Positions 1 through 64,000 of a stretch of DNA of 64,000 nt are shown here, one piece after another (within the stretch, counting starts at the first letter, position 1; every line of letters starts with the position of its first letter). Both the position numbers and the translations under genes were made by a program. This stretch comes from Nonlabens marinus S1-08 (lineage in GTDB: Bacteria > Bacteroidota > Bacteroidia > Flavobacteriales > Flavobacteriaceae): contig NZ_AP014548.1 in NCBI RefSeq assembly GCF_000831385.1, forward strand, positions 2,099,779 through 2,163,778, read 5' to 3'. The notes beneath the pieces were generated by a model. It searched no databases, was not told the origin of the DNA, and saw nothing but the letters and a program-made list of their open reading frames with translations.

Positions 1-996
1 AACATCCCCACCAAAGGCGATGGTAACGCCACTTTTTAGAGCTTGTTGAAAGGATTTCTTCTTTTGAGTAATGCGTTCAGGTTCTGGATCGCTGGCTTTG
101 TTCCAGCCGTTGTACTGTAAAATGGCATCACCTGCTGCAAGGGTAGGGCATAACGCAACATTGTGCTTTTTCATGAGCTCATAAATCTCTGGCGTCGCTG
201 CATCGCCATGTTCAATGGTCTCGACGCCGCCTAGAATAGCCCGTCGCATACCTTCTGGAGTACTGGCATGAGCGACGGCATGGGTTCCAGCGCTTTTTGC
301 TGTTTCTACCATCATTTTAATTTCTTCTAATGAAAAAGTAGGCTGTGATGGAGCACCGGTTTGCCAGCGGTAGTCTGCATAGATTTTAATAAAATCAGCA
401 CCATTACCTATTTGACGTCGCACGGTGGCGATTACATCATTGCCGCTGGCTTCTTCTGCACCTAAAGGCACAGTAACGCCATCGTGAAAACCTTTGGGGC
501 CGTAAGCTCCCGTAGCTACGATGGCAGGACCAGCCACTAATAATCGAGGTCCGGGAATGATGCCCTGATCGATGGTTTTCTTAATGTAAACATCGCTGTA
601 ACCAGCACCTTCCGCACCCAAGTCTCTCATAGTGGTAACTCCTGCCATTAGCGAATTGCGCACATGATTGGTCGCTCTAATGGATCGCTCGACTGGCGAC
701 TCTTTTAACACCTGATCGTTCCAAGAGGTCTCGTTATAGGGATGCAACAAAATATGGGAATGACCTTCAATAATTCCAGGCATCAAGGTTTTTCCAGAAA
801 GTAAAATTTCTTCAGTTCCCACAGGAATTTTGATGGCAGCTCGTCTGCCCACTTGAGAGATCTTATTACCTTCTATCAAAACGACCCAGTCTTTATGTGT
901 TTCCACACCATCAAATACTTGATCTGGAACTAATAAAAATTGGGCATCAACAGTCGTAAAAGAAATGATGATTAGGAAGTAAAGAATAGTTTTCAT
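1..996 (-). CDS. Amidohydrolase family protein (imidazolonepropionase-like), partial
   Basis: The frame is open from an ATG at 996 to the left edge, so the 3' end of the gene is missing. A second in-frame ATG lies two codons upstream (1002). The N-terminus (MKTILYFLIIISFTTVDAQ) is a signal peptide, so the enzyme is exported. A beta-sandwich start follows, then GKTLMPGIIEGHSHIL, whose HSH matches the metal-binding HxH at the start of the amidohydrolase TIM barrel. The last visible residues, GVTIAFGGDV, match the strand that carries the final catalytic Asp. Related proteins are metal-dependent hydrolases of cyclic amides or peptides; the substrate cannot be told from sequence. Confidence 0.82.
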   Translation of the reverse strand, partial: MKTILYFLIIISFTTVDAQFLLVPDQVFDGVETHKDWVVLIEGNKISQVGRRAAIKIPVGTEEILLSGKTLMPGIIEGHSHILLHPYNETSWNDQVLKESPVERSIRATNHVRNSLMAGVTTMRDLGAEGAGYSDVYIKKTIDQGIIPGPRLLVAGPAIVATGAYGPKGFHDGVTVPLGAEEASGNDVIATVRRQIGNGADFIKIYADYRWQTGAPSQPTFSLEEIKMMVETAKSAGTHAVAHASTPEGMRRAILGGVETIEHGDAATPEIYELMKKHNVALCPTLAAGDAILQYNGWNKASDPEPERITQKKKSFQQALKSGVTIAFGGDV

Positions 997-1017
997 AGCC
1001 ATAAAGTAAGTCAAAAA

Positions 1018-1058
1018 AAAGAGTCCATCCCAGATTGAGGATAGACTCTTTTCAAAAA
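1018..1058. terminator. Hairpin terminator between endonuclease and amidohydrolase genes
   Basis: Inverted arms AAGAGTCCATCC and GGATAGACTCTT (one mismatch) are flanked by A-runs on the left and T/A-runs on the right. It lies just 3' of the endonuclease gene stop and ends that transcript before the amidohydrolase gene. Confidence 0.75.
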
Positions 1059-1072
1059 ATAGATCGATCTAT

Positions 1073-3055
1073 TTATCGAACTACGATCTTCTTAGTCACG
1101 GATCCTTTTGAATTACTCATTTGCAATAAATAAATACCGCTGGAAAGGCTGTGATCAATACGACCGTTTTGGGTAATCTCTTGATTCAATGCCGTTCTCC
1201 CCAAGGCATCAATGATGCGTACCTGAGTAGGTTCTGTCACGTTTTTAAGAAATAAGAATGCATTAGATGGATTAGGATAAATGACGATACCGCTTAATGT
1301 ATTGCTTTCGCTAGAAAGCGTGTAAGTTTCACCCTGCTTGTTGCCCCAGATAAATTCTACTAATTCAGGGTCATCAATAAATGGGTTTCTGTTGATTTGC
1401 CATTCATATATAACATTGTTGCGATTCATTTCAAAATCATCTGGTGGATCCTGGCGATGCCATTGCAGCAATGTCGCTAGATCACCTAACTCGCCTAAAC
1501 CAGAATCAGGATCTCCATCGACTACATCAATCCCACTATATCTTAAGGCCATGTAAAAAGCAGATCGTGCCACATCGCCATGCCAGCTTCCTTGACTTCC
1601 AGTAGGGCCATTATAAAATGAGCCTCCTATACCATAATTTTTATTTCCTCGAGAAGAATTGGTACCGGAATCTGCAGCTCTTAAATGATGGGCATCGCTG
1701 TTGCCGTGACGTAAACTGTCCACACTGGTTTCTACCCAGACATTAATTCCATCTGCAATATCATCCTCTTTTATACTGAAGTAACCACCACGAGATCTGG
1801 GAAATACATGCTCTCGATTCCAAGAACTTCCAGAGTTTGAATTGCCTTGAAAGTAGACGTCTCTTATTTCATCTTCGGTATAAAGCAACCAGACTTTATT
1901 AGAGTTGGTAGGCGTGGCATCTGCATCTCGAAGTATGGTAGTAATATCAGCATAGGTATGCTCTCTTACCACTCCTGTTTGAGCAATAATATCCGTAATC
2001 GCGGCTTCTAATTGTGGAGAAGCTAGATTTTCTAGGGAATTGTAGTAATCTGCTGGCGCTGTACTGGCAACCAGGCCATAAGTAGGGTTTAAGGGTGTTC
2101 CATAATTTGAAACTTGGAAGTCATCATCAATAACTAAATAAGTTACATTGTCTCGCAATCTCTTGTAGCCCGCTGGTAAATTATTACCTAGGTTGATTCT
2201 CAAAAATTCATCGCCCTCATCAATGGTATCGTCGACCAGATTAAAATCTAAGGTTTGTGATGTTCCACCGGCTGGAATGGATATGCTTGTCATACCTGTA
2301 AAATCTGCAGTAGTAAAACCTCCATTGCTTAAGGAAAAGTTCAAGTTAAAATCTTCAGGGGCTGGTTTTGTGAGCGTAAATTCGATACTGAAAAAATCAC
2401 CTTCATTCAAGTTTTCTGTTGCGATAATGGTAAAATTCAACCCTATATAGGAAGGTTCAGTCGTGTCGTTTAAGGAGTGTGGAGTAGGAGTTTTTGCCTC
2501 ATAAGTACCATCTGCCTTGCGTTGCAAAGAGTTTGTGTTGTTACCTGCGCCTTCGTTGTATTGAACTTGCTCGCCCAGTAAATCTAAGAGTTCTTGGGCA
2601 TCTGGATCATTAGTTCCATAAACAAGCGCATCGATTAAGGTCTGATCGTTTCTAGCAAAAGTCAAATCTGGAAAATCAGATGGTTCACCTATATATATGG
2701 CAACACCATCGGCTCCGTTTTGGAATACACCTCGACCATCACCTAATAATCGATCTACGGCAGGGTTCACATCAGAACTTCCTAAAACCACGAGTCCATT
2801 GGAGTCAGAAACCAGTCCGTCCAGGTCTTCCACATAATAACTGCGTCCTTGACCTGTACTTGAGGTGCTGGAACCATTAAAAAGCACCATTATGTATCCA
2901 TCAAGGGGTTCAAAAGGGTTGTCTGTTTTAAGTTCAATAAACTCTTCTAGATCAACACTTGGGGTATCGGCGTCTAATTCGTTAATAATAATTTGTGAGT
3001 TCGCTTTCGCGAAAGCGAAAATTACCACCACAGCTGTAAGTAAAATATTCTTCAT
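1073..3055 (-). CDS. Secreted endonuclease I family nuclease with lamin-tail, Calx-beta and T9SS sorting domains
   Basis: 660 aa. A signal peptide (1-20, ending FAFAKANS) is followed by a lamin-tail-like domain (about 21-195, starting IIINELDADTP) and a Calx-beta-like region (about 205-312). An endonuclease I domain (about 320-580) has NREHVFPRS at 413-421, the His-containing beta-beta-alpha-metal motif, and a downstream DAHHLRAAD and NRNPFIDDPEL typical of EndA/NucM nucleases. The C-terminus (about 585-660, IYPNPSN...KKIVVR) is a type A T9SS sorting domain. The protein is thus probably an extracellular or surface nuclease for DNA or RNA scavenging. The signal peptide is partly encoded by the dispersed palindrome at 3001-3020. 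Confidence 0.92.
   Translation of the reverse strand: MKNILLTAVVVIFAFAKANSQIIINELDADTPSVDLEEFIELKTDNPFEPLDGYIMVLFNGSSTSSTGQGRSYYVEDLDGLVSDSNGLVVLGSSDVNPAVDRLLGDGRGVFQNGADGVAIYIGEPSDFPDLTFARNDQTLIDALVYGTNDPDAQELLDLLGEQVQYNEGAGNNTNSLQRKADGTYEAKTPTPHSLNDTTEPSYIGLNFTIIATENLNEGDFFSIEFTLTKPAPEDFNLNFSLSNGGFTTADFTGMTSISIPAGGTSQTLDFNLVDDTIDEGDEFLRINLGNNLPAGYKRLRDNVTYLVIDDDFQVSNYGTPLNPTYGLVASTAPADYYNSLENLASPQLEAAITDIIAQTGVVREHTYADITTILRDADATPTNSNKVWLLYTEDEIRDVYFQGNSNSGSSWNREHVFPRSRGGYFSIKEDDIADGINVWVETSVDSLRHGNSDAHHLRAADSGTNSSRGNKNYGIGGSFYNGPTGSQGSWHGDVARSAFYMALRYSGIDVVDGDPDSGLGELGDLATLLQWHRQDPPDDFEMNRNNVIYEWQINRNPFIDDPELVEFIWGNKQGETYTLSSESNTLSGIVIYPNPSNAFLFLKNVTEPTQVRIIDALGRTALNQEITQNGRIDHSLSSGIYLLQMSNSKGSVTKKIVVR
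3001..3020. repeat. Dispersed palindrome (20 bp, perfect)
   Basis: TTCGCTTTCGCGAAAGCGAA, a perfect palindrome containing the 14-bp core GCTTTCGCGAAAGC. It lies inside the signal peptide codons of the endonuclease gene and reads FAFAKA. Confidence 0.9.
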
Positions 3056-3179
3056 AGGAACCTTTATGGGTTGTGTAAAAATACGGGATCATGGCAAGTT
3101 CAATGATACCTTAATGTTAAGACTGTTATTTTAAGAGTTTCTCGACGGATTATCGATTGCGATCTGTGTAAGTTTGACT

Positions 3180-4346
3180 ATGACAATTGATAGAACGGAC
3201 TATTTTTATTCAGATTTGCATGTTTTTACTGGTGCGTTGCCAGAAATTTATTCAAATCCTAGATCCTTTTCTAAGGTTCCAGACGCCTGGAACATTGTAG
3301 TGACTGATGTTGAAAATTCTACCGATGCCGTAAAAAATGGTAGGCAGCAGGAAGTAAATTTAGCTGCTACTGGTAGTATTGTTGCCTGTATCAATATTTC
3401 AAGAGATGCAGGATTAGAAATTCCGTTTTTCTTTGGTGGTGATGGGGCTACATTATTGATTCCTGATAAGATTCTGCAAGATTGCCTTCATGCGTTAAGC
3501 CTACATCGCGAAAGGTGTTTGACATCTTTTGGCTTTCACCTGAGAGTAGGCTATCGCACCGTGCACCAAATGAGGTCTCAAGGTTGTCAGCTGCACATCA
3601 GTAAATTCAAGAGGAATTTATACCATGTCATGCCACTGATTGTAGGCGACGCCTTACAGCGCGCAGAAAACGAAATTAAGGGAAATGAACCACAAGACTT
3701 CGGAATAGAGGAGTTACAAACGAGAATGCTCAATCTAGAAGGCATGGAATGCAAATGGGACAAAATATCTCCACCTAAAGATGAGAACGAGGTGCTTTCC
3801 TTAATCATACACGCAACTGACGTGCTTTATCAGCACGATGCTTACAGCGCTATTTTGAAACGAATTGATGAGATTTATGGAGAAGACACAGAGCGTAATC
3901 CAGTCTCGCTAAAACACCTAAAGATGGTGAACCGATTTAACCAACTTAAAAATGAAGTTAAAATAAAATATGCTACTTCTGACCTTAGAAAAATGATCAG
4001 TTCTTTCGCTAGGTCGATGTTTGGGAAGCTATACATCAAGTTTACAGAAAAAGGCCGAAATTATTTAACAGAGCTGATACAATTGACGGAAGTATTGTTG
4101 CTTGATGGTTCCATCAATACGGTCATCACAGGTTCTATTGAACAGAGGGAACAGCTTTTTGAAATGCTGGATAATATGGAACGCAATCAACAGATCAGCT
4201 ATGGCTTTTATTCTAGTAAAAGCAGTATTCTGTCTTGTTATGTAACAGCGATCGATGATTACCATATTCACTTTTTAGATGGAGATAATGGTGGCTACAC
4301 TCAGGCAAGTAAAATTCTTAAGAAAAAACTACGAGCCACAGGATAA
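3180..4346 (+). CDS. DUF3095 family protein (adenylate-cyclase-like)
   Basis: 388 aa from the ATG at 3180; a TTG two codons upstream is also in frame. Residues around 40-50 (VVTDVENSTDAV) and FFFGGDGATLLIP match the nucleotide-binding core of class III cyclase-like folds: an early metal-binding Asp and a GGDG turn. The overall length and motifs fit the DUF3095 family, whose members are cyclase-like but of unproven activity. It is divergent from the endonuclease gene and converges on the GAPDH gene at a strong shared terminator. Confidence 0.8.
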   Translation: MTIDRTDYFYSDLHVFTGALPEIYSNPRSFSKVPDAWNIVVTDVENSTDAVKNGRQQEVNLAATGSIVACINISRDAGLEIPFFFGGDGATLLIPDKILQDCLHALSLHRERCLTSFGFHLRVGYRTVHQMRSQGCQLHISKFKRNLYHVMPLIVGDALQRAENEIKGNEPQDFGIEELQTRMLNLEGMECKWDKISPPKDENEVLSLIIHATDVLYQHDAYSAILKRIDEIYGEDTERNPVSLKHLKMVNRFNQLKNEVKIKYATSDLRKMISSFARSMFGKLYIKFTEKGRNYLTELIQLTEVLLLDGSINTVITGSIEQREQLFEMLDNMERNQQISYGFYSSKSSILSCYVTAIDDYHIHFLDGDNGGYTQASKILKKKLRATG

Positions 4347-4372
4347 AGCAAACTTCAAATTTCTCAAAAGTA

Positions 4373-4402
4373 ATAGAGCCACCTTTAATAAGGTGGCTCT
4401 AT
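4373..4402. terminator. Bidirectional terminator
   Basis: Perfect 13-bp stem ATAGAGCCACCTT / AAGGTGGCTCTAT with loop TAAT. It lies between the convergent DUF3095 gene and GAPDH gene and can serve both strands. Confidence 0.9.
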
Positions 4403-4456
4403 CTTAAAACTCTAGGGGTTATCTGAAAGCAATAGTTGTTCCTAGAATTTCCAATG

Positions 4457-5905
4457 TTAATAGTAGGTGAATCGGCGCACCTTAGCGATATACTTAGCGA
4501 GTCGTATCACCTGGTGGCTGTAACCGTATTCATTATCATACCATACGTAAACGACAACTTTTTTACCATCAGCACTCACAATAGTAGCGTTAGAATCATA
4601 AATCGACGGTGCGTTAGAACCTACAATATCAGTAGAAACCAACTCATTATCGATACTGTATTTGATTTGCTCTACCAGATCACCTTCAAGCGCATATTTC
4701 TTTAATGTGGCATTCAGCGCATCCTTACTTGTGGTGTTTTCCAACTCTAAATTCAAAATAGCCAGGGAACCGTTAGGCACTGGTACTCTAATCGCATTTG
4801 AAGTTAACTTTCCTTCAAAAGAAGGCAATGCTTTACTTACAGCGCTACCGGCTCCAGTTTCAGTGATTACCATATTTAAAGCAGCAGCTCTACCGCGACG
4901 GTATTTGCTGTGCATGTTATCTACTAGATTTTGATCGTTAGTATAAGCGTGAATGGTTTCAAGATGACCACTTACCACGCCAAAACTATCTTCAATCGCT
5001 TTCAATACTGGAGTAATCGCATTTGTCGTACAACTGGCTGCTGAGAAAATATCTACATTATCTGGGGAGTGATCTAGATGATTTACTCCATGAACAATGT
5101 TAGGAATCCCTTTTCCAGGGGCAGTAAGCAATACCTTATGCGCTCCTTTTGCTTTTAAGTGTCTTTTCAACGCCTGATCATCACGGAAGGCTCCTGTGTT
5201 ATCGATGATCAAGGCATCATTAATACCATAGGCGGTATAATCAATATCCTCTGGAGCATTTGCACTGATGATTTTTACAGTGGTGCCATTAATTATTAAT
5301 GACTCATCATCAACATTATAACTAACAGTACCAGAAAAATTACCATGAACGGAATCCTGGGCTAGGAGAGAAGCTCTTTTTTCAAGAACGTTCTCTGTAA
5401 TTGCACCACGAGTTACAATTGCTCTCAATCGCAATTGACTTCCTTTACCAGCTTTAGTCATCAACTCACGAGCCAGTAAACGGCCTATACGACCAAAACC
5501 GTAAAGCACTACATCTTTTGGAGTAATTTCTTCTGTGCCTTTGGCATCTCCTAATTTTTTAGAAACAAAAGCAGTAGCTTCTTGCAGTTCATTTTCTTCT
5601 AGATGGTATTCATAAGTCAATTTACCAATATCCAACTTTGATGGTGGAAGGTCCAATGATAGAATAGCTTGAGCGATCTCAACGCTATCAAAAATGGAAA
5701 TAGGCTTTTGAACAAATTCGCCAGCATATTCATGCAAGTTGATGATCTCGCTCACATTGCGATCGATCAATTGATTTCTAAACAATACCAATTCAATGGA
5801 CTTATCGTACCATAGATCACTAACCGCTTTAATGAAAGCTACCGCAGCGCGCCGGCGATCGGTTTGAAATGCTAGTTCTTTTTCGTAGATATCTACTTGA
5901 CTCAT
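4457..5905 (-). CDS. gap: Glyceraldehyde-3-phosphate dehydrogenase, long Bacteroidota form
   Basis: 482 aa, longer than the usual 330-340 aa because of an N-terminal extension of about 130 residues. The NAD-binding GFGRIGR is at 136-142 and the catalytic Cys292 is in SCTTNAITPV. It oxidises glyceraldehyde-3-phosphate to 1,3-bisphosphoglycerate in glycolysis or the reverse in gluconeogenesis. The long form is common in Bacteroidota alongside a standard GapA elsewhere. The start ATG at 5905 is preceded on its strand by TATTTTTG, a good -7 promoter element about 16 nt upstream. Confidence 0.93.
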   Translation of the reverse strand: MSQVDIYEKELAFQTDRRRAAVAFIKAVSDLWYDKSIELVLFRNQLIDRNVSEIINLHEYAGEFVQKPISIFDSVEIAQAILSLDLPPSKLDIGKLTYEYHLEENELQEATAFVSKKLGDAKGTEEITPKDVVLYGFGRIGRLLARELMTKAGKGSQLRLRAIVTRGAITENVLEKRASLLAQDSVHGNFSGTVSYNVDDESLIINGTTVKIISANAPEDIDYTAYGINDALIIDNTGAFRDDQALKRHLKAKGAHKVLLTAPGKGIPNIVHGVNHLDHSPDNVDIFSAASCTTNAITPVLKAIEDSFGVVSGHLETIHAYTNDQNLVDNMHSKYRRGRAAALNMVITETGAGSAVSKALPSFEGKLTSNAIRVPVPNGSLAILNLELENTTSKDALNATLKKYALEGDLVEQIKYSIDNELVSTDIVGSNAPSIYDSNATIVSADGKKVVVYVWYDNEYGYSHQVIRLAKYIAKVRRFTYY

Positions 5906-5968
5906 GAAATTATTTTTTTTGCAAAAATAGTCTTCTCCAACGTTTTCGTAAAATATGGTAGTGTTTTT

Positions 5969-5988
5969 TTCGCTTTCGCGAAAGCGAA
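5969..5988. repeat. Dispersed palindrome (20 bp, perfect)
   Basis: TTCGCTTTCGCGAAAGCGAA in the intergenic region between the GAPDH and protease genes. Confidence 0.9.
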
Positions 5989-6030
5989 CTCCAAAAGATT
6001 ATAAACCTTTTAAATATAGGTCATAAAAAA

Positions 6031-6054
6031 GCCCGATCTATGCGTCGGGCTTTT
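6031..6054. terminator. Terminator of the protease gene
   Basis: Arms GCCCGA and TCGGGC around a short loop, followed by TTTT on the + strand and preceded by an A-run (T-run on the minus strand). It lies 17 bases 3' of the DegP-type gene stop. Confidence 0.85.
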
Positions 6055-6070
6055 GTACTATTTAGTAGGC

Positions 6071-7474
6071 TTAATCAGCGATCAATCGTAATCTTTCTGT
6101 TTCACCTTTTGCATTTTTTAACTCTATGATTAAACTTTCATTAGGAGTTACTTTTTGCATCAGCGATCTAAGGTCTTCCACGTTCTTTACTGACCTGTCG
6201 TTAATTTTAGTAAGAACATATCCAGTCATATCATACCTAGCAAGGTTTCCTTGAGTTCCAACGATACGGACACCATCGTTGACTTGAAACTCTTCTTTTT
6301 CATCACTATTTAAATCTCTCAAGTCCATTTCTAAAGCAGGAATGGTCACAGTAGAATTTTTAGTGATTTCGATTTCTAAATCACGCTCCTTACCGTTTCT
6401 CAAAATTCGAGCGGTTACACGGTCACCTGGATTTTTACTGCCTACATAACCAGTCAAATCAGCAAACGATTTCATACGAACGCCATCAATATCGGTAATG
6501 ATGTCGCCTTTTCTCAATCCCGCCATATCAGCACCACTATCGGTTACAACCTCGCTCACATAAATACCTTCACTGCTGCTCAAGCCCATTTCTGTAGCTA
6601 CTTTACCATTAATTTGACCTCCCGAAATTCCCAGCATTCCTTTTTGTACGAAGCCAAATTCCATCAAATCCTGTATCACTTTACGGGCATTATTAGAAGG
6701 TACCGCAAAAGAATAACCAGTATAAGATCCAGTAGGCGACTGGATGGCAGTATTGATACCTACCAACTCACCGCGAGTATTGACCAAGGCTCCACCAGAG
6801 TTTCCCGGGTTTACCGCAGCATCAGTTTGAATAAAACTTTGTGGGGTACTATCTCGCACATCGAGATCACGTCCTTTGGCACTTATAATTCCTGCGGTCA
6901 CAGTGCTAGTCAAATTGAACGGGTTCCCAACGGCGAGTACCCATTCTCCAATCTTCACTTGATCTGAATCGCCAAAGGCGACAAAAGGCAAGTCTGCATC
7001 AGTTTCAATTTTTATTAGGGCAATATCAGAAGTTGGTTCTGTACCTACCACCGTGGCCTTGTAAGTACGATTGTCGTTCAAGGTCACTTCAAGTGCAGAG
7101 GAATTAGCAATCACGTGATTATTGGTGACAATATATCCATCCTTAGTTATTATAACGCCGCTACCAGTACCTATAGCTTGTTGCTGTGGGACTCTACCGT
7201 ACATATAATCTCTCATGGTAGGCCTGCCTCTAGAAACCGTTAGGTTCTTTACGTGGACAACGGCATGGACTGTTTTTTCAGCAGCTTCAGTAAAATCTAC
7301 ACCGGCTATAGAGGTGTTTTCCTCATAACTCACGGGAGTTACAGGTAGAAAAGATTCAGTGTTGCCTATTTGGATTTGGGATTCAGGACTATCTTCTATG
7401 AAGATTTTGTACGATCCCAATATAATGGTACCGCCTAAAACTGCGGCACCCATGGTTTTAAGTATTGAATTCAT
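6071..7474 (-). CDS. degP: DegP/HtrA-type periplasmic serine protease
   Basis: 467 aa. A membrane or signal segment (about 5-22) is followed by an S1C trypsin-like domain with the triad His120 (TNNHV), Asp150 (TSDIALIKI) and Ser226 (NPGNSGGAL). Two PDZ regions follow (about 285-375 and 400-460). Members degrade or refold misfolded envelope proteins. Both active site and oxyanion loop are intact. It is read away from dapF, with which it shares a divergent intergenic region of about 110 bp. Confidence 0.94.
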   Translation of the reverse strand: MNSILKTMGAAVLGGTIILGSYKIFIEDSPESQIQIGNTESFLPVTPVSYEENTSIAGVDFTEAAEKTVHAVVHVKNLTVSRGRPTMRDYMYGRVPQQQAIGTGSGVIITKDGYIVTNNHVIANSSALEVTLNDNRTYKATVVGTEPTSDIALIKIETDADLPFVAFGDSDQVKIGEWVLAVGNPFNLTSTVTAGIISAKGRDLDVRDSTPQSFIQTDAAVNPGNSGGALVNTRGELVGINTAIQSPTGSYTGYSFAVPSNNARKVIQDLMEFGFVQKGMLGISGGQINGKVATEMGLSSSEGIYVSEVVTDSGADMAGLRKGDIITDIDGVRMKSFADLTGYVGSKNPGDRVTARILRNGKERDLEIEITKNSTVTIPALEMDLRDLNSDEKEEFQVNDGVRIVGTQGNLARYDMTGYVLTKINDRSVKNVEDLRSLMQKVTPNESLIIELKNAKGETERLRLIAD

Positions 7475-7575
7475 AAATAGGGTTTTATAATTTGTAAACT
7501 TTTAAAATTTAATTTCATTGTACTTCAATCCTGTATTAACCCGTATTTAACAAGCGGTATTTTTAGCGTTCCTCT

Positions 7576-7583
7576 TACATTTG
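7576..7583 (+). promoter_or_regulatory. Bacteroidota -7 element (TACATTTG) for dapF
   Basis: Matches TAnnTTTG exactly and ends only four bases before the dapF ATG, implying a leaderless or nearly leaderless transcript. No convincing -33 TTTG was found. Confidence 0.55.
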
Positions 7584-7587
7584 CAAG

Positions 7588-8370
7588 ATGAATTCCATTA
7601 CATTTTATAAATATCAAGGTACAGGCAACGATTTTATCATTATTGATGATCGTCAGGAAGAGTTCTCCAAAAAAGATACCAAACTTATCCAGAGCTTCTG
7701 CGACCGAAAATTTGGCATAGGTGCTGACGGCCTCATCCTCCTTCAAGAACATAGACTACACAATTTCAAAATGGTTTATTTCAATGCAGATGGAAATGAA
7801 AGCAGCATGTGCGGTAACGGCGGTCGTTGTGTGGTCAGTTTTGCTCAGTTTTTAGGGCTTGTAAATGAAACGGCTACATTTGAGGCGATTGATGGATTAC
7901 ATGAAGCTCGATTGTTTGATAATCATATAGTCAGTCTACAAATGAAAAATGTGAATTCATTACAAATGTTTGATGGACATGTGTTTATGGATACAGGATC
8001 TCCTCATCATGTAGAATTGACAGACAATGTCGATCATGTGGACGTACCTACTCAAGGGCGCTACTTGCGTAATGAATTGTACGGTGCTGCTGGAGCAAAC
8101 ATTAACTTTGTACAATCGCAAACCGCAAGTGTATTTAAGGTACGCACCTACGAGCGTGGGGTGGAAGATGAAACTTTAAGTTGTGGTACTGGAGTCACCG
8201 CGGTAGCACTTGCCATGCATAAAACAGGACAGACTCAATCACAAGAGGTAACATTAGAAACCCCAGGTGGAAGTTTGAAAGTGAGTTTTGAACCCACACC
8301 GCAAGGTTATGAGAATATTTGGCTTACCGGTCCTGCTGTACAAGTATTTAAAGGAACCATAGTCCTATGA
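7588..8370 (+). CDS. dapF: Diaminopimelate epimerase
   Basis: 260 aa. The two catalytic cysteines are Cys75 in SSMCGNGGR and Cys199 in ETLSCGTGV. The enzyme converts LL- to meso-diaminopimelate for lysine and peptidoglycan synthesis. First gene of a likely dapF-GNAT-mltG operon: its stop overlaps the next start by four bases. The length is close to the usual 260-280 aa. Confidence 0.96.
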   Translation: MNSITFYKYQGTGNDFIIIDDRQEEFSKKDTKLIQSFCDRKFGIGADGLILLQEHRLHNFKMVYFNADGNESSMCGNGGRCVVSFAQFLGLVNETATFEAIDGLHEARLFDNHIVSLQMKNVNSLQMFDGHVFMDTGSPHHVELTDNVDHVDVPTQGRYLRNELYGAAGANINFVQSQTASVFKVRTYERGVEDETLSCGTGVTAVALAMHKTGQTQSQEVTLETPGGSLKVSFEPTPQGYENIWLTGPAVQVFKGTIVL

Positions 8371-8888
8371 TCCTACAAACTGAAACTTGTAAACTGCGTG
8401 CGGTGGATCCAGAGGATCTAGATTACATCTATGAGTTGGAGAATAATCCAGCGATATGGGATGTAGGACACACTTTAACGCCTTATTCCAAGTTTACTAT
8501 TAGAGAATATCTGGAAAACGCGCACCGCGATATTTATGAAGTCAAGCAGTTGCGTATGGCGATTTGTAAGAAGGATGACACCATAGTAGGAGTGGTAGAC
8601 CTTTATGATTTTGATCCTTATCACAAACGCGCTGGTGTGGGTATCGTGATACCTCAAGACTTTGATAGATCAAAAGGTTTTGCGAGTGCAGGTTTGCAAA
8701 TGATGATTGACTACAGTTTTAATAGACTGCGGTTGCACCAATTGTATGCTGGTATCGCTGCTGATAATCTGGCGAGCAGAAAATTATTTGAGAAATTACG
8801 CTTTCGCGAAAGCGGAACAAAAACAGACTGGATTGCAACAGAAAATGGATTTAAGGACGAAACTATGTATCAACTGATCAATGAATAA
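8367..8888 (+). CDS. GNAT family N-acetyltransferase
   Basis: 173 aa, RimJ/RimL/SpeG-like. The acetyl-CoA binding region lies near residues 88-110 (GVGIVIPQDFDRSKGFAS, in place of the usual R/QxxGxG/A) and the C-terminal strand pattern NLASRKLFEKLRF is typical. Target unknown. It overlaps dapF (ATGA) and mltG (8 bases), so it is translated as part of that operon. The dispersed palindrome encodes LRFRES near residue 145. Confidence 0.88.
   Translation: MILQTETCKLRAVDPEDLDYIYELENNPAIWDVGHTLTPYSKFTIREYLENAHRDIYEVKQLRMAICKKDDTIVGVVDLYDFDPYHKRAGVGIVIPQDFDRSKGFASAGLQMMIDYSFNRLRLHQLYAGIAADNLASRKLFEKLRFRESGTKTDWIATENGFKDETMYQLINE
8800..8813. repeat. Dispersed palindrome (14-bp core)
   Basis: GCTTTCGCGAAAGC inside the GNAT gene, read as part of LRFRES. 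Confidence 0.9.
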
Positions 8889-9927
8889 TTTTAAAAAGAT
8901 ACTCCTAGGTGTGGTATTAGTAGGACTAGTAGTAATGGCAGTTTTTGCCTACCGTGTCTACAGCACTTTCTTTACTCCTAATACCAACTTCACCACAGAC
9001 ACTTATGAAGTGTTGATCCCGACAGGTGCTGATTACAATCAAGCTTTCTTAATTATTGCAGATGCCGTAGCAGATCGAGATGAATTTCATCAAACCGCCG
9101 TGCGTAAGGGGTATGTGAAAAATGTAAAGTCAGGCCGGTTTCTTTTGAAGCCAGGCATGTCGAATAACGATATTATCAATACGGTGCGCTCTAAAAATAT
9201 ACCGTTGAATATACGCTTCAACAATCAGGAGCGCTTAGAAAATCTTGCGGGACGCATAGCGTTACAAATTGAGGCAGACAGCGCCTCTTTGATTCAAGCG
9301 ATGAGAGATTCAACGTTCTTGAAGCAGAATGGATTTACCCAACAAAATGCATTGACCATGTATTTGCCTAATCAATATGAGTTTTACTGGAACAGCAGCG
9401 CCACTACCTATAGAGACCGTATGTTGAACGCTTATAAGAACTTTTGGAATGAAGCTCGTCTAGCTAAGGCTCAAAAAATAGGATTGAGCCCTCAAGAAAT
9501 TACTGTGCTGGCCTCAATAGTGCACAAGGAAACAGCAAAGGCAGATGAGCGCCCTAAGGTAGCTGGTGTTTATATGAATCGATTGAAAGACGGTATGAAA
9601 CTAGACGCAGATCCTACTGTCATCTATTCTAAAAAACTATTGGAGGGTGATTTTGACCAAGTGATCAAACGTGTCCTATATAAAGATCTAGAACTTGACA
9701 GTAAATATAACACCTACAAATATTCAGGATTACCTCCAGGGCCTATAGTTACTGCAGATTTAAACGCGATCGATGCGGTTTTGAATTTTGAAAAACATGA
9801 TTATTACTACTTCGTCGCAGATGTGCAAAACTTTGGTTATCACAAGTTTGCAAAAAACCTAGCTCAGCATAATGCCAATGCCGCAGAATATAGAAAATGG
9901 ATTCAACAGCAGAATATCAACCGCTAG
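8881..9927 (+). CDS. mltG: Endolytic peptidoglycan transglycosylase
   Basis: 348 aa. One N-terminal membrane helix (about 7-26) is followed by a LysM-like region and the YceG catalytic domain with Glu217 in VHKETAKADERPKVAGVYMNRL-type sequence and LDADPTVIYS. It cleaves nascent glycan strands at the membrane and helps set strand length. It is co-encoded with dapF, linking precursor synthesis and wall processing. Confidence 0.94.
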   Translation: MNNFKKILLGVVLVGLVVMAVFAYRVYSTFFTPNTNFTTDTYEVLIPTGADYNQAFLIIADAVADRDEFHQTAVRKGYVKNVKSGRFLLKPGMSNNDIINTVRSKNIPLNIRFNNQERLENLAGRIALQIEADSASLIQAMRDSTFLKQNGFTQQNALTMYLPNQYEFYWNSSATTYRDRMLNAYKNFWNEARLAKAQKIGLSPQEITVLASIVHKETAKADERPKVAGVYMNRLKDGMKLDADPTVIYSKKLLEGDFDQVIKRVLYKDLELDSKYNTYKYSGLPPGPIVTADLNAIDAVLNFEKHDYYYFVADVQNFGYHKFAKNLAQHNANAAEYRKWIQQQNINR

Positions 9928-10129
9928 TTGAAAATTGACGTTTTAGCCTTTCATCGTTTTAAACAATTGTAGGAATTTACATCAAAAACATAAATATTTC
10001 TTAAAGAAGTAGGTCAATTTTAAGTTTTGTGAGCCTACTGTTCATGGCGTATAAGAGCACTTTCGCACCTCCTAAAAACCCCTAAGTTACTGTTTAACAC
10101 TCTTTTGTGTTGAAACATGATATATGTCG

Positions 10130-10137
10130 TAAATTTG
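10130..10137 (+). promoter_or_regulatory. Bacteroidota promoter (TTTG ... TAAATTTG)
   Basis: TAAATTTG fits the -7 consensus, with a TTTG 22 bases upstream (10104-10107). It precedes the lysozyme-like gene by about 45 bases. The rest of the 255-bp gap 9928-10182 shows no other feature. Confidence 0.6.
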
Positions 10138-10182
10138 CAGCGCTTTTAGAAAGAGTGACAGCAACTTTCGAAATAGTAACTT

Positions 10183-10839
10183 ATGAGAACACACTTTGTA
10201 AACTTTCTAGCTTATCCAGTCGTTTTGATCGCAGGTTTTTTTGTCTTCAAAAAGGATAACTTGAGTACTAAGAGTATTGCTGCACACCAGGAGTCAAAAA
10301 TGACTTTCCTATCCAGCGCTGAGCCTATCTTCTATGGTCCAAACCAGGAAGATTTTGAAACCTTCACCCAAGACTTGAGATATTATTCTCTTGCTACTTC
10401 CCGTCCAGATTCTTTTATTTCTTTCAGAGAAGCACTTGCTTTCAAAGAAAGCCAAGGAAAATACGGCGTTGTGAATTCGTTGGGTTATTTAGGTAAGTAC
10501 CAGTTTGGGATGTCCACGTTGCGCCTTTTTGGGGTACGTGATTCTTTGACATTCTTGAATTCTCCTAAATTACAGGAAAAGGTCTTTGTTAAGAATTTGC
10601 GTTACAATCACGACTTATTAGAAGATTATATCGAGAAATACGATGGTCAAAAAATAGGAGGTGTAGAAGTCACAGAAAGTGGTATCCTTGCAGCAGCTCA
10701 TTTAAGCGGTGTAGGTGGTGTTAAGAAATATCTCAGATCAAATGGTCGAGGTCGCAGTCGCGATGCTTATGGGAGTTCTGTGCGAGGATATATGAAGAAA
10801 TTTGCCGGTTATGATCTAAGTAAGGTCATGAAGAGATAA
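10183..10839 (+). CDS. Lysozyme-like/transglycosylase family protein, exported
   Basis: 218 aa with an N-terminal hydrophobic anchor or signal segment (about 8-23). Around residue 83 comes REALAFKESQGKYG, which resembles the catalytic-Glu motif of lytic transglycosylases (Glu89), then GYLGKYQFG and a later AAAHLSGVGGVKKYL. Probably acts on peptidoglycan. A good promoter precedes it and a strong terminator follows, so it is likely monocistronic. The exact family is uncertain. Confidence 0.72.
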   Translation: MRTHFVNFLAYPVVLIAGFFVFKKDNLSTKSIAAHQESKMTFLSSAEPIFYGPNQEDFETFTQDLRYYSLATSRPDSFISFREALAFKESQGKYGVVNSLGYLGKYQFGMSTLRLFGVRDSLTFLNSPKLQEKVFVKNLRYNHDLLEDYIEKYDGQKIGGVEVTESGILAAAHLSGVGGVKKYLRSNGRGRSRDAYGSSVRGYMKKFAGYDLSKVMKR

Positions 10840-10863
10840 TACAGCACCGGAATAGAAAATCAA

Positions 10864-10892
10864 AAACCCAACTTGAGAAAGTTGGGTTTTTT
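10864..10892 (+). terminator. Rho-independent terminator
   Basis: Perfect 11-bp stem AAACCCAACTT / AAGTTGGGTTT with loop GAGA and a trailing T-run, 25 bases after the lysozyme-like gene. Confidence 0.93.
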
Positions 10893-10963
10893 GCTTTGCG
10901 GTCAAATGGATCGTAGCTTAGTAAATTATAAGACTGGATACCAGTAAGGAGCTTAATAATAGG

Positions 10964-11221
10964 ATGCACGAGAGATTACTTTTACTAAAACAAGGATATC
11001 AAGTAGTACTGTATCGTAATAAAAAGTACGGAACCACCAGAACCGATTTTAATAATGGTAAAAGCATTAAATTGTATGCCGAAGAGCTGGGCGGTACCGA
11101 TTTTATAAGTCTCAATTATTACAGACTAGATTCTGGAGGTGTCTGTAAACCTTGTGAAATGCCTGAGGAAAAAGTGCTTGATTTCTTAAGGAATTATCAA
11201 ATGGTAGAAGACTCCTTGTAA
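10964..11221 (+). CDS. Hypothetical protein (85 aa)
   Basis: A small soluble protein with no signal peptide or membrane segment. It has a basic N-terminal half with KKYGTTRTDFNNGKSIKLYAEELGGTDFISLNYY and a CKPC pair near residue 64. It sits 26 bases upstream of the Fpg-type glycosylase gene and is probably cotranscribed. No family recognised. Confidence 0.7.
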   Translation: MHERLLLLKQGYQVVLYRNKKYGTTRTDFNNGKSIKLYAEELGGTDFISLNYYRLDSGGVCKPCEMPEEKVLDFLRNYQMVEDSL

Positions 11222-11247
11222 TATCTATTATTTTCAAAAGAAAAAGC

Positions 11248-12030
11248 ATGCCTGAATTACCAGAAGTCCATGGTTACAAAGTTTACATCGATAGCACCAG
11301 CCTGCACCAAAAGATAACTCAGTTTGATTGTAGGGATCAGCGCTTGTTGAAACAACCCCTTGCCGATTTTGAAAAACATCTTTTGGGTAAGGAGCTTTCT
11401 AAAACTCAAAGAATAGGCAAATACCTATTTATAGTGACTACGGGCGATAAGATCTTGGTTTTGCATTTTGGGATGACCGGACGGCCTAATTATTACAAGT
11501 CAGAGGAAGAACGGCCTAAGTTTGGGCACATAGTTTTGACTTTTGAAAACGGATTCCATTTCGCTTTTGAAAACAAAAGGAAATTCGGCTGGTGGGATTT
11601 AATAGATTCGGTTGAAGAGTTTAAAAAAGAACATGGTTTAAGTGATGATGCGAGAGACTTAAGTTTTGAAGATTTTAAGGCGTCTCTAGAAACCCGTAAA
11701 ACGCACATAAAAAAAGTTTTACTAGATCAACGCGTGGCTGCAGGCGTAGGAAACTGGATGGCTGATGAAATTTTATATCAGGCTAGAATGCATCCCAAAA
11801 AGAAAGTGGAAGAGATGAATGAGGCTGATATTAAAAAAGTGTTTGATGCCATGAAAAAGGTTATCGAGGTGGCCATTGAGAAGGATGCTCATTACAGCGA
11901 TTTCCCTGAGGATTTCTTAATGCATTTTAGAGAAAAAGGAGCAAAGTGCCATCACACTGACTGCGAGATTGAAAAGGTAAAACTAGGCGGTAGGAGCACG
12001 TATTTTTCTCCAGAGTGGCAGCAGATGTAA
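11248..12030 (+). CDS. Fpg/Nei family DNA glycosylase lacking a complete zinc finger
   Basis: 260 aa starting MPELPEVHGYK, giving the catalytic Pro (position 1 after Met removal), Glu and the helix-start typical of Fpg/MutM. AGVGNWMADEILYQARMHP is the helix-two-turn-helix. The C-terminal zinc finger normally has CxxC...CxxC; here only CHHTDC remains and the second pair is replaced in GGRSTYFSPEWQQM. Related zincless glycosylases exist. It removes oxidised bases by beta/delta elimination. Confidence 0.86.
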   Translation: MPELPEVHGYKVYIDSTSLHQKITQFDCRDQRLLKQPLADFEKHLLGKELSKTQRIGKYLFIVTTGDKILVLHFGMTGRPNYYKSEEERPKFGHIVLTFENGFHFAFENKRKFGWWDLIDSVEEFKKEHGLSDDARDLSFEDFKASLETRKTHIKKVLLDQRVAAGVGNWMADEILYQARMHPKKKVEEMNEADIKKVFDAMKKVIEVAIEKDAHYSDFPEDFLMHFREKGAKCHHTDCEIEKVKLGGRSTYFSPEWQQM

Positions 12031-12181
12031 TTCAATAGAGTCCTGCTCGACCTCTACTATCACTCGAACCTTCTTCTGGGGTGAAATAAATACTTAGAGT
12101 TATTTCGCTCGTTCTTACCTACAAGCTCTAACCAGCTGCTGCGGTGGACCCAATGCTTCCGTTACCTGTTTCGAGCGGCAG

Positions 12182-12200
12182 CCTGCCTGCAGCAGGCAGG
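12182..12200. repeat. Inverted repeat in the Fpg/PLP-protein gap
   Basis: CCTGCCTGCAGCAGGCAGG lies in the 200-bp non-coding gap between the two convergent genes. It may act as a terminator for either strand, but no T-run follows. Confidence 0.45.
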
Positions 12201-12229
12201 TCGAGAAAAGGTTTGTTCTAAAACTTAAT

Positions 12230-12901
12230 TCAATCCCGACTCCCAAAAATTGCACTTCCTATGCGCACCATCGTGCTGCCTTCTTCAAGTGCAATTTCAT
12301 AATCTCCAGTCATCCCCATGGAAAGTTCTGTAAAGTCATGACGATCTGCTAATACATCGCCTGTTTTGATTTCTTCAAAAAGAGCTTTCAAGGTTTTGAA
12401 CTCTTTACGCACTTGATTTTTATCGTCTGTAAAAGTTGCCATTCCCATCAGTCCTTTGATTTGAATGTTATCCAAACTTTTAAACGCATCCGACTTCAAG
12501 AACTCCGATAATTCCGCTTTGTCAAATCCGTATTTGCTCTCCTCTTCCGCAATGTGCATTTGAAGTAAGCAATCGATGACTCGATCGTTCTTTTTAGCTT
12601 GTTTATTCACTTCTTTCGCCAGTCTAGGCGAGTCCACACTGTGAATTAAATGAACGTATGGCGCCATATACTTGACTTTATTACGCTGCGTGTGACCTAT
12701 CATGTGCCAATGAATGTCTTTGGGCAGCGTTTCCCATTTCTCGGTCATTTCCTGAATCTTATTTTCACCCAGGTGCCGCTGGCCCGCATCATAAGCCTCT
12801 TGCAAGTCGCTGTTAGGCTTTGTTTTACTGACGGCTACTAGAGTGGCTTGTGGCTCTACGCTTTCGCGAAAGCGAACTATTTGATCTGCTATTTTACTCA
12901 T
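12230..12901 (-). CDS. YggS-type pyridoxal phosphate homeostasis protein
   Basis: 223 aa from the ATG at 12901 (an ATG at 12907 is an alternative). The PLP lysine is in LVAVSKTKPNSDL, followed by HLGENKIQEM, HMIGHTQRNKV and SMGMTGDYEIALEEGSTMVRIGSAIFG, all signatures of the PLPBP family. It buffers free PLP and influences amino-acid homeostasis. The start overlaps the end of the upstream DUF1015 gene, so the two are translationally coupled. The dispersed palindrome encodes VRFRES near the N-terminus. Confidence 0.93.
   Translation of the reverse strand: MSKIADQIVRFRESVEPQATLVAVSKTKPNSDLQEAYDAGQRHLGENKIQEMTEKWETLPKDIHWHMIGHTQRNKVKYMAPYVHLIHSVDSPRLAKEVNKQAKKNDRVIDCLLQMHIAEEESKYGFDKAELSEFLKSDAFKSLDNIQIKGLMGMATFTDDKNQVRKEFKTLKALFEEIKTGDVLADRHDFTELSMGMTGDYEIALEEGSTMVRIGSAIFGSRD
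12860..12873. repeat. Dispersed palindrome (14-bp core)
   Basis: GCTTTCGCGAAAGC within codons 10-16 of the YggS-type gene, read as VRFRES on the minus strand. Confidence 0.9.
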
Positions 12902-14120
12902 TTTCAAATTCGTAAATGATGAATCCGCTGGGTAATTTAGGGCGGATGTAAGTGCTTTTAGGGGGCATTTTAAGGTCTGCGTCTGCGATGGACTTCATTT
13001 GATCTACAGTAGCCGGGAAAAGTCCAAAACCGACTGCGTAAGCTCCTTTGTCGATTTTACTTTTCATAACTAATAGGTCTGACTTTCCATAACTATAATC
13101 GATGCGATTGTCGTTGCGTAAATCTTCAATACCTAAAATGGGTTTTAGAATCAAATCATAGAGCATTTGTGTATCGAGATCGTCGAGCGGCGTTTCTATT
13201 TTATGGATGTCCTTGCGCAGGTACAAGCTATAGAACTCCCCATCCAGATACATGCAGAAATGGTGCTTTTTAGATGGTTTGTAAATTTCCAAGTCATGAT
13301 TTTTAATTCTAAAATGCTGATCGAGCTGGATTAAAAATGCCTCTTTAGAAAGTCCGTTAAGGTCTGTCACCATCCGGTTGAATTCATAGATGTTGAGTTG
13401 GCTTTCAGCAATAAGAAAACTCATAAAGTAATTGTAGCTCTCGTGTTGATCGCCCATTTCTTGTGAAAGCAAATGAGAGCTCGCACTGCGGTGGTGACCA
13501 TCTGCGATATATAGCTCAGACTTCTCAGCAAATCGCTTCTCAATCATGCTGCAAATCGCTGGATCAGTGACTGCCCATATTTTATGCCTGTTAGAATCTG
13601 TAGTGGCAAAATCGTAAACTGGAAAAGTATCTTTGACTTGAGCGATGATCCTATTGACTTCTGCATCATCTTGATAGGTGAGCAAAACAGGCTCTGCATT
13701 GAAGCCTACAATTTTAAGATAATCCTTAAAAAGAATCTCGCGATGACTAAGGGTGTCCTCGTGTTTCTTGATTTTGTTATCTGCATAGTCTACAACGCTG
13801 GTCCCAGCGATAATACCCGTATAGCTGTGATGCGGGTCTGTATTCTCATAGATATAAAATGCAGGTTGTTCTTCCTGCATCAAATAACCTTCTTCCTTAA
13901 ACTCTAGAAACCGGTTGCGTACTAGGTTGAAACGTTCCTCACCCGTAATCTCATGGCTGAACTTGTAACCCGGATTTAGAATTTGCAGAAAACTAAAGGG
14001 ATTGTACTTGAGCTGCATCTCCAATTCTTCCACAGAGTAATCCTGATAACTGCGCGATATCAAGTGCGCTGCCTTGTCAGGAGTGGATCTGGTGGCTTTA
14101 AAGGGTTTTACTGTTGGCAT
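12894..14120 (-). CDS. DUF1015 family protein
   Basis: 408 aa starting MPTVKPFKATRSTPDKAAHL, the conserved DUF1015 opening, with YIADGHHRSASSHLL in the middle, the family's most recognisable motif. Function is unproven; members are often near serine or PLP-related genes, and here the gene overlaps the PLP-homeostasis gene. No signal peptide. Confidence 0.87.
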   Translation of the reverse strand: MPTVKPFKATRSTPDKAAHLISRSYQDYSVEELEMQLKYNPFSFLQILNPGYKFSHEITGEERFNLVRNRFLEFKEEGYLMQEEQPAFYIYENTDPHHSYTGIIAGTSVVDYADNKIKKHEDTLSHREILFKDYLKIVGFNAEPVLLTYQDDAEVNRIIAQVKDTFPVYDFATTDSNRHKIWAVTDPAICSMIEKRFAEKSELYIADGHHRSASSHLLSQEMGDQHESYNYFMSFLIAESQLNIYEFNRMVTDLNGLSKEAFLIQLDQHFRIKNHDLEIYKPSKKHHFCMYLDGEFYSLYLRKDIHKIETPLDDLDTQMLYDLILKPILGIEDLRNDNRIDYSYGKSDLLVMKSKIDKGAYAVGFGLFPATVDQMKSIADADLKMPPKSTYIRPKLPSGFIIYEFENE

Positions 14121-14190
14121 TTAATTATCGATTTATACTTCAAAAATTGAAAAGCAGTTTACCATGGTTGGTTCCTGAAGAAACTATTTT

Positions 14191-14616
14191 TTAAAGCATT
14201 TTAGTAATTATAATTTGTCTTCTTTTTTCAATAGACCCATCAATTTCCTTAGAGGTAAATATGACTTTGTAAAGATCGTACTCATTCAAGTTTAATATTT
14301 CTTGATTTACTACACGCTCTATTTCATCAGCCAAACTCTGCGTTTTTTGCTCTTCACCTATATTAAGGTTCGGATCGTTTATCTGTATAGTAAAGCCTAA
14401 AAAGGATTTTCCATTTTTTGTTCCTGACTCAAAACCAATATTAACATCCTCAACTTGAACGATTTTTTCAACTTTAGATAAAAACTCTTCATTGCTGCTT
14501 TTCATCACAGGCATACCTACAGGATCCTTGGCATTAAATACATTCCTTATTCGATCAGAATCAACACATGAGTTTGAAATCAAAGCGACGATAAAAACAA
14601 GCAGAATATTCCTCAT
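14191..14616 (-). CDS. Putative lipoprotein, hypothetical
   Basis: 141 aa. MRNILLVFIVALISNSC is a lipoprotein signal peptide with Cys17 as the lipidated residue. The remainder is a mixed alpha/beta domain without a family I recognise. It follows the 3-hydroxyacyl-CoA dehydrogenase gene by only two bases, so it is probably in the same transcript, though a functional link is unclear. Confidence 0.75.
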   Translation of the reverse strand: MRNILLVFIVALISNSCVDSDRIRNVFNAKDPVGMPVMKSSNEEFLSKVEKIVQVEDVNIGFESGTKNGKSFLGFTIQINDPNLNIGEEQKTQSLADEIERVVNQEILNLNEYDLYKVIFTSKEIDGSIEKRRQIIITKML

Positions 14617-14618
14617 AA

Positions 14619-15509
14619 CTATTTTTTAAATGCGTTTGAGATTTTTTCTGCCTTTCTAGATTCTGAATAATCATAAAAACCTTCTCCGGATTTCACACCT
14701 TTTTTGCCGGCCATGACCATATTCACCAATAGCGGACATGGAGCATATTTAGGATTCTTAAAGCCATCGTACATCACGTTGAGGATGGAAAGACAAACAT
14801 CTAGTCCTATAAAATCTGCCAATTGTAATGGCCCCATCGGGTGTGCCATTCCTAGTTTCATTACGGTATCGATTTCCTCCACACCAGCAACACCGTTGTA
14901 CAAAGTTTCAATCGCTTCGTTGATCATAGGCATTAAAATCCTGTTCGCTACAAATCCAGGATAGTCATTTACCTCCATAGGAGTTTTCCCTAACTCCTCA
15001 GATAATTTCATGATCGTGTTTGTCACTTCATCGCTGGTGGAGTATCCTCGAATGATCTCGACCAACTTCATAATCGGTACTGGATTCATAAAGTGCATCC
15101 CAATGACCTTGTCAGGTCTTGAAGTTACTGCTGCAATTTGAGTAATGGAGATGGAAGAGGTATTAGTCGCAAGAATACAATTAGACGGAGCAGACTCGTC
15201 CATTTGCTTAAAAATCTTCAATTTCAAGTCCAGGTTTTCAGTCGCAGCTTCAACAATCAAATCTGCATTTTTAACGCCATCAGGAAGTGATGTGAAACTC
15301 TGGATGTTATCTAAGGTTTCCTTTTTGTCTGCTTCAGAAATCTTCTCTTTAGCGATCATTCGATCCAGGTTTTTACCAATGGTAGAAAGACCGCGATCAA
15401 TGCTCTCTTGTGAAATGTCCACTAGAGAAACTTGAAAACCGGATTGTGCAAAGGTATGTGCGATGCCGTTCCCCATGGTTCCGGCGCCGATGACTGTGAT
15501 ATTTTTCAT
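14619..15509 (-). CDS. 3-hydroxyacyl-CoA (3-hydroxybutyryl-CoA) dehydrogenase
   Basis: 296 aa. The Rossmann motif VIGAGTMGNGIAHTFAQSG is at the N-terminus and the catalytic-His region is IGMHFMNPVPIMKLVEII, followed by the C-terminal 3HCDH dimerisation domain (PGFVANRILMPMINEA). It interconverts 3-hydroxyacyl-CoA and 3-ketoacyl-CoA using NAD(H), in beta-oxidation or butyrate-type metabolism. Length is that of the short PaaH/Hbd class. Confidence 0.93.
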   Translation of the reverse strand: MKNITVIGAGTMGNGIAHTFAQSGFQVSLVDISQESIDRGLSTIGKNLDRMIAKEKISEADKKETLDNIQSFTSLPDGVKNADLIVEAATENLDLKLKIFKQMDESAPSNCILATNTSSISITQIAAVTSRPDKVIGMHFMNPVPIMKLVEIIRGYSTSDEVTNTIMKLSEELGKTPMEVNDYPGFVANRILMPMINEAIETLYNGVAGVEEIDTVMKLGMAHPMGPLQLADFIGLDVCLSILNVMYDGFKNPKYAPCPLLVNMVMAGKKGVKSGEGFYDYSESRKAEKISNAFKK

Positions 15510-15614
15510 TTTATAGTATTATGTGTTATGTACAAAGTATTAAGATTGATTTGAACTACACAGCTGTTCTCGACTGCGCTCGAACTGAGATGATGTGTAA
15601 TTCAGACTTCGTTT

Positions 15615-16583
15615 CTAAAGCGATTTGAAATTCTCTATAATTTTCAACGCGACATCTAATGCAGATGTTCCATCCTCTAGATTAACGATAGGTCTGGTAT
15701 TGTTTTCAATGGCATCTGCAAAGGTTTCTAGCTCCATTAAAATGGCGTTTGATTCTTCAATATCAGGGTTGTCAAAGTAGATTTGCTTTTTGATGCCTTC
15801 TGCATTTTGTAGAATCATATCAAAATCTCCTGGAACTTCCGGAGCATCTTTCATGCGGACCACCTCAACTTTTTTAGTTAGAAAATCTACTGATATGTAG
15901 GCATCCCGTTGAAAAAACCGGGCCTTACGCATTTTCTTTAGGCTGATCCTACTGGCTGTTAAATTAGCCACACAACCATTCTCAAACTCGATACGGGCAT
16001 TAGCAATATCTGGAGTTTCAGAAATGACACTCACCCCACTAGAACTTACGGACTTCACAGGACTTTTCACGACGCTCAAAATAGCGTCAATATCATGAAT
16101 CATTAAGTCTAATACCACGCTCACATCTGTTCCTCGCGGGTTAAATTCTGCCAGACGGTGCGTTTCAATAAACATCGGGTTTTCAATGCGGTCTTGCACA
16201 GTCCTGAAGGCATCGTTGAATCGCTCAACATGTCCTACTTGCCCTTTGACATTATGCTTTCGCGAAAGCGATATTAACTCTTGAGCCTCTGCAACGGTAA
16301 CCGTTATGGGTTTCTCAATAAATAAATGCTTTCCAGCCTCTAGAACTTTCTTGCCGCTCTCGTGATGGTAGGTGGTAGGAGTGACTACATCTATCATGTC
16401 ACAGGCTGCGATGAGCTCGTCTATATCAGGAAAATAGGTGTATCCCAAGGAGGCTTCTACCTCTCGTGCGTACTCTGGATTAGAATCGTAAAAACCGACT
16501 AGCTCATAGCGGTCGGATTGCTGCAATAATTTCAAATGGATTTTTCCCAAATGTCCTGCGCCTAGAACGCCTGCCTTCAACAT
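15615..16583 (-). CDS. Gfo/Idh/MocA family oxidoreductase
   Basis: 322 aa from the ATG at 16583; an in-frame GTG at 16601 would add six residues but MLKAGVLGAGHLGKIHL begins the Rossmann fold properly. The EKPI motif (HLFIEKPITV) typical of the family is present, and the C-terminal alpha/beta domain is intact. A nucleotide-dependent dehydrogenase, probably on a sugar or related compound; the substrate is not predictable. The dispersed palindrome encodes LSRKH within it. Confidence 0.9.
   Translation of the reverse strand: MLKAGVLGAGHLGKIHLKLLQQSDRYELVGFYDSNPEYAREVEASLGYTYFPDIDELIAACDMIDVVTPTTYHHESGKKVLEAGKHLFIEKPITVTVAEAQELISLSRKHNVKGQVGHVERFNDAFRTVQDRIENPMFIETHRLAEFNPRGTDVSVVLDLMIHDIDAILSVVKSPVKSVSSSGVSVISETPDIANARIEFENGCVANLTASRISLKKMRKARFFQRDAYISVDFLTKKVEVVRMKDAPEVPGDFDMILQNAEGIKKQIYFDNPDIEESNAILMELETFADAIENNTRPIVNLEDGTSALDVALKIIENFKSL
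16256..16269. repeat. Dispersed palindrome (14-bp core)
   Basis: GCTTTCGCGAAAGC inside the Gfo/Idh/MocA gene. Confidence 0.9.
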
Positions 16584-16679
16584 AAATGGTGTGTTTCCCA
16601 CAAAAATAGGGATTTAGATGGTTAGTTGATGAGTCTTTGAGCTGTGAGTCTGTGAGTTTTGTTTTTTTGGGCGTTTCCA

Positions 16680-16742
16680 TCCCGCTTTTGGCGGGATAGT
16701 CGGGCTTTACGTTGCAAGTCCTCGTCCCGCTTGTGGCGGGAC
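16680..16742. repeat. Pair of related hairpins
   Basis: Two similar inverted repeats 27 bases apart: TCCCGCTTTTGGCGGGA (16680-16696) and GTCCCGCTTGTGGCGGGAC (16724-16742). They lie in the gap between the oxidoreductase and pcm genes. A 66-codon frame spans them but looks non-coding. Confidence 0.7.
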
Positions 16743-16895
16743 TGTGGGCTTTTCACTTCAATCCCTAACGCATCTAAATTCAAAATTCTAATCGACCATC
16801 TGGCATTTGATTTTTTGAACATTGCAACTACTACAGCTGTGAATAAGTACGTTTAAATAGGTTGTAGAAAACCACAAGTTTTGAGGTCGTAATTT

Positions 16896-16903
16896 TACTT
16901 TTG
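16896..16903 (+). promoter_or_regulatory. Bacteroidota -7 element (TACTTTTG) for pcm
   Basis: TAnnTTTG match ending four bases before the proposed ATC start of pcm at 16908, the same spacing as at dapF and the gene at 52974. Confidence 0.5.
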
Positions 16904-16907
16904 TGTC

Positions 16908-17549
16908 ATCAAGGATGATTTTATACATAAAGGGAAACGGCGCCATCTAGTTCAATTGATGCGCGATAAGGGCATTGCGGACACTACTGTGCTGGACGCA
17001 ATGAATAAAGTGCCACGTCATTTGTTTCTGGACAGTTCCTTTTTAGAACATGCCTATAAAAACAAGGCATTTCCTATAGGGGCAGATCAAACGATTTCGC
17101 ATCCCTACACGGTCGCCTTTCAAAGCGAATTATTGCGCGTACAACCAGGCGATAAGATTCTAGAAATAGGGACTGGTAGCGGTTATCAATGTGCTGTTCT
17201 TCTAGAAATGAAATTACAAGTGTATACGATTGAACGCCAAAACGAATTGTTCAAACGTACCAGCTCTCTTTTTAGAAAACTACAGTACCGTCCACGTAAG
17301 TTTGTGTTTGGTGATGGTTATAAGGGTCTGCCTGAAGAGGCGCCTTTTGATGCCATAATCGTGACCTGTGGCGCACCAGAAATTCCAGATGCTTTATTGA
17401 GCCAATTAAAAATAGGAGGCAGGCTTGTGATTCCCGTGGGAGTAGATCATCAAATAATGACGCTAGTCGTGCGCAATTCTGAAACTGACTTTTCAAAGAC
17501 GACTTATGGCGAATTTAGGTTTGTTCCCTTTCTAGGAGGGAAAGAGTGA
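16908..17549 (+). CDS. pcm: Protein-L-isoaspartate O-methyltransferase
   Basis: The certain part starts at the ATG 16959 (MRDKGIADTTVLDAMNKVPRHLF), but family-like sequence KDDFIHKGKRRHLVQL continues upstream in frame to an ATC at 16908. That start would give 213 aa, the usual length. The SAM-binding motif ILEIGTGSGYQCAVL and the NKVPRHLF opening are diagnostic. It repairs L-isoaspartyl residues in aged proteins. The ATC start is either a rare non-ATG start or a mutated or misread ATG. Confidence 0.88.
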   Translation: MKDDFIHKGKRRHLVQLMRDKGIADTTVLDAMNKVPRHLFLDSSFLEHAYKNKAFPIGADQTISHPYTVAFQSELLRVQPGDKILEIGTGSGYQCAVLLEMKLQVYTIERQNELFKRTSSLFRKLQYRPRKFVFGDGYKGLPEEAPFDAIIVTCGAPEIPDALLSQLKIGGRLVIPVGVDHQIMTLVVRNSETDFSKTTYGEFRFVPFLGGKE

Positions 17550-17583
17550 ATTTGATAGGATGCACCTAGAGCTGGGTATTAAA

Positions 17584-19836
17584 TCAGGTTTCCTGCAAGG
17601 ATACGCCATACCTCTCTGTTGCTTTTTCTAAATTAGAGGATAGGGATTCTAACCAATTCATATGGTTGGCAATCAGATAGGCCTCCTGCAACCTGTGAAG
17701 GGTTTCCGTATCTAATTCTGTATTTCCTTTTTTGATGTTTTCATCCCGTAGATTAGACAGCTGTTCATATTTCTCTAATAAGCTTTCTTGGGCCTCTTCA
17801 ATGGTTTCTTCTTCCATTTTAGAATCTAAAGGTTCTTGATCTAAACGATCTACAGATCGTTGCAGCGCATTGGTTATTTTATGCAGCAACGTATTGAAAC
17901 CTTCAGAAGCAGGTGTCGTTTGATGATTGATGATAAAATTACCTATGGAGGCAATAGCACTGATCATGGTTTGATTGAGCGTCACCATTTCGTATATCAA
18001 TTGAAATTCCTTTCGCTTTGATTCTGGTTCTTGAGTCAATCGTTGGAAGGCAGCGTTCAAATTGCTTACCGCTAAAAAGGCATTCTTTCTGGCCAGATTA
18101 TACGGTAATTTATAAGCAGTGCGATCTTGATACAATTTCTGAGTGGCCAGCAAATACTCTCTATTCATTTCAAGAGCATTGAGCAATTTAGGCTTCAATG
18201 TGTTTGCTTCCCAACTGGGCAAAATCGTATAGTTAGCGATTACAGCAATGACAGCACCTATCACAGTGTCGAGAACGCGGTATTGAATCACCTCAAAAGC
18301 ATCTGGATTTATAAGTGAATACAAAAAGACAATACTAAGCGTGATCAACGCTGCTGCAGACTTGTAATTAAGCTGCAACATGGCAAAGGCTAGGATTAAT
18401 GAGAAGTAAGCTAGCAGTGCATAGACTACCGTGTTTTGCGTGAGTAACACGACTCCTACAGCAATCGCTGCACCTATAAGCGTACCGATGATACGATCTT
18501 TTGAGCGCGCCTTAGTGAGTCCATAGCTGGGTCGCATGATTACAATAATGGTGAGCAAGATCCAGTAGGTATTTTGAATCTCAAAAAAGTAACCTAATGC
18601 ATAGGCAAAAACCATGGCTATAGTGAGGCGCAAAGAATGCCGGAACATGTTAGATTTCCAGTTTAAATTTTGCCACAGCACGTTCCATCGATATTCCTGC
18701 AAGGTCAAGAACTTGCTGGAATCCTGCCTTTTCAAAGACACTCTCGAGGCATCCTTAACATTGGCCATCACCCGCCTGATCGCTCTTATTTCTTGTAGCA
18801 ATTGTTCTTGATAATCGTATAAATTTTTAAGGATTAATGCACCTTCACGTGCTTCAGGTAACTTCACTACCTCTATAAAATCTGTTATGGAGGTATTGGC
18901 TTTCGCCAAAGCGTGCAAAAGGACATTCTTCTTAGGTATTTTGTCTTTTTGTATGAGCAGTTCCGCAAGACGGATCAAGTGATTCCCCATGACCTTGTTC
19001 AGCTTTTTAGAGGCTTTTAGAAATCGTTTGTGGTCTTCAAAAACGTCATCAATAATTTCATAATTCAAATGCTTCGCTTCAATAAGCTCAAATATTTTGA
19101 TGGAAGACAAAAATATCAACAATTGTTTTTCTTCATACCTAGATCTCCCAGAACGCTTACGGGCGGTGAGCAAGGTTTCTCGTAAGGTTTCTTGCTTTTC
19201 ATTGATCTGCGTCTGCAACGCAAAGGTTTTCTTTAAGCGATCATCTCTTTTCTCTTTCTTAGAGAGTAATTTACCTCGCAGTTTTAAGTATTCTCCCAGT
19301 AAGAGTAGGGTATCTGACAACAGCTGATTCTCATCCTTTTTAGGCGACAACCTTTGAAAAACCATAGAGACTATCAAGTACCATAGCCCACCTATGCCCA
19401 TTAGTGCTACTTGAAGCAAAATTTCCACAGCTGACTCTTTCTGCACTGCAAATGCAATCACTAATGCCAGCAAACCAGAAAATGATACCAGAGAAGCTCT
19501 AAATCCATAAACAGAGATAAGAGCTACTAAGAAGGTGATCAACGCAATAGCTGCCAATAAAAAAGGAAAAAAGGGTTTCAAAAACAGAATAATGGTCGTG
19601 ATGACCATGGTCAATAAAATACTTACTAAAATGGCGTTTACCTTACGCTTGTAACTTCCAGGTACATCACCAGGAGCATTCAAAAACGCTCCTACAACCA
19701 CGGCGGGAGCATATTCAAAAAGACCTAGAAGATACAAGACGCCAAAAGGTACTGCAATCGCAACTCCCAAGCGTATACCACGATCAAAGTTGGTGCTCTT
19801 AAGAAATAATTCTAATTGTTTGAATTTTTCGTTCAA
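17584..19836 (-). CDS. FUSC family inner-membrane protein (YccS/YhfK-like)
   Basis: 750 aa with two blocks of about five to six membrane helices (about 20-165 and 395-545) separated by a cytoplasmic helical region and followed by a C-terminal helical domain. This duplicated layout, with RPSYGLTKARSKDRIIGTLIGA in the second block, is that of FUSC/YccS proteins related to aromatic acid exporters. Transport role is inferred. An imperfect copy of the dispersed palindrome lies at 18899-18912. Confidence 0.87.
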   Translation of the reverse strand: MNEKFKQLELFLKSTNFDRGIRLGVAIAVPFGVLYLLGLFEYAPAVVVGAFLNAPGDVPGSYKRKVNAILVSILLTMVITTIILFLKPFFPFLLAAIALITFLVALISVYGFRASLVSFSGLLALVIAFAVQKESAVEILLQVALMGIGGLWYLIVSMVFQRLSPKKDENQLLSDTLLLLGEYLKLRGKLLSKKEKRDDRLKKTFALQTQINEKQETLRETLLTARKRSGRSRYEEKQLLIFLSSIKIFELIEAKHLNYEIIDDVFEDHKRFLKASKKLNKVMGNHLIRLAELLIQKDKIPKKNVLLHALAKANTSITDFIEVVKLPEAREGALILKNLYDYQEQLLQEIRAIRRVMANVKDASRVSLKRQDSSKFLTLQEYRWNVLWQNLNWKSNMFRHSLRLTIAMVFAYALGYFFEIQNTYWILLTIIVIMRPSYGLTKARSKDRIIGTLIGAAIAVGVVLLTQNTVVYALLAYFSLILAFAMLQLNYKSAAALITLSIVFLYSLINPDAFEVIQYRVLDTVIGAVIAVIANYTILPSWEANTLKPKLLNALEMNREYLLATQKLYQDRTAYKLPYNLARKNAFLAVSNLNAAFQRLTQEPESKRKEFQLIYEMVTLNQTMISAIASIGNFIINHQTTPASEGFNTLLHKITNALQRSVDRLDQEPLDSKMEEETIEEAQESLLEKYEQLSNLRDENIKKGNTELDTETLHRLQEAYLIANHMNWLESLSSNLEKATERYGVSLQET
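18899..18912. repeat. Dispersed palindrome, one mismatch
   Basis: GCTTTCGCCAAAGC, one change from the core, within the FUSC gene. Confidence 0.5.
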
Positions 19837-19962
19837 AGGATTTGCAATTTATCGGGAAAGTTAGAGCAAATATGATGGAGTGAAGGAAGGTTTAAGAAGC
19901 ATTTCTAACTTCAACGAATAAGTCATTTCAAAAATTCAGTTCTAAAACTTCTATTTACTAAT

Positions 19963-21417
19963 TTACTTTAGCATCCGCCCTCGAGGAGCATCGGCCTCTT
20001 GTAAGACAATATCAGAATGTAAAAATTGAGCCGCTGCAGCAGAATCTTTGACTTTACGGGCACTACGTTTCATCATTTCAGATTCAAAAGGTTGAAGCAC
20101 ATGTTTCCTCAAGTCATCACTTTTTTTACTAGATCCCGGCTGGCAGCCTTTAGTGATTTCCCGTGCAAGCGATAGGGCGTCTAACAAGGCCTGGTTTGCT
20201 CCTTGACCTTTAAAAGGACTCATAGGGTGCGCTGCATCACCTAATAAGGTCACTGCTCCGCAATTTTTTAAATGTTCTAGTTGAAGTAGTTCTCTATCGT
20301 ACACGGGATATCCAGATACTTGCTTCACAGCAGTAGCTTCTATGATTTGAGGTATGGGATGGTGCCAGGAGGACGTGATGCGATGCGCTTCTTCTTTTAG
20401 AGAGAATGAACCTTGCGAACTCAGGGCTTTCGCTTCTTTCTCTGTTAAGGGATAACTCAATTGCCACATGATGGAATCTTTATTATAAGGCATCATATAG
20501 ATGCGTTCCTGACCATTAGCTGTTTGAAAAACTGTAGCCGAATCTAGCAATTCACTATCAAAATCGCCAAGTCTAGACAATGGACAAATTCCTAAGATAA
20601 CGATACAATCAAGGTATTGTAAGGGCGCTTTAGTGTCTAGTACAAAATCTCGCACTGCACTTCGTATTCCATCGGCTCCTACGACCATACCTGCCTTAAT
20701 TTTTTTTAGCGTTCCATTGAATTGAAAACTCAAGTCAATGGAATCAGAGCCAGTATGGAGTGCTACTAGTTGATGTCCCCATCTTATGGATTGGGATTCT
20801 TTTAGTTGTTGTAGTAAGGCCAGTCGCAAAGATTGTCTGGCGATGTGAATATTTGTTCGCTTAGCTTCTGAGGTTTCATTGGACTCCATCCATTTTCTCA
20901 AGCCCCATTCTCCTAAAATCGTTCCGTCTGTATGATGAACTACATGACGGGTAGAAACCACGCCGTCTTTAAGAGAGGTGATGCCAAAACCATCCATCGC
21001 TTTACTTGCTTGTTGCAAGGTGAGTCCGTAGCCTTGGGATCTTGCGTCAAAACTATCGTCGCGTTCAAATAGCGTGAACGGTATCCCGCGATGCAGGCAA
21101 GCTACAGCTAAAGCGGTACCGCCTATACCGCCACCTATGATGGCTACATGTGGGTAGCGTTCTGTATCAGCTTCAGGTGCTTTTTCGTCAGGCAATAGTC
21201 CAGATCCTGAGCAGTGGGAACAAGTGGTCAGGTGGCCTTTAGGTGGTGTGGGGATCTCAGTCGCTCCATTGGACTTTTTAAAGTCTATCAGTGCTTGTTG
21301 ATAGCGCAATTTTGCTTTCTTGCGTATGCGTTGGCTTTTTTTACCACGTCCTTGGCATTTGGGACACATGCTCCAGCTTCCTTGATGTTTTTTTGGTTGT
21401 AGTTCACCCATGCCCAC
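19963..21417 (-). CDS. FAD-dependent monooxygenase with N-terminal DnaJ-like zinc finger
   Basis: 484 aa. Residues about 18-80 hold two CxxCxGxG motifs (CPKCQGRG and CSHCSGSG), as in DnaJ zinc-finger repeats. From about 90 comes a class A flavin monooxygenase: the FAD motif VAIIGGGIGGTALAVACL, VVGADGIRSAVRD and GDAAHPMSPFKGQGANQAL. Such enzymes hydroxylate aromatic or similar small molecules with NAD(P)H. The zinc-finger fusion is unusual; it may serve protein contacts or metal binding. Substrate unknown. Confidence 0.86.
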   Translation of the reverse strand: MGMGELQPKKHQGSWSMCPKCQGRGKKSQRIRKKAKLRYQQALIDFKKSNGATEIPTPPKGHLTTCSHCSGSGLLPDEKAPEADTERYPHVAIIGGGIGGTALAVACLHRGIPFTLFERDDSFDARSQGYGLTLQQASKAMDGFGITSLKDGVVSTRHVVHHTDGTILGEWGLRKWMESNETSEAKRTNIHIARQSLRLALLQQLKESQSIRWGHQLVALHTGSDSIDLSFQFNGTLKKIKAGMVVGADGIRSAVRDFVLDTKAPLQYLDCIVILGICPLSRLGDFDSELLDSATVFQTANGQERIYMMPYNKDSIMWQLSYPLTEKEAKALSSQGSFSLKEEAHRITSSWHHPIPQIIEATAVKQVSGYPVYDRELLQLEHLKNCGAVTLLGDAAHPMSPFKGQGANQALLDALSLAREITKGCQPGSSKKSDDLRKHVLQPFESEMMKRSARKVKDSAAAAQFLHSDIVLQEADAPRGRMLK

Positions 21418-21472
21418 AAAGGTACTACATCGCAGAAAGGCTTTATGATTTGATGCGTTTGTGAAGAAGTTC

Positions 21473-21486
21473 GCTTTCGCGAAAGC
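21473..21486. repeat. Dispersed palindrome (14-bp core)
   Basis: GCTTTCGCGAAAGC between the divergent monooxygenase and MFS genes, within TTCGC...GCG. Confidence 0.9.
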
Positions 21487-21597
21487 GTAAACTTTAAAGA
21501 TCTCAGAACCTATGACGAAATCTTTAAGTATATCTTTTGCATTGCAATCTTTTCAAAAGTCACAAGTGTCGTTTCTTTACAGCCAAAATTCAAGTAG

Positions 21598-22785
21598 ATG
21601 AAATCATTGCAAATGATTCTTTCCAACCGAAACTATTTTGCTCCTTCCTGGGTGTTTTCATCTGTGAATATATTGATAGGTACGTGGATTTTATACATTC
21701 CTCACATCAAAATGAAATTTGCGCTGGATGATTCCCAGGTAGGTTTTGCGCTATTTTTTACGGCTATCGGATTGCTTATCTCTATTCCTTTCGTACCGTA
21801 TTTGAACAAAAAGCTGGGTGTAGGTCGCAGTACGCAAATAGGCATTTTAGTTCTAGCCGTATTGTTCAATCTTCCGCTTTTGGCGGCTAATTACATAAGT
21901 CTTTGTGGGAGCTTGTTGCTCACTGGAATTTTGTCTGGTTTTACAAGTACCTCGATGAATTCCTTGGTTTCTATTATTGAAAACAGAAATAACAACAACT
22001 TCATGTCTGCGGCACACGGGTTTTTCAGCCTCGGCGGATTCTTAGGTGCTGGAATAGGTAGTTTTCTGATCTTACAGTTCTCTAATCCTAGTTATCACAT
22101 GCTGTTGATGTCCTCACTGGTGATTGTTACAAATCTTTTCTTATCAAAAAATTACAGTGCTATTAAAGAAGCACCACAGTCAGAGCACCAAGAAAAAACA
22201 AATATTTTCAAGAATATCAATCCTGTGTTTGGGCTCTCGATTATAGCTTTTATAATCTTTTTTAATGAAGGTGCCGTGGAGCACTGGAGCAATTTATTCT
22301 TGTTTGACATGGTTCAGGTAACAGAAAGCCAAGCAGGATATGGGTTTGTGATTTTCTCGTTAACGATGACGCTGGGAAGATTTCTGGGGGATGGCGTGAG
22401 TAGGAGGTTGGGCTCTATAAAAACCATGGGAGCTGGTTTGATCATCGCAGCGATGGCTTATTTACTGATCTTGACAGCAGACTTATTTATCAGCGTTCTA
22501 GGGTTTGGGGTCTTAGGTTTAGGTATTTCTGTAATCATTCCTGAACTGTTTCGAATGGCGGGCAGGTCTAAGCAATTGAGTACATCGGTAGCAATTTCGG
22601 TGGTGTCAGGTATTGGGTTTTTAGGTTTTTTAGTCGGTCCTGTATTGTTAGGGTTTATATCTAACTGGAGTAGTTTGATGATGAGCTATGTATTCCTATT
22701 GCTTTTAATAATCACTGCTTTTGCTCTTGTAGTTTTCCGATTGAGATCAAAGTATTCAGCATCAAAGACTGAGATTACTGAGTGA
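21598..22785 (+). CDS. MFS transporter
   Basis: 395 aa with about 12 predicted membrane helices and the MFS N-terminal opening; related to FucP/YfkF-like small MFS carriers. The loop between helices 2 and 3 (YLNKKLGVGRSTQ) and that between helices 8 and 9 (RFLGDGVSRRLGS) match the MFS A-motif. Substrate unknown. Divergent from the monooxygenase, so it could export or import its substrate or product. Confidence 0.87.
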   Translation: MKSLQMILSNRNYFAPSWVFSSVNILIGTWILYIPHIKMKFALDDSQVGFALFFTAIGLLISIPFVPYLNKKLGVGRSTQIGILVLAVLFNLPLLAANYISLCGSLLLTGILSGFTSTSMNSLVSIIENRNNNNFMSAAHGFFSLGGFLGAGIGSFLILQFSNPSYHMLLMSSLVIVTNLFLSKNYSAIKEAPQSEHQEKTNIFKNINPVFGLSIIAFIIFFNEGAVEHWSNLFLFDMVQVTESQAGYGFVIFSLTMTLGRFLGDGVSRRLGSIKTMGAGLIIAAMAYLLILTADLFISVLGFGVLGLGISVIIPELFRMAGRSKQLSTSVAISVVSGIGFLGFLVGPVLLGFISNWSSLMMSYVFLLLLIITAFALVVFRLRSKYSASKTEITE

Positions 22786-22812
22786 TTTTTTATGTTTGAG
22801 TAAGTGAAAACG

Positions 22813-23724
22813 CTAGTCCGCTGAGAGCCAATGCAACACATTCCTCACAAATTCAATATTTTCTAATGCCGCTGGGGTATTGAAACCTACTTTAAAGGTG
22901 TTCCCATTTTGAGAAATCGTTTGAGCTGTAAATAATGCTGCTTCTCCAAATACGGCTATTTTCCCTTTACCGTAATTCATAATCGCGCCTTGATACTGAT
23001 CCTTAAGATTCACTTGTAAGGTGGAATCATCAAATTGCCACGCAATCTCAGGAACAAGACATCGATCATTTTGATTGAATTTTAGGATCCCAAGAGCTTC
23101 ATCAGGCTTCCTGAAAGAGGATCCTGTGAATGAAATGACTTTATGGACAGCAGCTCCATAGGTCCCATCTGTCAGGATGCTGTTTGCTAGTCTGTTGTTT
23201 TCAACTGTGAAGGCTTCATATCCTTGATCTTTATCAGATAACTGTGCAAATCCATCACAAAAATCAAAACCGAATGCATTGGCCAGCTCGTTTGCAGCGC
23301 CGGCAAAAGGCATGTGGTCTGCAATGAGAAGCAATCTTCCGCCATTATTAACCCAAGACTTGATCGTAAGAATTTCATCTTCCGCAAAAGCTGGATAGAT
23401 AGGACGCCTCCAATTCCCCTGATTTTTAGAATTGATGGGGTTAGCGATGACCAGCACCTTAACTTCACTTAATGCAGTGTTTGAGCTGAATTTTACAAGC
23501 TGGTATCCATCTCGTTCTGCCAGTTTAGCAAAAGGAGCAAAGCCACCATCCAGCTGATGTAAATTGTTGTGTTTTCCATCAATGTAAATGATAGGAGCGT
23601 CATTGCCGCTATAGCGCGGATTGTCAAATTGAAACTGGAAAAGGGTATCCGGCTGCTGTTGTGCCTGCATGGAGGTGATGGCACATATACCTAATAAGGC
23701 GGTAAGTAAGAGTTTGCTGTACAT
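22813..23724 (-). CDS. Exported DUF4350-like (glutamine-amidotransferase-fold) protein
   Basis: 303 aa from the ATG at 23724. MYSKLLLTALLGICAITSMQA is a signal peptide. The region AEDEILTIKSWVNNGGRLLLIADHMPF and the closing GKGKIAVFGEAALFTAQ resemble DUF4350 or GATase1-like domains of exported proteins. No catalytic triad can be assigned with confidence. Function unknown. Confidence 0.7.
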   Translation of the reverse strand: MYSKLLLTALLGICAITSMQAQQQPDTLFQFQFDNPRYSGNDAPIIYIDGKHNNLHQLDGGFAPFAKLAERDGYQLVKFSSNTALSEVKVLVIANPINSKNQGNWRRPIYPAFAEDEILTIKSWVNNGGRLLLIADHMPFAGAANELANAFGFDFCDGFAQLSDKDQGYEAFTVENNRLANSILTDGTYGAAVHKVISFTGSSFRKPDEALGILKFNQNDRCLVPEIAWQFDDSTLQVNLKDQYQGAIMNYGKGKIAVFGEAALFTAQTISQNGNTFKVGFNTPAALENIEFVRNVLHWLSAD

Positions 23725-23824
23725 ATTATAACCCCAATTCTTTTTCAATACTACTTCATTATTATTTGTCAATTGCTGTAGCGAGCAAATTTAAAATTGC
23801 CAATCTTTGAAATGGGCTCCATTT

Positions 23825-24955
23825 TTATTGCTCATATTTCTTAAAATATAAACTGAAGGTGGTACCCTTATCTACTTCACTTTTCACTTCAATTTTCCCG
23901 TCCATAGCCTCAATTTGATTTTTAGTAATGAACAAGCCTATACCTTTTGCATCCTTGTTGCCGTGAAATGTTTTGTACATTCCAAACAGCTTTTTACCAA
24001 ATTGTTTTAAGTCAATTCCAGTTCCATTGTCTTGTACGTGTAGTATAATAAAATCCTCAGTTTCCTCACTGGTAAAAACAACGGTGCTTTGACGTTCCTT
24101 GGAACCGTATTTAATTCCATTGGTAATTAGGTTCAGGAGGATACTATCTACATAGGAGGCAACTCCTAATATCATCAATCCTTCATCGACGTTATTTGTG
24201 ATATCTGTGTCTGAGTTTTGAGCAAAAAAGGTATTACTTGCTATTGAATTTTCTACCGCCTGGTTTAAATCAATAGGTTTGAGGTTGTCTTTAACGCTGG
24301 TGTTGATGGTTACAATCTCATTTAAATGATTGATCGTCTCTTTTAAATTGCTAGAAGCTGTCAATAAATGTGAAAACAACTCGTCTGTTTCGAACTCTGT
24401 ATGTTCCATGATAAAAATACTTAGGAGCATCTCAAAATTAGTGGAATGGGATTTTAAGTTATGGGATACGATATGTGCAAAGTTGTTGAGCCGTTCATTT
24501 TGCTCCCTCGTTTGCTCAATAGTTTTAGTCAACTCTAATTCCTTTTCTTTTAGTGAAGTAACGTCAGTGTGCGCTCCTAACATTCGTATGGGCTTGCCTT
24601 CATCATCACGTATGGCAAGACCGCGACATTGTATCCATACGGTATGACCTTCTTTATGTTTGTATCTGACTGTTTGATCATAAGGAAAGTCAGGATTCTG
24701 AAAATGCTTTTGGCAATTCTCCACCGCTAGCTCTAGATCTTCAGGATCAATAATACTTTGCCATGCAGCTGCCTTATGCGGCATTTTTTCAGGATCGTAA
24801 CCTAGGGTAGTCCAAAATTTTGGATTCATCCATTCCTCTTCCATGTTTTCAATATCCCAATACCACAATCCGTCGAGCGCAGAGTCTTGGATAAAATCAA
24901 ATATTTTAGGGTCTTTTTGTATTAATTTGTACAGTTCTTTTTTGAGATAGTTCAT
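23825..24955 (-). CDS. PAS-domain sensor histidine kinase
   Basis: 376 aa, no membrane helices. A PAS/PAC domain spans about 20-140 (NPKFWTTLGYDPEKMP; GAHTDVTSLK) and a coiled linker about 140-158. The HisKA-like segment has phospho-acceptor His165 in HIVSHNLKSH, and the HATPase at about 265-375 has DNGTGIDL and GKKLFGMYKTFHG followed by GIGLFI. A cytoplasmic sensor kinase; no response regulator is adjacent, so its partner is elsewhere. Confidence 0.92.
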   Translation of the reverse strand: MNYLKKELYKLIQKDPKIFDFIQDSALDGLWYWDIENMEEEWMNPKFWTTLGYDPEKMPHKAAAWQSIIDPEDLELAVENCQKHFQNPDFPYDQTVRYKHKEGHTVWIQCRGLAIRDDEGKPIRMLGAHTDVTSLKEKELELTKTIEQTREQNERLNNFAHIVSHNLKSHSTNFEMLLSIFIMEHTEFETDELFSHLLTASSNLKETINHLNEIVTINTSVKDNLKPIDLNQAVENSIASNTFFAQNSDTDITNNVDEGLMILGVASYVDSILLNLITNGIKYGSKERQSTVVFTSEETEDFIILHVQDNGTGIDLKQFGKKLFGMYKTFHGNKDAKGIGLFITKNQIEAMDGKIEVKSEVDKGTTFSLYFKKYEQ

Positions 24956-25149
24956 TCAAAGACTAATTAAGGGGGGTTTTTACTTTAATCCAATTGTTAC
25001 ATAATGTACAACTTTCATCAAACACCTATTTTTATAGGCCTGCTTTTAACATATATTCAATGGAATCAATGTGAATTGAAACGGAGGTAAAAATCTACGT
25101 ACAAGAAGAACGCAGCTATTTAAAACTAGATTTGAAAAACTAAGCTAAA

Positions 25150-25995
25150 TTGAATTATAAAATCATTACAACCACGACAACTAATTTTTTCTTGTTCTGG
25201 AAACTTCTATCGATCAGTGTCTTTGTGGCGTTCATAAGCTGTAAAACATCTATTGCGCGTAAATCTCAGAGCACGATGGTTCATCCTTGTGAACCATTTG
25301 ATGCTTTTGAACAAGTTCAAGCCATGGAAGACGGGAAACTTACCGCATACAAATCAAAGGTGCCAATTGTAATTGATGGTTGTATTGCTGATGAGGTTTG
25401 GTCACAATCGGATTGGTACGATATGAATTATATATGGATGGGAGATCCTGTTGCTCTGGAAGATTATCAGGGACGTTTCAAAGTAGCTTGGGATGAGGAC
25501 TTCCTTTATCTAATAGTCGCAGTGAATGATGATTTTTTAAATCCTACACTTAAAGATGGACTCGAGAACTACTGGAAAGGAGACTATGTTGAGGTTTTTA
25601 TTGATGAGGATGGGTCAGGTGGAGACCACAAATTCAATCATCAGGCTTTTGCTTATCATGTTTCTACTGAAGGACATGCGATCGACAAAAACACCCAAGA
25701 GGAGACCGTTTTCTTTGATGACCACATCAATGTACAACGATCGCAAAATGGATCTATGTACGTCTGGGAAATGGCTATTAAACTCTACGGTAAAAACTTT
25801 GATGAAAATTCTAACGCTAATATTCCAGTGTCAATAAAAGCCGAAAAGCGCATCGGTTTTTCAGTCGCGTATGGAGATAATGATGGCCGCTTAACTCGTG
25901 AAAACTTTATGGGATCTAAGAAAACACATGGCGCCAATAATGATGAAGGCTACATCAATGCTGATGTTTTTGGGAGTCTTTTATTTAAAGAATAA
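25150..25995 (+). CDS. CBM9-like sugar-binding lipoprotein
   Basis: 281 aa from a TTG start, which is needed to include the signal peptide FWKLLSISVFVAFISC with lipidated Cys at about 31. The remaining domain (VPIVIDGCIADEVWSQSDW; FKVAWDEDFLYLIVAVND; YVEVFIDEDGSGGDHKFNHQ) has the pattern of CBM9/DOMON-type carbohydrate-binding modules. Likely a surface or periplasmic lipoprotein binding sugars. Confidence 0.84.
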   Translation: MNYKIITTTTTNFFLFWKLLSISVFVAFISCKTSIARKSQSTMVHPCEPFDAFEQVQAMEDGKLTAYKSKVPIVIDGCIADEVWSQSDWYDMNYIWMGDPVALEDYQGRFKVAWDEDFLYLIVAVNDDFLNPTLKDGLENYWKGDYVEVFIDEDGSGGDHKFNHQAFAYHVSTEGHAIDKNTQEETVFFDDHINVQRSQNGSMYVWEMAIKLYGKNFDENSNANIPVSIKAEKRIGFSVAYGDNDGRLTRENFMGSKKTHGANNDEGYINADVFGSLLFKE

Positions 25996-26077
25996 ATAGA
26001 TCTTCAAACTACTCTTAGAACCGTCAAACCATAAAACGTAATTTTTAAAAACTTGATAGAGCTGAAGCAAAACTAAA

Positions 26078-26114
26078 AAGCTCCATTTTTCTATATGTAG
26101 AAGAATGGAGCTTT
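26078..26114. terminator. Terminator between CBM9-like and DUF6263 genes
   Basis: Perfect 11-bp arms AAAGCTCCATT / AATGGAGCTTT around a 15-base loop, placed between two convergent genes. Confidence 0.85.
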
Positions 26115-26164
26115 AAATTTTACGATGGAAATTCTATATCTCGAGGACAGAAACCTGTACTATG

Positions 26165-26899
26165 TTATTTCTTGGTCATTTGAACATTAGAAGCTACAGT
26201 AACCTCAATCCCTTGGGCTGACACTGTGATTTCTGTATCTGAAGTCTTAGCCGTTCCTGTGCTGATTTCTACTACAGATTCCCCTGTCATAGATCCAGAA
26301 CCTGCACCAGACACGTCTCCTTTTATGTCTAGATAAACCATGCCATCAGCAATTTTAGTCACGGTGTAGGTGGTTTTTACGTTCATTCCTTGATTGGAGT
26401 TTTCTGTGGTCCAGGAAGATCCTACACTTACTTTTTCTTTAGGATAATTAATGGCAGCTTGTCCAGTTGTAAATTGATCGATTCCAGGTACAGCAGGCTC
26501 TGATGTTGTTTCCAGCGTATTTCCATAAACGTCTATGCTGCTATAAATCACGGCATTCATCATGGGGCTCAATTGAGATTTTAGCATTTTTCCTGTGGCA
26601 TCCAGTTCCTCATCACTTTTAGTAGAGTCATAAGTCATTGACATCCCGCCTTGATTTATATCCATAGAAACTGAAGAAATTTTAGACTCTGTTTTGATAA
26701 GGTCGTCAGTAACTTCCGCTACTTTCATGTCCATGAGTATGGTCATGTCTGTACCGCCTTGAATTCCAGTCGATTGTTTTTGAACTACTTTGACCTCATA
26801 GGTATCACCTTCATTATAATTGAGACGTAATAAGGCAGATTCTTGGCCATAGGCCTGAATGGATACTGCGAGGAATAATACTGCGATTAAGTTTTTCAT
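26165..26899 (-). CDS. DUF6263 family exported protein
   Basis: 244 aa with signal peptide MKNLIAVLFLAVSIQAYGQ. The start of the mature part (LLRLNYNEGDTYEVKVVQKQS) and the beta-rich, glycine/serine-rich remainder match the DUF6263 family common in Flavobacteriia. Function unknown. It is followed by a terminator shared with the convergent CBM9-like gene. Confidence 0.8.
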   Translation of the reverse strand: MKNLIAVLFLAVSIQAYGQESALLRLNYNEGDTYEVKVVQKQSTGIQGGTDMTILMDMKVAEVTDDLIKTESKISSVSMDINQGGMSMTYDSTKSDEELDATGKMLKSQLSPMMNAVIYSSIDVYGNTLETTSEPAVPGIDQFTTGQAAINYPKEKVSVGSSWTTENSNQGMNVKTTYTVTKIADGMVYLDIKGDVSGAGSGSMTGESVVEISTGTAKTSDTEITVSAQGIEVTVASNVQMTKK

Positions 26900-27214
26900 G
26901 CTTTTGTTTACGGATAATTAGTTTTTAAAACGTGCTTTTAAAGCCTGTTTCTTAAAATTAGAAACTCAAATTTAGTGCAATTCCATCAATAATAAATGAT
27001 GAAAAGCTATAGAGGCGTCTCGTTTTCTTTTTGCACCTTAGAAACATCATAGTGTGGAAATTCTATAGTGATCTCAAGCCGTTGATCTGAAACGCTGCAA
27101 TTAGCTTGTTAATAAGTTCGCTTTCGCGAAAGCGAAATTCCCATCAAACCCACTGCAAGCAAGTGAATCCATGCTTAACTACAGCAAACTCAAATAAATA
27201 ACGCTGAACTTATT
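26900..27214. other. Non-coding gap of 315 bp
   Basis: No gene was found. It holds one dispersed palindrome (27117-27136) and otherwise AT-rich unstructured sequence. Confidence 0.6.
27117..27136. repeat. Dispersed palindrome (20 bp, perfect)
   Basis: TTCGCTTTCGCGAAAGCGAA in the intergenic gap. Confidence 0.9.
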
Positions 27215-28153
27215 TTAATGGATGCCCACAGTGAGGCTAATGGGCAAATGATCTGATCCAATATTTTTACCAGTGGATCTTTCTAGAACGGTTATGTTTT
27301 TTGAAACGAGGAAGTGGTCTAAAGTGGTTTGGAACAACAGATAGTTTGCCGGCCAGGTGGGTAACAGGCCGAAACCTAGCCGGCTGTCTTTCAAATCTCC
27401 TCTGGTAAGCTTCCTGAAGTGATTAGAGAAAGAGGAGGTGTTGAAATCTCCAGCGATGATAAGGTGGTCTGAATAAGTAGCTCGGTTTTCTAAGATGTTG
27501 GAGAGATGGGTATTCCTATTTTCAAACGTCTGTTGACTGATAGGCGGTATAGGATGTGTTGCAATCAATGACATGCTGATATTTTCAATGAGAAGATTTG
27601 CAATAATGGATGGCTTGCTATTCAATTCAAAATAATCAGCCGTGCCTTGCATTTTGTATTTGCTCCATACAGTAATTCCAAAGTTATCATTCCTAGGCAT
27701 CAGCTTGCGGTATGGATAGGCTTCCATGATAGGCTCTAGTGCATCTTGCCAGGTAGGAGTGAATTCCATTAGAATTAAAACATCAGGGTCATCTTCAGTA
27801 ATGTACTGGAGAACAAGCTCTTTCTCTGAATTACTGGAGTGCAAATTGATACTCGTAAATTTCACTTTTTTATGGGATGGCAACTCGGTAGTGTTGCTCT
27901 GGAAGTAGTAAGGAGCTATAAAATAGCCGTTCCATAGAACGGCAGAGCTTAACAAGACTAACAGTACTATTCTCCTTTTAATCAAGAAGAAGCAGCTTAT
28001 GAGCAATACGATGGATAGGGTGAGATACTGGAATTTAAAATTTGAAAAGATGTCAATCAACCAATAATCAGCAGCAATATTGGGAAGGATAGAAGCTACT
28101 ACAATCGCGATTGTAGCGATCCAAAGGGATTTCTGTACTATGGACTTATTCAT
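27215..28153 (-). CDS. Endonuclease/exonuclease/phosphatase family membrane protein
   Basis: 312 aa. Three hydrophobic helices (about 10-85) are followed by an EEP domain: FTSINLHSSNSEKEL at the start, IAGDFNTSSFS near residue 230 and GSDHLPISLTV at the end, the usual metal and catalytic Asp/Asn/His motifs. Related proteins hydrolyse phosphodiester bonds of nucleic acids, lipids or inositol phosphates. Membrane anchored, active site probably outside the cytoplasm. Confidence 0.87.
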   Translation of the reverse strand: MNKSIVQKSLWIATIAIVVASILPNIAADYWLIDIFSNFKFQYLTLSIVLLISCFFLIKRRIVLLVLLSSAVLWNGYFIAPYYFQSNTTELPSHKKVKFTSINLHSSNSEKELVLQYITEDDPDVLILMEFTPTWQDALEPIMEAYPYRKLMPRNDNFGITVWSKYKMQGTADYFELNSKPSIIANLLIENISMSLIATHPIPPISQQTFENRNTHLSNILENRATYSDHLIIAGDFNTSSFSNHFRKLTRGDLKDSRLGFGLLPTWPANYLLFQTTLDHFLVSKNITVLERSTGKNIGSDHLPISLTVGIH

Positions 28154-28250
28154 GATTTTAAATTACTCAATAGCATCCAGATTCTTGCTTTTTGTACTTA
28201 ATAGGTCTTAACAGCTTTCTAATTTCAGTTTTGCGGTAAACTCACTATGG

Positions 28251-29366
28251 TCAAAACTTTTCTTCTACTAGGGAGGTGGAGTCTAAGGAACTTCCAATTA
28301 TAATTTCAAAATCGATAACACCTATAATCAACTCTTCCTCTGTAATGACTTCAACTTTCCAAAGCCCTGGTTTAATGTTCTTTTTGTAGGTATAACCGCG
28401 GTAACCAGCATCTCTGCCTCCAGTAATTTGATAACCTATATCATCGACAATTTCCCAAGTGTCGGTGCTATCGTTATGCCATTTCCAACGATGAAATATG
28501 GATTTCTTAATATCCGTTGGGGCAAATATGGATGTGAATACAAATACCTTTTCACCAGGAACGGCTGCAAATTCTAGATGGTGTTTTCTCCAGAATATAT
28601 ACCATTCATTGGCTTCATAAGTGACCACATAATGGTTGTTCTCTACTTTAACATCATGTGCTACCATACCACTATCTAATGCAAGAGGTACAGGTGGTAT
28701 GAGGTTGAAAAAATAAAATAAATTAATCGTGGTGTAAATGACTACTATAAAACTGATCATTTTTTTTATGCCAATCTCCAAACGGGTGCTGTAGCTGGTT
28801 CTATAAATAAAAAGTATAAAAGCCATGGTGAAGGCAAGACTTACAAAACCTGAGATAATAAAAACATAAGTGTTCATTATTTTAATAAATACAGGTGTGA
28901 TAAAAGTGAAAAACGTAAAATTCACAAAAAAGTAAACACTGAACTGTAAATACTTATTTGATATTCTCTTTTTAAGAAACTCGTTCGCAATAAATAAGGC
29001 AAGGAGAATGATAAAAAAGGTGACTGTTTTAGACAGAGAAACACTCCTAAAGAAATAAATTACAAACGCACTTGAAAGACCCCCAAAGAAAAACTGAATG
29101 GCTAGTGGTAAGTACATCTCATATCGTTTCAGAAAGCTATTTTTCCACTTACCATCATCAGCTATATTGTAGAGATAAATGCTTAGTGTCAATAAGGTCA
29201 TGTAGGTGCATAAGGCAATTAAATCATACAACCGATCAATACGCCCAAGAGTTAAAGAGTCGAGAATGAATCCACCGACGAAAAAAAGTAGTGGAGCATA
29301 TTTTTGATTTGCCTGAAAGGTTCTTGCAACCTTACTATTTCTAACCTTGACTAGAGTTCTTTTCAT
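28251..29366 (-). CDS. Membrane protein with C-terminal DUF2914-type domain
   Basis: 371 aa. Seven or so hydrophobic helices fill residues about 25-225. A beta-rich C-terminal domain (about 245-360) with WYIFWRKHHLEF, FHRWKWHNDSTDTW, GGRDAGYRGYTYKKNI and PGLWKVEVITEE matches DUF2914, whose function is unknown. It is the last core gene before the cassette array; the array begins about 90 bases beyond its start. Confidence 0.83.
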   Translation of the reverse strand: MKRTLVKVRNSKVARTFQANQKYAPLLFFVGGFILDSLTLGRIDRLYDLIALCTYMTLLTLSIYLYNIADDGKWKNSFLKRYEMYLPLAIQFFFGGLSSAFVIYFFRSVSLSKTVTFFIILLALFIANEFLKKRISNKYLQFSVYFFVNFTFFTFITPVFIKIMNTYVFIISGFVSLAFTMAFILFIYRTSYSTRLEIGIKKMISFIVVIYTTINLFYFFNLIPPVPLALDSGMVAHDVKVENNHYVVTYEANEWYIFWRKHHLEFAAVPGEKVFVFTSIFAPTDIKKSIFHRWKWHNDSTDTWEIVDDIGYQITGGRDAGYRGYTYKKNIKPGLWKVEVITEEELIIGVIDFEIIIGSSLDSTSLVEEKF

Positions 29367-29458
29367 AGGAATCGTGAAAGAGCTGGAAAGTTAAATAATA
29401 AAAGCGATAGGCTTTACTAATTCAAGGCGGCCTTTGAGTGATTTTCAGGTTTAGAAAA

Positions 29459-29576
29459 TGGCTATGAAGATTTTTTTGTGTAAGCTGATTACTTTGCAAG
29501 TACTTATCAAACTGAAAATCCGCGAGGATTTTCAGAAATAGGCGAGAACAAGAAATTACTAATAGCCGTTATTGGC
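29459..29576 (-). other. attC-like site of cassette 1 (distal, degenerate)
   Basis: Outer arms GGCTAT and ATAGCC enclose a hairpin GAAAATCCGCGAGGATTTTC that is nearly the same as in the site of cassette 2. The matching arms of the cassette are poor (GTTATTGGC against GTATATAAT), suggesting decay at the old end of the array. Confidence 0.6.
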
Positions 29577-29588
29577 AACTGTCTTTAT

Positions 29589-30341
29589 TTAATTTGATAC
29601 CCATTTTCGAGCATCATTCAATTCATTTATTTTATAGGTCTTTATTTTCATTCCTGGGGTTATAAAATCAGCAACTCCTGATAGCTTATCAATCCACTTT
29701 TTATCTGTTACTATGGCGTATTTCCCAACCTTCCCTATTGCTTTTAAATCTACCTGAATTCCTTTCATAAATGTTTTTAGGTTTTCAAGGGCAGGAAACG
29801 AATGTAGCACAATTATTAAATTGATTTTTTCTTTTGATTTTCTGTCAAGTATTTCATAAAGTGCACTCATAGATGTATGGTCTAGCTTGTCGTGATGCAA
29901 TTCAACCTCAAAAACATCATCATCTATTTCATTTATGGTCACATCCGTAAGGTAGTCTTCAGCTCTGTAGGTCTTTTTATCAGTCTCTTTCAACCATTGG
30001 ATTGCTTCATCCCGTTGGGATTTATCAAAAGTTTTTATAGGCATGTTTGGGGTGAAAAAATTGGCTGTCGGGACTAAGTTGGCCATTAATTTCTTGTCAG
30101 ACAGTATAGCATATTTTTCAATGACATTGAGCGATGCTGTTTTAAGTTTGAACAATTCATCAAGTGACGAAAAATCTTCCGGCCACGGCAGTTCCTCCAT
30201 AACTCCTAGCAAGCTAATTTTATCGTTATTTTCCTTAAATTCTTGGAACGATTTCATTAAGTTCTTGGCATCGTTTTCGGTTAATTTACCTTTTGCGTGA
30301 AATTCATAAATGTTCGAGTTTTCGATTTTCTTTAAATCCAT
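29589..30341 (-). CDS. Tandem SpoIIAA-like (STAS/SEC14-type) protein, cassette 1
   Basis: 250 aa from the ATG at 30341 (MDLKKIENSNIYEFHAKGKL). The frame stays open into the upstream B repeat, but that extension is repeat sequence. Two copies of a SpoIIAA-like domain are visible (about 1-120 and 125-250), each ending in the same type of motif: KYAILSDKKLMANLVPTANF...PNMPIKTF and KYAIVTDKKWIDKLSGVADF...PGMKIKTY. Soluble, function unknown; related domains bind lipids or mediate protein contacts. Last, hence oldest, cassette of the array. Confidence 0.82.
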   Translation of the reverse strand: MDLKKIENSNIYEFHAKGKLTENDAKNLMKSFQEFKENNDKISLLGVMEELPWPEDFSSLDELFKLKTASLNVIEKYAILSDKKLMANLVPTANFFTPNMPIKTFDKSQRDEAIQWLKETDKKTYRAEDYLTDVTINEIDDDVFEVELHHDKLDHTSMSALYEILDRKSKEKINLIIVLHSFPALENLKTFMKGIQVDLKAIGKVGKYAIVTDKKWIDKLSGVADFITPGMKIKTYKINELNDARKWVSN

Positions 30342-30380
30342 TTCTCTTAATTTTAATGTTTGTTTTAGCTTGTATATAAT

Positions 30381-30823
30381 GGCAAAGGTATAATGCGTGT
30401 GAGGCGTTCCCTCACGTTTGGCTGTTACCTTGCCTTTTAATGGTTTTGTTTGATGAAGATAGTTAATGTCATTGAATTGTAGCCTCGCGTTGAGCATCTT
30501 GCATCCGACGAGCACAGCGAGAGGAATGCACTGCCTGATGCGCTTTATGCCATGTTCGTGTCAGTTGGTGGAGGAGGCGATGCCTTAGCTAATTACAAAC
30601 CAACTTTTCGATCAGGTGTTTCACACCTTTGCCGTTTCTGTCTCCGACGAGCGAGGTAGGAGCGAGAGGAAGACACTAGAGTAGATCGGGAGTCTTGAAA
30701 TTTTGTGATCCTTTTGATTGATGGATAGTTTTGGCAATGCTCGCATTCGAATCGTTTAGAAATCTAGGCCTTAGATTCAAAATTTCATAGCGGAGAGCTA
30801 CGGCCGCAGGCAATTGGCCTGAA
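30381..30823 (-). repeat. B cassette copy 1 (variant, longest)
   Basis: Same ends and body as the 384-bp form but with two small insertions: one near 30500-30532 and one near 30634-30680, both containing CGACGAGC and GCGAGAGGAA. Its minus-strand start reads ATTCAGG rather than GTTCAGG. Its -7-like element is at 30383-30390. Confidence 0.9.
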
Positions 30824-30950
30824 TGTGATTGTATAAGATTAGTGGCGTGCTTAAGCACTTAATTTAGCAAATAAACACCAGATAGAAAATCCGCAAGGAT
30901 TTTCGTAAGTAGGCGAGAACTAGCCATTAATTTTATACGGTGTTGTAAGC
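30824..30950 (-). other. attC-like site of cassette 2
   Basis: Imperfect palindrome: GTATAAGATTAGTGGC on the left pairs with GCCATTAATTTTATAC on the right, with an internal hairpin GAAAATCCGCAAGGATTTTC. Confidence 0.75.
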
Positions 30951-30963
30951 TGGCTTTTTATTT

Positions 30964-31455
30964 TTAAAATTTCCACCAAGGTTTTTTCGGTTCCATTGGT
31001 TGAACTTCAGTTTCTATTTTCCAAAAAGCACCATCGTATTTTTCATCAGCTTTTTTGTTTGTCAAACTAACTCCATATGGATAAATTCCGTCTTCAAGTC
31101 CGTTTTGAATTCTTTTCATTAATCTTTGAATTGGCCAACAACGAGTTCCGTCTGCTAAATTCACTTCGATATTCACTTCTCCGTTCGGGTCATTGTCGTC
31201 CGTAATCCATTTTGAATCAGGAACATTTTTAATTAAAGTTTCTCCGATATAAGAGCCTATCGAAAATATAGTTCCACCAAAATTTTTGGAAAGGCGACCA
31301 CCTTTAATCGGTTGTCCGTCTTTCGTATATTTTTGGATAAATCGGTCGATTTCAATTAAACTTCCCATTGAGTAGTCTAATTCGATTCCGTCGGATTTGA
31401 ACGCTTTTACAGTCCAATCAGATTGCTTTTTTATATCTTCTAATAATGTCGCCAT
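30964..31455 (-). CDS. Hypothetical protein, cassette 2
   Basis: 163 aa, soluble, no signal peptide. Recognisable blocks are SMGSLIEIDRFIQKY, GGRLSKNFGGTIFSIGSYIGE, DGTRCWPIQRLMKRI and a proline-rich tail ending KKPWWKF. It resembles the general style of small DUF3806-like or immunity-type proteins, but I do not recognise the family. Its cassette arms are GTTGTAAGC (30942-30950) and GCTTACAAC (31472-31480). Confidence 0.75.
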   Translation of the reverse strand: MATLLEDIKKQSDWTVKAFKSDGIELDYSMGSLIEIDRFIQKYTKDGQPIKGGRLSKNFGGTIFSIGSYIGETLIKNVPDSKWITDDNDPNGEVNIEVNLADGTRCWPIQRLMKRIQNGLEDGIYPYGVSLTNKKADEKYDGAFWKIETEVQPMEPKKPWWKF

Positions 31456-31480
31456 TCAGTATTTTTAGCTTGCTTACAAC

Positions 31481-31868
31481 GGCAAAGGTATAATGCGTGT
31501 GAGGCGTTCCCTCACCTTTGGCTGTTACCTTGCCTTTTAATGGTTTTGATTGATGAAGATAGTTAAAGTGATTGAATTGTAGCCTCGCGTAGAGCATTTG
31601 GAACGCCTGATGCGCTTTATGCCATGTTCGTGCCAGTTGGTGGAGGAAGCGATGCCTTAGCTAATTACAAACCAACTCTTCGATCAGGTGTTTCACACCT
31701 TTGCCGTTCAGGCCAATTGAGTGGTTTGGGAGTCTTGCTATTTTGATGAGCTGACGTGATGTTTGATTCAGGTTGAACAACCGTTATTTATGTTAGAATC
31801 GCACTAGTTTGAAGAGCTGATCAAAATAGCATAGCGGAGAACTACGGCCGCAGGCAATTGGCCTGAAC
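31481..31868 (-). repeat. B cassette copy 2 (divergent centre)
   Basis: Ends and attC half match the other copies, but the central part differs: it carries arms GCTATTTTGATGAGCT and AGCTGATCAAAATAGC where other copies carry TGAAATTTTGA and TCAAAATTTCA. The pairing is kept although the bases change. -7-like element at 31483-31490. Confidence 0.9.
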
Positions 31869-31994
31869 GGTCTTGTATATGAAAAGTAGCGGATTTTAAT
31901 CACTAACTTTTTGGATTATAACTGACCTATAATTTATTCATTTTCTTTCGTTTAAGCTTTAAACTGTTATTTTTTATATACGTTGTTAGCAAAC
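31869..31994 (-). other. attC-like site of cassette 3
   Basis: Arms GTATATGAAAAGTA and TATTTTTTATATAC; cassette arms GTTAGCAAAC (31985-31994) and GTTTGCTAAC (33476-33485) match perfectly. Confidence 0.75.
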
Positions 31995-32000
31995 GTACTT

Positions 32001-32519
32001 TTATTCTATTCCGTTTTCAGCGAGTAATTTGTCAAATGCTTTTCCGCCCCAATCCTTTCTTAAATTTTCGTTTTTTGTTCTTGCATTTAAAATCTGCTTA
32101 TTTATGTCTTGATTATCATAAGAGATTAACGCTTTGGTAGCAGACAAATAAATATGTGCATTCCATTCCATTTCTAAAATTTCTATTAACGGTTTTACAA
32201 ATGATTTGTCTTTAATTTCAGATGCTTTTGTAGCATATAAGGGGAAATTATGAACGTTTGATTTCTTTATGTTTTCCCTGATTAATTGAAACCCAAAATC
32301 TCTGTCTTTATTTATTATTAAGTCCAGCATTTGTTCATTCAAGCTTTTTGTTTCTTCAAAATTGTCAAAACTGAAATTCGCAATGTCCAATTCATTAGGG
32401 TTTTGCATACTTTTTTTAGTCAATTCAAACGTCTTACTTGAATTTAAACTGCTTAAATACTCAAATACCTTTGGCGAAATTTTATTTTCTTCTTCCCATA
32501 GCTTCCATAGAAGTTCGTC
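32001..32519 (-). pseudogene. HEAT-like open frame continuing after an in-frame stop, cassette 3
   Basis: The frame of the preceding exported protein ends at TAA 32520-32522 and then stays open in the same frame for 172 codons (DELLWKLWEEENKISPKVFEYL... to KLLAENGIE). A TTG at 32423 could start a 140-aa protein (LTKKSMQNPNELD). The coding-like 32 codons before the TTG suggest either a gene split by a nonsense mutation or an unusual start. The downstream part resembles HEAT/armadillo-like helical repeats. Confidence 0.55.
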
Positions 32520-33467
32520 TTAGCTATCAGATTGAAATTCGTTTAATGCGGAAAAAATCATATTCAAATGATATTTTCTAATATTCTTGTGCTCGACTTG
32601 TGTAAAAGGTATCAGTAATTGGTTTTTTGCTTCTTCATTCTTATAGCTTGCAATTGCTCTGTATAATTGTGTCCATTCATTACTATAATGGGTGTTATCC
32701 AAAGTCTTTTGAAGCTGTGATTTTAAAAATGTAAAGAATTCTGAATTTGGAAAATTACTTATAGCTTTATATGTATGAAAATATCCGCCTTCTTCAGAAT
32801 TGTCTTTTTCTCGATTATTGAGAATGAGTTCAATATCCTCTACTTTATTGTATTTGGCTAATTTAACTAATGCAGATTGGTCATTTTTTTCAAGGTATAA
32901 TTCTTTGATTTTCCCATAATTAGATTCAGATGATTCTATTCGCTGAATTGCACCATACTTGGCATTTAGATTGTTATTTGAGTATACTAACAAGCTGTCC
33001 AACTCTCGAAATTGTTGTTTGTTAAGTTTTTTCGAATCTAAATCCACGTATTGAGGTGTTAGCACCTGAATATAAAAATCGCCAACTTTTTCTTGTCCTC
33101 CGATACAACCAAACTGTGTACTAATTAATTCATCATCGTTCAAATGGTTTTTCACGATTTTGAATAAGTCAACATTTTTATTGTAAGATAAAGCCCAAAA
33201 CGAATAGCTTCTAACAACTCCATTAGGGTGATTAGTTAATTCAATCAATTCACTTTCAGTTGCTGTTTTTTTTAAAGTTTCAAAGTTGTCCCATTGTTTT
33301 GGTCTCATTCCAGATGAGTAAACCGCAGAACTCATCAATTCATTGACTTTCTCAATTTTCTTTACTGCCTTTTTAGTTTTGTTCGAGATTTTACTATCAT
33401 CATAATTGCTTTGAGCAAAAGATGAAATGGTTATAAACAGAATTATGATTGTTTGCAGTATTTTCAT
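32520..33467 (-). CDS. Exported HEAT-like hypothetical protein, cassette 3
   Basis: 315 aa from the ATG at 33467, with signal peptide MKILQTIIILFITISSFAQS. The upstream open extension is the B repeat. ATESELIELTNHPNGVVRSYSFWAL looks like a HEAT-type repeat, followed by a GCIGG block and LDSLLVYSNN. It is clearly related to the cassette 5 protein, which has the same order of motifs. Function unknown; probably periplasmic. Confidence 0.78.
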   Translation of the reverse strand: MKILQTIIILFITISSFAQSNYDDSKISNKTKKAVKKIEKVNELMSSAVYSSGMRPKQWDNFETLKKTATESELIELTNHPNGVVRSYSFWALSYNKNVDLFKIVKNHLNDDELISTQFGCIGGQEKVGDFYIQVLTPQYVDLDSKKLNKQQFRELDSLLVYSNNNLNAKYGAIQRIESSESNYGKIKELYLEKNDQSALVKLAKYNKVEDIELILNNREKDNSEEGGYFHTYKAISNFPNSEFFTFLKSQLQKTLDNTHYSNEWTQLYRAIASYKNEEAKNQLLIPFTQVEHKNIRKYHLNMIFSALNEFQSDS

Positions 33468-33485
33468 TTCGGTATGTTTGCTAAC

Positions 33486-33901
33486 GGCAAAGGTATAATG
33501 CGTGTGAGGCGTTCGCTCACCTTTGGCTGTTACCTTGCCTTTTATTGTTTTTGGTTGATGAAGATAGTTAATGTGATTGAATTGAAGCCTCGCGTTGAGC
33601 ATTTGGAACGCCTGACGCGCTTTATGCGTTGTTCGTGCCAGTTGGTGAAGGAGGCGATTCCTTAGCCAAGTACAAACCTATTCTTCGATCAGGTGTTTCA
33701 CACCTTTGCCGTTTCTGTCTACGACGAGCGAGGTAGGAGCGAGAGGAAGACACTAGAGTAGATCGGGAGTCTTTAAATTTTGAGGTCTTTAAGACTGATT
33801 ACTATTTTTGGCAATGCTCACATTCGAATCGTTTAGAATTCCAGGCCTTAGATTCAAAATTTCATAGCGGAGAGCTACGGCCGCAGGCAATTGGCCTGAA
33901 C
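33486..33901 (-). repeat. B cassette copy 3 (variant with insertion)
   Basis: 416 bp; the central GTTCAGGCCAATTGAG is replaced by a 43-base segment with CGACGAGCGAGGTAGGAGCG, as in copy 1. -7-like element at 33488-33495. Confidence 0.9.
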
Positions 33902-34029
33902 GGTTTAGGCTATGCGCAGTTGCGTGTCTCAGCCTTATCTTTCCAAATATACCCAAACCGTAGAAAATTCCGCAGGAATTTTCGGATGAGCAAGAACCGA
34001 GCAATTGCGTATAGCCAGTGTTGTGAGCT
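33902..34029 (-). other. attC-like site of cassette 4
   Basis: Arms GGCTATGCGCAGTTGCG and GCAATTGCGTATAGCC, inner hairpin GAAAATTCCGCAGGAATTTTC with a one-base imperfection. Cassette arms GTTGTGAGCT (34020-34029) and AGCTCACAAC (34700-34709) match perfectly. Confidence 0.78.
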
Positions 34030-34035
34030 GTACAA

Positions 34036-34674
34036 TTACGGCATTTGTTCAATGGTATAGATTTCCACCAATCTTTTTTTTACCAGTTCCACCAAAAAAC
34101 TGTGAGAAGTTCTTGTAGGGTTTACACCAGAATTCCCATTTGTAAAGTCAAAAGAAACCAAGGGTTTACCATTAAGTGAGCCGTCATTGCTCAATCCTAA
34201 TATATTCATAGATGAAATTGAAAATGGATTTTCGTTGATTTTTGTAAAATTCTGCATAGTTCCGTCGAAAGCTTTTACCATTTCAAAATCAATGTTATTA
34301 GAAGAATAGTCCGCGTCTTGTCCTTGCATAGAGTAAATTAAAGATTTTAATGAAAAGGCACCGATAATAATATTATGTTCCTCGCTTAACTCTTTTTTAG
34401 TAAACCACCTTATATTAATTTGGTTGGAAGCTTCGTAGAATTCTTTTGGCAGATAGATTTCATTATTTTCAACTAATGCTATTGTACGATATGATACACC
34501 AACTTGGCTGAAAGTCATCAACTCGATATTTCGTCCACCCTGACTGTTTAGCTTGAACCGTATATTTTCATCAGTATCTAATGCTATTATATCGGTTGAC
34601 GAATTTCTGTTTTTCCAGAGAATATCATTATTGGTAATATTGAATACTTCTTTTAGTAATTCTATTGGTTTCAT
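34036..34674 (-). CDS. Hypothetical protein, cassette 4
   Basis: 212 aa, soluble, starting MKPIELLKEVFNITNNDILW. Beta-rich, with SLKSLIYSMQGQDADYSSNNIDFEMVK and FDFTNGNSGVNPTRTSHSFLVELVKKRL in the C-terminal half. No signal peptide, no recognised family or catalytic motif. The stop codon lies 6 bases from the cassette arm. Confidence 0.75.
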   Translation of the reverse strand: MKPIELLKEVFNITNNDILWKNRNSSTDIIALDTDENIRFKLNSQGGRNIELMTFSQVGVSYRTIALVENNEIYLPKEFYEASNQINIRWFTKKELSEEHNIIIGAFSLKSLIYSMQGQDADYSSNNIDFEMVKAFDGTMQNFTKINENPFSISSMNILGLSNDGSLNGKPLVSFDFTNGNSGVNPTRTSHSFLVELVKKRLVEIYTIEQMP

Positions 34675-34709
34675 AAATGTTGAATTAGTTTTGTAGTATA
34701 GCTCACAAC

Positions 34710-35093
34710 GGCAAAGGTATAATGCGTGTGAGGCGTTCCTTCACATTTGGCTATTACCTTGCCTTTTAACGGTTTTGTTTGATGAAGATAGTTAATGTCA
34801 TTGAATTGTAGCCTCGCGTTGAGCATTTGGAACGCCTGATGCGCATTATGCGTTGTTCGTGCCAGTTGGTGGAGGAGGCGATGCCTTAGCTAATTACAAA
34901 CCAACTCTTCGATCAGGTGTTTCACACCTTTGCCGTTCAGGCCAATTGAGTAGATCGGGAGTCTTGAAATTTTGAGGTCCTTTTGATTGATCGATAGTTT
35001 TGGCACTGCTCGCTTTCGAATCGTTTAGAAATCCAGACCTTAGATTCAAAATTTCATAGCGGAGAGCTACGGCCGCAGGCAATTGGCCTGAAC
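34710..35093 (-). repeat. B cassette copy 4
   Basis: 384-bp form, nearly identical to copies 7 and 8 (shared change to cactgctcgctttcgaatcg). -7-like element at 34712-34719. Confidence 0.95.
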
Positions 35094-35283
35094 GGTTGTG
35101 TATATGGCTCGTAGCGTACAAACTAGCGATTATTTTTCGGTTAAGCACGAGCCGAATTTTTTAATTTTCTTATTACCTTTTCTTTTCAATAAGCCAAATT
35201 AAAAAATTTGGCGGACTTGCAAATATGCATTAGCTTAGATTAAGCAACTAATTAGCTATGAGCTATATACGGTGTTGCCCACA
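35094..35283 (-). other. attC-like site of cassette 5
   Basis: Long (190-base) type: TATATGGCTCGTAGC on the left pairs with GCTATGAGCTATATA on the right; very similar to the sites of cassettes 7 and 12. Cassette arms GTTGCCCACA (35274-35283) and TGTGGGCAAC (36173-36182). Confidence 0.78.
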
Positions 35284-35291
35284 GTATTTTT

Positions 35292-36170
35292 TCAGAGTTC
35301 AATTCCGTATTTTCTCAATGTTGCTTTAAACCAACCAGACTTTCCTTTCCAATTGTCATAATTTCTCAATTTTTCAATTGCAATTTTTTTGTAATCGTCA
35401 TTTTTACTTTCCAACATTATTTTAGTAAACAAGTGTAAATTGACAACTTCATTTTCGGTTTGAAATTTAGCTTTTGGAAAGTCATTTTTTAAATAATTTT
35501 CTAATTCCTCCGAGTATTCAGACGAGTAATATTTTTTTAAATAATCAAATGCATAAGCATTATTTTTACTAACAGCCAATTCCGTAATTCGAGGCAAATA
35601 ATTGTCTTTGTGTTTTCTATTCTTAAAGGTTCTATCATAAAGTAGCCAATAAACTTCTTTTTCTGAATAGATTATCACGCTATCTAATTTTTCCATAGTC
35701 AAGTCAGTTGCAAGTGCTTTTTGCATTGCTAAATCTTGCTCGTAATTATTGCCTTTAATTTTTCGAGACTCTTCTAATCTGATTTTATTCCAATATTCGT
35801 GATAAATAATTGATGAAACTGGGTCAATTCCCATTATACAACCTTCAAATGTCTCAACCATTTCATTTTTCTGTAATTCAGCTGATAGTAATTCAGGAAC
35901 ATTTCCTTTGTTTGACTGAATGAGCTCAATCGAAGCGTAAGTCCGAATTATTGGATTTTCGTGTCTTGATAATTCTATTAGTTCTTTTTCGGATAGTTTT
36001 TTCTTTAATTTTTGAAATCTTGCGTATTGTGGACTTACCATACAAGCAATTCCGACACAATAAGATTCCACTGTATTTACTTTAATAATTGAATTAATCA
36101 GTTGTTCTTTTGTTTGCGAAAAACAAAGACTAATTGTCAAACTAAATATTATCGTGAGTAGTTTTTTCAT
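35292..36170 (-). CDS. Exported HEAT-like hypothetical protein, cassette 5
   Basis: 292 aa from the ATG at 36170; MKKLLTIIFSLTISLCFSQ is a signal peptide. KLSEKELIELSRHENPIIRTYASIEL parallels the HEAT-type repeat of the cassette 3 protein, and GCIMGID and LDSVIIYSEKE match its later blocks. So the array holds two distant paralogues of one exported family. Function unknown. Confidence 0.78.
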   Translation of the reverse strand: MKKLLTIIFSLTISLCFSQTKEQLINSIIKVNTVESYCVGIACMVSPQYARFQKLKKKLSEKELIELSRHENPIIRTYASIELIQSNKGNVPELLSAELQKNEMVETFEGCIMGIDPVSSIIYHEYWNKIRLEESRKIKGNNYEQDLAMQKALATDLTMEKLDSVIIYSEKEVYWLLYDRTFKNRKHKDNYLPRITELAVSKNNAYAFDYLKKYYSSEYSEELENYLKNDFPKAKFQTENEVVNLHLFTKIMLESKNDDYKKIAIEKLRNYDNWKGKSGWFKATLRKYGIEL

Positions 36171-36182
36171 ATTGTGGGCAAC

Positions 36183-36311
36183 GTGTTTGGCTATGGTTTC
36201 GTTGCGGAATGGTTCGGCAGAATTATTCCGCCGTAAACCAAAGTTAGTAAACACGCAGGAATTTCCGGGAGGAAATTCCGCCGCAATGAACTATAGCCGT
36301 TGTTAGGTGTA
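36183..36311 (-). other. attC-like site of cassette 6
   Basis: Arms GGCTATGGTTTCGTTGCGG and CCGCAATGAACTATAGCC with an inner hairpin GGAATTTCCGGGAGGAAATTCC (one unpaired position). It joins cassette 5 directly, with no B copy between. Cassette arms GTTAGGTGTA (36302-36311) and TACACCTAAC (36828-36837). Confidence 0.8.
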
Positions 36312-36325
36312 GTAATTTTCTGATT

Positions 36326-36811
36326 TCAAACAGCACTAATTATTGCCAAATATAAGTTTGCTGCATAACCACAATAAATCAATAGTTCCTCAATTTCAAA
36401 TTCCGAATTGTAGTCAGCCATTTCAACATCATAATCATAATTTAATTTCGTCCAGTTATTTACTGAATTTAGTGAAAACTGATGTGTCTCAGATTCATTA
36501 AAAACTTCAAATCTTAGTTTCCATTTCGCTTTGTTTTTCAACAAATAGTTAAATTCTTTTCCATTTGCTTTTTCTAGCCTAATAACCATATGACCTTTGA
36601 GGTTAAAGGTAATGTCTCCTATCTGGCTTTCATTCTTAAAAATATCGACTTTACTTGTCCAAATATTTTTTGGCTTGATTACAATATTGTTTCCATTTAA
36701 TGCGGTTTGAGCTTTTTCCGAAAACCAATTAGTATAAGCTAATTCACAAACCTCATCATCATTCTTGATTAGTTTAAAATTACCTTTTCCAGAACTTGAT
36801 ATTATTTTCAT
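36326..36811 (-). CDS. Hypothetical protein, cassette 6
   Basis: 161 aa, soluble. Beta-strand rich (FKLIKNDDEVCELAYTNWF; VDIFKNESQIGDITFNLKGHMVIRL), ending in a hydrophobic segment IEELLIYCGYAANLYLAIISAV. The strand pattern is reminiscent of Tubby-like or LURP-like barrels, but I cannot assign a family. Confidence 0.72.
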   Translation of the reverse strand: MKIISSSGKGNFKLIKNDDEVCELAYTNWFSEKAQTALNGNNIVIKPKNIWTSKVDIFKNESQIGDITFNLKGHMVIRLEKANGKEFNYLLKNKAKWKLRFEVFNESETHQFSLNSVNNWTKLNYDYDVEMADYNSEFEIEELLIYCGYAANLYLAIISAV

Positions 36812-36837
36812 TGCATTTGTTTTTTATTACACCTAAC

Positions 36838-37221
36838 GGCAAAGGTATAATGCGTGTGAGGCGTTCCTTCACGTTTGGCTGTTACCTTGCCTTTTAATGG
36901 TTTTGATTGATGAAGATAGTTAATGTTATTGAATAGAAGCCTCGCGTGGAGCATTTGGAACGCCTGATGCGCTTTATGCGTTGTTCGTGCCAGTTGGTGA
37001 AGGAGGCGATTCCTTAGCCAAGTATAAACCTATTCTTCGATCAGGTGTTTCACACCTTTGCCGTTCAGGCCAATTGAGTAGATCGGGAGTCTTGAAATTT
37101 TGTGATCCTTTTGATTGATGGATAGTTTTGGCAATGCTCGCATTCGAATCGTTTAGAAATCTAGGCCTTAGATTCAAAATTTCATAGCGGAGAGCTACGG
37201 CCGCAGGCAATTGGCCTGAAC
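36838..37221 (-). repeat. B cassette copy 5
   Basis: 384-bp form, closest to copy 1 in its centre. -7-like element at 36840-36847. Confidence 0.95.
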
Positions 37222-37410
37222 GGTTTTGTATATGGCTCGTAGCGTGCAAAATAGCGATTACCTTTCAGTTAAACACGAGCCATTTTTTTTAATTTTATTA
37301 TTATCTTTTTTGTTAATAAGCCAGATTAAAAAATTTGGCGGACTTCCAAATATACCATAACTTCAATTAAGCAATCAATTAGCTATGAGCTATATACGGT
37401 GTTCTACATC
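37222..37410 (-). other. attC-like site of cassette 7
   Basis: Same long type as in cassettes 5 and 12 (TATATGGCTCGTAGC / GCTATGAGCTATATA). Cassette arms GTTCTACATC (37401-37410) and GATGTAGAAC (38088-38097). Confidence 0.78.
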
Positions 37411-37413
37411 GTA

Positions 37414-38085
37414 TTACTTCGCTCTATCATATCTGAAATCATTGAGTGTAATAGCTATTGTTTCGTTATCCCTTCTCAGGATATCGCATTTTATAATTGG
37501 TTCAATATAATAAGCCCAACCATGAGGTCCATCTACTGGCTCGCCACCAAGTTCAATTAGTATCAGTTTAACCAATATATTTTTCTCTTTAAAAGGTTCA
37601 TAAGTAAAAATAGCTTTTCTTGAGAAAGTATTATTCGCTATTTCTATTTCATAAATATTAGTAGAATTTTCGATTCGAACTTTCCCTTCGGAATCTGTTT
37701 TTAAAATTCTTAACGTATTAAGTTTTTTGTCTCGCAAAACAACGTTCACTGAAAATTCAGGAAAACTATTAAATGTGTTTATTACAGTAATTTCACTAAA
37801 ATTTTTATCTTTTTCCGATGAAATTATTTCGATTTCACGAGTTGCGTAAGAGAAAGGTAATTTTTCGCTTTTTTTGAAATTAAAAATTAAAGTCGTATCT
37901 GTTCTTATGAACGTTCCAGCAGATTTGAAAGATTCAGCATTACTTTCTTCAATATATTTAAACTTAGAGTTTTTAAGTATAAATTTTGATTTTCGAAGTC
38001 CATTATCAAATTCATACACTTCTTTACTGCAACTTATAAGAAGTACAGTCATTATAAGCATTGTTATGATATTGGTTTTGGTCAT
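37414..38085 (-). CDS. Hypothetical lipoprotein, cassette 7
   Basis: 223 aa from the ATG at 38085. MTKTNIITMLIMTVLLISC is a lipoprotein signal peptide (Cys19). The mature part is beta-rich with a carboxypeptidase-regulatory-like stretch (VNVVLRDKKLNTLRILKTDSEGKVRI). Ends ITLNDFRYDRAK. No specific function. Confidence 0.76.
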   Translation of the reverse strand: MTKTNIITMLIMTVLLISCSKEVYEFDNGLRKSKFILKNSKFKYIEESNAESFKSAGTFIRTDTTLIFNFKKSEKLPFSYATREIEIISSEKDKNFSEITVINTFNSFPEFSVNVVLRDKKLNTLRILKTDSEGKVRIENSTNIYEIEIANNTFSRKAIFTYEPFKEKNILVKLILIELGGEPVDGPHGWAYYIEPIIKCDILRRDNETIAITLNDFRYDRAK

Positions 38086-38097
38086 ATGATGTAGAAC

Positions 38098-38481
38098 GGC
38101 AAAGGTATAATGCGTGTGAGGCGTTCCCTCACATTTGGCTGTTACCTTACCTAAAATTGATTTAGATTGATGAAGATAGTTAATGCAGTTGAATTGAAGC
38201 CTCGCGTGGAGCATTTGGAACGCCTGATGCGCTTTATGCGTTGTTCGGGCCAGTTGGTGAAGGAGGCGATTCCTTAGCCAAGTACAAACCTATTCTTCGA
38301 TCAGGTGTTTCACACCTTTGCCGTTCAGGCCAATTGAGTAGATCGGGAGTCTTGAAATTTTGAGGTCCTTAGGACTGATTACTTGTTTTGGCAATGCTCA
38401 CATTCGAATCGTTTAGAAACCCTGGCCTTAGATTTAAAATTTCATAGCGGAGAGCTACGGCCGCAGGCAATTGGCCTGAAC
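38098..38481 (-). repeat. B cassette copy 6
   Basis: 384-bp form, nearly identical to copy 9 (shared ttaggactgattacttgt and the same promoter-proximal changes). -7-like element at 38100-38107. Confidence 0.95.
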
Positions 38482-38611
38482 GGTCTCGTATAACCGTCAG
38501 TTACGGGTTAAATTAGCGTTTATTTTCGGTTTGGCACAGGCTTTAGCAATTCCGAGTGGATTCGGACGTAGTCGAATCCGCCGTAATTGCGGTTATACAT
38601 TGTTGTAAACA
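38482..38611 (-). other. attC-like site of cassette 8
   Basis: Arms GTATAACCGTCAGTTACGG and CCGTAATTGCGGTTATAC, with inner hairpin GGATTCGGACGTAGTCGAATCC. Almost the same as the site of cassette 9. Cassette arms GTTGTAAACA (38602-38611) and TGTTTACAAC (39148-39157). Confidence 0.82.
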
Positions 38612-38616
38612 GTTTT

Positions 38617-38772
38617 TTATTCTTTCTCATTTATTGATTTCAGAGTGTATTTGTCATAAGCTATTAAGTCAAACACTTTGGATTCTCCGGTATTCAACCA
38701 CTTTTTATAAATCAGTTTTCCGTTCATATAAACGTACAATTCGTTATCCTTTGTTTCTTTTTTGAAAACCAT
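38617..38772 (-). CDS. Small hypothetical protein (51 aa), cassette 8, second gene
   Basis: ATG at 38772 lies one base after the stop of the 119-aa gene, so the two are probably translationally coupled. The product starts MVFKKETKDNELYVYMNG and ends SINEKE; lysine-rich, no membrane segment. It stops six bases before the cassette arm. It is below usual gene-calling length, but the spacing and codon use favour it being real. Confidence 0.55.
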   Translation of the reverse strand: MVFKKETKDNELYVYMNGKLIYKKWLNTGESKVFDLIAYDKYTLKSINEKE

Positions 38773-38773
38773 T

Positions 38774-39133
38774 TTATCCTTGCCAAACTGAAAAGTCAGT
38801 TACGATTCCATTTTCGTTAAACTCGATTGTCAAACTTCCAGTATTTATTCCGCGTTTTGACATTCCTAAATAATATTTAAAGTCCGTTTTCACTTCTGAA
38901 TCTGGTTTTCCCAATAGTTCAATAATTTCCGTTTTCGATTTTCCTTTCAGTTCGTAATTATTTCGCAAACTGTTCATCATATCCCAACGCAATGACCATT
39001 CAGATTCCGATTCCGTCCAGTTTTTCCACTTTTCAGAGTCAAATTTTTCGTGAGTGATATTTCCTTTCAGAACAAATCCGATTAGAATTAGCATTCCGAA
39101 AATCAGAAATCCGTATTTTAATGCTTTTCTCAA
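38774..39133 (-). CDS. Small membrane-anchored or exported protein, BamE/SmpA-like, cassette 8
   Basis: 119 aa. One N-terminal hydrophobic helix (about 8-24), then a small domain. The stretch LKGKSKTEIIELLGKPDSEVKTDFKYYLG matches the core of BamE/SmpA-like proteins (helix then GKPD turn then strand). The rest ends SLTIEFNENGIVTDFSVWQG, also as in that fold. Role unknown. Confidence 0.74.
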   Translation of the reverse strand: MRKALKYGFLIFGMLILIGFVLKGNITHEKFDSEKWKNWTESESEWSLRWDMMNSLRNNYELKGKSKTEIIELLGKPDSEVKTDFKYYLGMSKRGINTGSLTIEFNENGIVTDFSVWQG

Positions 39134-39157
39134 TGTTTGTCTTAAATTGTTTACAAC

Positions 39158-39286
39158 GGTCTCGTATAACCGTCAGTTACGGGATTAAAGTTAATGATTT
39201 TCGGTTAAGAACTGACGTTAGTAATTCCGAGTGGATTCGGACGTAGTCGAATCCGCCGTAATTGCGGTTATATATTGTTGCCAGCA
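39158..39286 (-). other. attC-like site of cassette 9
   Basis: Same type as cassette 8 (GTATAACCGTCAGTTACGG / CCGTAATTGCGGTTATA). Direct junction to cassette 8, no B copy. Cassette arms GTTGCCAGCA (39277-39286) and TGCTGGCAAC (40197-40206). Confidence 0.82.
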
Positions 39287-39287
39287 G

Positions 39288-40193
39288 TTATTTTTTCCAT
39301 TTTACTTGGTCAGCAAAATTCTTAAAATCTGCAATTGTTTGTTCGTGCTCTTCCATTGCTGTTCCTCGAATCATAATATAGTTTAGGTCATTTTTCAATA
39401 ATAAATAATATCGTTTATTCCCATTTTCTAAATTGAATACACCTTCGTAAGCGTCTTGTCCATTTCGCTCCGTTTTAAATTTGTCAACATCATTTAATGA
39501 GGTAAGCTCTTTGAAAGTTTTCTCAAAGTCTGATTCATTTCTAAGAACTCCATAAACTATTGCTAATGATGGGTCTTTTTCTCTATTTTTTCTTTCATTC
39601 CCGTCTCGCGTATAAAAGTGCGTGTTCTGTGATTTGGTAAAATGTTTGAATCCATTGTAATTGCCGTCAATAATGAATGGTGATAGGGCAAGAGGATTAA
39701 CAACTATACTTTTATCATACTTTACGTTCTCTAACAGGAATTCAATTTCTTTCTCAGATTTTTCATCGTTTAGAAAATGTTTTGCTGTTAGAAAAGTACA
39801 AAATTCATTATCTCCAAAAAGTACCATTCGGATTTTCAAACTATCAGCTGATTTTACAATCAACTGTTTAGCATTAAATCCATCTATTAGATATTGTTTA
39901 GTGTCTAAAATTTCTCCGCCACTCCTTTCGATAAATGCTTTATTTAAGTTTTTAGCTTGACTTTCAAAACTATCATTTAATAACTCAGTCACAAGAATCA
40001 TTGCATCGTTGGCATTAACAAGTCCAACTATTTTTTTCGATTCGGTAAAAGACGATTTTGGAAATAAAACTTTAGTCCCAACAATATTTATCAGTTCAGA
40101 ATTTTCAATCGATTCAGTTTTTGAATTGTTCTGACCGCAAGAATTTAGAATAAATGCAAAGACTATAAAAATAAGTAATGTTGTTTGTTTCAT
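39288..40193 (-). CDS. Hypothetical lipoprotein, cassette 9
   Basis: 301 aa from the ATG at 40193. MKQTTLLIFIVFAFILNSC is a lipoprotein signal peptide. The mature part holds two similar alpha/beta halves typical of lipid- or ligand-binding exported proteins; no motif allows assignment. Probably an outer- or inner-membrane lipoprotein. The frame stays open 16 codons upstream into the B repeat, which I do not count. Confidence 0.76.
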   Translation of the reverse strand: MKQTTLLIFIVFAFILNSCGQNNSKTESIENSELINIVGTKVLFPKSSFTESKKIVGLVNANDAMILVTELLNDSFESQAKNLNKAFIERSGGEILDTKQYLIDGFNAKQLIVKSADSLKIRMVLFGDNEFCTFLTAKHFLNDEKSEKEIEFLLENVKYDKSIVVNPLALSPFIIDGNYNGFKHFTKSQNTHFYTRDGNERKNREKDPSLAIVYGVLRNESDFEKTFKELTSLNDVDKFKTERNGQDAYEGVFNLENGNKRYYLLLKNDLNYIMIRGTAMEEHEQTIADFKNFADQVKWKK

Positions 40194-40206
40194 AATTGCT
40201 GGCAAC

Positions 40207-40590
40207 GGCAAAGGTATAATGCGTGTGAGGCGTTCCTTCACATTTGGCTATTACCTTGCCTTTTAACGGTTTTGTTTGATGAAGATAGTTAATGTCATTG
40301 AATTGTAGCCTCGCGTTGAGCATTTGGAACGCCTGATGCGCATTATGCGTTGTTCGTGCCAGTTGGTGGAGGAGGCGATGCCTTAGCTAATTACAAACCA
40401 ACTCTTCGATCAGGTGTTTCACACCTTTGCCGTTCAGGCCAATTGAGTAGATCGGGAGTCTTGAAATTTTGAGGTCCTTTTGATTGATCGATAGTTTTGG
40501 CACTGCTCGCTTTCGAATCGTTTAGAAATCCAGACCTTAGATTCAAAATTTCATAGCGGAGAGCTACGGCCGCAGGCAATTGGCCTGAAC
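40207..40590 (-). repeat. B cassette copy 7
   Basis: 384-bp form, nearly identical to copies 4 and 8. -7-like element at 40209-40216. Confidence 0.95.
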
Positions 40591-40718
40591 GTTTGCGTAT
40601 AAGAATAGTTGCGGGTTTGCGTGCGAGGAATTTCCGCAGGAAATTCAGATGTAGCAAACACGCAACTACCTTTGATTTAGCACTAAACAGCAATTATTTT
40701 TATACATTGTTGTGTGCA
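40591..40718 (-). other. attC-like site of cassette 10
   Basis: Arms GTATAAGAATAGTTGCGG and CAGCAATTATTTTTATAC with inner hairpin GGAATTTCCGCAGGAAATTC. Cassette arms GTTGTGTGCA (40709-40718) and TGCACACAAC (41177-41186). The gene's stop codon lies inside this site. Confidence 0.8.
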
Positions 40719-41161
40719 GTTATTTTATTCCGATTTTTATTTTTCGGTTCTGTTGTTTTTAAAACTCTATTTATTATTATTCCAACATACGAGGTCAGAA
40801 CAATAATCAGCGATATTATAATTTGCCAATATTCCGATTCCAAATCCTCAAATAATAATTCGAATTGAGGGATTTGGACAAAAGTCAAAATTGTTATTAG
40901 CGCTAAAAAAATCAACAATGATTTTAAATTCCGACTTTTTGATTTCGAGTTATATCCGATTAAGAGTTCTTTTGTATAGAAAATCAAAAGTCCAATTGTC
41001 AAGACATTCGGCAAGAATAAATTCCAAAATCCATATTTTTCCTTAAACAGATTTCCAAATGTTAAATAACCAAAGGTCAACCAACCAAAAATATAGATTG
41101 TGAATAAGGTCAATCCAATCCACAATAATTTAAATAATAATTCTGGTTTCCATTTTTCCAT
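40700..41161 (-). CDS. Four-helix membrane protein, cassette 10
   Basis: 153 aa from the ATG at 41161 (MEKWKPELLFKLLW). Four hydrophobic helices can be seen (about 10-35, 47-62, 80-97 and 112-135). The C-terminal tail is basic and its last codons (ITAHNNV) run into the cassette arm and attC-like site, so recombination at this site would alter nothing but the flank. Function unknown. Confidence 0.78.
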   Translation of the reverse strand: MEKWKPELLFKLLWIGLTLFTIYIFGWLTFGYLTFGNLFKEKYGFWNLFLPNVLTIGLLIFYTKELLIGYNSKSKSRNLKSLLIFLALITILTFVQIPQFELLFEDLESEYWQIIISLIIVLTSYVGIIINRVLKTTEPKNKNRNKITAHNNV

Positions 41162-41186
41162 TTCTGATGCTCTAATTGCACACAAC

Positions 41187-41313
41187 GGTCTAGTATAAGA
41201 ATAGTAGCGGGTTTTTACACACTAATTTTTCGGATAAACACAGACCTTTTATAAATTTACTTGCTTTTGTTTTAGCGATTAATCCGCTATTATTTTTATA
41301 CATTGTTGTAAGC
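41187..41313 (-). other. attC-like site of cassette 11
   Basis: Arms GTATAAGAATAGTAGCGG and CCGCTATTATTTTTATAC; close to the site of cassette 10. Cassette arms GTTGTAAGC (41305-41313) and GCTTACAAC (47002-47010), the same pair as cassette 2. Confidence 0.8.
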
Positions 41314-41373
41314 TGGCTTTCTACGTTCTGCTTTGTTTTTCGAGGTTTTAATGTTAGTTCGAAAGTGAGAGTT

Positions 41374-41440
41374 GGCGTGAAAGCTCTTTGCAACCGCAGA
41401 CACGAGGATTGCAATGTGCTTGAACATCAGCGTTGGCTTA
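41374..41440. repeat. Left hairpin repeat flanking the five-gene operon
   Basis: GTTGGCGTGAAAGCTCTTTG ... TTGCAATGTGCTTGAAC; AAGCTCTTTGCAA pairs with TTGCAATGTGCTT. A related copy in the same orientation lies at 46912-46990. Confidence 0.65.
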
Positions 41441-42184
41441 CACAAGTAACTTTTCTTTTCCATTACCATACACTTTTATTTCCTTTTTAAATGTATAGAG
41501 GTAATTTGCAATTAATTTTCTCTCACTTATTTTTTTCTGATTAACTAAATAATGACTTATTTTTTGATTCGTTACAAAATGAATGAGGTCAACTAATTCT
41601 GAAAAGGTATAATTCTTATTAATTCCAATGCCAATGCTCTTCTTAAAAATGTCGTTAATCTCAGTTTTAAGAGCTTGCTCTATTTTACCAAGTGAAACAC
41701 CAGATTTACTTTCTTCCCCTTGTTCTTTTAGCTCTTCTATTGAAGTTGGTAAATCTCCAAATCCTAAAAAAACTTTTGCTCCATTTTCAACTGATTTTCG
41801 TCCTAATTGAGCATTAGAATTACAAGATAATGCAATGACTTTTTTTTCATTAAAAACACTCAGGTTTTGTTCATTTATAAAGTTGTCCTCATAAAAATAT
41901 TTATCCGGTTCTTCAGATTTCACAAGTTCATTTTCTAAAGTTCCATAATAATCTCCTTTTGCTCCATAAAGGCAATTACTTTTTCCGTGACCCATAAACA
42001 ACAATAACCCGTTAACGGAAAAATCTCGAATGGTGCTCAAACATTGATTGTGTGAGGTTTGATTTGGCTTGACGCTGAAATAATGTAAGTCATCTGAAAA
42101 CTCTCCTTGTAAATGACTTTTTATTCTATCTAAGAAACTCGTTGATTTATCATAGGGATGAACAATTAAAATCTTTTTACTCAT
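41438..42184 (-). CDS. Caspase/CHAT-like protease, probable effector of cassette 11
   Basis: 248 aa. The N-terminus KKILIVHPYDKSTSFLDRI starts an alpha/beta fold. His66 in LLLFMGHGKSNCLYG and Cys121 in KKVIALSCNSNAQLG are placed like the catalytic dyad of clan CD (caspase, CHAT) proteases, in which GHG follows strand 3 and the Cys follows strand 4. FLGFGDLPT comes next, as in CHAT domains. Last gene of a five-gene operon (start 3 bases from the receiver gene). I infer a signal-activated protease that would cut cellular proteins; activity is not shown. Confidence 0.75.
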   Translation of the reverse strand: MSKKILIVHPYDKSTSFLDRIKSHLQGEFSDDLHYFSVKPNQTSHNQCLSTIRDFSVNGLLLFMGHGKSNCLYGAKGDYYGTLENELVKSEEPDKYFYEDNFINEQNLSVFNEKKVIALSCNSNAQLGRKSVENGAKVFLGFGDLPTSIEELKEQGEESKSGVSLGKIEQALKTEINDIFKKSIGIGINKNYTFSELVDLIHFVTNQKISHYLVNQKKISERKLIANYLYTFKKEIKVYGNGKEKLLV

Positions 42185-42186
42185 AC

Positions 42187-42912
42187 CTAAATCTTTTCTG
42201 TTAGATATGCAATGACTTGTTGAATTATTTCTCTTTTAAACTCAACTCCAAGAATATCATCATTATCTAAGACGTCTGCAACTTCTGCGTAAGACATCCC
42301 ATTAAATTTCTCGGTTACAAAATTATTTTCAAAAACAAAATCGGGATACAATCTTAAAGCTTGTGTTACAATTAGTTCTGTAGATTGAATGTCATCTTTT
42401 AAAAACTTTAAGATAATGGAATCTCTGTCATCTCTATCTAAATATTCGTGTACACTATATTTTATTAATGACTTTATTTTTCCTAAACCCTTTTGTTTAA
42501 TTATTGCTCTGTCTGGTTCGTTTGCTGTTTTTAAAATTCCTAAGTTAGGTTCAATTATATTTCTAAGCACTTGGTCCAAAACACCAGAGTAAACTAATTT
42601 AGGCGTGTACCTAAATAACCTTCTGTTATTGAAATTGCGTAAAAGTTCTACTCCATTAATATCCTCATCATCTAATTCATAATCAAAAGCAATGATGTCG
42701 AATACTAGATTATGGTATCTTTTTTTGGCTTCTTTTTCAACTTTATCGATATCAATTTTTCCTAAAGAAAGAACTTCAGTAAATGCGGTATTCCCAACAT
42801 CAAATTGTCTGCAATCTAAATCAATTCCTTGATGTCTTGCATCTCTAACCAATTGCTTAATTTCTTCAGTTTGGTCATCATTATCTATGATTAAACAACT
42901 TCTTTTTATCAT
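42187..42912 (-). CDS. Response-regulator-like receiver protein, cassette 11
   Basis: 241 aa. LIIDNDDQTEE supplies the acidic pair (Asp10, Asp12), Asp77 in IIAFDYELDDEDINGVELL is the expected phospho-acceptor at the end of strand 3, and KLVYSGV (Ser109) is the conserved Ser/Thr position, so a REC domain spans about 4-150. The C-terminal 90 residues are helical and not a known DNA-binding domain. It overlaps the kinase-like gene (ATGA). Probably relays a signal from that protein to the protease. Confidence 0.8.
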   Translation of the reverse strand: MIKRSCLIIDNDDQTEEIKQLVRDARHQGIDLDCRQFDVGNTAFTEVLSLGKIDIDKVEKEAKKRYHNLVFDIIAFDYELDDEDINGVELLRNFNNRRLFRYTPKLVYSGVLDQVLRNIIEPNLGILKTANEPDRAIIKQKGLGKIKSLIKYSVHEYLDRDDRDSIILKFLKDDIQSTELIVTQALRLYPDFVFENNFVTEKFNGMSYAEVADVLDNDDILGVEFKREIIQQVIAYLTEKI

Positions 42913-45392
42913 TTAATTATTATTTCAAAACAGGCTCCTTTAAGTTTAACATTATTGCCAATTAATTTAATAGTTCCATTCATAGATTTTAAACCCTCCC
43001 TTACAGAGTTTAAACCAATACCAGAACCGCCATTTGTTGTTGTAATACCTAGTTCAAAGATTTTGTTTTTTGACTTTTCATCTTCTAAGAATTTTTCCGC
43101 TACACCTTTACCATCATCGGAAAAAAGAATTCTTAATTCTTCTTTTGAAGGATTAGTCATATCAATTTCAATTAAACTAGCACCTGCTTTTTCAGAATTT
43201 GATATCAGGTCATCAAGAACAACGGACATATCAAGTACACTAAACTTTTTTGTTAATGACGTGTCCTTTTCAACAATCTTGAATTCAAGCTCATTCCTTG
43301 GGTATATGTCAGAATAAATTTCGATATACTGTTTGATATATTGAACTACATCAGCTATTTGAGCATTTCTATCTGTTTTGAAGTTGGAACGTGTAATTAT
43401 TTTGCTAATCTTATTTGCCTTTTCAGATTGAAACTTAATAGCTCCTAAGGATTTAAGTAAGGAATTTTTGGTATAGGAATCGTTTAATATCTTATCATAT
43501 AAATTATCTACACTACTACTTATTTTTCTAGAAGTAATTTTTATGTTGTGTACTAAACCTTTGGCATCTTCTGTAAGTGTTCTGGAAGATGTTTTTAAGT
43601 AGGTGTTCTTTTCTTTTTCTAATTCTAATTCCTCTTGAAGTTTTTTAGCTTCTTCTTCTAACCTGATAGCCTCATCTTCAAGCTCTTTTGTTTCTTCAAA
43701 CTTCTTTTCAAGCTCTAATTTTAATTTACTCTGTTCCTTTTTAAGCAGTTCAATTTGACTTGCTTGACCTGGGAAATTTTCTATTTCATTTTCTGAGCTT
43801 TTTAAATCATTGATTAGTTGTGTTATTTGTTCAGAGGATAGTGTTTTGTTGTTAAGTTGTCCTACAATAGAATCTATTTCAGCTTTAGCTTTTTTAGCCT
43901 GCTCATCGGCTAATTCTGTAACTAATTCTTTATTAATAGATAACGATATTATTTCGTCATTTTTAGCATTTATAATTTTTTCAATTATTGATATTACACG
44001 CTTATTTCTTGTTAGCAAATCTTCTTTGTACTCTTCTTTCCCTTCGTTCCAGTTTTTGTCATCTAGTACCTTTTTTTCAATTGCTGACTCTTTTAGCGGT
44101 GTACTGTCCCATTTTATTCCTTCATCTACAAATCGTTCAAGTCTTCTAAAAGTTTTAAAATAATAACCGTATGGTGCTGAGTTTTTAGTCAGTTGTTCAT
44201 AATGTTTATTGTTGTCAACACCTGAACGGTTTGAAATAATAAAAAAATCTTCTTTTTCATCATCTAACTCAACTCCATTTATTTCGATACGACCTATTAC
44301 CTCTCTTGTTCCTAAAAACCTACTGTGTCCTTGTCCTTTTCTTAACTCCATACCCAACCAATCATTCCCTTGGTCTCCGTATGGTGGTATTCTAAATCCA
44401 TTAATAAAAAGGAAAATAGAACCAAAATCTACAGACCTTATTCCAGTCTGTCTTTTGAAGTATGCCTTTGAATAAGGATTTAAGTAGTATATGTTAACTT
44501 CGATATCCTTTAGAAGGTCGAAGGGATTATGTTCTTTAAGTGTAAAAATTTCATTGCCTCTATCTCGTAGTACTGTTGTTATAGTTTTTCCATCTTCTGA
44601 AATATTAGCTTTTATGTAAGTAGCTTTGAAATCTAATTTGTTAAAAATCCTATTCTTGACAACACCGTTTATTTTCTCACTTTCTGGTAAACCACGCTCA
44701 ATTTTTTTGAATTCGTCCGCTTTTATAATTACGTCAAAAGATTCAGCTTCAAAGTTTTGATTTGGATTAATGAAGCGTTCTAGTTGTCTTTTTAGAGATT
44801 GAATTTTTGACAAATCCCAATCTTCTCTCAAATTACTGATAAACAGAGTTGTACCTTCCTCAAATTTTTCAAGTTGAGTTTCTTTTACATATTGTTCAAT
44901 CGGAATCTTATCTAATTCGAAATCTACATCTTGAATATTTTTTTCAATGTCATCAACTTTTTCAAATTCAGTCCAGTCTATAGAAAGTTTTAAAAATGGT
45001 TCGTCATTTTTTTTAGTGTAAATAACCAAGGATTTGCCTAACCTATCGCAGGAAAATCTACCAACTCCTTTATTACCTGCCAGCTGTCTATTAAACTCTT
45101 CTTTTTTAGATTTTTTTTCAGAATAAGCAATATTTAACCATTTGTTGATAAGGTCATATTCGGACATCCCTGAGCCGGTATCACGAAGTATAATCTTAGA
45201 TTGGTTATATTTTTTATATTCTTTTGTGGAAAGTTCAGTTATAACATCTCTGAAAATTATTTTTGCTTCATTAGAACCTGCATCAAATGAATTTTTGACC
45301 AACTCCAATACAGCAATATTGTCATCTGTAATTAAATCTTTTCCAATTATACTTTTTAAGAGGATATTTGTTCTAAAACTAACTTTTGCCAT
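42909..45392 (-). CDS. Dual GHKL ATPase (Hsp90/MORC-like N-terminus plus histidine-kinase-like C-terminus), cassette 11
   Basis: 827 aa. The N-terminal GHKL ATPase (about 1-240) has LELVKNSFDAG (Glu30, Asn34), LRDTGSGM (71-76) and GNKGVGRFSCDRLG. A coiled coil of Glu/Lys-rich sequence fills about 500-610. Then comes a histidine-kinase-like segment: KGLVHNIKITSRK with a candidate phospho-His, LDDLISNSEKAG (Asn732), LFSDDGKGV and GGSGIGLNSV near 788. Both ATP sites look intact. GHKL proteins of the MORC/Hsp90 sort act as ATP-driven clamps, and some are found with restriction-modification genes. The C-terminus suggests it also phosphorylates the adjacent receiver. Confidence 0.85.
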   Translation of the reverse strand: MAKVSFRTNILLKSIIGKDLITDDNIAVLELVKNSFDAGSNEAKIIFRDVITELSTKEYKKYNQSKIILRDTGSGMSEYDLINKWLNIAYSEKKSKKEEFNRQLAGNKGVGRFSCDRLGKSLVIYTKKNDEPFLKLSIDWTEFEKVDDIEKNIQDVDFELDKIPIEQYVKETQLEKFEEGTTLFISNLREDWDLSKIQSLKRQLERFINPNQNFEAESFDVIIKADEFKKIERGLPESEKINGVVKNRIFNKLDFKATYIKANISEDGKTITTVLRDRGNEIFTLKEHNPFDLLKDIEVNIYYLNPYSKAYFKRQTGIRSVDFGSIFLFINGFRIPPYGDQGNDWLGMELRKGQGHSRFLGTREVIGRIEINGVELDDEKEDFFIISNRSGVDNNKHYEQLTKNSAPYGYYFKTFRRLERFVDEGIKWDSTPLKESAIEKKVLDDKNWNEGKEEYKEDLLTRNKRVISIIEKIINAKNDEIISLSINKELVTELADEQAKKAKAEIDSIVGQLNNKTLSSEQITQLINDLKSSENEIENFPGQASQIELLKKEQSKLKLELEKKFEETKELEDEAIRLEEEAKKLQEELELEKEKNTYLKTSSRTLTEDAKGLVHNIKITSRKISSSVDNLYDKILNDSYTKNSLLKSLGAIKFQSEKANKISKIITRSNFKTDRNAQIADVVQYIKQYIEIYSDIYPRNELEFKIVEKDTSLTKKFSVLDMSVVLDDLISNSEKAGASLIEIDMTNPSKEELRILFSDDGKGVAEKFLEDEKSKNKIFELGITTTNGGSGIGLNSVREGLKSMNGTIKLIGNNVKLKGACFEIIIK

Positions 45393-46618
45393 TACAATAT
45401 CGAGTTTAAAACAAATCCGACTTGCTCGCCAAATAAAGGTGGTATCGCATTACCTATTTGAGAATATCTAGGTACTTCTTGAGTTCTTCTTTTTCCTCCT
45501 GTTGTGTATTTACCTTTGAACTCATACCAATCGTTGAAGGATTGAATTCGGGCATATTCTCGGACAGTAAAAATCCTTGGTTCACAATAATGAATATAAT
45601 CGTCAGGTAATGTTGTAATGGTTGGTGTTGGTAATGCTCCTGATAATGGGATAATAGTCCTTTTTTTAAGGTTAAACCTATTTTTAATATCGTCTGAAAG
45701 AGTTTTATTTTTATCGGCATTTTCGAGTATAAATTCGAATTTTTCGATTGTAGTAGGGTTGTGTTTCGCAAATCTGTGACTATCAGGGATTTTCGCTGAG
45801 TAATCTCCTTTTAGAAGTTTTTGATATTTGGATTTAGTTTTGTTGTAAAAACCTGCCTTAAATGATGAAGTGTCAGGTGATACTGTTTCACTAATTCTCA
45901 ATAAATCGGATATAGCATCTTCCAAGCTATTTGTAATTCCTATTCCTTTATTAACAAGAAATTTTTCTCTTTCCTTTCTTATAGAATCAAAAAAATCTGT
46001 TGGTTTTGTATTGCTTGCTATGTCTTTTCTAATACCAACTAATATGAAACGAGTTCTTTTTTGAGGAACTCCATATTCTGAGAAGTCAATTAGTCGACCT
46101 TCTACTTTGTAGCCTAAATAATTTTTATCCTTTGGGGTATATTCTAGAGCACTTTTCACGTATTCGGAATACACCTTTCCTTGAATTTTATTTTTGTCAA
46201 ACTTTTGAGTAAACCCTTTTACATTTTCAAAAAAGATAACTTTTGGTTGTACTTGCCTAATAAATTTGATGTACGATTTGATTAATTTATTTCTCGAATC
46301 ATTTTCAATCCTTTTGCCTGCTGTTGAAAAACCTTGACAAGGTGGTCCACCAGCGACCATATCAATAGTTCCTCTTAAATTGATTAATTCTTTCGAGTGG
46401 TTTTTAATTATTTGATTTATGTCGTGGTTTGATTGTGCCAACCAATTTGGCCATTCAAAATGACTATTGTTTTCAATTAAATTATACTCTAAGGTTTTAA
46501 AAGCATCAGGGCTTTTTTCTACTGCAAACTTTCCTTTCCAATGTCCAGAATTGAATAATCCAAGTGATAGTCCACCACAGCCAGCAAATAGGTCGATATA
46601 TGTTTTCTTTTCACTCAT
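45392..46618 (-). CDS. DNA cytosine-5 methyltransferase, cassette 11
   Basis: 408 aa with all main motifs in order: I DLFAGCGGLSLG (9-20), IV GGPPCQGFS with catalytic Cys94, VI ENVKGF, VIII QKRTRF, IX/X REYARIQSF and QIGNAIPPLFGEQV. It methylates C5 of cytosine at an unknown site. No restriction endonuclease gene is next to it; instead an HTH gene overlaps its start (ATGA) and the GHKL gene begins at its stop. Probably marks self DNA for the linked system. Confidence 0.95.
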   Translation of the reverse strand: MSEKKTYIDLFAGCGGLSLGLFNSGHWKGKFAVEKSPDAFKTLEYNLIENNSHFEWPNWLAQSNHDINQIIKNHSKELINLRGTIDMVAGGPPCQGFSTAGKRIENDSRNKLIKSYIKFIRQVQPKVIFFENVKGFTQKFDKNKIQGKVYSEYVKSALEYTPKDKNYLGYKVEGRLIDFSEYGVPQKRTRFILVGIRKDIASNTKPTDFFDSIRKEREKFLVNKGIGITNSLEDAISDLLRISETVSPDTSSFKAGFYNKTKSKYQKLLKGDYSAKIPDSHRFAKHNPTTIEKFEFILENADKNKTLSDDIKNRFNLKKRTIIPLSGALPTPTITTLPDDYIHYCEPRIFTVREYARIQSFNDWYEFKGKYTTGGKRRTQEVPRYSQIGNAIPPLFGEQVGFVLNSIL

Positions 46619-46839
46619 ATTTGCTCTGTAGAATTTTTTGTTGAGTATAACAATTCACGAATATCAACATCTAATACGTTTGCTGTTTTCAGTAGATTTT
46701 CAAGCGATGGTTGTCTGGCATTAGTACACCATTGAGAAATTGTCGATGCATCTTTTCCAATTTGTTCAGCTAACCATTTGTTTTTTCTCCTTGTCTCAGC
46801 AAGAACAACTTTAATCCTGTTGATTTCCAATTCAGCCAA
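46615..46839 (-). CDS. XRE-type HTH controller protein, cassette 11
   Basis: 74 aa from a TTG start. An HTH_3 domain (WLAEQIGKDASTISQWCTNARQPSLENLLKTANVLDV) fills most of it. Small HTH proteins of this kind next to methyltransferases act as controller proteins of restriction-modification systems. A 17-bp near palindrome lies between its promoter and start. It overlaps the methyltransferase start. Confidence 0.88.
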   Translation of the reverse strand: MAELEINRIKVVLAETRRKNKWLAEQIGKDASTISQWCTNARQPSLENLLKTANVLDVDIRELLYSTKNSTEQI

Positions 46840-46843
46840 TTTA

Positions 46844-46860
46844 TTTGTGTTTAACGCAAA
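46844..46860 (-). promoter_or_regulatory. Putative operator of the HTH controller
   Basis: TTTGTGTTTAACGCAAA on the + strand is a near palindrome (TTTG-GTT-AAC-CAAA) that extends two more paired bases on each side. It overlaps the -7 element and lies just before the start, the expected place for autorepression. Confidence 0.6.
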
Positions 46861-46864
46861 TATA
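46857..46864 (-). promoter_or_regulatory. -7 element (TATATTTG) of the five-gene operon
   Basis: On the minus strand TATATTTG matches TAnnTTTG and ends 17 bases before the TTG start of the controller gene. It gives the operon its own promoter, apart from the B cassette. Confidence 0.6.
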
Positions 46865-46911
46865 TTAACTTATTCGGAATAAAATTTACTTTTCTTGATG
46901 TTTTTTCAGGG

Positions 46912-46990
46912 TGGCGGTGGGGAAGTGAAAGCTCTTTTTATTTTGTGAGGCACGAGCAAAATGAAATGTGCTTGAACGTGTGGTGGCTCT
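46912..46990. repeat. Right hairpin repeat flanking the five-gene operon
   Basis: GTGAAAGCTCTTTTTATTTTG ... CAAAATGAAATGTGCTTGAAC; the arms pair imperfectly, and the outer GTGAAAGCTCTTT and TGTGCTTGAAC match the copy at 41374-41440 in the same orientation. Confidence 0.65.
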
Positions 46991-47010
46991 TTTTTCAGCT
47001 TGCTTACAAC

Positions 47011-47394
47011 GGCAAAGGTATAATGCGTGTGAGGCGTTCCTTCACATTTGGCTATTACCTTGCCTTTTAACGGTTTTGTTTGATGAAGATAGTTAATGTC
47101 ATTGAATTGTAGCCTCGCGTTGAGCATTTGGAACGCCTGATGCGCATTATGCGTTGTTCGTGCCAGTTGGTGGAGGAGGCGATGCCTTAGCTAATTACAA
47201 ACCAACTCTTCGATCAGGTGTTTCACACCTTTGCCGTTCAGGCCAATTGAGTAGATCGGGAGTCTTGAAATTTTGAGGTCCTTTTGATTGATCGATAGTT
47301 TTGGCACTGCTCGCTTTCGAATCGTTTAGAAATCCAGACCTTAGATTCAAAATTTCATAGCGGAGAGCTACGGCCGCAGGCAATTGGCCTGAAC
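47011..47394 (-). repeat. B cassette copy 8
   Basis: 384-bp form, nearly identical to copies 4 and 7. -7-like element at 47013-47020. Confidence 0.95.
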
Positions 47395-47586
47395 GGTTTT
47401 GTATATGGCTCGTAGCGTGCAAATTAGCATTGACTATTCGGTTAAGCACGAGCCGAATTTTTTAATTTTCTTATTACCTTTTCTTTTCAATAAGCCAAAT
47501 TAAAAAATTTGGCAGACTTCGCAAATATGCCTGAACTTCCGATTAAGCAACTAACTAGCTATGAGCTATATACGTTGTTGTGGCTA
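47395..47586 (-). other. attC-like site of cassette 12
   Basis: Long type with TATATGGCTCGTAGC and GCTATGAGCTATATA; cassette arms GTTGTGGCTA (47577-47586) and TAGCCACAAC (48292-48301) match perfectly over 10 bases. Confidence 0.8.
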
Positions 47587-47587
47587 G

Positions 47588-48277
47588 TTATTCCTCGGTT
47601 TGCATTTCATCGTTTTCAAATTCTGGCGGTGGCGGTGGAATAATCCTTTTACCATTCATATGCGAAAAATCGAAAAATGAAAACCTTGTATCATTTAGCT
47701 CATCTATTCCTATTCTTTTTCCGTTTGATAATTTGTTATATGGTAAACTGAACCATTTTTCAGACAAGTATTCTTTATAATAATCAATTCCAATACTTAC
47801 TTCCTCTAATGCTAATTTGAGTGATTTTATCGGAAAGGGTTTTTTATAAATTACAACATCAAAATGGACTTTCGAGATTGAATCCCACATTTTTGATTCT
47901 GGAATTTGAACGTCATATTTGTGAGTTGATACATTTGGAATTCCGTTTTTCAAATATTCAAATGTTATATATCTTAAAGAATCTATTTTCTTCAGTTCGT
48001 CATCAAATAAAATCTTTTCATTATCCACAATACTAATAGATGTGTTGTATTTCCCACATCCAAAATAACCTTCCACGCTATCTCTTAAAAAAAAGTATTC
48101 TGACAGCGCTTTTTCAAAATGTTTAGATTTTGGGTTTTCTTGAATGAATTTTGAGTAGTCTAAATATTCCCTAGACTTTTCAGTTTTCAACCACCTAATT
48201 TCAGTTTGGTCATTCTCAACTTCCTTGCATTGAATTGCCAAAATTAAAATCAGAAAAATGTTTAGTGATGTTCTCAA
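47588..48277 (-). CDS. Hypothetical lipoprotein, cassette 12
   Basis: 229 aa if started at the TTG 48277, because no ATG is available between the cassette arm and the signal sequence RTSLNIFLILILAIQC, whose Cys is the lipidation site. The frame is open upstream through the attC half of B copy 9 to an ATG at 48418, so a longer product with repeat-encoded N-terminus is possible. The C-terminus is proline-rich (RIIPPPPPEFEND). First gene cassette next to the recombinase, so the newest by integron logic. Confidence 0.7.
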   Translation of the reverse strand: MRTSLNIFLILILAIQCKEVENDQTEIRWLKTEKSREYLDYSKFIQENPKSKHFEKALSEYFFLRDSVEGYFGCGKYNTSISIVDNEKILFDDELKKIDSLRYITFEYLKNGIPNVSTHKYDVQIPESKMWDSISKVHFDVVIYKKPFPIKSLKLALEEVSIGIDYYKEYLSEKWFSLPYNKLSNGKRIGIDELNDTRFSFFDFSHMNGKRIIPPPPPEFENDEMQTEE

Positions 48278-48301
48278 TTTTTTTTTATAATTAGCCACAA
48301 C

Positions 48302-48685
48302 GGCAAAGGTATAATGCGTGTGAGGCGTTCCCTCACATTTGGCTGTTACCTTACCTAAAATTGATTTAGATTGATGAAGATAGTTAATGCAGTTGAATTG
48401 AAGCCTCGCGTGGAGCATTTGGAACGCCTGATGCGCTTTATGCGTTGTTCGGGCCAGTTGGTGAAGGAGGCGATTCCTTAGCCAAGTACAAACCTATTCT
48501 TCGATCAGGTGTTTCACACCTTTGCCGTTCAGGCCAATTGAGTAGATCGGGAGTCTTGAAATTTTGAGGTCCTTAGGACTGATTACTTGTTTTGGCAATG
48601 CTCACATTCGAATCGTTTAGAAACCCTGGCCTTAGATTTAAAATTTCATAGCGGAGAGCTACGGCCGCAGGCAATTGGCCTGAAC
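48302..48685 (-). repeat. B cassette copy 9, adjacent to the recombinase
   Basis: 384-bp form, nearly identical to copy 6. On its minus strand it begins at GTTCAGGCC right after CTA of the proximal site, then holds an inverted pair CAATTGGCCTGAAC/GTTCAGGCCAATTG and ends in an attC-like half with ACCTTTGCCGTT. Its first cassette arm is thus fused to the recombinase-proximal site. Confidence 0.95.
48304..48311 (-). promoter_or_regulatory. TAnnTTTG element at the end of B copy 9
   Basis: TACCTTTG on the minus strand, preceded by a short hairpin GTGAGGGAACGCCTCAC. It lies 26 bases before the cassette 12 start. The same element occurs in all nine B copies at 2 bases from their lower-coordinate end. 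The -33 TTTG is poor (TGTG, 22 bases upstream). Confidence 0.5.
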
Positions 48686-48796
48686 TAGTGTATAGAAGCA
48701 AGTTACACATTAACTTCATTTAAATCAAGCACTTTCAAATCCTAAAAAGCTATAACATGTCGTTTTTTTAAGTGACTTTCACGTGAAAATATCAGC
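48686..48796. promoter_or_regulatory. Recombinase-proximal attachment (attI-like) and upstream region
   Basis: Unique 111-bp sequence between the first B cassette and the recombinase start, in the position of attI in integrons. On the minus strand it ends CTAGTT at the junction with CAGGCC. It also holds the 12-bp palindrome at 48777-48788. Confidence 0.6.
48777..48788. promoter_or_regulatory. 12-bp palindrome upstream of the recombinase
   Basis: TTTCACGTGAAA is perfectly symmetric and ends eight bases before the recombinase ATG. Candidate operator or recombinase-binding site. Confidence 0.5.
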
Positions 48797-49645
48797 ATGT
48801 TTCAAGACTTCAACACCTTGCTCCAGATTAAGAAATACAGCAGCAACACCATCAGGTCTTACATAGGACTATTACAGGTGTTTCAAGACTTTTTAGGTTT
48901 TCAAATGCCTATGGAACGGTTGGAGGATTACTATCTTTTTCAGAAACTGGGCGAGTTAATCCTCACTAAAAGTTACGTATATACAACCCAAAAGCAATTG
49001 TTGAGCGCTGTCAAACTATACCTGCTTGAAATGCATAAGAGAGAAGTTGATTTTAAAAAATTACAACCTAGGGCTCCGCAACAAGTACTGCCCCAAATCC
49101 TATCTCTAGAAGAGGTGACTTTATTACTCAATAGAACAACAAATTCTAAACACAAAGCCATGCTGACTGTGGTTTACAGTCTAGGATTAAGAAGCGGTGA
49201 ATTGATCCAACTTAAAATTTCTGATTTTGACAAACACCGCAATTGTGTATTTATAAGTCAGGCCAAAGGTCGTAAGGATAGAATCCTGCCTTACCCTGAT
49301 GCCCTTAAATCTATATTGCGAGCCTATTATCTGGAATACAAACCTAGCAACTACCTTTTTGAAGGTCAGAAAAAGGAAACTTATACCACAGGATCGCTGC
49401 GCGCAGTATTCAATGCTGCTTGTAAAAGAGCGGGAATTACTAAGCAGGTCACCTGTCATAACCTCAGACATTCCTATGCTACCCATTTATTAGAGGCAGG
49501 TACAAATTTAAAGGTGATTCAAAACTTATTAGGACACACTAATATCAAGACCACCTTACTCTATACCCGGGTTTCTGATCGCAGCATCGTCAATACCAGC
49601 AGCCCGCTTGATTTTTTGAAATTAGATCATGAAAAAGTCAGTTAA
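48797..49645 (+). CDS. Tyrosine recombinase (integron-integrase-like, Xer-type size)
   Basis: 282 aa. The N-terminal SAM-like core-binding domain covers about 1-95. The catalytic set is Arg132 (GLRSGEL), Lys157 (QAKGRKDR), His221 and Arg224 (CHNLRHSYATHLL), His247 (LLGHTNIKTT) and Tyr256 (LLYTRV). The C-terminus TSSPLDFLKL resembles the SPLD ending of IntI. The IntI-specific insertion between the Lys and His-x-x-Arg regions is absent (only about 60 residues separate them). It is transcribed away from the cassette array, as intI is. Likely the enzyme that moves the cassettes. Confidence 0.9.
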   Translation: MFQDFNTLLQIKKYSSNTIRSYIGLLQVFQDFLGFQMPMERLEDYYLFQKLGELILTKSYVYTTQKQLLSAVKLYLLEMHKREVDFKKLQPRAPQQVLPQILSLEEVTLLLNRTTNSKHKAMLTVVYSLGLRSGELIQLKISDFDKHRNCVFISQAKGRKDRILPYPDALKSILRAYYLEYKPSNYLFEGQKKETYTTGSLRAVFNAACKRAGITKQVTCHNLRHSYATHLLEAGTNLKVIQNLLGHTNIKTTLLYTRVSDRSIVNTSSPLDFLKLDHEKVS

Positions 49646-49875
49646 CTTGAAATGTCCAAGTCCTAACCAGATAACATTACCCATCCATAACTCACTCGCA
49701 CAATTAGAATAATTAAGAATCCCTACCTATCTGTAAAGTTCAAGGTTTCCTTGGTGGCTATGAACACCTCTGCGATTCTATGAGCTTATCCGTATAGCAC
49801 TGTTATCACTTACTTCTTTAAATAATGGAAGGAGCAACCTATTGTGGTAAGTTCGCTTTCGCGAAAGCGAACTCC
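49646..49875. other. Non-coding gap at the right edge of the array
   Basis: No gene or terminator hairpin of note. The dispersed palindrome reappears at 49851-49872, marking return to core sequence. Confidence 0.5.
49851..49872. repeat. Dispersed palindrome (22 bp, perfect)
   Basis: The 14-bp core is extended by four symmetric bases on each side (GTTC...GAAC), the longest perfect copy here. It lies just 3' of the DUF5686 gene stop. Confidence 0.92.
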
Positions 49876-52356
49876 TTATAAACCAAATTCTATCCCCACT
49901 ACAAAAGCACCATAATTGCGCTCGCTGGTAATGCTGCGCACATAATCCACCCGGAAAGGGCGGAAGGAGCCAAACCCTATATTGTCGATCCCTGCGCTGA
50001 CTTCATAATAAGGTTTACGCTCTGTCATCAAGGCTTTGGCACTAAGGATCAAATCATAGTTCAGCTGGTTGATTCCCGGTATTTTACCCATGATGAATCC
50101 TTTAAAATCGTGCTGCAGGTGTACCTGTGCATAAGACTTATTGGTACTGTAATCATAGTAATCCAGCAATCCAAAACCATACGGGTTTAATGCCTCTAAC
50201 TTGTAGCGCAATCGGTTCCCATTAAAATGCTGGCGGTCGATAAAGGAAATGCCGTCTGCATTCAAAAAAGTTCCTGCATTCACCCAATAGCTGGAGCGAC
50301 CCAAATTCCCTTGATCAAAATTTTGATACACACTGGCGCGAAACTGGTGGTAGTTGTAATTATCACTGCTAGCGGCTATTCCACCTTCATAACCTAGATT
50401 GATGGTAGGGTATTTCTCGTTCGTAATATTGATCTTGCGATCTGGATAGCTTTGATACTTTTGCCCTGGGCGTAGGGTCAGGGAAACATTTGTTTTAACC
50501 AATTCATGCTCACTGATAAATGCTAATCGTTGATTGTCCAGCAATAAAGGATCGTTAGGCGTATAATCGACATCGGACTGAGTAAACCAAACCTGGTCTG
50601 TGGTATTTTGTAAAGGCTGTCGACGCTCGTAGCCTACAGATCCTGAAAGGAAAATTCCATTGCTCACCTCTTCAGAATACCCGATACGGCCGTAATCCAA
50701 TCCATAGAGTTTAGCATAATTGCGCTCAAAGAATAAACTAGAGATCGTGTTTTCTAGACTGGTAATAGGCCGGGTTGTGTTGATTTGGTTGGCTTGCGTA
50801 CCACCTGATATACTCAGCGTCCTGCGATTGATTCTATTGAACCTATAGTTAGCGTATGCGGTGTAGCGCAAGCGATCGTCGTCAAATCCATAATTGAAAT
50901 TGATCCCTGTGCTGAAGGAGCTGTTATAATCTTCATCAAAGCCTTTATTGTAGTTTAGACCTGTGCTGACCACAAAGCCTTGGACGGTATTGAAGCCTTC
51001 AAAATTGTCAGCGCCTATCACACCATTGTAGCTTAATCTGGATTGCTTATTGGAATTTCTATAAGAGTATCCCGTCAGTAGTTTCTGAATTTTAAACTTG
51101 TTGTTGACCGCATCCACACTGTCCTTATACTTTGGATCGTTCCGTACACTAGAGATGCTGTCTTTTTTTACATATTCTCGAGTTTCTTCGCTTGTCAAAG
51201 GGACTGGTCGTATGGTTTTCCAAAACAAACTGTCCTTTTTATTAGCTTCTCTATTGAAAGCTAAGGTTTCTGGACCGAAAGTTCGTTTATCAAAATTAGG
51301 ATTGAAATTGTAGTTGGTATAATTAGCAATAAACCGACCATTGCCCTTAAACCCAAACAGTCCAAAAGAGAAGGTGATGTTTTGGGTACGTTTGACCCAG
51401 TCTTTACTGCTGGGCTCATAAGAGAAATCTTGTTTAAAGGTCAACTCCTTGATGACGGGAACATTGATGTTTAACCCGCTGGTGGTTAATTCTAAACCAT
51501 AAATAGTCCATTGGTCTTCCACGATGTAAATAAAACCATTAAAGGTATTGTCTTTAGGACGGCGGGAGATGACTTCAATTTTATTGATAAGGAAATTATT
51601 GCTATCGAAAAAGGTACCTACTAATTTGTATTTGTAATAGCTAAAAGCATAGTCTGCAATAGGGGAGACGATGCGGTTGTTCAAGTCTATATTGTTGTTG
51701 TAGAAATCAAAATTAGCAGCCTCGGCACTGTTGACACTAAAACCTCTGTCGTCACCACTTATTTTACTGGCGGTGATGTATTCTTTAAAGTTATTAGGTG
51801 CTTGATAGGCAATATTGCTCACGGTTTCTGATAAATACACAATCCCGCTGCGGTTTAGGGAATCTAGAGAGCCACCTATGTCACCTATTTCTTGGCCTAA
51901 AAACTTCTCTGGAACATCTTCCATACGCCATAGTCCACGAGAGTAGAAGTCTGCCGTGTAGCTGGAAGTTTTGAGTCGGTTGGTTTCGCGGTTTTTGATG
52001 GCTTCGCGTATGACCCGGTCAGCCGGGTTTTCATCAGTGCGTACCACTACCTCGTCCAGTGAAGTGGTTTCCTCTATTAGGGTGGCATCTTGGGTGAAGA
52101 GAAACGTGGTTAGGTTCACCGTAATTTCTTTGGTCTTGTATCCTAGACTTTGAAATATAATGGTATGCTTTCCAGGTTTTTTGAATTCTAGCGCATAGAC
52201 CCCATCCACATTAGTAGACGTTCCTGTGTAGGTGCCTTTTATATATATGGAGGCAAATGGTATGGGTTCCCCAGCGGCATCGGTTACCGTACCCGTAATT
52301 TGGCTAAAAAGGAAAAGAGGTAATAGAAATAAAACGAGAGCGTAAATTGACTTCAT
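49876..52356 (-). CDS. DUF5686 family outer-membrane protein with CarboxypepD_reg domain
   Basis: 826 aa from the ATG at 52356. Signal peptide MKSIYALVLFLLPLFLFSQ, then a carboxypeptidase-regulatory-like domain (ITGTVTDAAGEPIPFASIYIKG...), an intermediate DUF5686 region and a long beta-barrel-like C-terminus ending in aromatic residues (GAFVVGIEFGL), as in outer-membrane proteins. The family is common in Bacteroidota; function unknown, possibly transport or envelope assembly. Confidence 0.88.
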   Translation of the reverse strand: MKSIYALVLFLLPLFLFSQITGTVTDAAGEPIPFASIYIKGTYTGTSTNVDGVYALEFKKPGKHTIIFQSLGYKTKEITVNLTTFLFTQDATLIEETTSLDEVVVRTDENPADRVIREAIKNRETNRLKTSSYTADFYSRGLWRMEDVPEKFLGQEIGDIGGSLDSLNRSGIVYLSETVSNIAYQAPNNFKEYITASKISGDDRGFSVNSAEAANFDFYNNNIDLNNRIVSPIADYAFSYYKYKLVGTFFDSNNFLINKIEVISRRPKDNTFNGFIYIVEDQWTIYGLELTTSGLNINVPVIKELTFKQDFSYEPSSKDWVKRTQNITFSFGLFGFKGNGRFIANYTNYNFNPNFDKRTFGPETLAFNREANKKDSLFWKTIRPVPLTSEETREYVKKDSISSVRNDPKYKDSVDAVNNKFKIQKLLTGYSYRNSNKQSRLSYNGVIGADNFEGFNTVQGFVVSTGLNYNKGFDEDYNSSFSTGINFNYGFDDDRLRYTAYANYRFNRINRRTLSISGGTQANQINTTRPITSLENTISSLFFERNYAKLYGLDYGRIGYSEEVSNGIFLSGSVGYERRQPLQNTTDQVWFTQSDVDYTPNDPLLLDNQRLAFISEHELVKTNVSLTLRPGQKYQSYPDRKINITNEKYPTINLGYEGGIAASSDNYNYHQFRASVYQNFDQGNLGRSSYWVNAGTFLNADGISFIDRQHFNGNRLRYKLEALNPYGFGLLDYYDYSTNKSYAQVHLQHDFKGFIMGKIPGINQLNYDLILSAKALMTERKPYYEVSAGIDNIGFGSFRPFRVDYVRSITSERNYGAFVVGIEFGL

Positions 52357-52456
52357 AAAAGGTATTGAGAGGATGGATAGTTTGTAGTAAGACACCATAA
52401 TGAAGTGTAAGTTACTACTGTTAGTTACTCCATAGACTTTTAAGAAGTAAAAAAGT

Positions 52457-52921
52457 TTAGGCGTTGTAGGTTTTTTTGATTTGATCCAGGCGCTTTTTAT
52501 TGTCTCGATTCTTCATGGTTTCCCGTTTGTCAAAGAGTTTTTTCCCTTTCGCAAGAGCGATCTGTACCTTAGCAAATCCGCGATCATTGATAAACATCAC
52601 GATAGGAATGATGGTGTTACCAGAGTTCGTCACATCCTTGTGCAACTTTTTAAGCTCACGTCGTTGCAATAACAATTTACGCGCTGCTTTAGGTGCGTGA
52701 TTAAAATGCGTGGCATGTGAGTATTCCTGTATGGTCATGTTAATGATCCACAGCTCATCGTCTTTGAACTCACAAAAAGCCTCTGCAATACTGGCTTTTC
52801 CTAAGCGTATGGCCTTGATCTCTGTACCCGTAAGTACAATTCCAGCCGTATACTTGTCCAGCAATTCATATTCAAAGCGCGCTTTGCGGTTCTTAATCTG
52901 TACGTTGTTCTTAAAATCCAT
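52457..52921 (-). CDS. smpB: SsrA-binding protein SmpB
   Basis: 154 aa from the ATG at 52921. NVQIKNRKARFEYELLDKYTAGIVLTGTEIKAIR is the SmpB OB-fold opening; YSHATHFNHAPKAARKLLLQ and the basic tail (GKKLFDKRETMKNRDNKKRL) that contacts the ribosome are present. It delivers tmRNA to stalled ribosomes. The tmRNA gene itself is not in this window. Confidence 0.97.
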   Translation of the reverse strand: MDFKNNVQIKNRKARFEYELLDKYTAGIVLTGTEIKAIRLGKASIAEAFCEFKDDELWIINMTIQEYSHATHFNHAPKAARKLLLQRRELKKLHKDVTNSGNTIIPIVMFINDRGFAKVQIALAKGKKLFDKRETMKNRDNKKRLDQIKKTYNA

Positions 52922-52928
52922 GAAGTCA

Positions 52929-52936
52929 CAAATATA
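52929..52936 (-). promoter_or_regulatory. -7 element (TATATTTG) for smpB
   Basis: Minus-strand TATATTTG ending seven bases before the smpB ATG; implies a very short leader. It forms a divergent pair with the element at 52962. Confidence 0.5.
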
Positions 52937-52961
52937 ATTTAACAGTTTGAGCCCATCGTTA

Positions 52962-52969
52962 TATATTTG
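52962..52969 (+). promoter_or_regulatory. -7 element (TATATTTG) for the DUF6503-like gene
   Basis: Ends four bases before the ATG at 52974, the same spacing as at dapF. Confidence 0.5.
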
Positions 52970-52973
52970 TGAA

Positions 52974-53723
52974 ATGAAAAAAATCCTCTTTTCCATAACG
53001 CTAGTAACTTGTAGTATTTTAATTTCCTGTGGCGATCCAGAACCTACCGCCGCTGAAATCATGGATTTAAGCATCCAGGCTCATGGAGCAGATCTTGCTG
53101 CAAATGCTCGTATGGACTTTATTTTCAGGGGCATCAACTACAGTGTAGATCGTTATGATGGGCAGTTTGCTTATGAACGCCGTTTCCGTCAAGGCGATAT
53201 GGATGTTCTGGACCGTTTAGATAACAATGGTTTTACCCGTCATTTTAATGATTCTCTAGTGGTGTTGAACGATACGATCGCGCAGCGCTATCAGTCGTCA
53301 GTGAACTCAGTGATTTATTTTGCACAATTGCCTTATGGTCTCGATGGCGATGCAGTTAACCTAAAATTGATAGGCACGGACAGCATCATGGACAGCAATT
53401 ATTATGAGATTCAGGTTACTTTTAAAGAAGAAGGTGGTGGTGAGGACCACGAGGATGTCTTTGTATACTGGATCGACACGCAAGATTATCTGATTGATTA
53501 CATGGCCTATTCTTATTGTGAGGATGATTGTGGATTTCGCTTTCGCGAAAGCGTGAACCGTAGAAATCTCAATGGGATCACCGTGCAGGATTACAACAAT
53601 TATAAATCCAACCGTCAGGATCCAAAGCTAGAAGATCTGGACGACGCCTTTGAGGCTGGAAAATTACAATTGTTGAGCGAGATTAAGACAGAGTTTCCTG
53701 ACGTGAAACTACATAATAAGTAG
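52974..53723 (+). CDS. DUF6503-like lipoprotein
   Basis: 249 aa from the ATG at 52974. MKKILFSITLVTCSILISC is a lipoprotein signal peptide. TAAEIMDLSIQAHGADL and the beta-rich body with FRGINYSVDRYDGQFAYERRF fit the DUF6503 family of Bacteroidota lipoproteins, probably with a LolA/LolB-like fold. The dispersed palindrome encodes FRFRES near residue 190. Confidence 0.78.
   Translation: MKKILFSITLVTCSILISCGDPEPTAAEIMDLSIQAHGADLAANARMDFIFRGINYSVDRYDGQFAYERRFRQGDMDVLDRLDNNGFTRHFNDSLVVLNDTIAQRYQSSVNSVIYFAQLPYGLDGDAVNLKLIGTDSIMDSNYYEIQVTFKEEGGGEDHEDVFVYWIDTQDYLIDYMAYSYCEDDCGFRFRESVNRRNLNGITVQDYNNYKSNRQDPKLEDLDDAFEAGKLQLLSEIKTEFPDVKLHNK
53539..53552. repeat. Dispersed palindrome (14-bp core)
   Basis: GCTTTCGCGAAAGC in the DUF6503-like gene, read as FRFRES. 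Confidence 0.9.
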
Positions 53724-53856
53724 AATTCTCATCCTGATTACAATTCAGTAACCCATTCTTACAGTTGGGTCATTCTGCTTTTTTTTAAGCCAGTTGCTAG
53801 TGGATCTTTGGGACGTCCTTCAATAAGAAGTACATTTAAGATTCAAGACCAGAACC

Positions 53857-55191
53857 ATGAGATTCAGCTCGATTACCAAAACCATTTTGATCAGCGCCTT
53901 TATTGCGCTGGTGATTTCCCTTATTAATTATGGATTTGGCAATCAACCAGTTGATATTTATGAAGCGGCGCAGGATTACTCGATCAATTTTTTGTTTGCC
54001 ATTAGTATCACTCTGGTAAATGAAACCTTTTTCTCCTATTTCAATGATCGCATGTCTTGGTCCACGGCACCGCTGTTGCGATTAGTTCTAGGTGTTCTAG
54101 GCTCAGTTGTGGTTACATTAATCACGTTGTTTTTGCTAATTGCTTTTACCCGAATGATCATATTTGGGATGGGCTGGCAAGAATTTTTGGACTCGCAGCG
54201 TCAATCTTGGTATCTGTTTGGAGTTGGGTTTACGCTGGTAATTGCGCTTATTTTTCACCTGTTTTACTTCTATAAACAACTACAACAATCTAAGCTTAAG
54301 GAGCAAAAAGTCATTGCCAGTTCAGCGACGGCACAATTTGATGCATTGAAAAACCAGTTGGATCCTCATTTTTTGTTCAACAGTTTGAATGTATTGGTTT
54401 CCTTAATTGAAGAGAATCCAAGTGCGGCAGTGAACTTTACCACCTCTTTATCTAAAGTATACAGGTACGTTTTAGAACAACGCGGCAAGCAACTAGTTAG
54501 CGTTCAAGAAGAGTTGGCTTTTGCTCGTATATATATAGGACTGCTCAAAATGAGGTTTGAAGACAGCCTAGAAGTTCAAATTCCAGAGCAGGTGTCTCAT
54601 CCTGAATTACAAATCGTCCCACTTTCCTTGCAGTTATTGATAGAAAATGCCGTCAAACATAACGTCATCAGTTCCAGCCAGCCATTGCACCTGCAAATCT
54701 ATGAGGCCGATGGACAGCTGGTAATCAAGAACAACCTTCAAGCTAAAAATGTGCTGGGCAACAGCACTGGTGTAGGCCTGGCAAACATCGCCTCCAGGTA
54801 TGGACTACTCACGGAACAAAAAATGACCATTGATAAAAACCGAACCTCATTTCAAGTGCATTTACCCTTACTGGATCCTGATCGTATACAACAACCTAAA
54901 ACTACAGCTATGGAAACTCCATTAGAAGATTACCGATTGATGCAAGCCAAAGAGCGCGTGAAAAATATTAAAGAATTCTATGACGAACTCTGGCGCACCG
55001 TTTTGATACTGCTCTTTCTAGCCGTGTTGAATTACTTCACCTCAGATTTTCTATGGGTGATATTCCCAGCGATTGGGATGGGGATAGGATTATTTTTTCA
55101 ATACATGAAAAACTTTGATCGGCATATATTCCTAGGCAAAAACTGGCAGAAAAATAAGTTGGATGAATTGATGAACGACCAAAACTTCTAA
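53857..55191 (+). CDS. LytS/YehU-type sensor histidine kinase with C-terminal 2TM domain
   Basis: 444 aa. Four N-terminal membrane helices (about 8-142), then the His_kinase domain with LKNQLDPHFLFNSLNVLVSLI, where the His of DPHFLFN is the phospho-acceptor. The HATPase is at about 235-350 (LLIENAVKHNV, TGVGLANI). A 2TM domain with two helices ends the protein (about 370-435). First gene of a three-gene operon with a 2TM protein and a LytTR regulator. Confidence 0.9.
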   Translation: MRFSSITKTILISAFIALVISLINYGFGNQPVDIYEAAQDYSINFLFAISITLVNETFFSYFNDRMSWSTAPLLRLVLGVLGSVVVTLITLFLLIAFTRMIIFGMGWQEFLDSQRQSWYLFGVGFTLVIALIFHLFYFYKQLQQSKLKEQKVIASSATAQFDALKNQLDPHFLFNSLNVLVSLIEENPSAAVNFTTSLSKVYRYVLEQRGKQLVSVQEELAFARIYIGLLKMRFEDSLEVQIPEQVSHPELQIVPLSLQLLIENAVKHNVISSSQPLHLQIYEADGQLVIKNNLQAKNVLGNSTGVGLANIASRYGLLTEQKMTIDKNRTSFQVHLPLLDPDRIQQPKTTAMETPLEDYRLMQAKERVKNIKEFYDELWRTVLILLFLAVLNYFTSDFLWVIFPAIGMGIGLFFQYMKNFDRHIFLGKNWQKNKLDELMNDQNF

Positions 55192-55194
55192 ACC

Positions 55195-55497
55195 ATGCAA
55201 ACACAAGAAACTTACCAAGAAAAATATGCCCGGGCCAAGGCTCGTGTGCAGGAACTTAAATCTTTTTACAACCACATCGTTGTGTACGCATTCGTCAACC
55301 TGGGCCTTGCTGGATTGAATTACTATACAAATCAATGGAGCTTTCCATGGTTTTTGTTCCCATTATTGGGTTGGGGCATAGGACTGTCCAGTCATGCGGT
55401 GCGTACATTTCAATGGGACCCATTGACAAGTCAAGACTGGGAGGAGCGCAAGATTCAAGAGATCCTGCGCAAGGAGGAAAACCAATCTTTACAATAA
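55195..55497 (+). CDS. 2TM domain protein
   Basis: 100 aa. Two hydrophobic helices (about 28-45 and 55-70) flanked by the conserved AKARVQELKSFYNHIVVYAFVNL and WEERKIQEILRKEE. It is related to the C-terminal domain of the kinase just upstream (three bases away), so it may associate with it in the membrane. Confidence 0.9.
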   Translation: MQTQETYQEKYARAKARVQELKSFYNHIVVYAFVNLGLAGLNYYTNQWSFPWFLFPLLGWGIGLSSHAVRTFQWDPLTSQDWEERKIQEILRKEENQSLQ

Positions 55498-55503
55498 CAG
55501 CAC

Positions 55504-56283
55504 ATGCGCGTACTTATTATTGAGGATGAAAAACCAGCCGCCCGTCGCTTGCAACGCATGCTGGAACAATTAGATTTAGAAATTTCTCGTGTAGTTCATT
55601 CTGTTAAGGAAGCGATAGAATATTTGTCAAGCGCCACTGAGCCAGATTTGATCTTCTTAGACATCCAGTTGAGCGATGGGCTTTCTTTTGAGATATTTGA
55701 ACACGTACAAATCAACAGCGCGATTATCTTTACCACTGCCTATGACGAGTATGCATTGCAGGCGTTCAAGCTCAACAGCATTGATTACTTACTGAAACCT
55801 ATAGATGCAGTAGAGTTGGAACAGGCGGTGAATAAGTTTAAAATTCGCTTTCGCGAAAGCGAAAAGTCCAACAGCGTCAGTACACAATTACAACCTATCG
55901 ACTTGCAACAGATTGCTAAGTTGCTAGGTACTCATCATGAGAATTACAAAACGCGGTTCACCGTGAAAGTAGGGGAGCACATCAAATTATTTACTGCAGA
56001 TGAAATCCAGCTCTTCTACTCTGAAAACAAAGGTACCTACATCAACCTAGCAAATGGACGTAACTATTTAATAGATGGAAAGCTAGAATCCGTGGAGGCA
56101 GACTTAGATCCTAAGCAATTCTTCCGTATTTCTAGGCAGGTCATAGTGCGCATCGATGCCATAACAGATATCATCAGTTATACCAATTCTCGATTAAGAG
56201 TAAAGATTGATTCATTTAAAGAACTGGACTTAATTGTGAGTCGAGAGCGAGTAAAGGACTTTAAAGCCTGGTTAGAAGGCTGA
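55504..56283 (+). CDS. LytTR-family response regulator
   Basis: 259 aa. The REC domain (1-120) has the acidic pair in IIEDEKPAARR, phospho-acceptor Asp in LIFLDIQLSDG and KPI at the end. The LytTR DNA-binding domain (about 155-258) contains FTVKVGEHIKLF and FFRISRQVIVRIDAI. Partner of the LytS-like kinase. Targets unknown; cell-envelope functions are usual. The dispersed palindrome in the linker encodes IRFRES. Confidence 0.94.
   Translation: MRVLIIEDEKPAARRLQRMLEQLDLEISRVVHSVKEAIEYLSSATEPDLIFLDIQLSDGLSFEIFEHVQINSAIIFTTAYDEYALQAFKLNSIDYLLKPIDAVELEQAVNKFKIRFRESEKSNSVSTQLQPIDLQQIAKLLGTHHENYKTRFTVKVGEHIKLFTADEIQLFYSENKGTYINLANGRNYLIDGKLESVEADLDPKQFFRISRQVIVRIDAITDIISYTNSRLRVKIDSFKELDLIVSRERVKDFKAWLEG
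55847..55860. repeat. Dispersed palindrome (14-bp core)
   Basis: GCTTTCGCGAAAGC in the LytTR regulator gene, linker region. Confidence 0.9.
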
Positions 56284-56395
56284 TAATCTTAAATAGGCGT
56301 TAATTCTAGAACCTATAATAGGTCTTTAACATATTCTTTAAAACCGTGATTCTTTATCTGACGTAAGTTTAGCATAATCAATAAAAAAATTACCC

Positions 56396-57067
56396 ATGAA
56401 AAAAATTGCCCTTTGGTCCAGTATCGCAATATGCGCCGTAGCCGGTGTCTTTATTGCAGCTGATCACCTAGATGCTCCAGCCGTTGCTATGACAACTTCT
56501 GACATCGCAGACTTTTATGCTTTTGAAGGCGCTAACGCTGCCTCCACGACTTTTGTAGTAACGATTCCAGCGGCTGATGCAAACGCACAGTTTGATGAGA
56601 ATGTACTTATCGAGATCAACATTGATAATACAGGTGCCGCAGATGGTGTTATAGAAGATCTTGTAATCCAAGCTATACGTCAAGGAGACAAAATGTACTT
56701 CTTCGGTCCTTATGCACCTAGTCAGACTGGATTGAACAGTACGATCAACACAGATCAGTTTGTAGCTTCTGTAGATATAGGAAGTCAAACAACCGTAGAC
56801 GGTGTGAATTATTTCGCTGGTTTACGTCAAGATGCTTTCTTCTTTGACTTTGAAAGATTTAATACAGTAGTTGGAACAGCTCCAGCGTCTGGATTTGGTT
56901 CCACAGGTAATAATACGTTTGCTCCTTTAAATGTAAACGCTATTGTTATTGAAGTTCCTAATTCTAGACTAGGAACTGCACCACCACACATTGTAGATCA
57001 ATTGCTACAAACCACTACTGGTCTTCCTGCAGCCTATAATGTCTGGGTGGAAACTAAAAGAAGATAA
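56396..57067 (+). CDS. DUF4331 family protein, first of two
   Basis: 223 aa. Signal peptide (about 1-22) followed by ADHLDAPAVAMTTSDIADFYAFEG, the DUF4331 start, and a beta-rich body. DUF4331 proteins are exported and of unknown function. It lies 26 bases before a second DUF4331-related lipoprotein and appears to be one operon with it. Confidence 0.85.
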   Translation: MKKIALWSSIAICAVAGVFIAADHLDAPAVAMTTSDIADFYAFEGANAASTTFVVTIPAADANAQFDENVLIEINIDNTGAADGVIEDLVIQAIRQGDKMYFFGPYAPSQTGLNSTINTDQFVASVDIGSQTTVDGVNYFAGLRQDAFFFDFERFNTVVGTAPASGFGSTGNNTFAPLNVNAIVIEVPNSRLGTAPPHIVDQLLQTTTGLPAAYNVWVETKRR

Positions 57068-57093
57068 TAACATTTTAAAAAAAATAGAATACC

Positions 57094-57687
57094 ATGAAAA
57101 TATTCAATATAAAATATACTATCGCAGCAGCTGCGCTAGCTATGATTACCATAAGTTGTGGAAATGATGACGACATCACTGGAAATCCAGTAACAACTGA
57201 CTTCACTGGTACATTTGTACAAGAAGATCAAATGGGACGTCCAGGTATCAACACTGTTTTCCCAACGACTGATGCAGATGAAAATGCTTTCAATCAAACT
57301 ATTCCTTCTAATGGAATCAACAGATGGCAGCCAACTTTTCAAGATAAAGTAGAAACTCTGTATAATGCTTACGGAGCATCGTATGAGAATAACATTCTAG
57401 GATTGGATTTGCCAACTCTTACAACCGCATTATCATTAGATGTGTTGCAAGTGGCGCCTAACGCTAGTGGACCTACAACCTATTTCGCAAGTACTAGTAA
57501 CTTCTTGACAGGTCGTAGATTACAGGATGATGTGATTGACGTTTCTTTGATTCTTCTTTTTGGAGGAAACAGCGGAGCACGATTTGACGGTCAAAATGGA
57601 ACACCTAACTTAGTTTCTGATAACGTAGGACTAGAAGCAGGTGTGACTCAGAGTGCATTCCCATACATGACTGCACCTCAATTTTAG
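57094..57687 (+). CDS. DUF4331-related lipoprotein, second of two
   Basis: 197 aa. MKIFNIKYTIAAAALAMITISC is a lipoprotein signal peptide. The body, with LGLDLPTLTTALSLDVLQVAPNAS and the GRRLQDDVIDVSLILLFGG motif seen at the C-terminal end of DUF4331 proteins, suggests that the two genes together represent the two halves of the family. Function unknown. Confidence 0.8.
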   Translation: MKIFNIKYTIAAAALAMITISCGNDDDITGNPVTTDFTGTFVQEDQMGRPGINTVFPTTDADENAFNQTIPSNGINRWQPTFQDKVETLYNAYGASYENNILGLDLPTLTTALSLDVLQVAPNASGPTTYFASTSNFLTGRRLQDDVIDVSLILLFGGNSGARFDGQNGTPNLVSDNVGLEAGVTQSAFPYMTAPQF

Positions 57688-57709
57688 AAATAAATTGATT
57701 TAACTTACA

Positions 57710-57741
57710 AGCCGATTCTAGCAATAGAGTCGGCTTTGTTG
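57710..57741 (+). terminator. Terminator after the DUF4331 pair
   Basis: Arms AGCCGATTCTA and TAGAGTCGGCT (one mismatch), loop GCAA, followed by TTTGTTG. It separates the pair from the TPR gene, whose ATG is 24 bases further. Confidence 0.8.
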
Positions 57742-57764
57742 TAGTATAAAACCAAATACCGATT

Positions 57765-59054
57765 ATGAAAAAACTATGGATACTTTTTGGCTTCTTAGGA
57801 CTTGTTTCTTGCAACCAAGAAACCACCCAACAGCCTGAAAACATTACGAACATTGAAGATTATCAAGTCTATCTTGATACGGATGAAACTGAATTGATAT
57901 CGCAATTAAAAGCAGAGGTGGAAGAATTAAAAACTGAAGCAGCTGGCGACACGACCCGTATCGTACTCAATGGATCGATTGCAGGGAAGTTGAATACATT
58001 ATTTGATCTTACTGGAAATGTAGATTATTTGAATGAGTCCGTTCGCTTTCGCGAAAGCGTGGTCAAAAACACCTATATACGTCCTGAAAATTCTAAACAT
58101 GCCCTGGCTCAAGCCTACATCAAGCAACATCGTTTCAAAAAGGCAGATAGCTTAATGCGCAGTTTTACTCAAGAATTTAGTGGTCCAGAAAGTCAAATGG
58201 TTCAATTTGACATTGCCATGGAACTTGGAGAATATAAAAAGGCAGAGTCCTTACTAGATTCTATGAGAAATACCGGTGATTATAATTACTTGATACGTGC
58301 TGCGAAATGGAATGATTACATAGGGCAGCTGGGAACTACGGTCAACCTGATGGAGAACGCCATGGAACTAGCAGATCAAAGCGGAGACCAGAGTAGACAG
58401 TTGTGGAGTTATTCTAACATCGCAGATTACTATGGCCATCATGGCGATCTAGAAAAGTCATATGCACATTACTTAAAAACCTTAGAAAAAGACCCACATA
58501 ATACCTATGCGTTGAAAGGTATTGCATGGATTGCCTATTCTCATGATAGTGATGTGGAGGAGGCTAGAACCATTCTAGAAAACTTGAGCAAGCGCCACCC
58601 CACGCCAGATTATCTACTAGATCTTGCGGAATTGTATGAATTTGAAGGAAAGGAGCAAGAAGCTATGGCCCTAAAGGAGGATTTTATGACCCGAGTTTCA
58701 GATCCAGAGTACAGAGGAATGTATAACGCCTATAAGATTACTGAATTGATTGATGCTGGACAGACTCAAAAGGCTGTAGATCTGGCACGAATTGAAGTTC
58801 AAAACCGAGCTACTCCTGAAACATATGATTTATTGGGATACGCACTTCTTACTAATGGAGAGGCTCAGGCTGCTTTAGAAAATCATGAGCAATATGTGAT
58901 AGGTAAAACATTTGAGCCCGTTGCTCAATTCCACACCGCTTTAATCTACAAGGCAAATGGTATGGATAAAGCTGTAGCGGCCTTTAAAGAGGAGCTTCTA
59001 GAGACGGAATATGAGATGGGTCCAGTTACTTATAAAAAAATTGAGGCTTTATAA
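57765..59054 (+). CDS. TPR-repeat lipoprotein
   Basis: 429 aa. MKKLWILFGFLGLVSC is a lipoprotein signal peptide. The rest is helical with tetratricopeptide-like repeats (e.g. YSNIADYYGHHGDLEKSYAHY and LKGIAWIAYSHDSDVEEA). Genes like this often follow DUF4331 genes in Flavobacteriia. A role in protein assembly in the periplasm is inferred only. The dispersed palindrome encodes VRFRES near residue 93. Confidence 0.85.
   Translation: MKKLWILFGFLGLVSCNQETTQQPENITNIEDYQVYLDTDETELISQLKAEVEELKTEAAGDTTRIVLNGSIAGKLNTLFDLTGNVDYLNESVRFRESVVKNTYIRPENSKHALAQAYIKQHRFKKADSLMRSFTQEFSGPESQMVQFDIAMELGEYKKAESLLDSMRNTGDYNYLIRAAKWNDYIGQLGTTVNLMENAMELADQSGDQSRQLWSYSNIADYYGHHGDLEKSYAHYLKTLEKDPHNTYALKGIAWIAYSHDSDVEEARTILENLSKRHPTPDYLLDLAELYEFEGKEQEAMALKEDFMTRVSDPEYRGMYNAYKITELIDAGQTQKAVDLARIEVQNRATPETYDLLGYALLTNGEAQAALENHEQYVIGKTFEPVAQFHTALIYKANGMDKAVAAFKEELLETEYEMGPVTYKKIEAL
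58045..58058. repeat. Dispersed palindrome (14-bp core)
   Basis: GCTTTCGCGAAAGC in the TPR lipoprotein gene, read as VRFRES. Confidence 0.9.
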
Positions 59055-59145
59055 AACCACAACCTAAATGTTTACGTAAGTATACTGATAGTTAATTACT
59101 CTGGAATTGAGAAAGTCAGCGTAATTTTTGGTTGGTTAGTTTAGG

Positions 59146-59177
59146 AATGCCTGGCTCGAGAGAGTCAGGCATTTTTG
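59146..59177. terminator. Terminator between TPR and anti-sigma genes
   Basis: Arms AATGCCTGGCTC and GAGTCAGGCATT (one mismatch), loop GAGA, followed by TTTTTG on the + strand. Confidence 0.85.
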
Positions 59178-59221
59178 TTGGTTCTTATTCCTATGTATTT
59201 CAGGAAAGCTATCAGGGCGTT

Positions 59222-59992
59222 TTATTGAATAGCGCCCAGTGTATACAGTCGTTCTAAAGTAGGAGTAGGGCTACCACCAGCTTCTTCTAAGGTTATACCA
59301 AAAGCTTGGGTGTCATTAGCATTAGTAAACTCCAGCATCGTTTTAGAACTGGAAGCTACAAGGCCTAAGTTCGTAGGTGTTAATGGATTCAAAGTCAACG
59401 ACCATAACTGGTAAGTCATGTTAGCTGGTGCTTCAGGCAAGCCAGTAATGTCCAGATAGGTAACGTCTTTTTCTGCGTTGTGAAAGGCTACAGCGCCAGC
59501 CGTGGTATGATTTCCTTGACCTGCAAGATTTACTTTAACGGTATTCGGATCTTTAATGAAAGCTAAGGCTTCTTGATAATCTGCATTCAAGGAATCTAAG
59601 TCAGTAACTTCATTAGTTAAAAATTCATTTTTTTGTTCTACAGAAACCATCTGCTCAGTAATATCTGTGTTTTCATAGAATAAATAACCACAACCTAAGA
59701 ACAGTAACAAAGAAGCCGCCCAGCCTAAATACTGGCTCCAGTGGTTATTCTCTGCCTTGGCCTTATCTTCTTTAATGTAGGCTTTGATTGATTCATAAAG
59801 AGCAACTTGATCCACTGCAGGAGCTATGCCCGCAGCAAGCTGAAAATAGGCGCTTTCAATGCGTTCTACCTCTTCTTCAAGTTCTGGATTTTGTTTAATG
59901 AGTTTAGCAATAGCTAGCGTTTCTTGACGGGTTAATGCCCCACAAACGTATGCCTCTAAATCTCCGCTATTTTTAATTTCTTGTATTTCCAT
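59222..59992 (-). CDS. Anti-sigma factor, RskA-like
   Basis: 256 aa. The N-terminal cytoplasmic anti-sigma domain (IKNSGDLEAYVCGALTRQE) is followed by one membrane helix (about 85-104) and a coiled linker. The outer C-terminal domain resembles anti-sigma-K (VNLAGQGNHTTAGAVAF; YLDITGLPEAPANMTYQLW). It overlaps the ECF sigma gene by one base (TGATG), so they are coupled. It should hold that sigma factor inactive at the membrane until a signal arrives. Confidence 0.9.
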   Translation of the reverse strand: MEIQEIKNSGDLEAYVCGALTRQETLAIAKLIKQNPELEEEVERIESAYFQLAAGIAPAVDQVALYESIKAYIKEDKAKAENNHWSQYLGWAASLLLFLGCGYLFYENTDITEQMVSVEQKNEFLTNEVTDLDSLNADYQEALAFIKDPNTVKVNLAGQGNHTTAGAVAFHNAEKDVTYLDITGLPEAPANMTYQLWSLTLNPLTPTNLGLVASSSKTMLEFTNANDTQAFGITLEEAGGSPTPTLERLYTLGAIQ

Positions 59993-60528
59993 CAGTTAAG
60001 CATCATTTCGCGTAAGCTGTTCAGACACTTTCTATGTCTGGTCTTCAATGTACCGGAAGGCATATCTAATTCTTCAGCACCATCCTTAAAGGTAAAACCT
60101 TTGAAGAAGATGATGTCAATTATCTTGATACACATGGGTTCCAATTTCTCCACCCATTGTTTCAAAAACAGAGTGTTGGTTTCCTCATCCAGATTATTGT
60201 TACTTACGATGATATCTACGAAATTATCAGCACTTAAGTTTTTAAGACTGTTCTTATGACGCTTACTGCGCAGATAATCGACAGAGGCATTTCTGGCTAT
60301 GTTTAGGATCCAGGTAAAGAATCGACCAGAGTTGGAATCATAGCTATCGGCATTTTTCCATATTTTGATAAATACATCTTGTAATATTTCTTGAGCGACA
60401 TCGTCGTTTTTGACAATGGCAAAAATCACTCCATGTAACGCGACTTGATACCGTTCGTAAATTCTATTAAAAGCGACCTCGCTGCCTTCTTGCATTCTGG
60501 CGATCAGTAGATCGGGTTGAGCATTCAT
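59992..60528 (-). CDS. ECF-type RNA polymerase sigma factor
   Basis: 178 aa. Region 2 (AFNRIYERYQVALHGVIFAIVKNDDVAQEILQDVFIKIWKN) and region 4 (KIIDIIFFKGFTFKDGAEELDMPSGTLKTRHRKCLNSLR) of sigma-70 are clear; no region 3. Controlled by the RskA-like protein encoded just after it. Confidence 0.95.
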   Translation of the reverse strand: MNAQPDLLIARMQEGSEVAFNRIYERYQVALHGVIFAIVKNDDVAQEILQDVFIKIWKNADSYDSNSGRFFTWILNIARNASVDYLRSKRHKNSLKNLSADNFVDIIVSNNNLDEETNTLFLKQWVEKLEPMCIKIIDIIFFKGFTFKDGAEELDMPSGTLKTRHRKCLNSLREMMLN

Positions 60529-60561
60529 ATTGTTTAGTAAATATTTTTAAAGATGCAAAAA

Positions 60562-60594
60562 AAAATCTACAAGTAGATACTTGTAGATTTTCAA
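60562..60594. terminator. Terminator after sodC
   Basis: Perfect 12-bp arms AAAATCTACAAG / CTTGTAGATTTT with loop TAGATA; an A-run on its left is the T-run for the minus strand. It lies 20 bases 3' of the sodC stop. Confidence 0.9.
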
Positions 60595-60613
60595 TTTTAA
60601 TCTCGATATGTAT

Positions 60614-61207
60614 TTATTCAATAACACCACAAGCGACTCTCGCTCCAGCAGCACCACTAGGTTGTGATGTGAAATCATCTGCAGTTGCATGTACGATGAC
60701 TCCTTTTCCTTTAATATTTTTAGTAGCATCATCACAATCCATACACCATTTGTCTGTACTAAAGGTGTAACTAGCTTCACCATTTGCGTTTGCTTCTAGA
60801 TTCCCTATGTCGCCCATATGGTGCGAACCTTCATCCCAGTCGCCATGCTCGTTAGATTTAGGATTCCAATGTCCACCAGCACTTGTAGCATCAGTCGCAC
60901 TACAATCTCCATTCTCATGTAAATGAATTGCGTGAACTCCTGGTTCTAATCCAGTAAGGTTAGCAATCATTTTAACTTGCGCGCCTTCTTGTACAAAAGA
61001 AATCACTCCTGTAACGTTACTACCACTTTTAGAAGCCATAGGCACAGCTATTTCCATTTTGCTATCCATAGAAGATTCAGAATCCATAGAAGAACTGTCC
61101 TCCATTTCAGTCATGGTTTCATCTGTCATTTCTTCCTCTTTAGTTTCTTTACAAGAAACGCTTAAAGTTAAGGCTAGTGCCATTAAGGCAATATTCAATT
61201 TTTTCAT
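60614..61207 (-). CDS. sodC: Cu/Zn superoxide dismutase, lipoprotein form
   Basis: 197 aa. MKKLNIALMALALTLSVSC is a lipoprotein signal peptide, followed by an acidic Glu/Ser/Asp/Met-rich linker. The SOD domain has HAIHLHENGDCSATDATSAGGHWNP, with copper and zinc His ligands, and the closing VIVHATADDFTSQPSGAAGARVACGVIE. It destroys superoxide at the cell envelope. Confidence 0.96.
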   Translation of the reverse strand: MKKLNIALMALALTLSVSCKETKEEEMTDETMTEMEDSSSMDSESSMDSKMEIAVPMASKSGSNVTGVISFVQEGAQVKMIANLTGLEPGVHAIHLHENGDCSATDATSAGGHWNPKSNEHGDWDEGSHHMGDIGNLEANANGEASYTFSTDKWCMDCDDATKNIKGKGVIVHATADDFTSQPSGAAGARVACGVIE

Positions 61208-61291
61208 TGGTTTTAGTTTTATTCTGTGAAGTTAGCCAAGTGCAGTCCAACGACCAACCATTTCACAATTCTTTAAAATTTATGCTTATGA

Positions 61292-61786
61292 TTAAAAAGG
61301 CAGAATTTTATCAAACTTATTTGGATTCAGATTTCCTAATTTTAAATTTTCCATAGCATTTAAGGCTACATCTACTCTTTTTTGAGAATCCTTAATCCCG
61401 TAGATCAAGAAAATTAAATTGCGCTGTTTACCAGGCAAAAGGGATTCAAATATTTGGTAGGCTTCATAATCACTTAAGAGTACAGCTTCCAGTTCTTCTG
61501 TCATAGGAGCTTGATACTTACTGGTATCTTCTTGCATGTCTATATGCACATTATCACCTTCTTCAATAGCAAGTAATTTCTTGTTGGCTTTTGAAAACAT
61601 AAGGTACCTTAACCCTTTTCTTTTGATAACGCCAGCATAAAGAGTTAACTCGTTCTCATTTGCGCTGACATTTGCAACTACACGTTTGATTTTGTAGATA
61701 TCCAACTGCTCAGCAATATCTTCTGGAATAATCAATGCGCCTATCCATCCATCTGTATTAAGTGGAGTTGTAAACGTGAAAGTCAT
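61292..61786 (-). CDS. YdeI/OmdA-like protein with DUF1905-type domain
   Basis: 164 aa. The N-terminal half (FTTPLNTDGWIGALIIPEDIAEQL ... GVIKRKGLRYLMFSKANKKLLAIEEGD) is DUF1905-like and the C-terminal half (APMTEELEAVLLSDYEAYQIFESLLPGKQRN) is YdeI/OmdA-like. Soluble. It overlaps the start of the gene following the hydrolase (ATGA), so it is cotranscribed with it. Function unknown. Confidence 0.82.
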   Translation of the reverse strand: MTFTFTTPLNTDGWIGALIIPEDIAEQLDIYKIKRVVANVSANENELTLYAGVIKRKGLRYLMFSKANKKLLAIEEGDNVHIDMQEDTSKYQAPMTEELEAVLLSDYEAYQIFESLLPGKQRNLIFLIYGIKDSQKRVDVALNAMENLKLGNLNPNKFDKILPF

Positions 61787-62997
61787 TTTATGAGCTTAGT
61801 GATCACTTGCGTTTGTGTGTGGAGCGTCTTATGTACTGGACATTTATCTGCTATGACCATCAACTTATCTAGCTGGGTTGGATTCAGATCGCTATCTATT
61901 TTTATATGTCTAGTGAACGTATCAATTTTGGCAGTATCACTCTCGCAGTTCTCACAATCCGTCGCATGTTGCTTCCCATAGGTCACATGACATTCTACAT
62001 TTTGCACCTTCCATTTTTTACGCCGGGCATACATTTGAAGGGTCATGACCGTACAAGAAGCTAAACCGCTTGATACAAGGTCGTAGGGTGTGGGTCCAAA
62101 ATTATTACCACCATAGCTTACTGGTTCATCTGCTGTAAAATAATGGGATCCTGCTCGCATCTGTGTGGTAAAAAGTGTTTCTTGATCCAGGCTAGCAACT
62201 ACAGGGAGCTCAGAATCTAATCGATCTTCCTTTTGCTTTTCTAGATATCGAGAGGCCCAGCTGGCAATGACTTCGCCTACATAAATACTATCAACTTTAT
62301 CTGTTAATAGATGGTCTGCACCATCCAGGCTCAAGAAGCTTTTAGGATGAATCGCTGCATGGTATAGCTTTTCAGCATGTGATATGCCTACAGTTGTGTC
62401 CTGGGGGGAATGGCAAATTAAAATTGGACGTCGCAAGTTGTTCAAGGTTTCAGTTACCATTTGCTCATTGATGTCCCTGAGAAACTGTTCTTTGATTTTA
62501 AAGGGTCTTCCGCTTAATTCTACTACTGCTTCTCCATTTTCCACAATCGCTTCGAGCTGGTTGCCAAAAAGGTGTTTCACATGTTTCGTATCGCTAGGTG
62601 TTCCAATTGTTGCAACAACCTTGATGCATTCCGCTTTCGCGGAAGCGTAAATCACCGCAGCACCGCCTAATGAATGACCTATGGCGAGCGTTGGCGCTTT
62701 ATAATTTTTCTTCAAATAGTCAATAGCGGAAAGTAAATCCTCCACATTACCCGAGAAATTAGTATCTCCAAAATCACCCTCAGAATCGCCTAGTCCTGTA
62801 AAATCAAATCTCAAAACGCCAAAACCAGCGGTAGTAAGCGCTCTAGAAATATTTCTTGTGGCGCTAAAGTTCTTACTGCAAGTGAAACAGTGAGCAAAAA
62901 TGGCATAGTTATGCGGAAGGCGATCTGCTGGCAATTCTAGCCTGCCGCTTAACTGATAACCTTCCGCATTTTCAAATTCGATTTTTTCGTAATTCAT
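61783..62997 (-). CDS. Bifunctional alpha/beta hydrolase-OsmC family protein
   Basis: 404 aa. An alpha/beta hydrolase (about 1-255) has nucleophile Ser in AIGHSLGGAAV and a His late in the domain (GADHLLTDK). An OsmC-like domain (about 265-404) has LASCTVMTLQMYARRKKW with the reactive Cys and KCPVHKTL with the second Cys. The fusion is known in Bacteroidota. The OsmC part reduces organic peroxides; the hydrolase substrate is unknown. Confidence 0.92.
   Translation of the reverse strand: MNYEKIEFENAEGYQLSGRLELPADRLPHNYAIFAHCFTCSKNFSATRNISRALTTAGFGVLRFDFTGLGDSEGDFGDTNFSGNVEDLLSAIDYLKKNYKAPTLAIGHSLGGAAVIYASAKAECIKVVATIGTPSDTKHVKHLFGNQLEAIVENGEAVVELSGRPFKIKEQFLRDINEQMVTETLNNLRRPILICHSPQDTTVGISHAEKLYHAAIHPKSFLSLDGADHLLTDKVDSIYVGEVIASWASRYLEKQKEDRLDSELPVVASLDQETLFTTQMRAGSHYFTADEPVSYGGNNFGPTPYDLVSSGLASCTVMTLQMYARRKKWKVQNVECHVTYGKQHATDCENCESDTAKIDTFTRHIKIDSDLNPTQLDKLMVIADKCPVHKTLHTQTQVITKLIK
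62633..62646. repeat. Dispersed palindrome, one mismatch
   Basis: GCTTTCGCGGAAGC, one change from the core, within the hydrolase-OsmC gene. Confidence 0.55.
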
Positions 62998-63006
62998 AGA
63001 CTGATG

Positions 63007-64000
63007 CTATTCCCAGAGGTCTAGCTGTACTTTTTTCATTTCAGATTTATAGGTTTCCCAGTCTGTAGATAGCCATTCCTTAGTTTCTGCCATGGTTTTT
63101 ACCGCCATATTTTCAGCTTGAGTATACAGCTGCGTTTCCGTAGCAGTTTGAGGTCCTTGACGGCTATTGATATAGCTTCTTGCTCCATACAGGCGTTGGG
63201 TAACTGTAGTCTCTGGGTTGCGGGTAATGCCCTGACGATCGTCGATAGTCCCGAAGTATTTAGCTTGCTCAGTTTCTATGGCTTTGATGATCGAGTCTGT
63301 AGTTTTGATTTGCTCTTTGTATTCTTTCTTATCTTTTTCAGTCAAAAGGCTCTTAAAGGCTTCGGCTGTTTTTTTGTTCTTGGCCAACTCTTGAGTGACT
63401 TGATAAATGCGGTCTGTTAGGTCTTCCAACTCTTTCATGGCTTCATACTTAGCCTTGCGATTTGCATCACTGATCTCTGAAATTCTGGGATCATCTTGTA
63501 CGTTAATTTGCGTTTCACTTTCATAACCCGCGTATTCTAATACCGCTTTATAGGTGCCTGGCAACACGTCCACACCACCGTTTTCACGGTCAGAATCGTT
63601 AAATCGACGAGAAGGAAAGTTCTTACCGCTTTCCCTCAACCTCCAGTTCCAATCATGTATTCCTTTTTTCTCAGGCGCTTTTGAATTCAGCGTTCTAATT
63701 AGTCGTTCCCCATCGTAAATTTTGAGGAATAGGCTGTCTGTCTTTACAGTGTCGGACTTCTTAAGTAAATCTTTATCAAAATAGTATTTGAACCTCCCAT
63801 TACTACCGCGATTCTCACCTTGATACATAGCATCTGCACTGAATCTGCTACCGGTAGGTTGCTGATATCTGGCGTGGTATGCGATGGGTGGTTCAAATAA
63901 CTGAATAGGCTTCTCAAATTTTGCATTGTTTCTGGCTAATTCTCGCAACGGACGAATGTCGTCCAGTACCCAAGCTGCACGGCCAAATGTTCCAATAACT
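63007..64000 (-). CDS. C-terminal part of a large secreted BNR/VPS10-like repeat protein, partial
   Basis: The frame is open to the right edge, reading VIGTFGRAAWVLDDIRPLREL at the visible N-terminal end, typical of the last beta-propeller blade of large Bacteroidota glycosyl-hydrolase-like (VPS10/sortilin-type) proteins. A beta-sandwich (about 60-180 of the visible part) and a helical C-terminus with Lys/Glu-rich coiled stretch follow, ending KKVQLDLWE. The N-terminal propellers and signal peptide are outside the window. Confidence 0.72.
   Translation of the reverse strand, partial: VIGTFGRAAWVLDDIRPLRELARNNAKFEKPIQLFEPPIAYHARYQQPTGSRFSADAMYQGENRGSNGRFKYYFDKDLLKKSDTVKTDSLFLKIYDGERLIRTLNSKAPEKKGIHDWNWRLRESGKNFPSRRFNDSDRENGGVDVLPGTYKAVLEYAGYESETQINVQDDPRISEISDANRKAKYEAMKELEDLTDRIYQVTQELAKNKKTAEAFKSLLTEKDKKEYKEQIKTTDSIIKAIETEQAKYFGTIDDRQGITRNPETTVTQRLYGARSYINSRQGPQTATETQLYTQAENMAVKTMAETKEWLSTDWETYKSEMKKVQLDLWE

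Follow-up and report, generated by a model that had tools for sequence, protein, structure and literature searches.

Organisation of the cassette array

The window analysed here is a stretch of 64,000 nucleotides from the genome of Nonlabens marinus S1-08, a member of the Flavobacteriaceae. Between positions 29459 and 48796 it carries 21 cassettes, 12 of them gene-bearing and nine copies of one gene-less unit, upstream of a tyrosine recombinase gene that runs divergently. This count, the position relative to the recombinase and the limits of the array agree with the preliminary description of the locus, the last site lying at 29450-29582 and the attI-like site at 48683-48796. The features are given below from the recombinase to the far end; gene cassettes 3 to 10 each have matched arms and a covariance-model match, and NC1 to NC9 are the gene-less cassettes, which form one repeat family.

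48797..49645, plus: tyrosine recombinase, 282 aa (PF00589 at 1.8e-36), divergent from the cassettes, without the IntI-specific insertion
48683..48796, minus: attI-like site; AAC junction 48683-48685, then TAGTGTATA, up to the recombinase start; conserved upstream of orthologues
48698..48730, minus: possible Pc promoter (candidate lead), TTG-N20-TAACTTGC
48302..48685, minus: NC1; segment 48527-48685 plus 225-nt core; 14-bp arms
47395..48301, minus: gene cassette 1; ORF 47588-48283; attC 47395-47576; 10-bp arms; covariance-model match 47383-47588
47011..47394, minus: NC2; 14-bp arms
41187..47010, minus: gene cassette 2, 5.7 kb; 9-bp arms; attC 41187-41304; covariance-model match 41175-41316; Pfam families PF00145, PF13589, PF02518
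45392-46618, minus: C5 DNA methyltransferase of gene cassette 2
42909-45392, minus: double HATPase protein of gene cassette 2
42187-42912 and 41438-42184, minus: further ORFs of gene cassette 2
40591..41186, minus: gene cassette 3; ORF 40700-41161; attC 40591-40708
40207..40590, minus: NC3; 14-bp arms
39158..40206, minus: gene cassette 4; ORF 39288-40193; attC 39158-39276
38482..39157, minus: gene cassette 5; ORF 38774-39133; attC 38482-38601
38098..38481, minus: NC4; 14-bp arms
37222..38097, minus: gene cassette 6; ORF 37414-38085; attC 37222-37400 (long type)
36838..37221, minus: NC5; 14-bp arms
36183..36837, minus: gene cassette 7; ORF 36326-36811; attC 36183-36301
35094..36182, minus: gene cassette 8; ORF 35292-36170; attC 35094-35273 (long type)
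34710..35093, minus: NC6; 14-bp arms
33902..34709, minus: gene cassette 9; ORF 34036-34674; attC 33902-34019
33486..33901, minus: NC7; variant arm
31869..33485, minus: gene cassette 10; two ORFs (32520-33470, 32001-32423) that may be a single gene split by a stop; attC 31869-31984
31481..31868, minus: NC8; 14-bp arms
30826..31480, minus: gene cassette 11; ORF 30964-31455; attC ~30826-30941; 9-bp arms; covariance-model match 30813-30953
30381..30824, minus: NC9; decayed junctions, AAT for AAC
29462..30380, minus: gene cassette 12, the array's last; ORF 29589-30344, SpoIIAA-like (PF11964); attC ~29462-29570; arms unmatched; covariance-model match 29450-29582

The matching arms of 9-10 bp (GTT.../...AAC) that had been claimed for the gene cassettes are perfect in 11 of the 12, and the twelfth, at the left end (~29571-30380), has none. 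Perfect 14-bp arms (GTTCAGGCCAATTG/CAATTGGCCTGAAC) flank seven of the nine gene-less units, the other two (~30381-30824 and 33486-33901) being decayed or variant. As previously proposed, one site lies downstream of every gene cassette: the covariance model finds 12 matches in the window (E up to 0.01), all on the minus strand; six of the 12 had served to train the model. The gene-less units terminate in a distinct 225-nt core, which this model does not detect. A promoter inside the gene-less cassette was considered and dropped, TACCTTTG having no visible -33 partner and being absent by eye from the gene-less cassettes of two relatives (G017 and G003).

Chaining arm-paired segments 90-270 nt apart yields 17 members in the window compared to 2-4 in five shuffles; eleven of the 17 have their longest ORF on the minus strand, and the other six have no ORF of 60 aa. 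One of the segments covers three cassettes. Across the arrays compared, cassettes are one-way and mostly single-ORF. Of the ORF-bearing segments, 65 of 66 in divergent arrays point away from the recombinase, as do 58 of 63 in co-directional arrays; a further 21 and five segments, respectively, lack an ORF of 60 aa.

The attI-like site adjoins the recombinase gene and is conserved in Nonlabens. In two sister species (G001 and G008), 113 of 115 bases are identical from the AAC on, compared to 18 of 60 to the left of the junction. Judged by sequence, different cassettes occupy this conserved attI junction in the two species. When 16 cassette ORFs were compared to the relatives' regions with tblastn, only three had matches, two of them G008 cassette proteins: a 52 % homologue of the gene cassette 6 protein, with identical arm sequence, and a 90.5 % homologue of the gene cassette 11 protein. 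The candidate Pc promoter of the window has one mismatch to TAnnTTTG, a promoter consensus, and by eye has the same spacing in G001 and G008. The promoter statistics cover the other, larger lineage of the family, in which 25 of 30 loci have an attI-like box behind the recombinase gene. Past the recombinase stop codon and directed into the array, TAnnTTTG is found in 15 of 30 loci (1.9 expected) and the full promoter motif in 8 of 30 (0.1 expected).

The attC-like sites fold and covary

Folding of a single strand had been named beforehand as a check on the sites, and the bottom strand of 84 of 92 family sites folds with z < -2. Of the 92 short cores, 79 are 117-119 nt long. The stems covary: 97.8 % of cells are paired compared to 74.8 % after shuffling, and the covariation score is 0.534 compared to 0.141 shuffled (slid controls at most 0.118), with 0 of 500 shuffles as high for either measure. 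Two of the five covariation measures are within the shuffles, both-side pair changes (37 of 500 as high) and further pair types (132 of 500). In Nonlabens the bottom strand folds more stably than the top one at 40 of 42 sites; in the other lineage it does so at only 27 of 50, with the reverse at 22, which equals the shuffled background (969 vs 817).

The sites differ from those of classical integrons. A fixed A.C mismatch in the stem (T.G on the opposite strand) is present in 85 of 92 family sites, whereas the classical sites sampled from the same phylum are bulged in 15 of 15 (from two loci). Family stems are bulge-free in 50 of 92 sites (18 of 42 in Nonlabens) and have some bulge in 42. The only conserved box is YAAC, with Y at -4 in 90 of 92 sites, and the classical combination of RYYYAAC/GTTRRRY boxes with bottom-strand extrahelical bases is not seen. 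No Rfam family matched positions 28000-50000 at E up to 1.

One alternative explanation is that a Xer-like enzyme moves the cassettes as double-stranded site-specific modules, the palindromes being plain inverted-repeat binding sites. A precedent exists on Acinetobacter plasmids, where Xer-like tyrosine recombinases move gene modules known as pdif modules; the dif sites there are short duplexes that alternate in orientation, compared to the long folding sites here. The enzyme does have Xer-like domains, each L'-spacer-R' junction is a possible core site, and inverted arms and stems could serve double-stranded recombination too. We nevertheless consider this unlikely: the 92 sites have 71 distinct 10-nt arms, which vary between cassettes yet match within each and thus point to pairing rather than a fixed sequence, L'' covaries with L' at the opposite end of the core, and orientation is near-uniform.

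A recombinase without the I2 domain

R132, K157, H221, R224, H247 and Y256 of the recombinase, which we take to be the catalytic residues, are invariant across 10 aligned sequences. The additional IntI-specific domain (I2) that marks a strict integron is absent from the family. The distance from KDR to HxxRH is 61-62 residues in 34 of 36 recombinases of both lineages, A and B (61 in the window protein, two unmeasurable), compared to 103 in 15 of 15 IntI, and aligning the recombinase with IntI4 skips about 43 residues. On the integron integrase family TIGR02249 the window protein scores 159 bits, under the cut-off of 265, and the five family recombinases scanned score 159-205. A classical IntI acting from elsewhere in the genome was sought as well, and none reached TIGR02249 at 1e-70. 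Relatives G001 and G018 have an internal stop in the recombinase gene.

For the five proteins the top-scoring NCBIfam family is NF040815 (recomb_XerA_Arch, named 'site-specific tyrosine recombinase/integron integrase' by NCBI) at 180-224 bits: 183 for the window protein, which is under the cut-off of 220, and 214, 203, 180 and 224 for L127, L057, L060 and L126, one of five thus passing. XerA is an enzyme of the chromosome-dimer type and is not known to be associated with cassette arrays.

Could this be an ordinary integron whose IntI lost I2 secondarily, with attC sites and mechanism otherwise classical? The layout is the same, the five recombinases reach the integrase scores given above, family-type sites also occur in some IntI-bearing genomes (G354, G380 and G404), and in the tree the recombinases group with IntI apart from Xer (100/99, midpoint root). 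IntI is, however, a separate clade (100/100) with no A or B recombinase inside, the site model has one match (E=0.69) in ten IntI loci, an array being shown in just two of the ten, and the fixed A.C of the stems stands against the bulges of classical sites. We regard secondary loss as slightly less probable still than double-stranded modules. The strict label 'integron' is not well supported: the recombinase has no IntI-specific domain, scores too low, falls outside the IntI clade and lies beside sites unlike the classical ones sampled.

Distribution among genomes

Related loci in genome contigs were found with a 10-protein alignment, a single-protein query having returned no relative; viral contigs contributed just two relatives near 40 % identity (L135 and L136) among 80 loci. 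Trained on Nonlabens sites only, the covariance model has matches in 138 of 149 Flavobacteriaceae genomes sampled. Sites are present in 101 of 102 genomes with the recombinase family and also in 36 of 45 where the family was not found. Two arrays contain 97 and 91 sites within the stretch read. Of 110 matches in 81 relative loci, 96 are on the plus strand, 94 of these downstream of the recombinase; of the 14 on the minus strand, 13 lie upstream in divergent loci (read from the table of matches). Three further arrays have 201 of 201 matches on the expected strand.

Arm pairing was also tested on its own. Of 15 regions, G000, G008, G017, G006, G003, G014 and G018 have chains of 17, 24, 13, 10, 8, 7 and 7 (1-5 when shuffled). 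The other eight have short chains, no better than shuffles in G001 (4), G004 (3), G011, G019 and G016 yet above their own shuffles in G005 and G015 (3 each) and G017b (5); despite these short chains, G001, G004, G005, G015 and G017b later yielded sites with the covariance model. The 9-bp arm test alone is unspecific, since the classical arrays L270 and L271 also chain (6 and 7).

That MITE- or REP-like palindromes landed between genes by chance, with no cassette exchange, is highly improbable: the nine copies of the gene-less unit do look parasitic, but the junction triplet is fixed, arms are matched per gene, attI is conserved beside different neighbours, and in many loci the sites keep to one side and strand with respect to the recombinase.

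The preliminary description also called integrons poorly described in the phylum. Of 395 genomes drawn from the phylum, 105 have a classical IntI that exceeds the cut-off. One of these, G353, belongs to the class of Nonlabens; the others are listed in different classes, and none is from the Flavobacteriaceae.

A probable integron-like gene-capture platform

A cassette-capturing system of integron-like appearance, as originally suggested, is well supported by the attI, the attC-like sites, the uniform gene orientation, the matched arms and the AAC/GTT junctions at which cassettes of sister species differ. Together with the stem covariation, the missing I2 and the association of sites with the recombinase, this architecture suggests, with a probability of roughly 0.8, an integron-like gene-capture platform run by a tyrosine recombinase that lacks the IntI-defining I2 helix; on our best reading the system is widespread in Bacteroidota.

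Chromosomal integrons and superintegrons share with it an attI by the recombinase gene, one-way cassettes, foldable attC-like sites with their own matching arms, arrays of up to 97 sites and, in one lineage, a promoter-like motif into the array. Unlike them, the family has an R box of just YAAC/GTTR plus variable arms and a fixed T.G landmark, and the arrays of the larger lineage lie downstream of the recombinase gene and are co-directional with it. The recombinase, as described above, has no I2 domain and falls outside the IntI clade. A second cluster of six sites in the same genome (2278935-2285351), where no recombinase of the family was found, resembles a CALIN (attC cluster without integrase); its sites are of the new type, unlike those of CALINs, and the main array adjoins its recombinase.

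We propose that the AAC/GTT triplet would be the point of cassette excision and insertion, and that cassettes would enter at the attI beside the recombinase gene. The attC-like cassette end probably recombines as a single-stranded hairpin in which the two arms of the cassette pair once it is circular, and the strand is probably marked by the fixed T.G wobble and unequal spacers instead of classical extrahelical bases. The enzyme of this locus would presumably perform the reaction.

We slightly favour a further-reaching hypothesis, in which a second, I2-independent kind of integron exists in Bacteroidota: a recombinase family near IntI yet outside it would capture folded single-stranded cassettes, with the strand set by T.G and, in the larger lineage, perhaps by way of a HARP-like N-terminal domain, yielding superintegron-sized arrays across Flavobacteriaceae. 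Such a system may be ancestral to IntI integrons or an independent invention. An open-access literature search found no description of it.

As worded in passages of PMC9668308, PMC2426708 and PMC7790495, an integron integrase is defined by the additional I2 domain; according to a passage of the last, cassette capture needs the I2 helix, which confers single-strand recombination and occurs in no other protein. Because I2 has been held necessary for cassette capture, the system bears on how integrons arose, and a widespread cassette system without I2 would make the origin of integrons directly testable.

The cassette array and its unit

The preliminary description placed an array of 21 cassettes to the left of a tyrosine recombinase gene, and this arrangement is borne out in the genome of Nonlabens marinus S1-08 (G000, a single contig of 2.92 Mb, with the window at C1:2099779-2163778): all cassettes lie on the minus strand and the recombinase on the plus strand. 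The features used here are as follows, with cassettes numbered from the recombinase leftward.

48797-49645, plus strand, tyrosine recombinase
about 46619-46850, in the 5.7-kb cassette 2, small ORF upstream of the methyltransferase, judged by eye to resemble a helix-turn-helix regulator
31869-33485, minus strand, cassette 10
32001-33470, within cassette 10, two in-line ORFs with a stop between them, possibly one interrupted gene

Read on the plus strand, cassettes start with GTT and finish with AAC, the exceptions being decayed copies at the left end of the array. Arms of 9-10 bp matching within the cassette had also been described for 11 of the 12 gene cassettes, and we find the same number; perfect 14-bp arms bound 7 of the 9 gene-less cassettes. 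Arm-paired segments form a chain of 17 in the window (one spanning three cassettes) compared to two to four in five shuffles, and the gaps between them measure 118-120, 179-182 or 225 nt. In most copies of the gene-less unit a 225-nt core at the downstream end (gene strand) moves along with the unit, while the sequence on the other side differs between copies. Because the core is constant and the opposite flank variable, the cassette unit consists of the segment plus the core 3' of it, as in integrons.

The gene-less unit is common to G000 and three further genomes (G001, G008 and G014). Long-armed units with cores of 178-223 nt, unlike this one, are present in loci L049, L040 and L052 (genomes G017, G003 and G018). 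Long-armed units of the gene-less type may be selfish minimal cassettes.

Structure of the attC-like sites

We collected sites from 26 arrays, namely 8 Nonlabens regions (the relatives include Nonlabens ulvanivorans and N. tegetincola) and 18 of 82 relative loci picked for giving chains. Chains of at least three segments were found in 20 of these 82 loci, many of the remainder lying on contigs that are short or end close to the recombinase; five shuffles per locus never gave more than two. Of 134 gaps, 128 were kept and 6 discarded as outside the three length classes. The short class comprises 92 gaps, 79 of them 117-119 nt long.

The long palindromes were expected to fold on one strand, and in 84 of the 92 short sites the bottom-strand fold of the core exceeds mononucleotide shuffles by over 2 SD. 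When 41 of the 42 short Nonlabens sites are aligned, 97.8 % of stem cells are paired vs 74.8 % in shuffles, cells changed on both sides number 105 vs 36.7, and slid control structures collapse; two weaker measures of covariation, pairs changed on both sides and further pair types, are within the shuffle range. The bottom strand is favoured in 40 of the 42 Nonlabens sites. For the other, larger recombinase lineage it is favoured in 27 of 50 and the reverse in 22, which equals the shuffled background.

A fixed landmark is found in 85 of the 92 sites, where a gene-strand A at the 15th base after AAC faces a C (T.G on the other strand), and 30 sites have a second A.C at the 10th base. In a small comparison sample of classical sites (two loci of the integron integrase IntI from the same phylum), all 15 distinct sites have bulged bases and 13 lack any A.C. 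At least one bulge is also present in 42 of the 92 sites of the new type.

The recombinase is distinct from IntI

Against the integron integrase model, which has a cut-off of 265, the window recombinase scores 159 bits; for the XerA model its score is 183 bits and the cut-off 220. About 43 residues are skipped when it is aligned to IntI4. Two conserved motifs lie 61-62 residues apart in 34 of 36 relatives (the other 2 not being measurable) and in 35 of 36 further loci, the last giving 28, likely a mis-hit. This distance is 103 residues in 15 of 15 IntI and 65-69 in five Xer. In a midpoint-rooted tree of 56 proteins, which leaves the branching order of the three groups unsettled, IntI forms a single clade (support 100/100), the Nonlabens type a clade of 17 (85/68) and the larger lineage a main clade (100/97) holding 16 of its 19 members, with L018, L135 and L136 outside. 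At 1e-70 the IntI model matches nothing in the own genome.

In-frame stops interrupt the recombinase gene of G001 (L035) and G018 (L052), whose fetched stretches carry 14 (L035 and L036 together) and 11 sites. At L053 11212-14480 (genome G005) three sites directly follow a recombinase of only 38 % identity that lies outside the main tree clades.

Recombinases of the larger lineage, e.g. L127, L126 and L090, carry an N-terminal extension (the N-terminal 70-125 residues) that is absent from the window enzyme. A profile of 13 extensions matches the SMARCA-like protein 4o66, presumably the HARP domain of SMARCAL1 (E=0.00056), the next match being a designed protein (0.0044). With E up to 0.5 allowed, 4 of the 13 extensions match Pfam HARP (best 0.0017) and 6 match DUF5710 (best 0.0048). 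Weak as it is, this likeness to HARP is suggestive, since HARP binds DNA junctions.

Two array geometries and turnover at the junction

Arrays lying upstream of the recombinase and divergent from it, like textbook integrons, occur in Nonlabens, Lacinutrix and a few others; those of Flavobacterium, Belliella, MAGs labelled Chitinophaga and others lie downstream and run co-directionally. For the downstream lineage, a promoter motif of the Bacteroidota type is enriched after the recombinase stop: 8 of 30 loci have a full match vs 0.1 expected, with none on the opposite strand, and 15 of 30 have at least the -7 box vs 1.9 expected. A box like TATATACAAGTTAGC lies 75-125 nt after the recombinase match in 25 of 30 larger-lineage loci, and its window counterpart on the gene strand is TATACACTAGTT.

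Most Nonlabens regions share the stretch that runs from AAC up to the start of the recombinase in conserved form. Comparison with relatives, as proposed earlier, reveals different cassettes adjoining AAC: between G001 and G008, 113 of 115 bases of this stretch are equal vs 18 of 60 beyond AAC, where a cassette with a 112-aa ORF stands in one species and the gene-less unit in the other. Such a conserved attI with differing neighbours is the signature of insertion at this junction, which sequence comparison places no more closely than the AAC triplet.

Distribution of sites and recombinases

With a covariance model trained on Nonlabens sites only (R1), 81 relative loci gave 110 hits at E up to 0.1 (L062, which is G018 and part of the training set, was omitted). 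As read from the hit table, all but two of the 96 plus-strand hits (94) follow the recombinase, the two others both belonging to L124. On the minus strand, 13 of 14 hits precede the recombinase in divergent loci, the exception being L092 (E=0.013). Ten IntI loci, of which two (L270, L271) were shown to contain an array, gave a single hit at E=0.69.

At E up to 1, R1 gives 21 hits in the own genome. Twelve are in the window and six at 2278935-2285351; a further two lie near 2254000, and a single weak hit lies elsewhere. The cluster of six forms a second array (L276, G000:C1:2276000-2290000) with same-type sites on one strand; the own-genome search found no member of the window recombinase family in this region.

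At 1e-5, and with scoring limited to 21 candidates in each genome, R1 sites are present in 138 of 149 Flavobacteriaceae genomes; across the phylum they are found in 86 of 247. The genomes shown without a match include nine of g127, a genus of the same family, so R1 may be weak there. Single 80-kb stretches hold 97 sites in G134 and 91 in G089, each on one strand. Where the recombinase is detected (E up to 1e-60), 101 of 102 genomes have sites, vs 36 of 45 where it is not (Fisher p = 1e-4, two genomes absent from one of the searches omitted); sites without a detected recombinase are thus common, and not every cluster adjoins one.

Among 14 genomes checked outside the family, the recombinase match reaches at least 1e-70 in 8. 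Another 4 have only weaker matches, between 1e-36 and 1e-46, which may be Xer, and the remaining 2 have none at 1e-35. In three of the 14, which belong to another class (G354, G362, G485), the sites adjoin a recombinase lacking the IntI-specific insertion. Such sites and IntI are found together in G354, G380 and G404, and IntI may therefore act on them there.

Plasmid-borne cases were also noted. In Chryseobacterium sp. SNU WT5 (L261 14770-28534) the recombinase is followed by six sites, and the array contains an annotated group II intron maturase; the intron perhaps targets a site. In Arenibacter algicola pSMS7 (L260 5519-7173) a divergent recombinase adjoins an apparently single cassette. 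Near-identical site cores in Belliella (L126 12120-12237) and a MAG labelled Spirosoma (L102 12203-12320) suggest that cassettes may be transferred between families.

Cassette contents

Among 16 scanned cassette ORFs, the only three with Pfam matches above the cut-off encode a C5 cytosine methyltransferase and a double HATPase protein, which share the 5.7-kb cassette with two further ORFs, and a SpoIIAA-like protein. Cassette homologues in the fetched relatives were found for 2 of the 16 ORFs, both in G008 (90.5 % and 52 %); for a third, the methyltransferase, the matches in L078 and G011 are weak (26-33 %).

A probable integron-like system

For integrons we drew on parts of PMC9024848, PMC2426708, PMC9668308, PMC8138268, PMC8618304 and PMC7790495. 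Among the matches listed in the open-access literature, the scope of the search on which any question of priority depends, there was no description of such a system. The array had been read as an integron-like, functional cassette-capturing system. It probably does work as such a system; on the criteria examined here, which concern the enzyme and the sites, it is not an integron. We hypothesize, with a probability of roughly 0.8, that the window recombinase captures cassettes in an integron-like manner; a single-stranded route for this capture is less probable. There is a real chance that the system is a separate kind from integrons.
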